Source: Brachionus manjavacas
Taxonomy: Eukaryota > Rotifera > Eurotatoria > Ploima > Brachionidae
NCBI GenBank assembly: GCA_019054805.1
Contig: JAHQIY010000048.1
Span: forward strand, 95,321-159,320
Length of the DNA stretch: 64,000 bases
Direction: 5' to 3'
A model generated the notes under the pieces. That model was not told where the DNA came from and did not search any database. It was given only the letters and a program-made list of their open reading frames with translations. Positions 1 to 64,000 of this stretch are shown in pieces; the first letter of the stretch is position 1, and the number at the start of each line of letters is the position of its first letter. A program made the translations under genes and the position numbers.

Positions 1-65
1 ATTTTTTACACAATTCACATAATAGAAATCATTTTTCAAATTACCTCGCAAAAACACTGTAGTCT

Positions 66-112
66 ACCAAGTTGGTTTATTTCAGTAAAATGAATAAATA
101 AACCAACTTGGT
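66..112. repeat. Perfect 17-bp hairpin
   Basis: Bases 66-82 are the exact reverse complement of 96-112, with a 13-base loop. The stem reads accaagttggtttattt. It stands alone in AT-rich intergenic DNA and may be the remnant of a small foldback element. No gene is attached to it. Confidence 0.6.
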
Positions 113-137
113 TAAATACAATATTGTTCACGGTCAA

Positions 138-560
138 TTGAGAAAAAAATTTGCAATTTTTGATCCTAAAATGGACATCTTGAAGTTAAGGATCTAAAAA
201 ATCAGATCAAAAAGTATTTTTTTTTTAATTTTTAAATGGTATTTGGTTAAATCTCTCTGCAAAATGCTAACTAATGCAAAAACATGCCAAATATTAGATA
301 AGACTCTGCAAAAACTCTGCAATTAAATTGTGCAGTTGAATTAAATACTTTTTTAATGACGCGCATTTTCCCGCAAAATTGCAGAATTTTTGCTGAGCCT
401 TATCTAATATTTGGCATGTTTTTTGCATTAGCTAGCATTTTGCAGAGGGATTTAATCAAATACCATTCAAAAGAAAAAAAAATACCCTTTGATCTGACTT
501 TTTTGATGCTAAACTTCAAGATGCACCCAAAATGAACAAATTTATTCCAGAATATTGAGA
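138..560. repeat. Foldback (MITE-like) element, diverged arms
   Basis: The segment at about 162-322 is repeated in inverted orientation at about 378-530 with scattered mismatches. Both arms share the core atgccaaatattagataag and the flanking agcattttgcagag-like stretches. The spacer is about 55 bp. There is no coding potential; the minus-strand open frame at 400-585 is low-complexity. This fits an old non-autonomous foldback element. I could not fix termini or a target-site duplication. The rest of 1-1003 shows nothing beyond AT-rich intergenic DNA. Confidence 0.6.
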
Positions 561-1003
561 AAAAAATCAAGAGAAATTTTTTCATATTTTAAAAATAAAA
601 AGTGAAATTAAGCATATTCATTTATCAAGCTAATTTACAACCCAAAAAGTTAACAGATAAAAAATATTACTTTGGTATAGCGATTGCTAAGGTTGGTATT
701 TAACATCGAAATTTTTGAAAAAATCAAATAACTTCATTTTTAAGTGCATTATTTTACTTTTCAAAAATTCAATTCAATTTCAAGATAAAATTTGCCGAGT
801 TGCTTTATTCGAAATAAACGAAATTTAATATATAAACAAGAATAAGAAATATTAAGTTATGATAGATTTTAAACCATAATGTGAGTTAAAATACTGAAAC
901 AAGATCTGAATTAATTCGATTATAAGAATTTTATTATTGTATAACATGAAATAATCTTGCAACGCTTCATATTATCAACAAAAGGCATCATTCACATGAC
1001 AGC

Positions 1004-1834
<831 letters not shown>

Positions 1835-2309
1835 TTTAAACTCTAATTTGACCAGTACTTCCCAAAATAATCAGAAAACTTAAAACACGTAGTCGCTAGT
1901 TTTTTTGTTGAGATGACTAAAATATTTTTGCTTTAACGAAACAAATATCTGAGTACTTTTTATTCTTAATTTATGAATCATTTATTATTTTAATTTGAAA
2001 TTATAAATTTAAATAGAAGTATGCCACAGGACGAAAAAAAAGTCATCTTATCAGATTTGGCGCCTAAATCTTTCCATTATTTTGATAAATTTGACAAAAA
2101 AATAGAAATTTTTTCTCATATATTTTTTAATATGAAAAAAATTTTTTTAGTCTTGATGAACGCTTTACAGCTACGATTAATTTGAAACACTTTTGCATGT
2201 TTAAATTTATTTTGCTATTTTACTTCTTAAAAACCTTTTCCAATTTTTTAATTAACGTTTGACAAATATTTTGTAATCTAATCTTTGCTTTGGATAATTT
2301 TTTTTAATT
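1835..2309. other. Divergent intergenic region between ARL1 and the OGFr-domain gene
   Basis: Very AT-rich stretch between the two start codons, which point away from each other, so it must hold both promoters. I see no convincing TATA box, repeat or coding segment. Confidence 0.5.
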
Positions 2310-4377
2310 ATGCTGCAAATTAAATTTTTTTTGATTTTCATAGTGGTTTTAAGCAAAGGTATAACAAAATTTAAAATTTATAATTAATTTTGCTAATGGA
2401 TGAAAATATGAAAGAAATTTTGAAAAAAAACGATCCTTCTAATGGATCGAATGAGCCCGTTGCATTAGATGGACACAAATTTGATGATACAAATGATGTC
2501 CTTTTGGATACTGAATTATGTCACGGAAATGATAGAGAGATTGAATTAGCAGCTATTGATGAAAAAATGTCAGAGAAAAATGTAATAAATTAAGTAATTA
2601 TTTTTATTAGTTTTTAAAAAACTTGTGTTAGAATAGAATTTCGAAGATTTTTCTTCTTAAAAAAATTAAATTTTTTAAATTTTTGATTTAAGCAAAATTA
2701 AAATGTTGATAGAAAAATTATTAGAGATTTTTTTTTTGCAAAAAATTTTACATTTTAAAGAATATTTTTTATTTGTGATGAAGAATATTATGTTAATAAA
2801 AAACTTTTGATATATTTCCAAAGCGGAGGACTCAAAAATTGTATTCTTTAGTATAAAGATGTCTTTCAAAGAATTAAATAGTCTTGGCTTTGAATCAAGA
2901 TTTACCGAATATCCAACTCCATTGTGCTATCTAACATTTTCTTTTTTTTCCTGAACTATCAAATATTTAAACATGTCTTACCTCTAGCTATTTCAACTTA
3001 ACGTGTTTATTTTTTCATCATTATTTAATCCTTTTTTAATTTTATCTTATAACTTTGTTTTTAATTTTAATTATTTTAATTTTTTTTATATTTTTTTATT
3101 CTAAAGGAACATTAGCTCGGTACAAATTTAAAAATAAAAAAATTAAATAGTCTTCTCATCATGAATTTTTTTCATTTTACTCTGTTTATCATTGCTTATC
3201 TTAGAATTTTATTTCCAAAGGACAAAAATGAGAAAGATATTTTGATCAAGAACGATTCTTCTGATGAATCGAAAGAGCCCATTGCATCAGATGATATTAA
3301 TATGGATGCCGAATTGAATCAATCTAATGTGAAAAAAATTAGAGTAGCTGGAAAAGAAGAAAATGATGACAAAACATCAGAGAAAAAAGTAATACATTAT
3401 TCACTGAGAGATTTGGTTGCAATCAATGGAATTAAAATTAACAATTTAATTTCTTTTTTTTTAAATTATCGTTTTTAAGAAACAAAAATGATAAATGATA
3501 TTTGAATTTAAATTTTTTTAAGAGTGAAGATTCTGAAGAAATTTCAAAAATGTCATTTAATGGAACAACTGGGAGAGCAACATTAGAAAAAAAAAGTAGT
3601 CGGATTTTTGACGAAAATGAGCCGGACGATGCCAAAGAAATAGAACCGAAGGAAGTAAATGCGAATGAAGGAATTAAAAAATCTTCACGCTTGTACAAAT
3701 TAGAAAAAAATTTGAAATTCTATAAAGGTGAAATAAAATCGAAGCCAGATGGAGATTACATAGATCAAATTTTGAATAATTGGTACAATAACTACGATTT
3801 GCTTGAACTTCATCATGGATATATTCAATGGCTGTTTCCAAATGTTGATCCAGGATTAAATTTTCATTCCCAACCATTACAACAAGAAGAGCTGGAGGTT
3901 TGGTCAAAAAAATATATTTTTCTTAATTATTAGCATTAAAAAAAATAAAGATAATGAAAAGTGACCAAGAAATACTGAAAAAAATTTTGTCCTCGTTTCG
4001 GATGATGCTAAATTTCTATGGAATGCAAGTTGATGATGAAAAAACTAAAATGATAAAAAAATCAAAGAATTACAAGAAAAGATATACAAAATTGAAAAAG
4101 TATTAGTGTCCTTTTGTTAAAATTTAATTTTTAATTTTAATTAAGTAACCGTCACAATTTTTTGAGAATTACCAGAATTTTAAAATGCTTGGCAGAATTT
4201 GAGCTAGTTGATTATCAATATGCATGGATTGATTTTTTAATGAATGAAATTTATTTGAAAAAAGAGCTTAGGATTCTGGAAAGAAGCATGGAGAATTTTT
4301 TCGTCCAAACAATTAAAAACGATGAAAAAAGAAATGAGTTTATAAAAAAAATTGAAGAGTACAAAAAATCAGAATAA
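2310..4377 (+). CDS. OGFr-domain protein with predicted signal peptide and duplicated acidic exon
   Basis: Preferred model: exons 2310-2358, 2415-2581, 3221-3388, 3523-3902, 3962-4099 and 4146-4377. This gives 1134 nt and 377 residues, with every GT-AG junction in phase. The N-terminus (MLQIKFFLIFIVVLSK) looks like a signal peptide. Exons 2 and 3 are homologous acidic segments that share (E/D)IL-KND, EP(V/I)A and (M/T)SEK. From about residue 185 the protein matches the opioid growth factor receptor conserved region: KFYKGE, YI-QILNNWY, the hallmark HGYIQWLFP, then MMLNFYG and FLRITRILKCLAEF. An alternative is a separate start at 3161, whose N-terminus (MNFFHFTLFIIAYLRI) is also hydrophobic and reads straight into exon 3 (325 residues). 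The family assignment is firm; first-exon choice is not. Function in invertebrates is not established. Confidence 0.78.
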
Positions 4378-4816
4378 ATTAAAATCTTCCATAAAAGGAA
4401 AATTAAAATAACTGGTGGTTGAATAAAGTTAAAAATTAATAATTTCTTTGAATTGGAAAAGATAAAAGCTAAGATAAATTAAATATGAATATGGATCAGC
4501 TAATCTTGCTTTACCATTTATGGAGAAACAGAAAAATTCTAATTATGATATTATGATAAATAAAAGTTAAGCTTCGTTTTTTCTAAATTCTTCGATAAGG
4601 TTAAAAATTACTGTAATTATTGGAGATCAAAATCTAATTTCTTTAAATCAGAATGATAATCATAAATTAGGCTTATATGCAAACTTTTCTCAAAAAATAC
4701 AATTCTAAAAAAAGTAAGAACTATTTGTTTTGAGTAAAAGTTCAACTTGAGCGAATTTCATCTGAGTAAACTGATAGAGATATTGAGAATAATTCCCTAT
4801 GAGTATAGAAAAGGAG
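4378..4816. other. Intergenic, no gene seen
   Basis: AT-rich spacer between the OGFr-domain gene and the actin cassette. No open frame, repeat or RNA gene recognised. Confidence 0.5.
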
Positions 4817-4848
4817 ATAATTTATCCATCAATTCTAAATACCTACAA

Positions 4849-4858
4849 CCTTATATGT
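4849..4858 (+). promoter_or_regulatory. CArG-like box upstream of actin copy 1
   Basis: Reads ccttatatgt, one base off the serum-response-factor consensus CC(A/T)6GG. It lies about 110 bp upstream of the TATA box and about 235 bp before the ATG. Animal actin promoters commonly use SRF sites. It is the same in copy 2 because the whole promoter is duplicated. Function is inferred. Confidence 0.45.
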
Positions 4859-4968
4859 AGAAAAAGTCGAGAAAAAGTTTAGGCATAATTGTGTGGTTCG
4901 AGCATTAAGCTAAGCAGAATGGCAAACTCATAGAATAGATATTAGAATAAAGAATTAATTTTTTTTTT

Positions 4969-4978
4969 TATATAAATA
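4969..4978 (+). promoter_or_regulatory. TATA box of actin copy 1
   Basis: The sequence tatataaata lies about 115 bp before the ATG, giving a 5' UTR of roughly 85 bp that ends in a CT-repeat tract. It is conserved in the second cassette at 12392-12401. Confidence 0.7.
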
Positions 4979-5056
4979 GAGAATATTTTTGAGTTCTAGA
5001 GCTCATTCAAATTCAATCATTTCGGTGATAAAACAATTTTAACTATTCACTTTTAA

Positions 5057-6223
<1,167 letters not shown>

Positions 6224-6339
6224 ACCAACACTTGTCATGACACTTTTTTTTTCAAGTCAACTTTTATGATGAGATTCAAATTTAGATTAAATTACTTCAC
6301 ATTACAATATTTTATTTAAATTAAGCATTAATTTAATTT

Positions 6340-6345
6340 AATAAA
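6340..6345 (+). terminator. Polyadenylation signal, actin copy 1
   Basis: aataaa 117 bp after the actin stop codon. It lies just outside the duplicated block, so the two actin genes use different 3' ends. Confidence 0.55.
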
Positions 6346-6903
6346 GAGATTCTTCAAGATAATAAATATTTTTATTTTCCATTTAGTCAAATTTTCAGAA
6401 AAAGTAAATCTAATCTTATATTAAAAGCCTAATGGCGAATTTTGCTAAACTCAATTTTTTTATACCAACTTTAAATTTTATTTGAAGATTATTAGATCCT
6501 AAAGAAATGAATTTTGAAAATATAATTTTTTTGAGATTAAAAAAATAAGTTATTTTTTTTCTCTATTCAAAAATAAATTGTTTGTTTGCTCCACACCATT
6601 GTTTCAAGTTTTGCCGTTTTCACCCAGGAGAGTTATAAAAGTTTTTGTCAAATATGATTCTCCTACTGGAATGAAGAACAGAAAATAATTGCCAAAGTTA
6701 TGAATCTGGCGTTTCACTAGAATTTGTAAAAGTTCGACAATGAGAATTTTTCCCAAGCTGTTGAAGAAATAGAATATTGTAAAAGCTGGAAGATAAATAT
6801 AGTTGTCTGTGAGGAAATAAATTTTAGATTAAGTCGTTTTAAATTCAATTTAAAACAAATTGATTTTGTACTTTTTCATTTTTTTATCAAGCAATATTAA
6901 ACA
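6346..6903. other. Intergenic, no gene seen
   Basis: AT-rich sequence between the actin 3' end and the first LINE remnant. I see no coding or structural signal. Confidence 0.45.
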
Positions 6904-7863
6904 TTAACCCATAAACGCTTTGAATGTTATGGTTTTCATGAGTCATTTATTGAATTAGTTAAAGCTTTTTTGCTGAACACAAGAAAGAGAGTGATTTTGG
7001 GTGAAAAAGTGTCTGAATGAGTAAGTGTTGAGAGTTGAGTCCCACAAGGTTCGGTTTTGGGTCCGAATCTGCTGATTGTTTACATTAACGACTTGCCAAA
7101 CATGTTAGAAAATCTGTGTCAGATAACTGCTGACTACACAAAGTTGATGTCAAATGTGATTAGCGAAGAATTTTGTTTAGCTTTAGAGAATGATCTTAAC
7201 AAAATATCAAAATGGACGAACGACTGGTTAATCAAGCTAAACGAAGAGAAATGTAAAGTGATGTCGAATTTAAACTATTTCAAACGATTATTTCAAAATC
7301 AGAGACGAAACGAAATCTAGGGATAATAATTACGAGCAATTTGAAGTGATCAAATCAATTCAACACCGCTGCAAATAAAGCCAATTGAGTTTTAGGTTCA
7401 ATAAGGCGAACAATCAAATTCCAGAACAAAGAAATAGTAAGTAGGATATACAAAGCTTTTGTTCGACCGTATCTAGAGTATGGAGTTCAAGTTTGGAACC
7501 CTTACTTAAAAAAAGACATCAAGGTCTTAGAATCAGTCCAGAGAAGAGCTATTAAATTTGTTCTAGAGCTAAAAGAGTTAAGCTTTTTCAGAAAAATTAG
7601 CTGCATTGAATTTAACGAATCTAGAGACCAGAAGATTAAGAGGGGATATGATCGAGATGTTTAAAATTATCAAAGGACACGACAAGATCAACTGGCATCT
7701 ACATCTAGTCTTCAAGAACAATCCAGAGAATAAGTTTCGTCAAACTCTTAGACGTCATGATTTTACGTTAGAAAAACAATTGGTAAAGAACTGTGAGCAA
7801 AGTTTTTTCAGCATAAGAGTGGTCAATGTTTGGAATCAACTTGATAGAGTTGTAAAGCTGTAA
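6904..7863 (+). pseudogene. Non-LTR retrotransposon RT remnant (jockey/CR1-like), frameshifted
   Basis: Translated pieces in different frames give successive parts of a LINE reverse transcriptase. First comes an SFIELVKAFLLNTRKRV-like palm segment, then PQGSVLGP-like and LLIVYINDLPN (RT motif 5 region, about 7030-7105). The ADD box is decayed (TADYTKLM). Next is LNKISKWTNDWLIKLNEEKC, then IYKAFVRPYLEYGVQVWNP and QRRAIKF (about 7450-7560), and finally the LETRRLRGDMIEMFKIIKG tail ending VVNVWNQLD. At least three frame changes and stops make it non-functional. It has no endonuclease domain, so it is 5'-truncated. Confidence 0.85.
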
Positions 7864-8062
7864 CGGAATCGAATATTTATTTCAAATATTTTTCCATAAA
7901 ATTTTTAAGTAAAATAAAATTTAATTAAAATATTTTAATTTTATTTAATAAGCTATTTGAATGAAAATTCATTCGAACAAGTTATTCAGAATAATTTTTT
8001 ATTCAAGTTTCAATTTTCTTATTTAAAAAAAAATTCTATTTCATCACTACTTTTAATAGAAA

Positions 8063-8276
8063 GAAAAAAGTCTGGTGTCTTTATTTAGACATTTCTAAAG
8101 TTTTTGATAGAGTTTGGCACGATAGGCTTATTTAGAAGTTAATTAGTAGTAATCTACCTCCTTACGTTATTTATTGGATTAGATCGTTTCTGCATTTTAG
8201 ATCTTTTAGAGTAAATGTAAATGGTCATCTAAGTGATCAATATCCTATTAAAGAAGAAGTTCCATAAGGGTCAGCA
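8063..8276 (+). pseudogene. Second LINE RT fragment
   Basis: Encodes an LDISKVFDRVWHDRL-type motif followed by PPYVIYWIRSFLHFRSFRVNVNG and a broken PQGS box, with two in-frame stops. These are the RT palm motifs that normally precede the segment seen at 6904-7863, so this is a different insertion or a rearranged piece. It ends abruptly within the RT domain. Confidence 0.8.
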
Positions 8277-9294
8277 ATTACGGCAAAGTAAATTTTTGCT
8301 CAAAAATTTCAAATGCGCAATTTAATTGCATTGCAATTTACAGAGTTTTTTAACTTTAAAAGCTTTCAAATTTCAATTTAAAATAATTGTAACAAAGAAC
8401 AGGAAAATTTTTTGAAAATTCACGTGCAAAATCAATGAAATGTCTCAAGGTGTAATATTATTTGTTGCAGTATGTTGCAATATTTTATTCAATTATTAAA
8501 AATAAAAAGGAGTTGTTATAATTTTAATGATTTTGCTATTCTGGTAAGCTGAAATTGCCACAGCAGGAGCTGTTAACACTTTCTGTAAATTTTTACGCGT
8601 TTTACTGATCAACATCAATCAAAATCAATATTTAATTGTTTTATGAAAATATCAATTCATTAAATTGTAAAATCGAATCTAGATTAAAAATTTTAAAGAT
8701 TTTAATTTTCGAATTTTAGACATTTTTGGGCTCAACTAGGATAAATCACCTAAATCCAAATATTTTAGTTGAAAAAAAATCTAAATAAATACTTTAAAGA
8801 CAAAGGATACTGGGCAATCGGGAAAAAAATCCAAATTTTTAATTTTATGATATCTTTTAAAGACCTCGACAAGCTGAAACCAAAAATGTCAAAAATTTTG
8901 AAATCGGACCATTTTTCAAAAGTCATATGAGCTTAAAGTCTAAATAGGCTTACTTCTTAAAATGACACTATCTTGGTCATTTCTAAAGCTTTTAAAATAA
9001 TTTTTTTTAAGCGTTTTCAGAAATAAAAGATGATTTCAAAAAAAAAAATAATAGTAAAGCTATTCCACTAAAAATTTATCTTACAGTCCTGAAAAACCAA
9101 AAAATAGATAATGTTGCTGTTTATGACCCCCAGTCCCCGTATGTCATTGGACCGTCGACCTGAAAAAAAAAGTTTTCTCAAACTTATTTGAGTGCCTAAA
9201 ACATAGTAGAAATAAAAATCCTGTCTAATTTTTGTTCCTTAAATTTTTGCACTTGAATCAAGAAATTAAAAATTTATGCGCTTTTTCTGCTTAA
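8277..9294. other. Intergenic, nothing recognised
   Basis: AT-rich stretch with only short open frames and no detected repeats or RNA genes. Confidence 0.4.
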
Positions 9295-9302
9295 AAATTA
9301 GG

Positions 9303-9950
9303 GGGTCTAGTGGAAAATATGAACAATTGTTCACAAAAAAATGTGACCATTAGTATCAAGTCCAAAATGTGAACATTTTGCTCACATAATCTCTGGTCAC
9401 ATATTTGGTGACCAAAATAGATAAATAAAAAAATAAAAAAAATTTTCGAGTCCAGTTTTTATTTTTTGTGAACATTGATTTTAGAATAAACGTTTAATTT
9501 CAAATGCAATTGAAAAAAAAAAGATAAATACCAATTCCTTTTTTTATTAGTTTTTATGTTTTTTTGCCATTTGCAACTTTACACCCTTGATGTTTTTCAT
9601 TAATTCTCCACATAAATCACACGGTACGGGGTTTGCATGTTTGCTGAGTGCTGTTTTCACTACATTCAAAGTTTCTTGAGAAGTAGAAATTTCAGTCATT
9701 GCTTTTTCATGATATAATTTTAACTTTTCAACTAAAAAATATTAAAATAGTGTTTTTAAATTTTTGTCTTTTTTAAATTATTTAATTTTTATTTTTTTAA
9801 TCTAAAATTTGGTGAACTTTTTTTTTGTGACCAGCTTTTGGTCACCAAATATGTGACCAGAGATTATGTGAGCAAAATGTTCACATTTTGGACTTGATAC
9901 TAATGGTCACATTTTTTTGTGAACAATTGTTCATATTTTCCACTAGACTC
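9303..9950. mobile_element. 648-bp DNA transposon with 115-bp TIRs and 8-bp TSD
   Basis: Terminal inverted repeats 9303-9417 and 9836-9950 differ only at the second base (113 bp perfect). The element is bounded by the direct repeat aaattagg at 9295-9302 and 9951-9958, an 8-bp target-site duplication. An 8-bp TSD is typical of hAT and P-type elements, though hAT TIRs are usually much shorter. Near-identical arms and an intact TSD point to recent transposition. It is too short for a transposase. The internal part carries a short zinc-finger-like open segment on the minus strand. Confidence 0.88.
9549..9737 (-). CDS. Zinc-finger-like exon inside the 648-bp element
   Basis: On the minus strand, after a possible TTTTTAG acceptor near 9738, an open segment of about 60 residues ends CDLCGELMKNIKG...MAKKHKN. 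The Cys-X2-Cys and following X12 spacing resemble a C2H2 finger with the first His replaced by Gln. It could be the remnant N-terminal DNA-binding domain of a lost transposase, or a captured exon. No ATG-to-stop gene can be drawn without an upstream exon, so this is tentative. Confidence 0.3.
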
Positions 9951-10264
9951 AAATTAGGTTATTTTTAAATATTCAATTATTTTTTTGAAAAATGAAAGTA
10001 ATTAAAGAAATTTAATTTTGAAGTCATTAAAGTAATTGGAAATGCCTTTGAGATTTTTTTATTCTAGAAAAAATACAATAATGGTTTTGAATGATCATCA
10101 GTCTTTTTTATTTAGTGTAAAAAATGACTAGTGAAAGTCAACTGGTCAACTGTTGAAGGTGGAACGCCCTTCTTTCAGAATATGAAAAACGCTAAATTAT
10201 CTCTTATAGCATTAATTTCCAAAAAACAAAAAAAAAAATTAAAAACATAATTAATAAAAAAAGT

Positions 10265-10374
10265 TCCATAATATTAGATTTGAATAATTAGAATTGTTTA
10301 ACTATTTTTTTAATGCTTAGAACAGTGTATTTGTCAATTAATTCTTTGATATTTGTATATAAGAAAAGAGCTGC
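10265..10374 (-). pseudogene. Distal part of an antisense LINE remnant, split by a later insertion
   Basis: Read on the minus strand this continues from 11291-11690 if the 10375-11290 insertion is removed. The two sides meet at the 15-bp repeat taagaaaagagctgc. The coding match on this side is weak. Its status rests mainly on the insertion geometry. Confidence 0.4.
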
Positions 10375-11071
10375 TGAACAAGACAAATGCGTCAAGCATC
10401 TTTCAAAGAGGAAAAAAATGTCTTTATCTGCTCTTGTAAAACTCAACAGAATAGGAATTAACACTGAACATTTGTGTCCGTTTATGAAAGGTCAACTGTT
10501 CAAAATTTATATAAGACCCATATTACTTTATGGAATGGAAAATATAAACATTCCAAAAACAATCATGAACTTATTGAAAAGAACTGATGGCAAAATTTTG
10601 AAAATGACATTTGGACTACCGACTAGGTGTAGAACAAAAGATCTACAGCTTGCTTTAAATATCAAATCAGTTCAAAACCAAATTACAAAACAAAAACTTG
10701 ACTTTTATGAAAGATTATGCAGTAATGAACTCACCCGAAATATACTACAATACTCATCAAAACAAAAACTAGACAAAAACATTTTGGAAGAAGTCGCTAT
10801 TTTAATAGAAGAATATAGCGAAGATAAATGTATGTGTAATGATTTATGTAACGATATTTTCAAGGCAAATAATCGAAGTTATAATTTAAGAAGGCATTCA
10901 AAGTGTATTGTCAAAGGGAATGTAAAAAATTGTATGCAACGCTACTTCTTCTTAACAAACCGCGTAGTGAATGAATGGAACTCTTTACCTCAAGTCGTAA
11001 TCGATGCAACGTCTATAAATAGTTTTAAGGCTAGATTGGATGAATGGTTATCAAACAATGTAAAGATATAG
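10375..11071 (+). pseudogene. C-terminal RT-side ORF of the LINE, open but truncated
   Basis: About 230 codons stay open. Recognisable parts are FKIYIRPILLYGMEN (thumb/connection region of LINE RTs), a KRTDGKILKMTFGLP segment, and a C-terminal RVVNEWNSLPQVVIDATSINSFKARLDEWL tail typical of CR1/jockey-like elements. The open frame extends upstream to 10313 only by chance, because it crosses the insertion junction. No catalytic palm is present, so it is dead as an enzyme, but the lack of stops suggests youth. Confidence 0.82.
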
Positions 11072-11290
11072 CTTAAGTTACTGCCATGGCTCTATAGAGC
11101 TTAACCCGTCAGGGTCGCAGTATAAATTACTACTACTACTACTATAAAGATTTATTTATATTTTTAATCAACTTTATAATAACATACTTTTTGTAAATTT
11201 TATTTTTAACCTAGGTAAGCTATATTTAACAGCATATCTAGGATATCAATGACCGGCAAGCTGTCTTTCGTCAAATAATAATAATAATAA
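10375..11290 (+). mobile_element. 5'-truncated LINE insertion with (TAA)n tail and 15-bp TSD
   Basis: The direct repeat taagaaaagagctgc occurs at 10360-10374 and 11291-11305, exactly flanking a LINE 3' portion. The inserted piece begins within RT C-terminal coding sequence and ends in a (aat/taa)n tract directly before the right TSD. This is the signature of target-primed reverse transcription with 5' truncation. The 3' UTR also contains a (TAC)n tract at about 11128-11143. Confidence 0.85.
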
Positions 11291-11299
11291 TAAGAAAAG

Positions 11300-11690
11300 A
11301 GCTGCATAACTTTAGGATTCTTTGATTTTCTGAAACTTTGAAAATTGACCTGATAGCCCGATTTTGAATTGTTTGAATAAATTTTTTGATTTTCTTGAAC
11401 GTGATCATATACGGAAACATGCTGTATTGGAAGAGAGATTCAATTAAGGCTTTATATATCGTTAAAAGGTGATTTGATTGAATGCTTTAAGTATTTTTAT
11501 TAGGTTGAGTTTTGACTCTCATTTAGGCTTAAAATAAATAAATAAATAAATATTTAGGCTTAAAATCCCGAAAATGTTCCGCAAAGCTAAGTCCAGGGTC
11601 TAGTTTTATGTCTAATAAAGTTTGGTTTTGATCATCAATTAAACTATTGTGGAATGTAAGATCCACTACAAAACACATCTACATGAATTG
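11300..11690 (-). pseudogene. Antisense LINE RT remnant
   Basis: On the minus strand, about 11480 down to 11310 reads IYKALIESLFQYSMFPYM then IQTIQNRAIRSIFKVSENQRI. These are the conserved RT C-terminal motifs (YKALIESLFQY, QNRAIR) of jockey-like LINEs. Stops and frameshifts are present upstream. An (aaat)n microsatellite sits at about 11533-11552. Confidence 0.7.
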
Positions 11691-12239
11691 TTCTTTTTTA
11701 AAAGAAAAAAAGTGTTGGTGCCATTCTAAATTTGAACAATTTTAATCATTCGCAATCATGTGAAACTTTTCAAATTAAAAAAAAATTAATCTAATGTATT
11801 TAAAAATCAAAAGAAAGGAAATATTTTTTTTTTTGAAGACTGATTATCGAAAAATCAATTAATAGGAAATATTAATTATAAACACATTTTTTGCATAAAA
11901 ATTAATAAATATTTTTGGATTTATAAAAGCGTCTAATGTAAAGAAGAGATAAAAAAAGATGAAGTTTAATTAAGAATTTTTAAGGGCAAACTAACTGTTT
12001 GACTGAACTTATAAATCAACCATAAAATAATTTTATAGCAAAATGAAATAGTAGCTATTGAACTTATCTCTAATTATCATTTTTTATTTACGAAAGAAGT
12101 AAACTTTTTCAATTATTCAAGTAATCACTTTTTATGGCAATAGAAAAATCGAATAGATATTTTCTGATCAAATAAAGATTATAATTATCAAGCTTTGGAG
12201 AATCAATTATTCCGTTTATGGAAAAAAATAAGATTAAAA
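11691..12239. other. Intergenic, nothing recognised
   Basis: AT-rich sequence between LINE debris and the second actin cassette. No coding or repeat signal seen. Confidence 0.4.
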
Positions 12240-12271
12240 ATAATTTATCCATCAATTCTAAATACCTACAA

Positions 12272-12281
12272 CCTTATATGT
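12272..12281 (+). promoter_or_regulatory. CArG-like box upstream of actin copy 2
   Basis: Same ccttatatgt as in copy 1, at the same spacing from the TATA box. Confidence 0.45.
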
Positions 12282-12391
12282 AGAAAAAGTCGAGAAAAAG
12301 TTTAGGCATAATTGTGTGGTTCGAGCATTAAGCTAAGCAGAATGGCAAACTCATAGAATAGATATTAGAATAAAGAATTAATTTTTTTTTT

Positions 12392-12401
12392 TATATAAAT
12401 A
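12392..12401 (+). promoter_or_regulatory. TATA box of actin copy 2
   Basis: tatataaata about 120 bp before the ATG, within the duplicated promoter. Confidence 0.7.
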
Positions 12402-12465
12402 GAGAATATTTTTGAGTTCTAGAGCTCATTCAAATTCAATCATTTCGGTGATAAAACAATTTTAA

Positions 12466-13650
<1,185 letters not shown>

Positions 13651-13767
13651 ACCAACACTTGTCATGACACTTTTTTTTTCAAGTCAACTTTTATGATGAG
13701 ATTCAAATTTAGATTAAAGATTTTCATTTATTTAAAAAAATTTAATTGATTAATTAATTATATCGTT

Positions 13768-13773
13768 AATAAA
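13768..13773 (+). terminator. Polyadenylation signal, actin copy 2
   Basis: aataaa 118 bp downstream of the stop, in sequence not shared with copy 1. Confidence 0.5.
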
Positions 13774-13881
13774 AGACTAATGCCAAAATTTATTTTTAAT
13801 TTATTTAGTTTTTGTTGCAGTAAAAATTATTCATTTGAAAAATAATAATAATAATTTTATAGATATTGTATTCGCATTATA

Positions 13882-15996
13882 CATTGCTGCTACGTTACCT
13901 TGAATTCACCATATTTTACGTAAAATATGGTAATCTAAAATAGGATATTTTTCGTGAAATAACGATAATTATTATCGTTAATTACCGATAATTATTGTAA
14001 AATTCATAGAAAAAAAAATTTCAAAATTTCTCGAAAAAAAACGATTTTAAACGAAATAAATTTTAAATTTTGTAAATAATATTTAAACGCGTATAATATT
14101 TTTAAAAAACAAAAATAATATTTTCTAGAACAAAAATACTGATGTTAGTGTCAATTATTTTTTGTTAGTACAATTAAATTAATTAATGTCAAATATGATT
14201 AAGATAGTAACTGTTTTATCTCTTTGACACCAAAATTGATTTAATTGAAACAAATAATATCCAAAAAAACTTTTTTTCAATAATTAATTAAAGACCTTCT
14301 AAAGCTGATTCCGACAAGATGAGTTTATTGGTGTTATACAAAAAGGAAATTTTTGAGCTAGACAATATTCACTATTCTCAAAATGTCTTTAATCGAAATC
14401 CCAAACAACTTAAGACAAGATGAGTCCATTAAACCAGAACAAGTTAAAAAAACTAGAGGAAAGGGAAAAGTTTACCTCCCTTTCTGTAGTTTTCGTAACT
14501 TAGAATCAGCTCAAGGAAATCTAGCTATGACTTTTGCCGATAACGATTGGACTTGTAAGCGGGCCACAGAGAATTTGCCTGGCGATGTCATTTGGTATCA
14601 ATGTACAAAATGTACAATTCATTTAAAGCTTTATAGTTTTAATGACTCTATCCTTATTGAAATGACAGACGAGGTTCATGATCATTCAAAATGGGAAAAG
14701 CAAAAGACGAATTATGTCATCAGAGAGCCAGCGAGAAGTAAAATCATTGAATACGAAAAAATGAGTAAGTAAATCTTTTAAATTTCTAAGTTTAAACATT
14801 CATTTATTTTTATTTTTTCAGATCTGAAACCATCAGCAATTCTAGACATGCTAGAAAAACAAAAAATCGAATGTCTGAGCAAAAAACAACTGAACAATTT
14901 TCTAGCAAGTCGTAATGAACATGGTATTGTATTGTCATGGTATTGTCGTAATGTAACAATTTTACCGACTTCGACGAGTTTATTCAAAACATTAATTCAA
15001 TCAATGTTATTCAAGTTAATCGAGACGAACGGGAGCTAAGCACTTGCAGCTGCAAAGATTGGCTTAAGAATTATAAATGTGATCATGTGATTGCAGTCTG
15101 TTCTCGGCTAAGTAAGTTTTTACTCACCTTACAATTCTCTAAAACTTTTACTAAATTTTATTTTAAGAACTTTGTCATATCAAAGAAATAGCAATGAACA
15201 TTCCACTTGAAAGAAAGCGCCGTCCAGGTCGCCCTAAAGCTACAACTAATGCCTTATCTCGTCAGCCAAATGAAACTCAAAATGTGAATGTTTTGTGTAT
15301 CAGCGTATCTGAAGAATCAGATTCGGGCGATCCGCCTGTACAAGTGCCAATATCAAAAAAAATTCGTCTTGAAGAGACCCTAGCCGTTACTCCACAACCC
15401 CAAGTTAAAAAAAAACGCGGTAGACCAGTTGAATCAAACAAACAAAAAAAAAAGTAAATTGAATATTATTTTTGCCTATATTTAATTATTTTGGTTCTAA
15501 TTTGATACAAATTGTATTACTTTTTTTATTTATGTACCTTTTTTATTATAATAGAAATAAAAAAATACATTTGTTCCTTAGTTCAGTAATTTTGTTTTTT
15601 ATTTCAATAATTAATAACATAACTGATAATTACATGCCATATTTAAATATTAATTTTCATTTTTTGTTTAAAAAAAATGAATTTAAAAATAAAAAATCGA
15701 TTTTTCCCTTATTGATTTATTACCATTTTCGCCTTTTTTACAAAAATTTACCGAAATTTGCGTAAATTTTCGTCAAAAAATTCATCCAAATTTTAATTTT
15801 TTTCCTTTTTCAATAATTCAAAAAAAAAATTTTTTTCATGAAAATCGGTTTTTTTCGAGAAATTTTGGAATTTTTTTTCTATGAATTTTACAATAATTAT
15901 CGTTATTTATATTTTTCGGAAAATATGGTAAAATATCATGAATTTACCATAATTTACGTAAAAAATCGTGAATTCAAGGTATCGTAGCAGCACTGT
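13882..15996. mobile_element. MULE-like DNA transposon with long subterminal inverted repeats
   Basis: The left end (about 13882-14050) and right end (about 15830-15996) are imperfect inverted repeats of about 160 bp. Both start tgctgctacg and continue taccttgaattcac, then an acgtaa palindrome, then a run with cgataattattgtaaaattcatag. The element is about 2.1 kb and encloses one gene whose product has MULE transposase features. The exact termini and TSD could not be fixed; I saw no perfect 9-10 bp direct repeat. Confidence 0.75.
14383..15457 (+). pseudogene. MULE transposase derivative: N-terminal zinc finger, SWIM finger, AT-hooks; catalytic core missing
   Basis: Exon 1 (14383-14764) carries a FLYWCH/WRKY-type finger: WTCKRATENLPGDVIWYQCTKC ending in HDHS. 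Exon 2 (14822-15111) begins with the conserved helical segment PSAILDMLEKQ...LNNFLASRNEHG. A different frame then gives a SWIM zinc finger, CSCKDWLKNYKCDHVIAVC (CxC...CxH). Exon 3 (15168-15457) contains two AT-hook-like motifs (RRPGRPKA, KKRGRPVE). Introns have clean gtaagt donors. In MULE transposases the DDE domain lies between the helical segment and SWIM. Here that gap is only about 100 bp, contains the repeated catggtattg and switches frame, so an internal deletion removed the catalytic domain. It is a dead or non-autonomous derivative, with possible residual DNA binding. Confidence 0.8.
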
Positions 15997-16762
15997 ATGT
16001 TTTCGTTTGAAAGTTCACTTGAATTATATAAAAATTCATTAAAAAGCATCAATAGCTAGATTCACAATACTTAACAAATCTTAAAAATTTACAAAAAAAA
16101 AATTTTTTTTTTAATCCTTAATTTAATTTTTTATGTCATTTTAAATATAAAGTTAAGAATTCCGAAAAATTCTTATATTCTCATTCTTTGCCTTCTTCTT
16201 TTAATTTAAATTCATTTAACATGCTAAAAAATTTGATTTAATAAAAAACAAAATTTTATAAATAAATGAGGGTGTCCAACATGTCCGCACCAGAAACTCA
16301 AGTCTTCTTTGGACACTTAAAAAACCAAATTTTCTCTAAAAAAAAAGAGATCTCATTAATCTCTCAAGTTAGCTGCTTTTAAGTATCTTGAACAAGAAAA
16401 TCTAATCTGTTCTTAATAAATTTTTGTAAGATCTTTATTCAATCTTAAAATATTCTTAATTTTAAGGAAAAAATAAGAATCCTTTAAGGGTTTTAAAAGA
16501 TTTAAAAAAAAAATTTCATTCCATGTCTTAAAAGTTCTTAGATAAGAGCAAATCCTTGCATTTCTTATATTGTTGGCTTTTTTAAAATCATTGATTTAAT
16601 TCTAAAATGGTCTTGAACAATTCAAGAATTTTCAAATTCACAATAGATGATAAATTTTACCGATTTTTAAATAACTTTTATTCTTTTTTTATTTTATATT
16701 TTTACTAATTATTTAAATTTAAGAGTATTAAAAATGAAAAATTCACTATCACTAAAAATATT
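15997..16762. other. Intergenic, nothing recognised
   Basis: AT-rich spacer between the MULE element and the 3' end of the DeSI-PUL gene. No repeat or coding signal beyond short open frames. Confidence 0.4.
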
Positions 16763-19096
16763 TCATACATTATTTTTTGAATGTACTATTTGATCAATGC
16801 TTGTTAAAATCGACTGAATTTCATTGTTTTCTTCATTTGTGTTTTTTTCTGCTTTCGAAGTCAATTCTTTTGAAACTTTGCTCAAATCCAATTCCATACT
16901 TAGAGCCAATTCTCTCACCTTAAATTTAATGAATAAAAATACAACCATATTTTATTCCATATAAGCATTACATTATCTGAATTGGCTAAACAACTTCTCA
17001 ATAGTGAAAGCAAATGATAAATTGTTTTGGGGTTGGTTTTAATTTGGTGAAATCTTTCCAGAAGCATGCAGCCAAGAGATAGTGCATTTGAATCATTGAC
17101 TAGATTTTCCAAGTGATAATGCGATATCAAGTTGTAGAAAAGAGATATTGCTGATTCGAATATTTGAATTTCAATTCGAGTTTCTAGCTTAATATGAGTG
17201 AAATTGATTACATGCTTGAAAAGTGTGTCTTGATGTTCCTCATGAAGCAGGTGTTCACTAACTGCTTTGTGACTGCACAAATTACTGATCTAAAATATCA
17301 TTTTAATATTTTGAAAAAATTTTTTTTTAATGACTTCTTACTAATTGTAAAGAAAGATTTTTAAATTCGTTAGATTTTGAATCTTCTAAATGTGGAACAA
17401 ACACGCTCACAAATGAGCATTCTTTTGAAATCATAATGGCCAGTTTTTCATTCAGGCTCAAATTTTGTAAAATTTTTAAAGCCATAAGTTGAAACTGGTC
17501 ATTTTTCACCAAATTAAAATACAGATCAACTAGAATAAAAATTTTAAATCAATTTTTTCTTTCAAAATCAAATTAAATAGTAATTACAAAGAAGCTTCAA
17601 GTGATTGTTTAAAATTGTTGATTTCGATTCTTGGTCTTGAACAAAACTCTGAATATCCATAAATAGATCAATTTCATTTTGATTTAAAAGTCTCTTTTCG
17701 ATGCAATGATCTAGGAGGTTATTTAAGTCAGTGTTTACCTATGATTTAAAATAGAAAATTTCTAAATTTCTAATTCTAAAACAGAGTTGTTTAAAAGTCC
17801 CAAATTAAAGTCCAAGTCCGGACTTTATTCCTGAATAATTACTCTTCATGGAAAAATAGGAAGATTTATTTGAATAATTTTTAAAACCGGAGAAAAAACT
17901 GACTTCAGTCGTCGGCTCATCAAGATTAAGATAATTTATAATTATAAAATACTTGACGAATTTTTGCTAGTTGTTATATTCATCGTGAAAAAAAAGAAAT
18001 AAAAGCAGACTTGTTTATAAGTCACAAAAATTTAAGTTATGACTTGCACAAAAATTTTTATCAATACCTGCTTCATCTGGACCAGTTGAAAGAATTATTT
18101 TCTAAATCTGGTTACATTTACAGAGCACATAGGTCAAGATTACGTCCAGAAATTTGGAAGCAACTACTTTATTGGTATCAAATATGGATTTATAAAATCA
18201 TTGACTTGACTTTAAAAAAAAAAATGATAAAAAGTCTTTACTCAGACTTCTGAAAAAAAAAAGTCCGGACTTGGACTTTAGACTTGTGACTTTTAAACAA
18301 CTCTGTTCTAAAATTACCTCTGGATTAAACAAAGTCAACGATGGAGATATTTGAGCAGTTTTTTCTGCCTTGGTATGCTGTACTCCTGTTCTGGGAATCT
18401 GCGCAAGAAGAGATGAATCACCATTCTTGTATTGATGAAGAGGGTCTGCAGCTTGCTCCAGTAAAGGTCTTAACATTCCACCAAGAGGTCTGAAATAAAG
18501 AGGTTAGTTTTCATCTCCAAATTAATTTGTGTTCTTACGAGCTAAGAACTTCTCTGGGCAGATCAATTATATGTTGGGGAATTGGTTTCCCAATTAAAAA
18601 CATTGAAAGATCGTTTGAGAAATTATTACAGTTATGCTCCAATAAATTATATGTACCAATTCTATGTGAAAAAATTTCATCGATGAAAAGTTTATTCTTT
18701 ATTTAGAAATTTTAATACTTATATGTTGTTTCACGCATTTGGTTAATAATATCAAAAAAATCATTTTCAGCTACTTCTGTTCTGCCTAAATGAATTATTT
18801 CGTTTGGTTCGCCCAAAATTGTTGCTTTCTAAAATCAAATTAAGCATTTTCTTGGCAATTATTTTTAGTCTTTACCGGTAAACAGCATGAAATACCCTCG
18901 TTGCCGAAATACCACTCTCTGTCATATGCTACTATTCCAGTGTGCCATACACCATCAAAGTGCTTTCCTTTTGATTTTAGATAAGCTTGAAAACTTTATT
19001 TTTTTAGCTAGACGAATGAATACCTAAAAACATTGCGCTAAACTGCTTAGCCATTCCTTTGGACAAATCATAGACGTACAAGTAAAGTTCACTCAT
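16763..19096 (-). CDS. DeSI-1 (PPPDE) deSUMOylating isopeptidase fused to a PUL domain, nine exons
   Basis: Minus-strand exons 19024-19096, 18876-18985, 18719-18828, 18539-18661, 18318-18489, 17588-17738, 17342-17529, 16972-17289 and 16763-16918 total 1218 nt, or 405 residues, all junctions in phase. Residues 1-135 form a PPPDE cysteine-isopeptidase domain: [15 protein letters not shown], the catalytic His in GVWHTGIV (His39), and the catalytic Cys in [11 protein letters not shown] (Cys109), at almost the positions known for human DESI1. The C-terminal 220 or so residues are helical and armadillo-like ([39 protein letters not shown]) and fit a PUL domain, which binds Cdc48/p97. Such PPPDE-PUL fusions are known in plants and fungi, with thioredoxin between; vertebrate DESI1 lacks PUL. 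Intron 5 (17739-18317) is enlarged by a MITE. Confidence 0.88.
17782..18305. mobile_element. hAT-type MITE in intron 5 of the DeSI-PUL gene
   Basis: Termini CAGAGTTGTTTAAAAGTC and its complement form inverted repeats with a second inner pair around agtccaagtccggact. The direct repeat ttctaaaa at 17774-17781 and 18306-18313 is a perfect 8-bp TSD. An 8-bp TSD with CAGAG ends is the hAT signature. No transposase is encoded. It makes this intron about 580 bp against about 50 bp for the others. Related copies lie at 29611-29962 and in each tandem unit. Confidence 0.9.
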
Positions 19097-20148
19097 GGTA
19101 AGAGTTTATCCAAATTAATTTATGCTGCTAAATGTAAAAATTTTAGTTCTATTTTACACTGAAGAAATGACTATAATAATTTTAAGATTTATAATTATTT
19201 CAATTTAGATTTGCAATTGAGTATAAATGTTATTAAGATATTTTTTGAAATTTTCAGAATATTCTAGAATTTTCTGATTTTGAAATTTTAAATAAACATT
19301 TTGGTCGAAGTTCTATTTATCACATGTGAGCAAAAATTAATTAAAAGGGCATTGATTCACTTTTTTTCAACAATCTGTAAAATAAAAATTTGTTAAAACA
19401 AGGTTTCAGTATGATTGAAAAAGTACAGTTGAACGCTTGAAAGCTCAAGATTTAGAGTAAAAGAATTTATTAAAAAAACGAAAAAATGCTTTTATCAATT
19501 AAGATTTTAAAAAATAATCTTTGAAATTTAACTGATTTTGCTAGGAAAAAAAATGGAAGAAAGTCGACAGCAAAAAAATGTGTACATTTGAATTTATGAA
19601 CTAAATTATTTGAATTTAAATTGTGGTATTTTATCTAAGAATTTGAACTAGTCTTTAGTTCAATTGAAAAAAACGGGGGAGTGAAGTTTGGAGCAATTTT
19701 GCTCAACAAAAAAATATTCGTAACTTTATCCATATGAATATTGGTTTAATTTTTTTTGACTGAAAAATTTTGAAGGTGACAAATTTAATTTTTTTTTAGA
19801 TGACAAAAATAACTAAAAGTGGTGACTAATTTAATTATTCTGACAAAAAAACTAAACCACTGACAAATATATGTATATTGAGTTGACCATTTATTAATTT
19901 TGCACTGACAAAATAAAACCTATTTTATAGATATGTTTTATTTTTATTTTATTTTAGTTCTAATTAAGCTATGTAATTATGTAATTCTCTAAGATTGTTT
20001 TCTCATAGATGACTCTAGCTTGATTATGAGATTTGGACAAAACGGTTTGTCATAATCGTCTGGAGCTTCCTTCCGATTTTGGTGCTACAGTTCAAGATTT
20101 TGATTTTTATTGTCAGCTCAAAATCATCAATTTATTGTAAAAATAAAA
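19097..20148. other. Intergenic, nothing recognised
   Basis: AT-rich stretch upstream of the DeSI-PUL gene; contains a loosely repeated (t)gacaaa motif at 19777-19915 but no gene. Confidence 0.4.
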
Positions 20149-20159
20149 GCTATGACATA

Positions 20160-20412
20160 AACAGGGCACAGAATGCGCTCTCCAAGACATTATACATAAT
20201 AGCTTACGATAACTATTATTATTATTATTAAAATTTTACTAAGAATTAATTTATTTATTGAAAATTAAGAAACTTTAACAGTCTTATTTTTAGATTTGAC
20301 CAAAAGAAGTTTTATTTGATCAGTCTTTGAAATCAAGCTTTATTAGATTTAAAAAATTAAAATTTGCTTTAAAGAACATAACATTAACAAAATTCGGCTG
20401 ATAAAATTCATA
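20160..20412 (+). repeat. Left arm of an inverted repeat flanking 20421-21098
   Basis: Matches the reverse complement of 21795-22193 closely. It contains a (att)n tract next to a gcttacgataac motif, reminiscent of LINE 3' ends. The right arm is split by a block of about 140 bp (about 21909-22046) absent here. Confidence 0.75.
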
Positions 20413-20420
20413 ACTAAAAA

Positions 20421-21098
20421 CTAAAATTTGTAATTAAAAAATGTGGTTGACTTTGGTCTTGATGATTCTGGAACCATGTGAAGGGTCTTATTAACTCCCG
20501 AGCCTCTATTATGATCTAGAATATTCTCAGCCTCGAATTTTACTCTTGGAACCGGTCTCGCTGATAGCGGTTGGCTTCCGTAATTGGTCAATAAATTTCC
20601 AACGCTTCCTCTTCCTTTTTCATTGTTGTATTTTCCTTCGTAATAGACTCGAGGTTTGGTGCATTCATTTGAAGCGCCCTTGCCGTATTCATTCAGAATA
20701 AAGTTAAATGAACCTTTGTTTTTCATGTAATTTTCTTGCGCTTCTTTTTTAATCCTAGGACCTTTTTTTATTATAGGCTGGCTTTCACAGTATCCTGTGA
20801 GAACTTCTTTCATATTTCCTTCTAAAAGTGAGCCTTTTATTTTGGATTTTTTTATTTAATTTTGAATATCACCTGTATTTTTAATGTACGAATTTTGTGC
20901 AACTTCGTACTTTACCCTGGGAATTGGTCTTTGAGTGTCATTTGACTGATCAGAATAGTCGCTTAAATTAATGCTTCCTCTGTTTCTCATGTAGTTCTCT
21001 CTGCCCTCAAATTTTACTCTTGGAACTTGTCTGGGTGAAGAATAACTGTTTTCTGGATCATAAAGAGGTATGGTGCTTTTGCTTAACGAAGTGGTCAT
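20421..21098 (-). CDS. Protein with five about-35-residue PRVKFE repeats, function unknown
   Basis: Two exons (20873-21098 and 20421-20821, intron 51 bp, phase 1) give 208 residues starting MTTSLSKSTIPLYD. I do not recognise the family. The sequence is five imperfect repeats that each begin PR(V/I)(K/Y)(F/Y/K)E, followed by (E/Q)N(Y), a (N/K)(R/T/K)G(S) element and a hydrophobic N/DY-like end. Repeats 2 and 3 are joined across the splice site, which supports the model. It is rich in N, S, R and K, has no signal peptide or membrane segment, and is probably extended or disordered. It ends 9 bp from the left arm of the inverted repeat. Confidence 0.7.
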
Positions 21099-21794
21099 TT
21101 TGCTTGTTTCGTTAAAAACTCTAATAAAACTTTTAAATTCAACCAACTTATTTTAAATTAATTAAAATGTGTCTAGATCTAGTTGCTATGGTAACAGAAA
21201 AAAGAAATATTTTTCATTTAAAATTCCTAAATTACTGCCAAATTATGATATCTAATAAACGGCTTCGCAATAAATTTTTTTATTAGAATTTAAATTAAAA
21301 ATAAATGAAAAACTAATCAACTTTCAAATGTGTTGGTTAATTAAGGATTTAGAAAAAAAAACACTATTTCTCTAATTTGAACTAAAAAATTAAATTTTTT
21401 AAGGATAAATAAAAATACTTAATTCATTTTTTTTTATTTTTTAAACTGGATGATCATTCCTATTTATTCTTAATTACTTTTAGAAATGATCAAATTTCTA
21501 GTCTCTAAGCATTCACCACTAGAACATGTTTTAACTTTCATTAAAACAATATTAAATTAATTAATAAAATCAATAAAAGCGATATTTTTGATTAAATAAT
21601 GACTTAAATTCAAATTTAAATTAAATACAAAAAAATAAAACTTGATTTAACGCATTCAATTAAAATAAATATAATTTTATTTATCAAAATAAGTGTTGGA
21701 AATCGACTCAAATCGATTGAAAAATTTAGACAATTTTTTTTTTATCAAGTTTATTTGATTGTCTTCTTCCAACTTTCCTACCTTCGTTCTAAAA

Positions 21795-22193
21795 ATGGAT
21801 TTTATCAGCTGAATTTTGTTAATGTTATGTTCTTTTAAGCAAATTTTAATTTTTTAAATCTAATAAAGCTTGATTTCAAATACTGATCAAATAAAACTTA
21901 ATCATTTTTATTTGAAGTTTGGAATTTTTCCCAACAACAGGATACGGTATTAAAAATTTAGATAAAGAAAAAAAATGAATTGATTTAATGTATAAAAATA
22001 GTTTTCAAAAAATTATTACAAATCGTGCATTTATTTTTGAAGGCTTTTGGTCAAATCTAAAAATAAGACTGTTAAAGTTTCTTAATTTTCAATAAATAAA
22101 TTAATTCTTAGCAAAATTTTAATAATAATAATAGTTATCGTAAGCTATTATGTATAATGTCTTGGAGAGCGCATTCTGTGTCCTGTTTAAGTC
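21795..22193 (-). repeat. Right arm of the inverted repeat, interrupted
   Basis: 21795-21908 and 22047-22193 are the complement of 20160-20412. The intervening 140 bp is an insertion here or a deletion in the left arm. The arms frame the five-repeat gene in a loop of about 1.4 kb. The rest of 21099-21794 and 22194-22928 is AT-rich with no gene seen. Confidence 0.72.
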
Positions 22194-22928
22194 ATAGCTA
22201 ACAATGTCAAAAGACTGATTTAGAATTGACTTCTGTATTTACAATGAAAAACAAACCACATAACTCTTTATATACATATTCATTTAATACTGCAACCAGT
22301 GACAATTTAAAAATAAAAACTTTTTCAAATTAAGATGTTGAAAAATTTTTTTGAAAAAAAAAAGTAATTTTTAGAGTGCATTGGAAACAATTTAATTTTG
22401 GAAAATAAAAATAAAATTAAAAATTGAAAAAGTCAAAATGAATTTAAAACTTCTATACTTTTAATGGAATTTCTGAATCATAAATAAAATATCAAAATTT
22501 TTTACATTTTTTTTTCAACTTAAGCCTCCTAATAAAATTCCGCAATTGCCTTATGACCGATTTTTTATTGCTTATAATGGTAAGCTTGCGCGAAGTTTTT
22601 TCAGTAGCCAATTTAAGATGCTACAAACATGGATTTACCCATAGGAATACTCAGCGTAGGAATAAATTAATAGTATCAACTTAAAATTTTTATTTTTTTT
22701 GATATGATTTTTTTCTTTTTCCACAAAAACTATAATTGTAATTTTTTTGTTACTAATGAAAATATTTTATCTATAAAAAAAGACTTTTTGCTAGATTTTT
22801 ATCTACTATTTGAAAATAAATTTACTATTCAAAAAAATATGGGCCATATTGATCGATTTATTCGGTCAATTTAAAAAAAAAAGATATTAACTAAATTAAA
22901 TAAATAAACTGATCTTGAAACAATTAAA

Positions 22929-25900
22929 TCAAATATTTATTTTTGGCATCAATTCTCTCAGTCTTTTTTGATGTAAGTCTTCCAAATCATATCTCATTGC
23001 ATTCGCCTTGCTATATAATTCTGCAGTACTTGGATCTCGATTTGACTGTATTTGTTTTAACTCTTCCAATGTGAGTCTTGAACATTTTTCATCCGCTTTA
23101 GTCGAGCTCTTAAGATCAATCTCTTTGGAACCATTTTTTTTCTTGCTTTTTGAATAACTTTGATATCCTGCCATGCAATTTTCAGATAGCGAAAGTGTGT
23201 CTTCAAAGCACTTAATTGATCCTGATTTTGGCTCAACTCTAATCGGTGAATCGATTTTAGACTTGGGTATACTAATTTTGAAATATTGCGGCATTATTGA
23301 ATTTGATTCTTTCTGTATACTCTTACAGACAGGGCAAAGACTTTGTCCGTTCTTGTCTTTATAAACAGGAACAGGAAACAATCTATCATTCAATTTGTAA
23401 CTATGAATGCCTAAATTAAAATTAAAATTTTTTAATTATTCTTTTTAGAAAAAGCTACATTTATGGTTAATTCCGTCAACAAGTTCACCATTGGTATCTA
23501 CCATTTGTTTCCTATAAAAACTAGCATCATTTTCTAGAATACTATTTATTGTTCCGTTAAAATTATTCATTTTAGTTGAAACACAGTCTTGCATATTGTC
23601 CATGCGGAAACGACTTAATTCTAACCAAAAATCATCAGGCTTAGATAAATCATCATATTCTTTTTTTAAGGCTAGATTATCTTAATATAAAAAAAATTAT
23701 TGTTATTTTAGAGAGAAATAATGGAAATTGGCAAAATGAAGTTGATATAATTTTTATGTTCATGGTATAATTCAATTTTTGTACCCATTTTTTTCCACTA
23801 ATCTTGTTAAACTTACAAAATCTTGTAAATTTAACTGAATGTTTTTTGAATTTTTTTTTTTTTTGGGGGGGGGGGGTCTGAAACTTTACAGCCTTATATA
23901 AAGTATATCTTATTTAAGCTTTTTTATCTCAAAATTTAATGGACAAATCTACTCGATCGACACATTTTCTGAAAGAGAATTAAATGCTCTATATTCTGAG
24001 CTGGTTATCTTGAGAAAAAAATTGAGGATTTTTGACATTTTTTAAGTTATCGGGATCTTCTTTTTTTCAAACCCCTTAACCTATATATTTTTATACAAAT
24101 TTTAAAACTAGACAAAATTCTGAACAAAACTATGGTTTTTATTTTTTTATTTATTTAGTTTAAAAATTTTTATAGTTGCTCAAAAAGTGTCGATTTTTTG
24201 AAATATTTTCAAATTTAATAAATTGAATGTTAATTTTTGACATCTTTTTACATAATTATAAAATTTTGAATTCATTTTGAAATTTTTTGTAATATTTCAG
24301 ACTTTTGGTAAATTAAAAATGCCACTTAAGTCAGCCTTTTACCAAAGTTGAATCTCAAATTTTGGAAGAAGAAACATCTTCTGAAACAGTAACTCCTCAA
24401 ATTTTGATCCCATCGGTGATGAAACTTTCGAAGATAATAGTTTTGAAATTGATGAGATTGCTTATGTTGATTTGAAAATTATTTCAGAAATTAAAGATTT
24501 TATTCTTTCTGGAAATTGTTCAAAACGTTCCATTAGCATCCTTATCCTTGCCATACTTAAGTATAAAAAATAATTAAATTTTCCATCACCGATGGGATCA
24601 AAATTTGAAGGAGTTGCTGTTTCAGAAGATATTTCATCTGATTCTTCAACAAACTCGAAAGCTATTCGGATCAACTTGGGAAGCTTTCCTTAATTACAAT
24701 TTTAATAAAAAAATAAGATAAGGAGATAAAAATAACATTGTTCAAAAAGACAATAAAACTCAGAAATTACGCGGTTTTTATAGTTCTTTTTATCGAAATT
24801 AATGAAAAAAATCTTTTAGACAAATTATTTTCAAATTTTTTGTTAAATGCAATTTGAAATTTATTTTGATAATAAATAAATTTTTGGCTTTGATTTCTTT
24901 TTAAAATCAACATTACTTTTTTTCTAACAAAAATTTTTTCATTCTAATTATAAAAAAGTTATTCAAAATTTCCTAGTATAATCTAAGTGTACTCTTAATT
25001 AATAAATTTGCTGCATGCTTCTAAAATTACTAAAAAACATTTTTATTTTTAGGTCCTACTAAAACACTGACCACATAACTTTCTGATCTTTGCTTTTTTA
25101 AAAAAAACAAATAAATCTGTTCTTTTTCAGTCTATTATTTCAAGAACTGTACTTTCTGGACAACACCTACACATATTTTTGGAAAGCTGGTAAAATTCTC
25201 TCAAATTATTATGTGGATCATTTGGGGATCAGCAGGGGTTCAGATTTTTTAAAATACAAAAATTCAAATTAATAAGAAAACAATAATCTTGGGATAAAAT
25301 AATTTGGTTTCCGAAAAGTATAGAAAATTCCAAACTTTTAGACATGTTAAAACTTAAAAAAATTTATGTTCTTAATAAAAAAGTGTCGGTCATAACACAC
25401 TAGTTGTCTTAGAAAAATAAAGTTTATTAAGAAAAATGTGGTATTTACACTGTAAAAAAAATGTGTAATTACTCATACAGTGTGTGTATATTTGGAACTT
25501 TAAAAGTGTTCTTTTGTTTCCTTTAACTTTACAGCGTCTTGAACTTGGTCGTTTTTGGTATAAACAGAATTTTTGGTAGAAGAAGTTATAGCCATTTTTT
25601 TTGTACCACCTAATTCATTTATTTATTAGATTCAATTGACGCCAATTCTGCAGATGTAAAATAATAAAGATTGTTGCAAAAATATAAAATGTACCACTTA
25701 AATATTAAATTTTTTTTATATTAAATTTCAACTATTTTTTTTATTTTTGAAAATTTACCACTTTGAAATTTTCTACTTTGACTTTTTATTTGATTCAAAT
25801 TATTTGGTACTACAATAATTTGAATCCAAAATTTTTTTGAGATTACATTTTTTAATTTCGAAAGAAAACCATTCCAATTCCCCCCGCTTAACGAATCCAA

Positions 25901-26780
25901 TAATGAAATTATACCAAGGTAAAAATAAATTTAATATTGTAGCATATTAAAAATACTTAAAATTTTTTTTACTATCACTTTTAGATCGTGATCATTAACT
26001 TTATTTTGCCATAAAATTACCCAAAGCCCAATCGAAGCCTAATAGTGGTTTTTTTTCGGCTGCTTTTTTTGCCTGTTTTTTGTATTCTCTTGAATTTTTT
26101 CCCTTTTGATTCGATCTGGTTGTTACTGCTTTATCTTTTTCAGTCTTTTTGTCGTTAATGCAGTCAGCTGATTTGGACCTTTTGGATTTACCAGATGCTT
26201 TTTTTATAGATGTTCTAATTCTATTCTTTGTGGTCGGATTTTGAGCCTGCTTGATGTCATCATAATCATTAGACAAATACTTTTGCCTCTTTTTGCTTAT
26301 ATAATCAACTAATGATTTTTGGTTGACAAATTTACGCTCATTATTCAAATCATGATACCTGATAATGTATTTGATTTTTTCATCGAAATCGTCTTGGACA
26401 TCCAGCTCTGCGTAAATGTCCGATAAACTTCGTGCAGCTGACAGCGAATTTTCATTTGAAGCTATCGATGATTTGGACTCGTAAATGTCATTTAAGCTGG
26501 AATTAGTAGAGCCTTTTTTCAGAATGGACTTGAAGGCTGTATTAGCAGATATTCTAGGATCGTTAGACACCGATCTTGACCTTCTTTTATTTCTAATATC
26601 TTCACAAGATGTTCTCAAATATTCACAAAATGTAACAGTTTTTGGCTGATCTCTAACTAAAGACTTTTCGCCACTCTTTCTGATTGATTCTATCAGCAGT
26701 TTGTTTGTGCTTTGTAGGCTTTTTATTAACCTGTGACAATCTACGCGTAATTTATCAGTACTTATTGATGATTTATCCAT
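22929..26780 (-). CDS. MIIP: MIIP (migration and invasion inhibitory protein) homologue, three exons
   Basis: Exons 26021-26780, 23459-23680 and 22929-23410 join in phase to 1464 nt, 487 residues (human MIIP 388). Exon 1 is Ser/Lys-rich and ends KPLLGFDWAL, matching the RPYLGYDWI motif of MIIP. Exon 2 contains the PDDFW-EL-RFR segment that follows it in the family. Exon 3 has C-HSYKLNDRLFPVPV, then LCPVCKS, then FKISIPKSKI...PIR and FEDTLSLSENCMAGY, matching in order the YRVNRRLFPVPV, CRLC, VRVSIPLSIL and DTLALPRHCLLGWD blocks of human MIIP. The cysteines at 328, 353 and 356 could bind zinc. Intron 1 is unusually long (2340 bp) and holds a palindromic repeat. The first 13 codons and upstream region are copied into every tandem unit to the right. 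Confidence 0.83.
23851..23876 (+). repeat. T14-G12 homopolymer junction in MIIP intron 1
   Basis: A run of 14 T followed by 12 G, the only long G run in this AT-rich window. On the transcribed (minus) strand it is C12A14. It could be a slippage hot spot or a sequencing artefact. Confidence 0.6.
24340..24680. repeat. Palindromic element in MIIP intron 1
   Basis: About 24375-24425 and 24583-24632 are inverted copies sharing atcttctgaaacag and ttttgatcccatcggtgatg. Both strands read as acidic peptide pieces (ETSSET-TP, FDPIGD), and the plus strand continues about 50 codons (FEIDEIAYVDLKIISEIKDF). It may be an internally deleted transposon with coding ends. I cannot name the family. Confidence 0.5.
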
Positions 26781-28289
26781 GTGAAATCAATTTTTTTTTC
26801 TTTCTACTTTGGTCCTTAATCAAATTCACTTATCTTTTTCTAAAATTTTGTTTCCATGGTATTATATTTATTTAGTTTAAGAAGGACAGAACAATTTTTT
26901 AAATAGAAGGCTTTCAATATAGTCTTAAAAATCTAACATTAATGGCTGTCAGTATCGAACACAATAAATTTAGTAAAAATTACCACAAACTTATTTAAAG
27001 TATCAACAAAAATTATATGTTTTTATCTCTTTATCTTTTTTCCGAACATATTATAAATAAAATAATTAAATCAATGAAAACCTAACAAATCTATTAAATT
27101 TACAACTTTTATCACATAAACTGCAACTAAAATCTTAAAAAATCAAAATTTGTTTTTATTGACAACAAATTAAGCATTCATCCAAATAGTAAATGACTTG
27201 AAGTTTTTATTGATAAAAGTGAACATTTTTATGCAATCCGTCAATCAGACCAAATCAAGTGAAAGCTTATTACTTAATCCTTGAGACGAAACTCTTAATG
27301 TTGCGGAATCATTTCCGTTTCAAAAAGTCTTGCAAAAGTCTAACAAATAGATAAGAACCAAGAAAATAGAATTTAAATACCTGAATTTTTTGATAATTTT
27401 TGAGGAAATGGAAGGAAATTTTTGAGAGTTAAAGAGCAAACAAGATGAGATTAGTCGATGTTATTGTCGATTCATGGGTCAGCTTTGGTTTTAGAATTGA
27501 TCAGTGATAATCGATGCAAATTCAAAGAATCAGATGAGGCTCATTCGAATCATCCCGAACAAATGATTGTACTAAGAAAAAAAATTACATTTTTCTCGTA
27601 GATTTTTTTAATTTTTCTTTTACTTAAAAGGTTTTTTTATTGATTAAATGGAAAAAATTATGTTTTTACTTATTAAAAAAATTGACACAATATTAACTTT
27701 ATTATTGCATTATTTTCTTTTGGCGATTGTTATTAATTCTGTGGAATTTTTACTAAAAAAATTGTGCACAAATATTAAGAGTCAACATTAATCATTCATT
27801 TTCAATTTGTGAATTTTAATTGAGATAAAGAGAAGTTTAAAACCTAAAAAGGATTTTAAAATTGAATGAAAAATCAAGATTGCTGTTGATTTAATGATTT
27901 GAATTAACCATTTTAAAAATTTACGATTTTAAAATTTAAAAAAAAATAATTTTTTTATTTCTTTTTTTTTTAATTTTACAATTTATTTACTGATTTTACG
28001 TAAAAATGGCGAATTTATGTCATGAACGTGAAAAATTTTAAAATGAAACTAAATAGAATATGGCAAATTGAAGTTTGAGATCAAGATCAAAAGATATAAA
28101 TATAAATTGTATTATTTTTTTTTGATAATAAAAAAGAAATAAATTTTTTCCAAAGCAATTAATTGACATGTCATGTCAAGTTTATTTTCATTTAAAAAAT
28201 TTTAAAATTTCCCTTTTGATCCAACTTTAATAAGTTTAAATATTTTAATTGATTTTAATGAAAACTTACTTTTAAAGACAAAAAAATTT
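26781..28289. promoter_or_regulatory. MIIP 5' flank, AT-rich, copied in every unit
   Basis: Upstream region of MIIP on the minus strand. No gene is visible. Because it is inside the duplicated arm, complete copies precede each truncated MIIP fragment in the array. Confidence 0.4.
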
Positions 28290-28415
28290 ACTGTTTTAAA
28301 AATTAATAATAATAAAAATAATAATAGTAATAATAATAAGCTACAGCAGGAAACCTGTGGAGCGAGACTAGATGAAGTTTTGCTATGGTAGCTATCTTTC
28401 TGCGAAAAAAAAAAT
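28290..28415 (-). repeat. LINE/SINE-type 3' tail with (TAA)n, orientation minus
   Basis: A (aat)n/(taa)n tract is followed by gctacagcagg...gctatggtagct. The mirrored arrangement at 29238-29346 ends gccgtagc then (tta)n. The two tails share gctac-gca and tatggtagc and look like members of one diverged family facing away from each other. Confidence 0.5.
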
Positions 28416-29237
28416 TCTTCATTAAATATGCAATATTAAAATATATTTAAAAAATAACATTATTTAAGTTCGAATGAGTGGATATAAAAGTTATAAATTT
28501 GAATTTTTGAATTAATTTAACTTGAATTATTTAATTTGTTGATTGTTTTTGTTAAATAATTTAGAGATCATTTATTTTGATGTTAATTTGATAATGAACC
28601 ATTATTAGACATAACATGTCTAGTAAATTTTAGTATTTATTTCTTAAAAATTATCAAAATCATTAGATTAATTAATTTTTTAAATTTTAAATGATCGTTT
28701 TGAGCTTAAAGTTTGATTTGAAACTCCAATTTGCCTAGAATTTTTATTATCAGTATTCTATGATAATAATAAGAAAATAACTTTCTTTAAAAAAAGATAA
28801 ATAATTTATCTAATTTACTTGTTTCTTTAATTGATCATTATAATTATTAGAAAAAAAAGAAAAAATCCTCTAGCATTTTAAAATCTCAAATATTAAAAGT
28901 TTTTAATAGAAAATTTCTGATTTTTTTATTTAATCCAGGTGTTTTCTTTTGCTTTTTGATAGATAATGTCTTTAACCTTTTCATGTTATTAATTATTATT
29001 TATTTGTTTTCTGTTCGAGCATACGCTCCTTCAGATTAAAAAAAATAAATAAAATAATTAAAACAGTTTAAAAAATTTTAAAATTTAAAGTAAATTATTT
29101 TTCATTTATCAATGAAAGGATGAGATACAAAAATAATAATTAAAGAGCTGTTTAGTTAATAAAAAGATGGAGTTGGGAGAAAAAAAAAATACTATTAGAT
29201 TACAAAATCTTATCAGTTTCTCTTATTTCTGTACTTT

Positions 29238-29310
29238 TCCTTTTATTGCGTAGTGTGCTACCATAGGCGATCTCCTAGTAGTCCGTCTCCGCAAGCTTGC
29301 TTGCCGTAGC

Positions 29311-29346
<36 letters not shown>
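29238..29346 (+). repeat. LINE/SINE-type 3' tail with (TTA)n
   Basis: Conserved tail (attgcgtagtgtgctaccat to cttgccgtagc) followed by (tta)n. Its inverted copies are at 43985-44100 and in each tandem unit, where the trinucleotide tract length varies. Confidence 0.6.
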
Positions 29347-29347
<1 letters not shown>

Positions 29348-29351
29348 AAAC

Positions 29352-29523
29352 AAAATTTAGTTTGCCATGTGTCAGACCATACTAACAATCTCTCCAGATC
29401 CAACCGCATCTCTAGCGAATTCTGTCGCCACTCCACTGATCTGGCCAGCTTTCCATCATCCGCTTAGAGCCTGCAAAGGTCAGGCATATCATTGATGAAG
29501 ATCAGAGGACCAAGGACTGATCC
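29352..29523 (-). pseudogene. LINE RT fragment in the left arm, internally deleted
   Basis: On the minus strand reads GSVLGPLIFINDMPDL, then DDGKLARSVEWRQNSLEMRLDLERLLVWSDTW, i.e. RT motifs around the catalytic DD box. Compared with the right-arm copies it lacks about 225 bp of downstream coding sequence, so it joins directly to the (TTA)n tract. Confidence 0.75.
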
Positions 29524-29610
29524 TTTAATTTACTAATGATGTTTGGTTTTGTTAAACTCTTAGTGGGCTGACCATCTACCTTTCCTTAATTTTTATAATT
29601 TTTTTTAATA

Positions 29611-29962
29611 AGAGTCCAAGTCTGGACTTTTTTTTTCAAATTTGCTAGATCAAGATTTACATCAAAGAATTTAAATACTAATGGGTTGTCTAATCAATAT
29701 AGATTTGCCATATTTTAGAATTTTCGTGTAATTTTAGATAAAAAGTCTTCACATTCATTTAATGCAAAAAAGATCTCACGATCATGTTAAGGTATAAAAA
29801 ATGACTGGACAAAATGCTTCGACAGTAGTTGAGAATTAGGCGCAAATTTTCTTTGCTAGAACAATTACTCTACATAAATGGAAAAACAGGAACTACTAGG
29901 ACTATAAAAAAAAAGTCCGGACTTGGATTTGACTTGATACTTGTGACTTTTAAACAACTCTG
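29611..29962. mobile_element. hAT-type MITE, left end decayed
   Basis: Same family as 17782-18305: inner agtcca...ggact inverted pair and right terminus gacttttaaacaactctg. The left outer terminus is missing. Copies in the tandem units (for example 43148-43496) have the terminal CAGAG mutated to CAAAG. Confidence 0.7.
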
Positions 29963-30358
29963 CGTTTCATCTTCAAGCTTTTTGAAGTTAAAATTTTTCA
30001 GCTTTAATGAATAAAAAAGAAAAACAAATCTTTTAAATGTTAAAACTTTAAGTTTGGGGAAACATAACTTTGATTTTTAATTATTAAAATTTTTTATCTA
30101 ATCCGAAAATTTTAAATTTTAATTTTAATGCTTTTAGCATCAATAATGCATAAACAATAATATTTAACTAAAAAAATTTTTAAACTTTTTCCTTTGAAAA
30201 GTAATCATTTTAAATTTTGTTTTTGATGCTTTTATTTCATATATTATTTGAACTTAATAATTCAATAAGTAATAAAGGAAGGGTTGCGCAGCAACTAAAT
30301 AAATTATTTTTTATAAAGCAGAGAATTCGAAAATAAATTATTTTCAGTGTTTAAAAAA

Positions 30359-32235
30359 ATGAATCTGACGATAAACGAAGCTACCAAAATGATAGAATAT
30401 TGTTCATCATTTGACCAGATAGACGATATTTTTGACTCTGAAAAAGGATTTAATTATTTTGCAAAATTTATAAAACATGCTAAAACAATTTTTTTTGATG
30501 AAACTGAATTTATGAAAATATGCGAAGAAAACTCGTTTTACGAATTTTTTAATAATATTCTTTGTTTGTCAGCCTCTAATATTCAATTATCAACTATAAA
30601 AGATTACACCTATTTTGATAATATTTTGCATTTTCATGAAACTACAAGCCGTAATGAACGGAAAGTATTCTTTTTAGTCAGCATTGTAGATTTAATTAAC
30701 AGATTTATTACTTCGATTAAATTTCGAACAATTTTAATTGAAAAAAATGGACTAAAAACCCATTTAGATTTAATCAAAGTACTAAATGAGGATGAAGAGA
30801 TTTTTGATAAGAGATATTTTGGTGTCATCATCTTAAATGTAAATTGGTTAAGCAAATTGGCTGATGAGAATAAAAATATTTGGACCGATTTGAAAGCAAT
30901 AGATATATTGACAAATTATATGAGAAATTTTGAGTTTTACAAAATTTATGCAATTATGATTCTGGCAAATATAGCGGATGACAAAGATTTGGAATCTCTA
31001 GCCGAATTTGATCTGGCTATTGAGATCTTTACAGAAATGAGTGTTGAATGCATTAGTCAACCAAACAAAGTAATAGAACAAGAATTTTTCAATTTAGATA
31101 AAATTATAAAATTTAAAATTAAAAGTAAGTTTTGAAATTTTTGCATGTATTATGGACTTACTCAAAAATTTATTTAGATATAATAGATGTAGAAAACAAT
31201 TGCTTAATTTCAATAACTGGTTTATTGTTAGCTCTCTACAAAATATCTATTAACGATAAGCGAAAATCAGAAATTTACAAAAAGCCAAATTTTAAAGAAT
31301 CTCTATTGAGTTTAATTTACGCTGGTAATGATGCCGAAAAACAGCATGCCATACAACTTTTGATTCAATTATGCTTTGATAAAGATATTTTATTTGAAAT
31401 AAAAAAAGAAAGTGAATTAGTTTGTTTTATTCAAAATTTGTTGTCATCAAAAACAATTAAATACAAACAACTTGAAAAAGCTTGCAGTAGCTTTTTATGG
31501 ATTTTAAAGCAAGAAGATAAGATAATCACTTCAAATGGAAAACATGTAATGATAAGTTATAATTCTGCCACTCGTGAGCTATGCTTGAAAATACGAGATT
31601 TTCTAATGAGCAAAAATTTTGATGTTTGGATTGATACTGAAGATATAAATGGTTCAAGTTGTGACTCAATGGCAAAGGCAATCGAAGATTCTCAATTCGT
31701 TTTAATTTGTGTGACAGAAAAGTATCGCAAAAGCTATGCTTGCGAAGGCGAGGCAAAATATGCATATAAGTTGAAAAAAAATATAATACCATGCATCATG
31801 GAGAAGGGATACCATTCTGTAGGCGGCTGGCTTGGCTTCATCATATCTGACAAGATTTTTATAGATTTCACCAAATATGAACTTGACGATTGCTTTAAGA
31901 GGCTTTTGAATCAAATAATGCATCTAAAAAATGATTTAAATCAAGCAGAAAAAATAGAAAAAAAAGCTGATGAAAGCATCCACAAAAATGATAAACAAGA
32001 TTTCATTAATTGGGACCATGGGAAAACTAAAGAATGGTTTTTGAAAAACTCTTTTGAAGAAATATTTAAAGTTCTAGAACCAATTAATGGAAAAGGCCTA
32101 AGACAACTTAATGAATTACACACTCATACACCAGAGTTTTTTTACAAATCTCTGACGGCCAGCAATTCAATTACCATGAAAGATGTTATTAATTTTGTTT
32201 CAATATTTAAGGACCTTGTTGAAAATAAAGAATAA
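30359..32235 (+). CDS. ARM-TIR-SAM-like protein, intact left-arm copy
   Basis: Two exons (30359-31124 and 31178-32235; 53-bp GT-AG intron, phase 1) give 607 residues. The first 370 or so are helical with armadillo-like features (LALYKISIND, HAIQLLIQLCFD, ILANIADDKDL). Residues about 376-510 form a TIR domain: KHVMISYNSATRELCLKIRDFL (strand A/helix A), FDVWIDTEDI (BB-loop region), AMAKAIEDSQFVLICVT-like core, and SYACEGEAKYAYKLKKNIIPCIM, where the Glu aligns with the catalytic Glu of NAD-cleaving TIRs such as SARM1. Residues about 533-600 look SAM-like (W--GKTKEWFLKNSFEEIFKVLEPINGKGLRQL). SARM1 has ARM-SAM-SAM-TIR; here the order is ARM-TIR-SAM. A NADase or scaffold role in immunity or stress is inference. 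An AG acceptor just before 30348 suggests a 5' UTR intron. Four damaged copies lie in inverted orientation to the right. Confidence 0.88.
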
Positions 32236-32814
32236 AAAAATTAATTAAAAATATCCAGAATAAGTTTATTTGATTGAATCATTTGTCTGAATTCTTTTAC
32301 TAAATATATCGGGTGTTCAAAAGTGATCATGTGTTCTTATTATATCAAATTTAATACAAATATAAAATTTCTCTAACAATTTACTATTAAGTAACGGGTG
32401 AAGAAGCTTCCGGACTAAGTTTGTGCTGTCATAATTTTTGATCTATCTGTAACCGGTTTATAATAAAACAATGTTTAATCTTTAAAAGCTTTATTTAAGT
32501 TATTGAGCGTTCTGAAGTTCTAAGAATGGAATTCTTATTTATACCTATATGCTCGTGCCAAGAACACGAGCTTGTAATTAAGTCAAGATGTGAGCTAAGA
32601 ACAGAAAAAATGACCCTTCGAAATCGTGTATATTTATATTATGGAAAAATTCGTGCATTAAAAAAAATAATATTTTATGGAAACACCAATTATTACTCCG
32701 ACAGATGTCAACTAGTGTTAAATGTAATAAATAGTTTGATGGCTGGAATTTACCATTTTGAAAATTTACGATTTGAAATTCTCTTAAAAAATTCATATTT
32801 TTCTTTCTTTTTAG
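32236..32814. other. 3' flank of the TIR gene
   Basis: No gene that I can support; the 98-codon open frame at 32526 has no recognisable features. Left-arm base 32680 corresponds to the start of each tandem unit. Confidence 0.4.
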
Positions 32815-32937
32815 TAACGTAATTATCCGAATTTAGTGACATGTCACTACAGAATCATTTACATGCTATAACAGAGTGTCACTAAAATAGAGTACTCTAT
32901 TTTAGTGACATGTCACTCAATTCGGATGATTACGTTA
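32815..32937. mobile_element. 123-bp palindromic MITE (left arm)
   Basis: Ends TAACGTAAT and ATTACGTTA with subterminal atccgaa / ttcggat and agtgacatgtcact repeats, and a central perfect palindrome around agagtactct. TA at both ends suggests a Tc1/mariner-type TA target duplication. Identical inverted copy at 40130-40252. Not part of the tandem unit. Confidence 0.7.
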
Positions 32938-33569
32938 ATTTTACAAATTTTTAATTAAAATTTTTTACTTTTTTCACTGAACTTAAAAATAATCAAAATG
33001 AATTTTAAAAACAAAGAGCTGTATTTTTTTAAGTAGGTAAACAGAATTTACAATGTAGAAAAATGACTTTCGTTTTTGAATTGAAATATTTTTTACTAAA
33101 TAAACTATGAAATGTTATTGTTTTATGGAATTTCGATAAAATGTTTCAAGATAATAAAAGTTTTTATCTAAAATTTTAGATGGTCCTAACAATATTCAAA
33201 TCAATCATTATATACATGAAAAGGTTTTTTTTTTTAAAAAGCAAAAAAAAAAACACTGGGATTAAATAAAATGAGGGTTTTTTTTAACATGTAAAAGGGC
33301 TGCTGTCTCTGTGAAAGGAATTGCAGAGTCATATATAGTTGAAAGTGGCAATGCAATTAATCAGATCGTTTATCAAGATAAATTTCTTACCATGAAATTG
33401 CTTCCTTTCATCGATAAGCATCATTCAGAAAAAAAATTTTTTTTTCTGACTTGATGTACTCTCGCTACTCAGAAGCATCATTGGACTTAATGATCGAATC
33501 GATCATGTAAACTAGATACCAAAGGACTGGTCACAATGCCTAATAGTCAAACTCTCCAAGAAAGGCAAC

Positions 33570-34188
33570 AAGCCTTTCTGTGATCTGTGACAACTGGTGA
33601 GGAATATCACTGCTATCAATATCAAGCAAGGCGTTCTGCAGCATAACTCTGGAAAAAATCAGGAACTCTTTGGATGCTATACTTGGAGAAGAACACGCAG
33701 GATAAAGACGAGGTAAATGATGCTTTAACCAGATATTTTTACTTAGAAACTTCATTGAACAAAGTCTGGAATGGAATAGTCCCCTGTATCTTAACTTCAT
33801 TGACTTCAAGAAAGTCTCTGAAAGCATACACAGAAAAACCTTGTGAGCCATATTTAGATCTTATGGTGTGCCATAGAAATTAGTTAACTTGATAAAACTC
33901 TTCTATTAGAAATTTGAGTGTAGCGTGATTCTGGAAAAAGGACAATCTGAGAGCTTCAAAGTGTGTAAAGGAGTCAGACAAGGGTGCGTTCTCTCTCCGA
34001 CACTATTCCTAATACTGATTGACTATGTCATGAAGAAAACAATTGTCAGTGCGAGGGGTATACAATGGGGATTAACAGAAAAGCTTAAAGACTTAGACTT
34101 TGCGGACGATTTGGTGCTAATATCTAATACAGAAGCAGATATGCATATAAAGACGCAAGATTTGGCGAACAGCGCTAAATCCAAATAA
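33570..34188 (+). pseudogene. LINE RT remnant (left arm)
   Basis: Frames shift, but the order is clear: a FIDFKKVSESIHRKTLWAI-like motif, then FKVCKGVRQGCVLSPTLFLI, then LKDLDFADDLVLIS with the catalytic FADD box intact, then DMHIKTQDLANSAK. Upstream parts contain several stops. The conserved order fits an RTE/L1-like non-LTR RT. A 103-codon minus-strand frame across it is a shadow. Confidence 0.85.
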
Positions 34189-34575
34189 AAAAGGCCAAAA
34201 CGAAAGTTATGTGCATAAACACAAAATTTCTTTTTCCTTACCAAGTTTTCCAATTTTAAATCATTCATGAAAGTTTTAAATCTGGAACTGCACGTGGTCA
34301 TCTTTGTTTTTGTACAAAGGGGGCAGGGGTAGATTTTTTGGTACACAAAATTTTTATTATTCTATCAAATTCTTTTTTACATAATTCAAAAAAAAAAATA
34401 AAAGAATCATAATGAGTAGAAGGTTACGTAACTAATATTTATTGAATTGCTTGAATTATAAAATAACGAAGCTGTTTAGTTTTTATTTTTTTACTATAAG
34501 CTTTGGAAAAATTTTAATAATAAATTTCAGAAGAGATTGATCATTATTGAATGTTAATTTAAAAATTATCTAAAC

Positions 34576-35695
34576 ATGGCCATCAACGAATTTTTTGAGC
34601 ATCCTCGAGTAGAAGGACAAAACAACCGCAATGTAACATTTCCTCGTTTGCGATGGATATCGAAAAAAAAATTTGAAGAGGAAATAAATAGTTTTAGTGA
34701 TTTGGAAATACATCCATGTCTCAATGAGGATCAGCCTGTAAGAAGCCGTATATTTTTGGGAAAATTAATTCCGAATTCAAACAGCTCCTTTTCTTCAAAT
34801 CATGAAGATCAATTGATTTCCGAACTGATTGGAAGTGTTTTCTATTCGAGTGAAAAAATTTGGAAATTAAAAATCACATTCTCTGGCTTGACATATGAAA
34901 TAGCCGAGGGTTTTCTCGTTTTAAACATACAAGACCCCAGCTCATATTTTTGGAATGCCAACGATGCCTTTCAAAATGTACAACTTCCACACTACGCACT
35001 CAAAGTGTCACTTGACTCATCAGATTCTCACTACCAATATGCAGGAAGACGTCCGATACAAACTTTAAATTCTAGATATTCGATTATTTTCTATTCAAAT
35101 GCTTGGCTCAAAGTGGAAAACCAGCTTGAATTGACTTTTGGCAAGATTAAAACAGATTTAAGGCTGCTAATGGTTCCTTATGAGAATATGGAAATAGGGC
35201 ATTCTAAATACGAAGTGTTATGCTTAAAGGCATCGCCAGCTAGCCTACAGATTTTGTGTCGATCTGCCATTCGGAACTATCTTAATCGTTCACAGAAAAA
35301 TATAAAAGCACTCAGCAATCCATTGGGAAAAAACATTTTTCTTCCAAATGCACTTGTCAACTATTTGAAATATCCTTCATTCTTGAACATAGGCGATTGC
35401 ATGTTTAAAGAAGAGAAGCTTGTTCATGAAAACGATGAGTATGAGCTTTTGATTGACCAAGATAATGGAGATTTAATATGCAAAAAAATTGTCAGAATAT
35501 GCTGATATATCTAAAGAGTGGATAATGCAAAAAAATACAGATTGTATTCTGCTGCATCCGTTTAGCACTGTTTTTTATAGTTGCTCAAAAAAAAAGGCCA
35601 TTAAAAATGATTTCGTCAATTTAAATGATTCTATACTACCATATAAATTTTTTGTAAATTGGGAAAATTTGACTTTTGAAATAAAACATCTCTAA
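34576..35695 (+). CDS. SOCS-box protein, apparent frameshift near the C-terminus
   Basis: Open from the ATG at 34576 for 309 codons to 35505. The N-terminal 215 or so residues are not recognised. Residues about 222-270 form a SOCS box: a BC-box (SLQILCRSAIR) that should bind Elongin C, then NIFLPNALVNYLKYP in the Cul5-box position. This predicts a substrate receptor for a Cullin-RING ubiquitin ligase. At the A7 run 35482-35488 the frame shifts; the alternate frame continues LSEYADISKEWIMQK for about 70 more residues to 35695, so the real protein is probably about 377 residues. The shift could be a base-calling error or a real lesion. Single copy, in the loop between the inverted arms; its ATG lies on the arm boundary. 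Confidence 0.72.
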
Positions 35696-38418
35696 AAAAA
35701 ATTTTTAATTCATTAATAACTTTTAATAATTTATTTAATTTTCATTAGTCTAAGTTTGTCATGAAAATTTTTTTCTATTTAAAATTTTTCAAAACAAGAA
35801 TAGGTTTTATTGATAAAAATCAAACAGAATAATATTCAAAATACCTCTTATAATAAAATTAAATCATCTGATAGTTTTCCGGGTTTAACTTTAATGCATT
35901 TTTAATTTTTAGTTGAAATTTTAAGAATAAATTTTAGGAGAATAAAAAGTTTAATGTTTTTTTGAGTTTAAAATTGCGCCTTTTTTTTTTCAAATTTATC
36001 ACAAATTATGTGATCATCGAAAATGTTGTGAGAAAAAGTTCACAAACCCAGCATAATCGCAATTCGGACATTCTTTAATATTTGAACACAAATTTTTTTC
36101 CTTAAGTTTTTATTCTGCTTATTCTTCACACTAATATTTTTAAAGCTGAAGTCAATAAGCTTTAATTTGGCTCAAATTTAATTTTAAATGTTACAAAAGT
36201 AACTTCCTTCTGATAACAGATTCCTAATTTCAACAAAAAATTTTTCTCACTTTTTAACTCTTTTTAAAATTCTGTTTAATCAGAGAATCTCTCGAAATCA
36301 AAATAATTTTCATTGCATTCTAAGTAATTAATGTCACTTTTGGTTCTTTTTTTAAAATATTTGGATTAATAAAAAAAAATTATCAGAAGGAATTTACTTT
36401 TTATAATATGCATTGTAAATTTAGAACAATTTTTCTATTTCAAACCTAATAATAAGTTGTAGTGTTTAATAAAAATAAAAAATATTTTATTTTCAATTAT
36501 TGGGAAAAAGTATTTTTTATTAGTAAAAAAGAGGAACTTAGCAAAATTGAAAAATTGCTGAAAAAAAGTGAAAAGCCATCTTTGAGCTTTTGTTAATTTT
36601 TTATCCGTATTTATATATAAACCATCAAAATTACTGTTTTTAAAACTAATAAAAAAAAATTATTTTACAAAAAATGCAAATGAGCAATTAAAAATGGAGT
36701 GGCAAATATTTTTTGACAAAATAAAATTTGGTTTAAGAGCTTTTGGTGAAACTGTCCAAAAAATTAAATCTGTTCCATACACATGAAAACATTTAGATTT
36801 TTTTGAATAAGTTTGAAAAAAATAAAAAATGGCTGTTGAAAGAATCAATGCCAATAAATCTAAAACCTTGTTTTTATCTTTTAAAAATGTGACTCAATTT
36901 TTTTTCGATTTTATTTAAAAATATTCAAATTTGAATTTGAATCCCTATTTATTTTAAAAGCTTTACTTTTTGGGAATATTTTTAAGCTGTCGTAAAGCGA
37001 AAGATTTATTGGAAAAAATTTACTCAGTTTAGATAACACTTTATTCAGTTTTAACAGAAAATCTCAAATATTTTCTTTTCTAATTAATTATTATTTGAGA
37101 AAATTTTTAAAGATTGAGTCAATCTTGAGATGTCTAATCACTTAACAATTTAATCTGAAGATTTTTAAATTAATGTTGATGACAATTATTAATTAGATAA
37201 TTTTCGATTAAGTCTCAAGATAAAAAAACACGCTATTTTAGTTTTAAATGAAAAAAAAATATTTTCTAATCACAAAATCGCTTATTTATAAGTAAAGCTG
37301 TTAAGATTCAATGAATAAATTATTTATTTAAGATAGAAAACAATAATAGAATTATTCGTTTGATACTAAATTATTTAAGTTTTCAATAAGATTTCTACGA
37401 ATGCAATAAACAAAATCTATAATTCTGTTAATGTTTGAAAATTTTCCATCATTCATAATATTAACATTAATCAGATAGAGAAAAAGAGAATTGATAAAGA
37501 TAGAGATTCCAAGATTTTTAATTGATGATTTATCTCATAATTTTGCTAGCAGCTTGAACAATAGAAGATGTTTATAATTTTTTATTTAATTTTTACAGTT
37601 TATTTTACAAAAATTTATAATTTTTATACCGATTAACAGGAATTTCTAAATTTAAGTTAAATCATATTTTTTTCGGTCTTTCTTGTTTAAGTGTAAATAT
37701 TTGAAAACATTTTTATGCTTGTTTTTATTTCTTTAGCGTTGGATATTTTAATTTTTTTCTAAAAAAATTAGAGAAATAAATAAAATGTTTATAACAATTT
37801 ATTTAACATGGATGATCAGACTTTACCTCTATAAGACAAAAAAAAATGAATAAGAAAATACATTTAAAACTATTAATCTAACTTTAAGATTTTATTTTTT
37901 TTCAAGGAATGTTAAGGTTTCAATTAAAAGAATTCTTTGAGACTTGTTTTAAATACCCAAAGATTTAATCTTTTTTATTAAGATCAATTTGAACTTTTTC
38001 ACTATTTAAACTTTATTTTATTCTGTAAAACTACAGAATTTCCAATTATCAATACAATTGATTTAAAAATAATCTTATAATAAATTTTAGATATCGATCA
38101 AATAATTTAGTAGATAATTTACACATTCCTATTAAAAACCCTAATTCCTTAAAATATAAAAACATCTTCTTTATTTCTTCTTTTTTTTAAACCTTCACTT
38201 AAATCTTGCATAAAAATTATTTCTTTTTAGGAGGAGATATTTTTCATTTTGATATTATTCTGTTAATTTTTTGTGGATAATTATAAAGGTTAGTTTAAAA
38301 AAATTCCTTTGTTGTAAAAGTTTAAATTTCAATAGGTAACAAAAATAAATACAAACCTTAAAAAAATGTTTAGTTATAACAAAATTTAAAATTAAAACAA
38401 AATTCAAAAAAATAGAAA
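35696..38418. other. Loop region without recognisable genes
   Basis: 2.7 kb of very AT-rich, unique sequence. The longest open frames are low-complexity. No RT, TIR or exon-like segment is recognised. Confidence 0.4.
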
Positions 38419-38535
38419 ATGTCCAAAAACGGTCAAATTTTTCGGAGTTCTAGCGTTCAACCGACTGAAAAGCAAGCAAGTAGCGATATGAATTTGCATC
38501 AGCCGAAAAAAATTGCATATCGAAACAATGTTTAG
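38419..38535 (+). pseudogene. Gene start truncated by the inverted-duplication boundary
   Basis: ATG with codon usage unlike the surroundings opens 38 codons (MSKNGQIFRSSSVQPTEKQ...PKKIAYRNN) and runs straight into the right arm at 38528, where a stop follows. It looks like the 5' exon of a gene whose remainder was displaced when the arm was inserted. Too short to name. Confidence 0.4.
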
Positions 38536-38916
38536 ATAATTTTTAAATTAACATTCAATAATGATCAATCTCTTCTGAAATTTATTATTAAAATTTTTCC
38601 AAAGCTTATAGTAAAAAAATAAAAACTAAACAGCTTCGTTATTTTATAATTCAAGCAATTCAATAAATATTAGTTACGTAACCTTCTACTCATTATGATT
38701 CTTTTATTTTTTTTTTTGAATTATGTAAAAAAGAATTTGATAGAATAATAAAAATTTTGTGTACCAAAAAATCTACCCCTGCCCCCTTTGTACAAAAACA
38801 AAGGTGACCACGTGCAGTTCCAGGTTTAAAACTTTCATGAATGATTTAAAATTGGAAAACTTGGTAAGGAAAAAGAAATTTTGTGTTTATGCACATAACT
38901 TTCGTTTTGGCCTTTT

Positions 38917-39535
38917 TTATTTGGATTTAGCGCTGTTCGCCAAATCTTGCGTCTTTATATGCATATCTGCTTCTGTATTAGATATTAGCACCAAATCGTC
39001 CGCAAAGTCTAAGTCTTTAAGCTTTTCTGTTAATCCCCATTGTATACCCCTCGCACTGACAATTGTTTTCTTCATGACATAGTCAATCAGTATTAGGAAT
39101 AGTGTCGGAGAGAGAACGCACCCTTGTCTGACTCCTTTACACACTTTGAAGCCCTCAGATTGTCCTTTTTCCAGAATCACACTTCACTCAAATTTCTCAT
39201 AGAAGAGTTTTATCAAGTTAACTAGTTTCTATGGCACACCATAAGATCTAAATATGGCTCACAAGGTTTTTCTGTGTATGCTTTCAGAGACTTTCTTGAA
39301 GTCAATGAAGTTAAGATACAGGGGACTATTCCATTCCAGACTTTGTTCAATGAAGTTTCTAAGTAAAAATATCTGGTTTAAGCATCATTTACCTCGTCTT
39401 TATCCTGCGTGTTCTTCTCCAAGTATAGCATCCAAAGAGTTCCTGATTTTTTCCAGAGTTATGCTGCAGAACGCCTTGCTTGATATTGATAGCAGTGATA
39501 TTCCTCACCAGTTGTCACAGATCACAGAAAGGCTT
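38917..39535 (-). pseudogene. LINE RT remnant (right arm copy)
   Basis: Inverted copy of 33570-34188 with the same decayed RT and FADD box. Differs by a few bases (for example EGFKVCKG for ESFKVCKG). Confidence 0.82.
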
Positions 39536-40129
39536 GTTGCCTTTCTTGGAGAGTTTGACTATTAGGCATTGTGACCAGTCCTTTGGTATCTAGTTTACAT
39601 GATCGATTCGATCATTAAGTCCAAAAAAATTTTTTTTTTCTGAATGATGCTTATCGATGAAAGGAAGCAATTTCATGGTAAGAAATTTATCTTGATAAAC
39701 GATCTGATTAATTGCATTGCCACTTTCAACTATATATGACTCTGCAATTCCTTTCACAGAGACAGCAGCCCTTTTACATGTTAAAAAAAACCCTCATTTT
39801 ATTTAATCCAGGTGTTTTTTTTTTTGCTTTTTAAAAAAAAAAACCATTTCATGTATATAATGATTGATTTGAATATTGTTAGGACCATCTAAAATTTTAG
39901 ATAAAGACTTTTATTATCTTGAAAAATTTTATCGAAATTCCATAAAACAATAACATTTCATAGTTTATTTAGTAAAAAATATTTCAATTCAAAAACGGAA
40001 GTCATTTTTCTACATTGTAAATTCCGTTTACCTACTTAAAAAATACAGCTCTTTGTTTTTAAAATTCATTTTGATTATTTTTAAGTTCAGTGAAAAAAGT
40101 AAAAAATTTTAATTAAAAATTTGTAAAAT

Positions 40130-40252
40130 TAACGTAATCATCCGAATTGAGTGACATGTCACTAAAATAGAGTACTCTATTTTAGTGACACTCTGTTATA
40201 GCATGTAAATGATTCTGTAGTGACATGTCACTAAATTCGGATAATTACGTTA
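40130..40252. mobile_element. 123-bp palindromic MITE (right arm)
   Basis: Same element as 32815-32937 in the inverted arm. Absent from the later tandem units because they start at 40388-equivalent sequence. Confidence 0.7.
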
Positions 40253-40832
40253 CTAAAAAAGAAAGAAAAATATGAATTTTTTAAGAGAATTTCAAATCGT
40301 AAATTTTCAAAATGGTAAATTCCAGCCATCAAACTATTTATTACATTTAACACTAGTTGACATCTGTCGGAGTAATAATTGGTGTTTCCATAAAATATTA
40401 TTTTTTTTAATGCACGAATTTTTCCATAATATAAATATACACGATTTCGAAGGGTCATTTTTTCTGTTCTTAGCTCACATCTTGACTTAATTACAAGCTC
40501 GTGTTCTTGGCACGAGCATATAGGTATAAATAAGAATTCCATTCTTAGAACTTCAGAACGTTCAATAACTTAAATAAAGCTTTTAAAGATTAAACATTGT
40601 TTTATTATAAACCGGTTACAGATAGATCAAAAATTATGACAGCACAAACTTAGTCCGGAAGCTTCTTCACCCGTTACTTAATAGTAAATTGTTAGAGAAA
40701 TTTTATATTTGTATTAAATTTGATATAATAAGAACACATGATCACTTTTGAACACCCGATATATTTAGTAAAAGAATTCAGACAAATGATTCAATCAAAT
40801 AAACTTATTCTGGATATTTTTAATTAATTTTT

Positions 40833-42709
40833 TTATTCTTTATTTTCAACAAGGTCCTTAAATATTGAAACAAAATTAATAACATCTTTCATGGTAATTG
40901 AATTGCTGGCCGTCAGAGATTTGTAAAAAAACTCTGGTGTATGAGTGTGTAATTCATTAAGTTGTCTTAGGCCTTTTCCATTAATTGGTTCTAGAACTTT
41001 AAATATTTCTTCAAAAGAATTTTTCAAAAACCATTTTTTAGTTTTCCCATGGTCCCAATTAATGAAATCTTGTTTATCATTTTTGTGGATGCTTTCATCA
41101 GCTTTTTTTCTATTTTTTCTGCTTGATTTAAATCATTTTTTAGATGCATTATTTGATTCAAAAGCCTCTTAAAGCAATCGTCAAGTTCATATTTGGTGAA
41201 ATCTATAAAAATCTTGTCAGATATGATGAATCCAAGCCAGCCGCCTACAGAATGGTATCCCTTCTCCATGATGCATGGTATTATATTTTTTTTCAACTTA
41301 TATGCATATTTTGCCTCGCCTTCGCAAGCATAGCTTTTGCGATACTTTTCTGTCACACAAATTAAAACGAATTGAGAATCTTCGATTGCCTTTGCCATTG
41401 AGTCACAACTTGAACCATTTATATCTTCAGTATCAATCCAAACATCAAAATTTTTGCTCATTAGAAAATCTCGTATTTTCAAGCATAGCTCACGAGTGGC
41501 AGAATTATAACTTATCATTACATGTTTTCCATTTGAAGTGATTATCTTATCTTCTTGCTTTAAAATCCATAAAAAGCTACTGCAAGCTTTTTCAAGTTGT
41601 TTGTATTCAATTGTTTTTGATGACAACAAATTTTGAATAAAACAAACTAATTCACTTTCTTTTTTTATTTCAAATAAAATATCTTTATCAAAGCATAATT
41701 GAATCAAAAGTTGTATGGCATGCTGTTTTTCGGCATCATTACCAGCGTAAATTAAACTCAATAGAGATTCTTTAAAATTTGGCTTTTTGTAAATTTCTAA
41801 TTTTTCGCTTATCGTTAATAGATATTTTGTAGAGAGCTAACAATAAACCAGTTATTGAAATTAAGCAATTGTTTTCTACATCTATTATATCTAAATAAAT
41901 TTTTGAGTAAGTCCATAATACATGCAAAAATTTCAAAACTTACTTTTAATTTTAAATTTTATAATTTTATCTAAATTGAAAAATTCTTGTTCTATTACTT
42001 TGTTTGGTTGACTAATGCATTCAACACTCATTTCTGTAAAGATCTCAATAGCCAGATCAAATTCGGCTAGAGATTCCAAATCTTTGTCATCCGCTATATT
42101 TGCCAGAATCATAATTGCATAAATTTTGTAAAACTCAAAATTTCTCATATAATTTGTCAATATATCTATTGCTTTCAAATCGGTCCAAATATTTTTATTC
42201 TCATCAGCCAATTTGCTTAACCAATTTACATTTAAGATGATGACACCAAAATATCTCTTATCAAAAATCTCTTCATCCTCATTTAGTACTTTGATTAAAT
42301 CTAAATGGGTTTTTAGTCCATTTTTTTCAATTAAAATTGTTCGAAATTTAATCGAAGTAATAAATCTGTTAATTAAATCTACAATGCTGACTAAAAAGAA
42401 TACTTTCCGTTCATTACGGCTTGTAGTTTCATGAAAATGCAAAATATTATCAAAATAGGTGTAATCTTTTATAGTTGATAATTGAATATTGGAGGCTGAC
42501 AAACAAAGAATATTATTAAAAAATTCGTAAAACGAGTTTTCTTCGCATATTTTCATAAATTCAGTTTCATCAAAAAAAATTGTTTTAGCATGTTTTATAA
42601 ATTTTGCAAAATAATTAAATCCTTTTTCAGAGTCAAAAATATCGTCTATCTGGTCAAATGATGAACAATATTCTATTATTTTGGTAGCTTCGTTTATCGT
42701 CAGATTCAT
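40833..42709 (-). pseudogene. ARM-TIR-SAM-like gene, unit 1 copy, two frameshifts
   Basis: Exon 1 (41944-42709) is fully open. Exon 2 (40833-41890) has an extra T in the run near 41803 and one T fewer in the run near 41107, breaking the frame before the ARM end and after the TIR domain. The TIR domain itself is intact. Shares with units 2-4 the substitutions M to I (residue 12), S to L (KRK-S-EIY), K to E (KTI-K-YKQ) and E to K (KTK-E-WF) relative to the left-arm gene. Confidence 0.82.
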
Positions 42710-43147
42710 TTTTTAAACACTGAAAATAATTTATTTTCGAATTCTCTGCTTTATAAAAAATAATTTATTTAGTTGCTGCGCAACCCTTCCTTTATTACTT
42801 ATTGAATTATTAAGTTCAAATAATATTTGAAATAAAAGCATCAAAAACAATATTTAAAATGATTACTTTTCAAAGGAAAAAGTTTAAAAATTTTTTTAGT
42901 TAAATATTATTGTTTATGCATTATTGATGCTAAAAGCATTAAAATTAAAATTTAAAATTTTCGGATTAGATAAAAAATTTTAATAATTAAAAATCAAAGT
43001 TATGTTTCCCCAAACTTAACTACTCGGAATGGCAAAAAAGCGTTCAAGTCAAAGTTTTAACATTTAAAAGATTTGTTTTTCTTTTTTATTCATTAAAGTT
43101 GAATAAAGTTGAAAAATTTTAACTTCAAAAAGCTTGAAGATGAAACG

Positions 43148-43496
43148 CAAAGTTGTTTAAAAGTCACAAGTATCAAGTCAAATCCAAGTCCGGGCTTTTT
43201 TTATAGTCCTAGTAGTTCCTGTTTTTCCATTTATGTAGAGTAATTATTCTAGCAAAGAAAATTTGCGCCTAATTCTCAACTACTGTCGAAGCATTTTGTC
43301 CAGTCATTTTTTATACCTTAACATGATCGTGAGATCTTTTTTGCATTAAATGAATGTGAAGACTTTTTATCTAAAATTACACGAAAATTCTAAAATATGG
43401 CAAATCTATATTGATTAGACAACCCATTAGTATTTAAATTTTTTGATGTAAATCTTGATCTAGCAAATTTGAAAAAAAGTCCAGACTTGGACTCTT
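43148..43496. mobile_element. hAT-type MITE, unit 1
   Basis: Inverted copy of 29611-29962. Terminal CAAAGTTG instead of CAGAGTTG. Equivalent copies occur in units 2, 3 and 4 at about 49610, 56068 and 62527. Confidence 0.65.
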
Positions 43497-43583
43497 ATTA
43501 AAAAAAATTATAAAAATTAAAGGAAAGGTAGATGGTCAGCCCACTAAGAGTTTAACAAAACCAAACATCATTAGTAAATTAAA

Positions 43584-43921
43584 GGATCAGTCCTTGGTCC
43601 TCTGATCTTCATCAATGATATGCCTGACCTTTGCAGGCTCTAAGTGGATGATGGAAAGCTGGCCAGATCAGTGGAGTGGCGACAGAATTCGCTAGAGATG
43701 CGGTTGGATCTGGAGAGATTGTTAGTATGGTCTGACACATGGCAAACTAAATTCAACTTAGAGAAGAGTGTCGTAATGCATTTTGGAGCGAAAAACAGGC
43801 GTTATTACTCTAAGCTTGAAGGTCACACACTAGCGAAGACAACGAAAGAACGCGATTTCGGAATCATCATCACCAGCGATTTTAAGTCAAACGAGTATTA
43901 CGAATCCCACTCCTCTATGTA
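43584..43921 (+). pseudogene. LINE RT remnant, unit 1
   Basis: GSVLGPLIFINDMPDL, then an open 92-codon frame from 43644 beginning MDDGKLARSVEW (catalytic DD box) through KFNLEKSVVMHFGAKN and TKERDFGIIITSDFKSNEYY. A fuller version than the left-arm copy. Followed at 43985-44028 by (TAA)n and the gctacggcaagc tail. Confidence 0.78.
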
Positions 43922-43982
43922 GCTTCTACCTAATAATACAAAAATTTTCTGACTCTTAAGATCTTATCTATATTTTTTGTTT

Positions 43983-43984
<2 letters not shown>

Positions 43985-44028
<44 letters not shown>

Positions 44029-44100
44029 GCTACGGCAAGCAAGCTTGCGGAGACGGACTACTAGGAGATCGCCTATGGTAGCACACTACGCAATAAAAGG
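43985..44100 (-). repeat. (TAA)n microsatellite plus LINE-type tail, unit 1
   Basis: Perfect trinucleotide tract followed by the conserved tail seen at 29238-29310. The tract length differs slightly among units 1-4, as expected of a microsatellite. Confidence 0.7.
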
Positions 44101-46544
44101 AAAAGTACAGAAATAAGAGAAACTGATAAGATTTTGTAATCTAATAGTATTTTTTTCTCCCAACTCCATCTTTTTATTAACTAAACAGCTCTTTAATTAT
44201 TATTTTTGTATCTCATCCTTTCATTGATAAATGAAAAATAATTTACTTTAAATTTTAAAATTTTTTAAACTGTTTTAATTATTTTATTTATTTTTTAATC
44301 TGAAGGAGCGTATGCTCGAACAGAAAACAAATAAATAATAATTAATAACATGAAAAGGTTAAAGACATTATCTATCAAAAAGCAAAAGAAAACACCTGGA
44401 TTAAATAAAAAAATCAGAAATTTTCTTTTAAAAACTTTTAATATTTGAGATTTTAAAATGCTAGAGTATTTTTTATTTTTTTTCTAATAATTATAATGAT
44501 CAATTAAAGAAACAAGTAAATTAGATAAATTATTTATCTTTTTTTAAAGAAAGTTATTTTCTTATTATTATCATAGAATACTGATAATAAAAATTCTAGG
44601 CAAATTGGAGTTTCAAATCAAACTTTAAGCTCAAAACGATCATTTAAAATTTAAAAAATTAATTAATCTAAAGATTTTGATAATTTTTAAGAAATAAATA
44701 CTAAAATTTACTAGACATGTTATGTCTAATAATGGTTCATTATCAAATTAACATCAAAATAAATGATCTCTAAATTATTTAATAAAAACAATCAACAAAT
44801 TAAATAATTCAAGTTAAATTAATTCAAAAATTCAAATTTCTAACTTTTATATCCACTCATTCGAACTTAAATAATGTTATTTTTTAAATATATTTTAATA
44901 TTGCATATTTAATGAAGAATTTTTTTTTTCGCAGAAAGATAGCTACCATAGCAAAACTTCATCTAGTCTCGCTCCACAGGTTTCCTGCTGTAGCTTATTA
45001 TTATTACTATTATTATTTCTATTATTATTAATTTTTAAAACAGTAAATTTTTTTGTCTTTAAGAGTAAGTTTTCATTAAAATATTTAAACTTATTAAAGT
45101 TGGATCAAAAGGGAAATTTTAAAATTTTTTAAATGAAAATAAACTTGACATGACATGTCAATTAATTGCTTTGGAAAAAATTTATTTCTTTTTTATTATC
45201 AAAAAAAAATAATACAATTTATATTTATATCTTTTGATCTTGATCTCAAACTTCAATTTGCCATATTCTATTTAGTTTCATTTTAAAATTTTTCACGTTC
45301 ATGACATAAATTCGCCATTTTTACGTAAAATCAGTAAATAAATTGTAAAATTAAAAAAAAAGAAATAAAAAAATTATTTTTTTTAAATTTTAAAATCGTA
45401 AATTTTTAAAATGGTTTATTCAAATCATTAAATCAACAGCAATCTTGATTTTTCATTCAATTTTAAAATCCTTTTTAGGTTTTAAACTTCTCTTTATCTC
45501 AATTAAAATTCACAAATTGAAAATGAATGATTAATGTTGACTCTTAATATTTGTGCACAATTTTTTTAGTAAAAATTCCACAGAATTAATAACAATCGCC
45601 AAAAGAAAATAATGCAATAATAAAGTAAATATTGTGTCAATTTTATTAATAAGTAAAAACATAATTTTTTCCATTTAATCAATATAAAAACCTTTTAAGT
45701 AAAAGAAAAATTAAAAAAAATCTACGAGAAAAATGTAATTTTTTTTTCTTAGTACAATCATTTGTTCGGGATGATTCGAATGAGCCTCATCTGATTCTTT
45801 GAATTTGCATCGATTATCACTGATCAATTCTAAAACCAAAGCTGACCCATGAATCGACAATAACATCGACTAATCTCATCTTGTTTGCTCTTTAACTCTC
45901 AAAAATTTCCTTCCATTTCCTCAAAAATTATCAAAAAATTCAGGTATTTTAAATTCTATATTCTTGGTTCTTATCTATTTGTTAGACTTTTGCAAGACTT
46001 TTTGATATGGAAATGATTCCGCATCATTAAGAGTTTCGTCTCAAGGATTAAGTAATAAGCTTTCACTTGATTTGGTCTGATTGACGGATTGCATAAAAAT
46101 GTTCACTTTTATCAATAAAAACCTCAAGTCATTTACTATTTGGATGAATGCTTAATTTGTTGTCAATAAAAAAAAATTTTGATTTTTTAAGATTTTAGTT
46201 GCAGTTTATGTGATAAAAGTTGTAAATTTAATAGATTTGTTAGGTTTTCATTGATTTAATTATTTTATTTATAATATGTTCGGAAAAAAGATAAAGAGAT
46301 AAAAACATATAATTTTTGTTGATACTTTAAATAAGTTTGTGGTAATTTTTACTAAATTTATTGTGTTCGATACTGACAGCCATTAATGTTAGATTTTTAA
46401 GACTATATTGAAAGCCTTCTATTTAAAAAATTGTTCTGTCCTTCTTTAACTAAATAAATATAATACCATGGAAACAAAATTTTAAAAAAAAGATAAGTGA
46501 ATTTGATTAAGGACCAAAGTAGAAAGAAAAAAAATTGATTTCAC

Positions 46545-46592
46545 ATGGATAAATCATCAATAAGTACTGATAAATTACGCGTAATACTCTAG
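46545..46592 (+). pseudogene. MIIP 5' fragment fused to junction, unit 1
   Basis: The first 13 MIIP codons (MDKSSISTDKLRV) followed by two junction codons and a stop, preceded by the copied MIIP upstream region. Should be transcribed if that promoter is active, giving a 15-residue peptide and a non-MIIP transcript. Confidence 0.8.
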
Positions 46593-46852
46593 CATTTTAA
46601 AATCTCAAATATTAAAAGTTTTTAAAAGAAAATTTCTGATTTTTTTATTTAATCCAGGTGTTTTCTTTTGCTTTTTGATAGATAATGTCTTTAACCTTTT
46701 CATGTTATTAATTATTATTTATTTGTTTTCTGTTCGAGCATACGCTCCTTCAGATTAAAAAAAATAAATAAAATAATTAAAACAGTTTAAAAAATTTTAA
46801 AATTTAAAGTAAATTATTTTTCATTTATCAATGAAAGGATGAGATACAAAAA
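46584..46852 (+). repeat. 269-bp flipped junction segment, unit 1
   Basis: Same-strand homologue of 28865-29137 and inverted homologue of the unit's own 44190-44470. It begins with the right-arm version (atactctagc), so it was copied from the right arm, not the left. Confidence 0.85.
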
Positions 46853-47297
46853 CCATAAAATATTATTTTTTTTAATGCACGAATTTTTCCATAATATAAA
46901 TATACACGATTTCGAAGGGTCATTTTTTCTGTTCTTAGCTCACATCTTGACTTAATTACAAGCTCGTGTTCTTGGCACGAGCATATAGGTATAAATAAGA
47001 ATTCCATTCTTAGAACTTCAGAACGTTCAATAACTTAAATAAAGCTTTTAAAGATTAAACATTGTTTTATTATAAACCGGTTACAGATAGATCAAAAATT
47101 ATGACAGCACAAACTTAGTCCGGAAGCTTCTTCACCCGTTACTTAATAGTAAATTGTTAGAGAAATTTTATATTTGTATTAAATTTGATATAATAAGAAC
47201 ACATGATCACTTTTGAACACCCGATATATTTAGTAAAAGAATTCAGACAAATGATTCAATCAAATAAACTTATTCTGGATATTTTTAATTAATTTTT

Positions 47298-49170
47298 TTA
47301 TTCTTTATTTTCAACAAGGTCCTTAAATATTGAAACAAAATTAATAACATCTTTCATGGTAATTGAATTGCTGGCCGTCAGAGATTTGTAAAAAAACTCT
47401 GGTGTATGAGTGTGTAATTCATTAAGTTGTCTTAGGCCTTTTCCATTAATTGGTTCTAGAACTTTAAATATTTCTTCAAAAGAATTTTTCAAAAACCATT
47501 TTTTAGTTTTCCCATGGTCCCAATTAATGAAATCTTGTTTATCATTTTTGTGGATGCTTTCATCAGCTTTTTTTTCTATTTTTTCTGCTTGATTTAAATC
47601 ATTTTTTAGATGCATTATTTGATTCAAAAGCCTCTTAAAGCAATCGTCAAGTTCATATTTGGTGAAATCTATAAAAATCTTGTCAGATATGATGAATCCA
47701 AGCCAGCCGCCTACAGAATGGTATCCCTTCTCCATGATGCATGGTATTATATTTTTTCAACTTATATGCATATTTTGCCTCGCCTTCGCAAGCATAGCTT
47801 TTGCGATACTTTTCTGTCACACAAATTAAAACGAATTGAGAATCTTCGATTGCCTTTGCCATTGAGTCACAACTTGAACCATTTATATCTTCAGTATCAA
47901 TCCAAACATCAAAATTTTTGCTCATTAGAAAATCTCGTATTTTCAAGCATAGCTCACGAGTGGCAGAATTATAACTTATCATTACATGTTTTCCATTTGA
48001 AGTGATTATCTTATCTTCTTGCTTTAAAATCCATAAAAAGCTACTGCAAGCTTTTTCAAGTTGTTTGTATTCAATTGTTTTTGATGACAACAAATTTTGA
48101 ATAAAACAAACTAATTCACTTTCTTTTTTTATTTCAAATAAAATATCTTTATCAAAGCATAATTGAATCAAAAGTTGTATGGCATGCTGTTTTTCGGCAT
48201 CATTACCAGCGTAAATTAAACTCAATAGAGATTCTTTAAAATTTGGCTTTTTGTAAATTTCTAATTTTCGCTTATCGTTAATAGATATTTTGTAGAGAGC
48301 TAACAATAAACCAGTTATTGAAATTAAGCAATTGTTTTCTACATCTATTATATCTAAATAAATTTTTGAGTAAGTCCATAATACATGCAAAAATTTCAAA
48401 ACTTACTTTTAATTTTAAATTTTATAATTTTATCTAAATTGAAAAATTCTTGTTCTATTACTTTGTTTGGTTGACTAATGCATTCAACACTCATTTCTGT
48501 AAAGATCTCAATAGCCAGATCAAATTCGGCTAGAGATTCCAAATCTTTGTCATCCGCTATATTTGCCAGAATCATAATTGCATAAATTTTGTAAAACTCA
48601 AAATTTCTCATATAATTTGTCAATATATCTATTGCTTTCAAATCGGTCCAAATATTTTTATTCTCATCAGCCAATTTGCTTAACCAATTTACATTTAAGA
48701 TGATGACACCAAAATATCTCTTATCAAAAATCTCTTCATCCTCATTTAGTACTTTGATTAAATCTAAATGGGTTTTTAGTCCATTTTTTCAATTAAAATT
48801 GTTCGAAATTTAATCGAAGTAATAAATCTGTTAATTAAATCTACAATGCTGACTAAAAAGAATACTTTCCGTTCATTACGGCTTGTAGTTTCATGAAAAT
48901 GCAAAATATTATCAAAATAGGTGTAATCTTTTATAGTTGATAATTGAATATTGGAGGCTGACAAACAAAGAATATTATTAAAAAATTCGTAAAACGAGTT
49001 TTCTTCGCATATTTTCATAAATTCAGTTTCATCAAAAAAATTGTTTTAGCATGTTTTATAAATTTTGCAAAATAATTAAATCCTTTTTCAGAGTCAAAAA
49101 TATCGTCTATCTGGTCAAATGATGAACAATATTCTATTATTTTGGTAGCTTCGTTTATCGTCAGATTCAT
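47298..49170 (-). pseudogene. ARM-TIR-SAM-like gene, unit 2 copy
   Basis: Frameshifts at homopolymers: A-run near 49036 (7 for 8), T-run near 48785 (6 for 7), T-run near 47750 (6 for 8) inside the TIR domain. Otherwise identical in layout to the intact gene, including the intron. Confidence 0.82.
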
Positions 49171-50045
49171 TTTTTTAAACACTGAAAATAATTTATTTTC
49201 GAATTCTCTGCTTTATAAAAAATAATTTATTTAGTTGCTGCGCAACCCTTCCTTTATTACTTATTGAATTATTAAGTTCAAATAATATTTGAAATAAAAG
49301 CATCAAAAACAATATTTAAAATGATTACTTTTCAAAGGAAAAAGTTTAAAAATTTTTTTAGTTAAATATTATTGTTTATGCATTATTGATGCTAAAAGCA
49401 TTAAAATTAAAATTTAAAATTTTCGGATTAGATAAAAAATTTTAATAATTAAAAATCAAAGTTATGTTTCCCCAAACTTAACTACTCGGAATGGCAAAAA
49501 AGCGTTCAAGTCAAAGTTTTAACATTTAAAAGATTTGTTTTTCTTTTTTATTCATTAAAGTTGAATAAAGTTGAAAAATTTTAACTTCAAAAAGCTTGAA
49601 GATGAAACGCAAAGTTGTTTAAAAGTCACAAGTATCAAGTCAAATCCAAGTCCGGGCTTTTTTTATAGTCCTAGTAGTTCCTGTTTTTCCATTTATGTAG
49701 AGTAATTATTCTAGCAAAGAAAATTTGCGCCTAATTCTCAACTACTGTCGAAGCATTTTGTCCAGTCATTTTTTATACCTTAACATGATCGTGAGATCTT
49801 TTTTGCATTAAATGAATGTGAAGACTTTTTATCTAAAATTACACGAAAATTCTAAAATATGGCAAATCTATATTGATTAGACAACCCATTAGTATTTAAA
49901 TTTTTTGATGTAAATCTTGATCTAGCAAATTTGAAAAAAAGTCCAGACTTGGACTCTTATTAAAAAAAATTATAAAAATTAAAGGAAAGGTAGATGGTCA
50001 GCCCACTAAGAGTTTAACAAAACCAAACATCATTAGTAAATTAAA

Positions 50046-50384
50046 GGATCAGTCCTTGGTCCTCTGATCTTCATCAATGATATGCCTGACCTTTGCAGGC
50101 TCTAAGTGGATGATGGAAAGCTGGCCAGATCAGTGGAGTGGCGACAGAATTCGCTAGAGATGCGGTTGGATCTGGAGAGATTGTTAGTATGGTCTGACAC
50201 ATGGCAAACTAAATTCAACTTAGAGAAGAGTGTCGTAATGCATTTTGGAGCGAAAAACAGGCGTTATTACTCTAAGCTTGAAGGTCACACACTAGCGAAG
50301 ACAACGAAAGAACGCGATTTCGGAATCATCATCACCAGCGATTTTAAGTCAAACGAGTATTACGAATCCCACTCCTCTATGTAG
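50046..50384 (+). pseudogene. LINE RT remnant, unit 2
   Basis: Copy of 43584-43921, followed by (TAA)n at about 50447-50490. Confidence 0.75.
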
Positions 50385-50444
50385 CTTCTACCTAATAATA
50401 CAAAAATTTTCTGACTCTTAAGATCTTATCTATATTTTTTGTTT

Positions 50445-50490
<46 letters not shown>

Positions 50491-53000
50491 GCTACGGCAA
50501 GCAAGCTTGCGGAGACGGACTACTAGGAGATCGCCTATGGTAGCACACTACGCAATAAAAGGAAAAGTACAGAAATAAGAGAAACTGATAAGATTTTGTA
50601 ATCTAATAGTATTTTTTTCTCCCAACTCCATCTTTTTATTAACTAAACAGCTCTTTAATTATTATTTTTGTATCTCATCCTTTCATTGATAAATGAAAAA
50701 TAATTTACTTTAAATTTTAAAATTTTTTAAACTGTTTTAATTATTTTATTTATTTTTTTTAATCTGAAGGAGCGTATGCTCGAACAGAAAACAAATAAAT
50801 AATAATTAATAACATGAAAAGGTTAAAGACATTATCTATCAAAAAGCAAAAGAAAACACCTGGATTAAATAAAAAAAATCAGAAATTTTCTTTTAAAAAC
50901 TTTTAATATTTGAGATTTTAAAATGCTAGAGTATTTTTTCTTTTTTTTCTAATAATTATAATGATCAATTAAAGAAACAAGTAAATTAGATAAATTATTT
51001 TTCCTTTTTAAAGAAAGTTATTTTCTTATTATTATCATAGAATACTGATAATAAAAATTCTAGGCAAATTGGAGTTTCAAATCAAACTTTAAGCTCAAAA
51101 CGATCATTTAAAATTTAAAAAATTAATTAATCTAAAGATTTTGATAATTTTTAAGAAATAAATACTAAAATTTACTAGACATGTTATGTCTAATAATGGT
51201 TCATTATCAAATTAACATCAAAATAAATGATCTCTAAATTATTTAACAAAAACAATCAACAAATTAAATAATTCAAGTTAAATTAATTCAAAAATTCAAA
51301 TTTCTAACTTTTATATCCACTCATTCGAACTTAAATAATGTTATTTTTTAAATATATTTTAATATTGCATATTTAATGAAGAATTTTTTTTCGCAGAAAG
51401 ATAGCTACCATAGCAAAACTTCATCTAGTCTCGCTCCACAGGTTTCCTGCTGTAGCTTATTATTATTACTATTATTATTTCTATTATTATTAATTTTTAA
51501 AACAGTAAATTTTTTTGTCTTTAAGAGTAAGTTTTCATTAAAATATTTAAACTTATTAAAGTTGGATCAAAAGGGAAATTTTAAAATTTTTTAAATGAAA
51601 ATAAACTTGACATGACATGTCAATTAATTGCTTTGGAAAAAATTTATTTCTTTTTTATTATCAAAAAAAATAATACAATTTATATTTATATCTTTTGATC
51701 TTGATCTCAAACTTCAATTTGCCATATTCTATTTAGTTTCATTTTAAAATTTTTCACGTTCATGACATAAATTCGCCATTTTTACGTAAAATCAGTAAAT
51801 AAATTGTAAAATTAAAAAAAAAAGAAATAAAAAATTATTTTTTTAAATTTTAAAATCGTAAATTTTTAAAATGGTTTATTCAAATCATTAAATCAACAGC
51901 AATCTTGATTTTTCATTCAATTTTAAAATCCTTTTTAGGTTTTAAACTTCTCTTTATCTCAATTAAAATTCACAAATTGAAAATGAATGATTAATGTTGA
52001 CTCTTAATATTTGTGCACAATTTTTTTAGTAAAAATTCCACAGAATTAATAACAATCGCCAAAAGAAAATAATGCAATAATAAAGTAAATATTGTGTCAA
52101 TTTTTTAATAAGTAAAAACATAATTTTTTCCATTTAATCAATAAAAAAACCTTTTAAGTAAAAGAAAAATTAAAAAAATCTACGAGAAAAATGTAATTTT
52201 TTTCTTAGTACAATCATTTGTTCGGGATGATTCGAATGAGCCTCATCTGATTCTTTGAATTTGCATCGATTATCACTGATCAATTCTAAAACCAAAGCTG
52301 ACCCATGAATCGACAATAACATCGACTAATCTCATCTTGTTTGCTCTTTAACTCTCAAAAATTTCCTTCCATTTCCTCAAAAATTATCAAAAAATTCAGG
52401 TATTTTAAATTCTATATTCTTGGTTCTTATCTATTTGTTAGACTTTTGCAAGACTTTTTGATATGGAAATGATTCCGCATCATTAAGAGTTTCGTCTCAA
52501 GGATTAAGTAATAAGCTTTCACTTGATTTGGTCTGATTGACGGATTGCATAAAAATGTTCACTTTTATCAATAAAAACCTCAAGTCATTTACTATTTGGA
52601 TGAATGCTTAATTTGTTGTCAATAAAAAAAAATTTTGATTTTTTAAGATTTTAGTTGCAGTTTATGTGATAAAAGTTGTAAATTTAATAGATTTGTTAGG
52701 TTTTCATTGATTTAATTATTTTATTTATAATATGTTCGGAAAAAAGATAAAGAGATAAAAACATATAATTTTTGTTGATACTTTAAATAAGTTTGTGGTA
52801 ATTTTTACTAAATTTATTGTGTTCGATACTGACAGCCATTAATGTTAGATTTTTAAGACTATATTGAAAGCCTTCTATTTAAAAAATTGTTCTGTCCTTC
52901 TTTAACTAAATAAATATAATACCATGGAAACAAAATTTTAAAAAAAAGATAAGTGAATTTGATTAAGGACCAAAGTAGAAAGAAAAAAAATTGATTTCAC

Positions 53001-53048
53001 ATGGATAAATCATCAATAAGTACTGATAAATTACGCGTAATACTCTAG
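53001..53048 (+). pseudogene. MIIP 5' fragment, unit 2
   Basis: Same 15-codon fusion as 46545-46592. Confidence 0.8.
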
Positions 53049-53754
53049 CATTTTAAAATCTCAAATATTAAAAGTTTTTAAAAGAAAATTTCTGATTTTT
53101 TTATTTAATCCAGGTGTTTTCTTTTGCTTTTTGATAGATAATGTCTTTAACCTTTTCATGTTATTAATTATTATTTATTTGTTTTCTGTTCGAGCATACG
53201 CTCCTTCAGATTAAAAAAAATAAATAAAATAATTAAAACAGTTTAAAAAATTTTAAAATTTAAAGTAAATTATTTTTCATTTATCAATGAAAGGATGAGA
53301 TACAAAAACCATAAAATATTATTTTTTTTAATGCACGAATTTTTCCATAATATAAATATACACGATTTCGAAGGGTCATTTTTTCTGTTCTTAGCTCACA
53401 TCTTGACTTAATTACAAGCTCGTGTTCTTGGCACGAGCATATAGGTATAAATAAGAATTCCATTCTTAGAACTTCAGAACGTTCAATAACTTAAATAAAG
53501 CTTTTAAAGATTAAACATTGTTTTATTATAAACCGGTTACAGATAGATCAAAAATTATGACAGCACAAACTTAGTCCGGAAGCTTCTTCACCCGTTACTT
53601 AATAGTAAATTGTTAGAGAAATTTTATATTTGTATTAAATTTGATATAATAAGAACACATGATCACTTTTGAACACCCGATATATTTAGTAAAAGAATTC
53701 AGACAAATGATTCAATCAAATAAACTTATTCTGGATATTTTTAATTAATTTTTT

Positions 53755-55628
53755 TTATTCTTTATTTTCAACAAGGTCCTTAAATATTGAAACAAAATTA
53801 ATAACATCTTTCATGGTAATTGAATTGCTGGCCGTCAGAGATTTGTAAAAAAACTCTGGTGTATGAGTGTGTAATTCATTAAGTTGTCTTAGGCCTTTTC
53901 CATTAATTGGTTCTAGAACTTTAAATATTTCTTCAAAAGAATTTTTCAAAAACCATTTTTTAGTTTTCCCATGGTCCCAATTAATGAAATCTTGTTTATC
54001 ATTTTTGTGGATGCTTTCATCAGCTTTTTTTCTATTTTTTCTGCTTGATTTAAATCATTTTTTAGATGCATTATTTGATTCAAAAGCCTCTTAAAGCAAT
54101 CGTCAAGTTCATATTTGGTGAAATCTATAAAAATCTTGTCAGATATGATGAATCCAAGCCAGCCGCCTACAGAATGGTATCCCTTCTCCATGATGCATGG
54201 TATTATATTTTTTCAACTTATATGCATATTTTGCCTCGCCTTCGCAAGCATAGCTTTTGCGATACTTTTCTGTCACACAAATTAAAACGAATTGAGAATC
54301 TTCGATTGCCTTTGCCATTGAGTCACAACTTGAACCATTTATATCTTCAGTATCAATCCAAACATCAAAATTTTTGCTCATTAGAAAATCTCGTATTTTC
54401 AAGCATAGCTCACGAGTGGCAGAATTATAACTTATCATTACATGTTTTCCATTTGAAGTGATTATCTTATCTTCTTGCTTTAAAATCCATAAAAAGCTAC
54501 TGCAAGCTTTTTCAAGTTGTTTGTATTCAATTGTTTTTGATGACAACAAATTTTGAATAAAACAAACTAATTCACTTTCTTTTTTTATTTCAAATAAAAT
54601 ATCTTTATCAAAGCATAATTGAATCAAAAGTTGTATGGCATGCTGTTTTTCGGCATCATTACCAGCGTAAATTAAACTCAATAGAGATTCTTTAAAATTT
54701 GGCTTTTTGTAAATTTCTAATTTTCGCTTATCGTTAATAGATATTTTGTAGAGAGCTAACAATAAACCAGTTATTGAAATTAAGCAATTGTTTTCTACAT
54801 CTATTATATCTAAATAAATTTTTGAGTAAGTCCATAATACATGCAAAAATTTCAAAACTTACTTTTAATTTTAAATTTTATAATTTTATCTAAATTGAAA
54901 AATTCTTGTTCTATTACTTTGTTTGGTTGACTAATGCATTCAACACTCATTTCTGTAAAGATCTCAATAGCCAGATCAAATTCGGCTAGAGATTCCAAAT
55001 CTTTGTCATCCGCTATATTTGCCAGAATCATAATTGCATAAATTTTGTAAAACTCAAAATTTCTCATATAATTTGTCAATATATCTATTGCTTTCAAATC
55101 GGTCCAAATATTTTTATTCTCATCAGCCAATTTGCTTAACCAATTTACATTTAAGATGATGACACCAAAATATCTCTTATCAAAAATCTCTTCATCCTCA
55201 TTTAGTACTTTGATTAAATCTAAATGGGTTTTTAGTCCATTTTTTTCAATTAAAATTGTTCGAAATTTAATCGAAGTAATAAATCTGTTAATTAAATCTA
55301 CAATGCTGACTAAAAAGAATACTTTCCGTTCATTACGGCTTGTAGTTTCATGAAAATGCAAAATATTATCAAAATAGGTGTAATCTTTTATAGTTGATAA
55401 TTGAATATTGGAGGCTGACAAACAAAGAATATTATTAAAAAATTCGTAAAACGAGTTTTCTTCGCATATTTTCATAAATTCAGTTTCATCAAAAAAAATT
55501 GTTTTAGCATGTTTTATAAATTTTGCAAAATAATTAAATCCTTTTTCAGAGTCAAAAATATCGTCTATCTGGTCAAATGATGAACAATATTCTATTATTT
55601 TGGTAGCTTCGTTTATCGTCAGATTCAT
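53755..55628 (-). pseudogene. ARM-TIR-SAM-like gene, unit 3 copy
   Basis: Exon 1 is open (54863-55628). Exon 2 is shifted at the T-runs near 54209 (6 for 8) and 54026 (7 for 8). The ARM half is intact; the TIR domain is broken in its second half. Confidence 0.82.
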
Positions 55629-56501
55629 TTTTTAAACACTGAAAATAATTTATTTTCGAATTCTCTGCTTTATAAAAAATAATTTATTTAGTTGCTGCGC
55701 AACCCTTCCTTTATTACTTATTGAATTATTAAGTTCAAATAATATTTGAAATAAAAGCATCAAAAACAATATTTAAAATGATTACTTTTCAAAGGAAAAA
55801 GTTTAAAAATTTTTTTAGTTAAATATTATTGTTTATGCATTATTGATGCTAAAAGCATTAAAATTAAAATTTAAAATTTTCGGATTAGATAAAAAATTTT
55901 AATAATTAAAAATCAAAGTTATGTTTCCCCAAACTTAACTACTCGGAATGGCAAAAAAGCGTTCAAGTCAAAGTTTTAACATTTAAAAGATTTGTTTTTC
56001 TTTTTTATTCATTAAAGTTGAATAAAGTTGAAAAATTTTAACTTCAAAAAGCTTGAAGATGAAACGCAAAGTTGTTTAAAAGTCACAAGTATCAAGTCAA
56101 ATCCAAGTCCGGGCTTTTTTTATAGTCCTAGTAGTTCCTGTTTTTCCATTTATGTAGAGTAATTATTCTAGCAAAGAAAATTTGCGCCTAATTCTCAACT
56201 ACTGTCGAAGCATTTTGTCAAGTCATTTTTTATACCTTAACATGATCGTGAGATCTTTTTTGCATTAAATGAATGTGAAGACTTTTTATCTAAAATTACA
56301 CGAAAATTCTAAAATATGGCAAATCTATATTGATTAGACAACCCATTAGTATTTAAATTTTTTGATGTAAATCTTGATCTAGCAAATTTGAAAAAAAGTC
56401 CAGACTTGGACTCTTATTAAAAAAATTATAAAAATTAAAGGAAAGGTAGATGGTCAGCCCACTAAGAGTTTAACAAAACCAAACATCATTAGTAAATTAA
56501 A

Positions 56502-56840
56502 GGATCAGTCCTTGGTCCTCTGATCTTCATCAATGATATGCCTGACCTTTGCAGGCTCTAAGTGGATGATGGAAAGCTGGCCAGATCAGTGGAGTGGCGA
56601 CAGAATTCGCTAGAGATGCGGTTGGATCTGGAGAGATTGTTAGTATGGTCTGACACATGGCAAACTAAATTCAACTTAGAGAAGAGTGTCGTAATGCATT
56701 TTGGAGCGAAAAACAGGCGTTATTACTCTAAGCTTGAAGGTCACACACTAGCGAAGACAACGAAAGAACGCGATTTCGGAATCATCATCACCAGCGATTT
56801 TAAGTCAAACGAGTATTACGAATCCCACTCCTCTATGTAG
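56502..56840 (+). pseudogene. LINE RT remnant, unit 3
   Basis: Copy of 43584-43921 followed by the (TAA)n tract and tail. Confidence 0.75.
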
Positions 56841-56900
56841 CTTCTACCTAATAATACAAAAATTTTCTGACTCTTAAGATCTTATCTATATTTTTTGTTT

Positions 56901-56946
<46 letters not shown>

Positions 56947-59461
56947 GCTACGGCAAGCAAGCTTGCGGAGACGGACTACTAGGAGATCGCCTATGGTAGC
57001 ACACTACGCAATAAAAGGAAAAGTACAGAAATAAGAGAAACTGATAAGATTTTGTAATCTAATAGTATTTTTTTCTCCCAACTCCATCTTTTTATTAACT
57101 AAACAGCTCTTTAATTATTATTTTTGTATCTCATCCTTTCATTGATAAATGAAAAATAATTTACTTTAAATTTTAAAATTTTTTAAACTGTTTTAATTAT
57201 TTTATTTATTTTTTTTAATCTGAAGGAGCGTATGCTCGAACAGAAAACAAATAAATAATAATTAATAACATGAAAAGGTTAAAGACATTATCTATCAAAA
57301 AGCAAAAGAAAACACCTGGATTAAATAAAAAAAATCAGAAATTTTCTTTTAAAAACTTTTAATATTTGAGATTTTAAAATGCTAGAGTATTTTTTCTTTT
57401 TTTTCTAATAATTATAATGATCAATTAAAGAAACAAGTAAATTAGATAAATTATTTATCTTTTTTTAAAGAAAGTTATTTTCTTATTATTATCATAGAAT
57501 ACTGATAATAAAAATTCTAGGCAAATTGGAGTTTCAAATCAAACTTTAGGCTCAAAACGATCATTTAAAATTTAAAAAATTAATTAATCTAAAGATTTTG
57601 ATAATTTTTAAGAAATAAATACTAAAATTTACTAGACATGTTATGTCTAATAATGGTTCATTATCAAATTAACATCAAAATAAATGATCTCTAAATTATT
57701 TAACAAAAACAATCAACAAATTAAATAATTCAAGTTAAATTAATTCAAAAATTCAAATTTATAACTTTTATATCCACTCATTCGAACTTAAATAATGTTA
57801 TTTTTTAAATATATTTTAATATTGCATATTTAATGAAGAATTTTTTTTTCGCAGAAAGATAGCTACCATAGCAAAACTTCATCTAGTCTCGCTCCACAGG
57901 TTTCCTGCTGTAGCTTATTATTATTACTATTATTATTTCTATTATTATTAATTTTTAAAACAGTAAATTTTTTTGTCTTTAAGAGTAAGTTTTCATTAAA
58001 ATATTTAAACTTATTAAAGTTGGATCAAAAGGGAAATTTTAAAATTTTTTAAATGAAAATAAACTTGACATGACATGTCAATTAATTGCTTTGGAAAAAA
58101 TTTATTTCTTTTTATTATCAAAAAAAAATAATACAATTTATATTTATATCTTTTGATCTTGATCTCAAACTTCAATTTGCCATATTCTATTTAGTTTCAT
58201 TTTAAAATTTTTCACGTTCATGACATAAATTCGCCATTTTTACGTAAAATCAGTAAATAAATTGTAAAATTAAAAAAAAAAAGAAATAAAAAAATTATTT
58301 TTTTTTAAATTTTAAAATCGTAAATTTTTAAAATGGTTTATTCAAATCATTAAATCAACAGCAATCTTGATTTTTCATTCAATTTTAAAATCCTTTTTAG
58401 GTTTTAAACTTCTCTTTATCTCAATTAAAATTCACAAATTGAAAATGAATGATTAATGTTGACTCTTAATATTTGTGCACAATTTTTTTAGTAAAAATTC
58501 CACAGAATTAATAACAATCGCCAAAAGAAAATAATGCAATAATAAAGTAAATATTGTGTCAATTTTTTTAATAAGTAAAAACATAATTTTTTCCATTTAA
58601 TCAATAAAAAACCTTTTAAGTAAAAGAAAAATTAAAAAAAAATCTACGAGAAAAATGTAATTTTTTTCTTAGTACAATCATTTGTTCGGGATGATTCGAA
58701 TGAGCCTCATCTGATTCTTTGAATTTGCATCGATTATCACTGATCAATTCTAAAACCAAAGCTGACCCATGAATCGACAATAACATCGACTAATCTCATC
58801 TTGTTTGCTCTTTAACTCTCAAAAATTTCCTTCCATTTCCTCAAAAATTATCAAAAAATTCAGGTATTTTAAATTCTATATTCTTGGTTCTTATCTATTT
58901 GTTAGACTTTTGCAAGACTTTTTGATATGGAAATGATTCCGCATCATTAAGAGTTTCGTCTCAAGGATTAAGTAATAAGCTTTCACTTGATTTGGTCTGA
59001 TTGACGGATTGCATAAAAATGTTCACTTTTATCAATAAAAACCTCAAGTCATTTACTATTTGGATGAATGCTTAATTTGTTGTCAATAAAAAAATTTTGA
59101 TTTTTTAAGATTTTAGTTGCAGTTTATGTGATAAAAGTTGTAAATTTAATAGATTTGTTAGGTTTTCATTGATTTAATTATTTTATTTATAATATGTTCG
59201 GAAAAAAGATAAAGAGATAAAAACATATAATTTTTGTTGATACTTTAAATAAGTTTGTGGTAATTTTTACTAAATTTATTGTGTTCGATACTGACAGCCA
59301 TTAATGTTAGATTTTTAAGACTATATTGAAAGCCTTCTATTTAAAAAATTGTTCTGTCCTTCTTTAACTAAATAAATATAATACCATGGAAACAAAATTT
59401 TAAAAAAAAGATAAGTGAATTTGATTAAGGACCAAAGTAGAAAGAAAAAAATTGATTTCAC

Positions 59462-59509
59462 ATGGATAAATCATCAATAAGTACTGATAAATTACGCGTA
59501 ATACTCTAG
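59462..59509 (+). pseudogene. MIIP 5' fragment, unit 3
   Basis: Same 15-codon fusion as in units 1 and 2. Confidence 0.8.
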
Positions 59510-60214
59510 CATTTTAAAATCTCAAATATTAAAAGTTTTTAAAAGAAAATTTCTGATTTTTTTATTTAATCCAGGTGTTTTCTTTTGCTTTTTGATAGAT
59601 AATGTCTTTAACCTTTTCATGTTATTAATTATTATTTATTTGTTTTCTGTTCGAGCATACGCTCCTTCAGATTAAAAAAAATAAATAAAATAATTAAAAC
59701 AGTTTAAAAAATTTTAAAATTTAAAGTAAATTATTTTTCATTTATCAATGAAAGGATGAGATACAAAAACCATAAAATATTATTTTTTTTAATGCACGAA
59801 TTTTTCCATAATATAAATATACACGATTTCGAAGGGTCATTTTTTCTGTTCTTAGCTCACATCTTGACTTAATTACAAGCTCGTGTTCTTGGCACGAGCA
59901 TATAGGTATAAATAAGAATTCCATTCTTAGAACTTCAGAACGTTCAATAACTTAAATAAAGCTTTTAAAGATTAAACATTGTTTTATTATAAACCGGTTA
60001 CAGATAGATCAAAAATTATGACAGCACAAACTTAGTCCGGAAGCTTCTTCACCCGTTACTTAATAGTAAATTGTTAGAGAAATTTTATATTTGTATTAAA
60101 TTTGATATAATAAGAACACATGATCACTTTTGAACACCCGATATATTTAGTAAAAGAATTCAGACAAATGATTCAATCAAATAAACTTATTCTGGATATT
60201 TTTAATTAATTTTT

Positions 60215-62083
60215 TTATTCTTTATTTTCAACAAGGTCCTTAAATATTGAAACAAAATTAATAACATCTTTCATGGTAATTGAATTGCTGGCCGTCAGAG
60301 ATTTGTAAAAACTCTGGTGTATGAGTGTGTAATTCATTAAGTTGTCTTAGGCCTTTTCCATTAATTGGTTCTAGAACTTTAAATATTTCTTCAAAAGAAT
60401 TTTTCAAAAACCATTTTTAGTTTTCCCATGGTCCCAATTAATGAAATCTTGTTTATCATTTTTGTGGATGCTTTCATCAGCTTTTTTTTCTATTTTTTCT
60501 GCTTGATTTAAATCATTTTTTAGATGCATTATTTGATTCAAAAGCCTCTTAAAGCAATCGTCAAGTTCATATTTGGTGAAATCTATAAAAATCTTGTCAG
60601 ATATGATGAATCCAAGCCAGCCGCCTACAGAATGGTATCCCTTCTCCATGATGCATGGTATTATATTTTTCAACTTATATGCATATTTTGCCTCGCCTTC
60701 GCAAGCATAGCTTTTGCGATACTTTTCTGTCACACAAATTAAAACGAATTGAGAATCTTCGATTGCCTTTGCCATTGAGTCACAACTTGAACCATTTATA
60801 TCTTCAGTATCAATCCAAACATCAAAATTTTTGCTCATTAGAAAATCTCGTATTTTCAAGCATAGCTCACGAGTGGCAGAATTATAACTTATCATTACAT
60901 GTTTTCCATTTGAAGTGATTATCTTATCTTCTTGCTTTAAAATCCATAAAAAGCTACTGCAAGCTTTTTCAAGTTGTTTGTATTCAATTGTTTTTGATGA
61001 CAACAAATTTTGAATAAAACAAACTAATTCACTTTCTTTTTTTATTTCAAATAAAATATCTTTATCAAAGCATAATTGAATCAAAAGTTGTATGGCATGC
61101 TGTTTTTCGGCATCATTACCAGCGTAAATTAAACTCAATAGAGATTCTTTAAAATTTGGCTTTTTGTAAATTTCTAATTTTCGCTTATCGTTAATAGATA
61201 TTTTGTAGAGAGCTAACAATAAACCAGTTATTGAAATTAAGCAATTGTTTTCTACATCTATTATATCTAAATAAATTTTTGAGTAAGTCCATAATACATG
61301 CAAAAATTTCAAAACTTACTTTTAATTTTAAATTTTATAATTTTATCTAAATTGAAAAATTCTTGTTCTATTACTTTGTTTGGTTGACTAATGCATTCAA
61401 CACTCATTTCTGTAAAGATCTCAATAGCCAGATCAAATTCGGCTAGAGATTCCAAATCTTTGTCATCCGCTATATTTGCCAGAATCATAATTGCATAAAT
61501 TTTGTAAAACTCAAAATTTCTCATATAATTTGTCAATATATCTATTGCTTTCAAATCGGTCCAAATATTTTTATTCTCATCAGCCAATTTGCTTAACCAA
61601 TTTACATTTAAGATGATGACACCAAAATATCTCTTATCAAAAATCTCTTCATCCTCATTTAGTACTTTGATTAAATCTAAATGGGTTTTTAGTCCATTTT
61701 TTCAATTAAAATTGTTCGAAATTTAATCGAAGTAATAAATCTGTTAATTAAATCTACAATGCTGACTAAAAAGAATACTTTCCGTTCATTACGGCTTGTA
61801 GTTTCATGAAAATGCAAAATATTATCAAAATAGGTGTAATCTTTTATAGTTGATAATTGAATATTGGAGGCTGACAAACAAAGAATATTATTAAAAAATT
61901 CGTAAAACGAGTTTTCTTCGCATATTTTCATAAATTCAGTTTCATCAAAAAAATTGTTTTAGCATGTTTTATAAATTTTGCAAAATAATTAAATCCTTTT
62001 TCAGAGTCAAAAATATCGTCTATCTGGTCAAATGATGAACAATATTCTATTATTTTGGTAGCTTCGTTTATCGTCAGATTCAT
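60215..62083 (-). pseudogene. ARM-TIR-SAM-like gene, unit 4 copy
   Basis: Homopolymer changes near 61950 and 61697 break exon 1. A 3-base loss near 60666 keeps frame and leaves the TIR domain open through 60404. Runs near 60413 and 60307 break the SAM-like end. The 302-codon open stretch 60404-61312 covers late ARM plus the whole TIR domain. Confidence 0.82.
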
Positions 62084-62962
62084 TTTTTTAAACACTGAAA
62101 ATAATTTATTTTCGAATTCTCTGCTTTATAAAAAATAATTTATTTAGTTGCTGCGCAACCCTTCCTTTATTACTTATTGAATTATTAAGTTCAAATAATA
62201 TTTGAAATAAAAGCATCAAAAACAATATTTAAAATGATTACTTTTCAAAGGAAAAAGTTTAAAAATTTTTTTAGTTAAATATTATTGTTTATGCATTATT
62301 GATGCTAAAAGCATTAAAATTAAAATTTAAAATTTTCGGATTAGATAAAAAATTTTAATAATTAAAAATCAAAGTTATGTTTCCCCAAACTTAACTACTC
62401 GGAATGGCAAAAAAGCGTTCAAGTCAAAGTTTTAACATTTAAAAGATTTGTTTTTCTTTTTTATTCATTAAAGTTGAATAAAGTTGAAAAATTTTAACTT
62501 CAAAAAGCTTGAAGATGAAACGCAAAGTTGTTTAAAAGTCACAAGTATCAAGTCAAATCCAAGTCCGGGCTTTTTTTTTATAGTCCTAGTAGTTCCTGTT
62601 TTTCCATTTATGTAGAGTAATTATTCTAGCAAAGAAAATTTGCGCCTAATTCTCAACTACTGTCGAAGCATTTTGTCCAGTCATTTTTTATACCTTAACA
62701 TGATCGTGAGATCTTTTTTGCATTAAATGAATGTGAAGACTTTTTATCTAAAATTACACGAAAATTCTAAAATATGGCAAATCTATATTGATTAGACAAC
62801 CCATTAGTATTTAAATTTTTTGATGTAAATCTTGATCTAGCAAATTTGAAAAAAAAAGTCCAGACTTGGACTCTTATTAAAAAAAATTATAAAAATTAAA
62901 GGAAAGGTAGATGGTCAGCCCACTAAGAGTTTAACAAAACCAAACATCATTAGTAAATTAAA

Positions 62963-63301
62963 GGATCAGTCCTTGGTCCTCTGATCTTCATCAATGATAT
63001 GCCTGACCTTTGCAGGCTCTAAGTGGATGATGGAAAGCTGGCCAGATCAGTGGAGTGGCGACAGAATTCGCTAGAGATGCGGTTGGATCTGGAGAGATTG
63101 TTAGTATGGTCTGACACATGGCAAACTAAATTCAACTTAGAGAAGAGTGTCGTAATGCATTTTGGAGCGAAAAACAGGCGTTATTACTCTAAGCTTGAAG
63201 GTCACACACTAGCGAAGACAACGAAAGAACGCGATTTCGGAATCATCATCACCAGCGATTTTAAGTCAAACGAGTATTACGAATCCCACTCCTCTATGTA
63301 G
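62963..63301 (+). pseudogene. LINE RT remnant, unit 4
   Basis: Copy of 43584-43921, followed by (TAA)n at about 63364-63403. Confidence 0.75.
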
Positions 63302-63361
63302 CTTCTACCTAATAATACAAAAATTTTCTGACTCTTAAGATCTTATCTATATTTTTTGTTT

Positions 63362-63404
<43 letters not shown>

Positions 63405-64000
63405 GCTACGGCAAGCAAGCTTGCGGAGACGGACTACTAGGAGATCGCCTATGGTAGCACACTACGCAATAAAAAGGAAAAGTACAGAAATAAGAGAAAC
63501 TGATAAGATTTTGTAATCTAATAGTATTTTTTTCTCTCAACTCCATCTTTTTATTAACCAAACAGATCTTTAATTATTATTTTTGTATCTCATCCTTTCA
63601 TTGATAAATGAAAAAAAATTTACTTTAAAATTTTTAAACTGTTTTAATTATTTTATTTTATTTTTTTTATCTGAAGGAACGTATACTCGAACAGAAAACA
63701 AATAAATAATAATTAATAACATGAAAAAGGTTAAAGACATTATCTATCAAAAAGCAAAAGAAAACACCTGGATTAAATAAAAAAATCAGAAATTTTCTTT
63801 TAAAAACTTTTAATATTTGAGATTTTAAAATGCTAGAGTATTTTTTCTTTTTTTTCTAATAATTATAATGATCAATTAAAGAAACAAGTAAATTAGATAA
63901 ATTATTTATCTTTTTTTAAAGAAAGTTATTTTCTTATTATTATCATAGAATACTGATAATAAAAATTCTAGGCAAATTGGAGTTTCAAATCAAACTTTAA

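Follow-up and report, generated by a model that had tools for sequence, protein, structure and literature searches.

A gene encoding a TIR-domain protein is present in the Brachionus manjavacas assembly in at least 11 blocks, five in the window (the whole 64-kb stretch of DNA analysed, at the end of contig C48) and six on a second contig, C26, in an array that combines an inverted arm with head-to-tail units. The assembly bears the duplication out and shows it to be bigger than first described; two 8-kb arms at ~98% identity together with eight identical composite junctions cannot be chance. The junctions look like those left when replication switches from one strand to the other, as happens in certain human genomic disorders. 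We think that the array probably arose by template switching of replication type, as a duplication/inverted-triplication/duplication with an added loop.

Results

The window is AT-rich (GC content 26.8%; the assembly totals 114 Mb). Comparison of the window with itself showed that 26742-34577 recurs inverted at 38528-46583 (minus strand; t', gene copy 2 and e') as two blocks of 98.4% and 97.7% identity, with an indel of ~240 bp between them. Head-to-tail units of ~6.46 kb begin at 46853, 53309 and 59770, at spacings of 6456 and 6461 bp. The original prediction of an inverted locus followed by tandem units agrees with this layout except in the number of units, given as at least four: there are three full units and a truncated fourth. 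All five TIR gene copies counted in the window could be aligned as gene blocks; copies 2 to 5, on the minus strand, occupy 40388-43753, 46853-50215, 53309-56671 and 59770-63132. Absent from the earlier description was the inverted copy of the 276-bp segment 28864-29139, which lies at the junction of each complete unit.

On the plus strand of the left arm the gene stands between an intergenic block, 'e' (26742-29139), and a tail block, 't' (32681-34577), which is followed by block 's' (34578-38533). The e block is native DNA holding pieces of dispersed repeats and was located as a complete block only in this array; its 276-bp segment (28864-29139, plus strand) is single here and forms an inverted pair in each complete array unit. 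The t block, with a dispersed repeat at 33516-34228, has three copies in the locus, in plus (32681), inverted (40387) and plus (C26:38341) orientation, if the two contigs are joined. The second copy of s is at C26:40196-44148, and an ORF with a SOCS box (34558-35505) begins at the left edge of s. At the other side, the array unit breaks 13 codons inside a minus-strand ORF of the ORF list (26001-26786). Pfam gives this ORF no match above cut-off, and gives the neighbouring ORF 22929-23435 a MIIP match (6.5e-17); the two are probably parts of one MIIP-like gene, the former as an exon. The 6.46-kb unit is native DNA and no transposon.

C48 is 159,320 bases long and its end coincides with the window end, inside the array, thus the assembly was broken by the array. 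The last e block (63133-64000, minus strand) is cut off there and carries a variant of the 276-bp repeat, whose only other full occurrences are the first two repeats of C26; the variant is partly present at the centre of C26 and has a single base in common with one more repeat. The array resumes at C26:1-38340 with two minus and four plus gene blocks, and sense and antisense gene copies are thereby neighbours. The left flank (9.7-kb query) and the right flank (5.9-kb query) each had only themselves as a full-length match and no second full copy among the best 40 candidates scored, thus C48 and C26 probably belong to one locus, across a gap that no contig spans and that may be shorter than 1 kb and lie within a single e copy. 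The copy profile of the assembly is one for the flanks, 11 for the gene, three for t and two for s.

Three junctions account for the rearrangement. Junction A joins 38533 to inverted 34577 through a 6-bp microhomology, ATGTTT (38528-38533, plus strand); it was found once in the window and C26:1-60000, and the native continuation past 38533 is visible at C26:44149. Random joins made in this window would show microhomology of at least 6 bp in 0.6% of cases; of the three junctions, A alone has it. Junction B leads from inverted 26742 to 28864 with a 3-bp insertion, and junction C, which is blunt, from 29139 to inverted 32680. An exact genome-wide pattern scan found B nine times and C eight times, all on C48 and C26. 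C is always accompanied by B 276 bp away, and this closing junction recurs unchanged from one head-to-tail unit to the next; the first such unit junction (B, inverted 276-bp copy, C) is at 46576-46858 on the minus strand, with repeats at 53032-53314 and 59493-59775. The sole B without C, at C26:14877, continues into the normal gene.

By the predicted splice model, the left, open gene copy (30359-32235, plus strand) codes for 607 amino acids in exon 1 (30359-31124) and exon 2 (31178-32235, including the stop codon), separated by a putative 53-bp GT-AG intron (31125-31177) across which the paralogues are colinear. The gene unit takes in the entire gene plus more than 1 kb upstream. The TIR domain (aa 379-499; 31546-31908, plus strand) scores 69.4 bits against Pfam TIR_2 (PF13676; cut-off 28, 5.2e-19). 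There are 43 TIR_2 matches in the genome, 11 of them in the array; the TIR family is dispersed through the genome and one member is amplified. Of the earlier label ARM-TIR-SAM, only the TIR part exceeds a curated cut-off; ARM_PUB reached 17.6 bits (cut-off 33) and SAM_3 16.4 bits (cut-off 22.6), the latter in one of seven paralogues. The ~108 residues following the TIR domain have weak SAM similarity (E 0.76 and 0.22 to structure chains 2d8c and 2e8m, both SAM domains), and both ARM and SAM remain weakly supported candidates. In SARM1 the domain order is ARM, two SAM, then TIR.

The TIR domain has an invariant C-x-x-E, E447 is kept in all eight aligned family members, and it aligns with the glutamate of RPS4 and of the prokaryotic protein Cat1. 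The protein thus carries the catalytic glutamate of a TIR NADase and is a putative NADase; glutamate E75 is not always a sign of activity, according to the available part of a survey (PMC7075850). Among solved structures Cat1, a CRISPR-associated TIR protein (PDB 9mud), was the best sequence match over the TIR domain (E 9.7e-5 for the family profile and 0.0035 for the protein alone), which is all that the two have in common. Likeness to SARM1 (entries matched with E 0.04-1) consists in a TIR domain with glutamate at survey position 75 (PMC7075850, available part) and, under cut-off in both cases, in a SAM-like stretch and a helical region that may be of ARM type. Here, the TIR domain is central and the SAM-like stretch comes after it, whereas the SARM1 TIR is C-terminal (same part of PMC7075850); the ligand tryptophan W71, by a position read off the alignment, is alanine (in the paralogues N in 5/7, Y in 1/7, F in 1/7); and there are many genes instead of the typical one SARM1 per genome. 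Neither the domain order nor residue 71 is that of a SARM1 orthologue.

Sixteen gene-block positions set the left copy apart from all ten others, counted without columns gapped in any copy. These substitutions, shared by the right-hand copies, had been called derived, but they lack polarity at the DNA level, thus an inversion-first order is not demonstrated by them, and they would fit two diverged haplotypes equally well. The paralogues, which are only 32-36% identical, give conflicting hints on polarity: left copy and array differ at four amino acids, and at two of these the paralogues point opposite ways, position 350 being E, the array state, in one of seven and K in none, and position 541 being E as in the left copy in four, K as in the array in two and T in one. 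The ten array gene blocks differ from one another by singleton substitutions only, so the diversity selection suggested earlier is unsupported. All ten have frame-changing indels, mostly within homopolymers, whereas the left copy and all seven fetched paralogues are open; the indels are probably consensus error.

In e, g and t the left arm diverges from the array, but across the 3.2 kb of 34302-37513 it does not, so that the mechanism favoured below requires one or more subsequent exchanges with a copy or haplotype that had diverged. Any two complete e blocks are separated by 2-18 substitutions in ~3.1 kb (28 pairs), more than separate the gene blocks. The eight complete e copies have six variable columns with the minority base in at least two copies, of which four join neighbours (W2e/W3e once, Cgh/Cij three times) and two join non-neighbours (W2e/Cdctr, Cbc/Cgh); two of the six adjoin a gap, and none shows mirrored pairing of array variants. 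With so few e variants, the evidence they give on the order of events is weak.

Discussion

The mechanism that we favour starts from the observed junctions, their counts, the copy profile and the near-identity of the array gene blocks. The native path L-e-g-t-s would proceed to 38533 and jump, with the help of the microhomology at A, to the opposite strand at 34577; copying would then run backward across t, g and e as far as 26742, from where it would jump forward to 28864, leaving the insertion at B. Two routes would start at 28864: a closing one, into g, t and s and on to the right flank, and a looping one, which would copy 276 bp, jump back to inverted 32680 (C) and repeat, so that units form head to tail. 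Through the 276-bp inverted repeats that each unit thus carries, blocks could later flip and sequence be exchanged, and this would explain the plus units on C26.

We infer both replication, rather than end-joining, and the order of the steps. The two elements of the original prediction, inverted duplication and tandem amplification, stand; that inversion came first does not follow from the substitutions on which it had been based, and is only weakly favoured by the junction counts, since nine B, eight C and a lone B entering the normal gene fit such an order. One looping pass would yield minus units and a single plus copy, thus the three extra plus units of C26 need another flip. Junctions B and C, being devoid of microhomology, would fit end-joining as well. 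The greater divergence of the e blocks than of the gene blocks is unlike one copying burst, unless exchange between repeats or alignment slippage contributes.

The structure resembles the human DUP-TRP/INV-DUP rearrangements of PLP1 and MECP2 in its inverted middle copy and in a duplication adjoining a triplication (PMC4352052, PMC10766186, available parts): t is triplicated with its middle copy inverted, if the contigs are linked, and there are two novel junctions, A with microhomology and B with an insertion. Homology is slight or absent at the junctions here and likewise at the human ones described in the same parts of PMC4352052 and PMC10766186, where most of the tabulated cases that lie outside repeats have 0-6 bp. 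A two-switch junction in PLP1 patient P113 was proposed as the start of rolling-circle amplification (PMC4352052, available part), and the eight head-to-tail repeats of closing junction C fit this rolling-circle type. The primary product of A and B would have a 1-2-3-2-1 profile; on the right s occurs twice and then the flank once, but on the left, the side on which the array lies, the two-copy step is absent and the profile goes from one directly to many. Unlike in PLP1 and MECP2, the segments are a few kb long, there are at least 11 gene copies with minus and plus blocks of one looped unit, and the array stands in an animal reference assembly, not in patients.

It is possible, though not likely, that the tandem array came first: a tandem duplication junction would have trapped the 276-bp inverted templated insert, unequal crossing-over would have amplified the duplication, a later inverted triplication would have used those repeats (by homology) and junction A, and exchange with a single-copy haplotype would have reset the left arm. 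This would explain why the B-C spacing is always 276 bp except at the centre of C26, where the repeat contains the meeting point of the plus and minus arrays, and no additional flip would be required for plus units next to the native right flank. One exchange would also explain both the single-unit, divergent left arm up to 34301 and the substitution-identical 3.2 kb after it. A triplicated array predicts variants in mirror order, but no mirrored pairing was seen in the six shared e columns, which speaks weakly against it.

Selection for dose of the TIR gene, in immunity or NAD signalling and by any mutational route, is a tentative proposal. That the unit spans the full gene with its upstream region, that the gene blocks are nearly identical and that 11 of the 43 TIR_2 matches lie in the array would suit it; the frame-changing indels of the array copies, next to the open left copy and paralogues, do not, and recent neutral amplification would give an identical picture. 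We find it rather doubtful that all of this forms a natural germline case in an animal, fixed or segregating and with all three junctions still readable, in which a single template-switch catastrophe turned into rolling-circle amplification, was kept for the dose of a TIR NADase, and has its array flipped and its copy number changed between clones by the 276-bp repeats.

Ligation of leading to lagging strand at short, close inverted repeats, as in yeast ODIRA, is an improbable source of the inverted triplication. Inverted junctions and a centre copy in inverted orientation, as seen here, are what it predicts (PMC10766186, PMC10766183, available parts), and the yeast amplicons, too, are interstitial inverted amplifications in which a single gene and a short stretch about it are copied (PMC10766183, available part). 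In the same part of PMC10766183 a spacing of 40-80 bp is preferred and more than 1 kb is seen in 3 of 92 cases; here, the breakpoints are kilobases and not tens of bases apart, with fold-back distances of ~4.0 kb (A), ~2.1 kb (B) and ~3.5 kb (C), and two of the three junctions are without homology. Secondary palindrome loss could mask ODIRA.

An assembly artefact, in which a haplotype chimera or fold-back reads were inflated by the assembler, is very improbable. Both contig ends do break within the array, C26:1-774 repeats 764-1533 in inverted orientation, which is the pattern of fold-back reads, and homopolymer indels are the main difference between array gene blocks. Against this, the nine occurrences of B and the eight of C, spread over two contigs, are base-identical, the arms differ by substitutions, so neither is a fold-back of the other, and the homology at A is too short for an assembler overlap. 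That e is a 2.7-kb transposon with 275-bp terminal inverted repeats, which moved or mobilised the gene, we reject as hardly credible: although 276-bp inverted repeats flank each complete array e, and dispersed repeats are matched by parts of e as well as by the repeat's outer ~155 bp, elsewhere only separate inner parts occur (mostly 200-1040 and 1320-2004 of the 2605-base query; best 40 of 1875 candidates), the native locus holds one repeat, not two, and e is intergenic DNA that includes the start of the neighbouring ORF.

Among the titles of the best literature matches we found neither an ARM-TIR-SAM array nor, for the reference genome of any invertebrate, a gene array that is inverted and looped. 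Inverted triplications, in the available parts of the sources, come from patients and selected yeast, and are young products that are often hard to sequence (PMC4352052, PMC10766186, PMC10766183). Contigs that end in such arrays conceal gene copy number. With a readable case around an immune-type gene in a reference animal, comparison of strains could put the template switches in order, and could also show what the self-made inverted repeats did afterwards and what a changed dosage brings about.

Structure of the array

The complex amplification is real and well resolved in the assembly. Self-comparison of the window confirmed the two features of the original prediction, an inverted arm (38528-46583, matching 26742-34577) and units in head-to-tail order, with starts at 46853, 53309 and 59770. 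The array had been described as running past the window end; the window is C48:95321-159320, and its end is the end of the contig C48 (JAHQIY010000048.1, 159,320 bases), which lies inside the repeat. A search of the assembly (114.17 Mb, 61 contigs) with 401 bases of the unit as query found a second site of the repeat at the start of another contig, C26, of which positions 1-60000 contain two gene blocks on the minus and four on the plus strand, then blocks t and s and, from 44149, the right flank. Together with the five on C48 this makes 11 gene blocks, possibly too low a number, since repeats collapse in assemblies.

The native path leads from the left flank through blocks e (26742-29139 in the left copy), g (the gene block, aligned as 29354-32680 in the left copy), t (32681-34577) and s (34578-38533) to the right flank. 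In the left copy, e spans the distance from a minus-strand ORF to the gene and carries one of the two 276-bp repeats, while the array e blocks have 276-bp inverted repeats on either side, and the array unit is broken off 13 codons inside the ORF. On its left side the left copy is thus the native one, and the break at the edge of the unit is derived. The flanking inverted repeats give e the misleading appearance of a transposon; among the best 40 of 1875 candidates scored (counts are thus lower bounds), complete e occurred only on C48 and C26, and elsewhere there were inner fragments only.

The layout is accounted for by three novel joins. Junction A connects native 38533, whose native continuation is C26:44149, to inverted 34577, with ATGTTT common to both sides; junction B connects inverted 26742 to 28864 with 3 extra bases, and junction C connects 29139 bluntly to inverted 32680. 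With one mismatch or indel allowed, the window and C26:1-60000 contained one A, nine B and eight C, and one example each of the native contexts to the left of e and to the right of s. When the whole genome was scanned for exact matches to patterns of 30 and 27 bases, the counts of B (nine) and C (eight) were the same, with every site on C48 or C26. The sole B without C (C26:14877) continues via 29140 into a normal forward gene. Junction A looks microhomology-mediated, because at least 6 bp of common sequence was found at 0.6% of 200,000 random joins in the window; B and C do not have this appearance.

Several further features were observed. The ORF at 34558-35505, which has a SOCS box match (8.9e-6) and a DM9 repeat match below threshold, was duplicated along with s, and its C26 copy is likewise open. 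In front of the gene, the array has about 240 bp (43754-43993) that are absent from the left copy (29346-29354), as are stretches of 10 bp and 33 bp present in each of the ten array gene blocks; these may be gains of the array or losses of the left copy. The left flank contains an inverted repeat (20148-20306 and 22044-22199, approximately 156 bp, 96%) with an adjoining second pair of approximately 105 bp. Two actin genes in direct orientation (4817-6291, with a Pfam Actin match, and 12240-13718) are identical over 1475 aligned bases save one 4-bp indel, so that the window holds another very recent duplication besides the array.

A probable single locus on two contigs

Both flanks, the left one at window 17001-26741 and the right one at C26:44149-50000, had a single full-length genome match, their own site, besides pieces of dispersed repeats, with 40 candidates scored for each. 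Among 19 copies of the 276-bp segment compared, the last on C48 and the first two on C26 have in common a variant that combines an 8-bp deletion with several substitutions, part of which is present in the C26-centre copy and a single base in one more; it is absent from the other 14. The simplest reading would be that the C48 end and the C26 start are opposed across a short gap. The C26 start is palindromic, 1-774 being an inverted copy of 764-1533 around an AT-rich short palindrome; this may be an artefact of fold-back reads or a further genuine inversion, and counts against a simple junction of the two contigs.

Sequence history of the copies

When only gap-free alignment columns of the gene block are counted, the left copy is set apart from all ten array copies at 16 positions. 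The array copies differ from one another by 12 substitutions, each a singleton, and the two C26 gene copies closest to the C26 start account for eight of these. In t, the left copy differs from both others at 17 of the 20 variable positions, while the two copies of s and the end of t, aligned over 4228 bases, differ by 6 substitutions, all of them at or after 37514. This mosaic, diverged in g and t and near-identical in s, means that sequence was exchanged or converted at least once with a diverged copy or haplotype.

Seven of the 16 differences are coding, too few for a selection test: four amino acid changes (M11I, S286L, K350E, E541K) and three silent ones. The original prediction described the right-hand substitutions as derived. 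This calls for an outgroup, and the paralogues point in opposite ways: one of the seven has E at residue 350, as in the array, and four have E at 541, as in the left copy, with K in two.

Uniformity is lower in e than in the gene block: any two of the eight complete e copies differ by 2-18 substitutions in approximately 3.1 kb. Per kb, variation among the array e blocks (window 43754-46858 and seven other complete ones) was about four times that of the gene blocks. Of the 35 variable columns, nine are private to the copy with a variant repeat and several lie in runs resembling alignment slippage, which partly explain the excess. Among the eight complete e copies, six columns have a common minority base; it paired neighbours in four and non-neighbours in two, and mirror positions in none (0/6), therefore inversion before most tandem growth seems only weakly favoured.

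The left copy has 607 open codons with one inferred 53-bp intron. In all ten array copies the frame is changed by one or more indels, most of which lie in runs of A or T. These changes may reflect real decay. The means between array copies (per kb, 0.77 substitutions vs. 2.44 homopolymer indels in 45 pairs), the fact that the copies closest to both contig ends have the most coding indel columns (eight each) and the open frames of all seven paralogues fetched point rather to an unpolished consensus.

Origin of the amplification

From the junctions, a duplication/inverted-triplication/duplication with a looping closing jump is the likely origin. A and B would give the path of such a rearrangement, and C would be the additional jump turning the path into a loop. 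A study of PLP1 patients describes this rearrangement in 16 of 17 and, in the remaining one, P113, a two-switch junction interpreted as rolling-circle amplification (PMC4352052), and most junctions tabulated in PMC10766186 have 0-6 bp homology or lie within repeats. In the rival order, which is possible, a tandem duplication that took up the 276-bp insert in inverted orientation came first, and inversion through those repeats later. ODIRA, proposed in PMC10766186 as the common start of such rearrangements, is not indicated here, as the kilobase fold-back distances do not fit its signature as outlined in PMC10766183. Amplifications of this kind are known from human disease and yeast; the present one has more copies and belongs to the reference genome of an animal.

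The TIR gene and its family

The original prediction of an ARM-TIR-SAM gene held for the TIR domain (Pfam TIR_2, residues 379-499, 5.2e-19). The ARM match of the left-copy protein was under the cut-off, and SAM appeared as a sub-cut-off match in one of seven paralogues and as weak matches to two chains (2d8c, 2e8m), which we take to be SAM domains. E447, in a C-x-x-E motif, is invariant in the eight family members aligned and lines up with the glutamate of Cat1 and of RPS4; according to PMC7075850, the TIR glutamate is critical for NADase activity, yet frequent in TIRs without activity. Domain order differs from that of SARM1 and the SARM1 tryptophan is missing, which argues against orthology.

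The genome has 43 TIR_2 matches, 11 in the array and 31 of the remaining 32 over the cut-off, and by hand count about 19 places outside the array resemble all or part of the protein. Two paralogues stand side by side in the same orientation on another contig (C1:7585138-7589188), another small family cluster. The matches outside the array thus indicate a dispersed TIR family, of which the array member shows recent amplification. Diversity selection had been suggested, but in gap-free columns the ten array gene blocks, with singleton substitutions only, gave no sign of diversification. Neutral recent amplification fits the data as well as dosage selection, and the effect of the array would most simply be more copies of one TIR gene.
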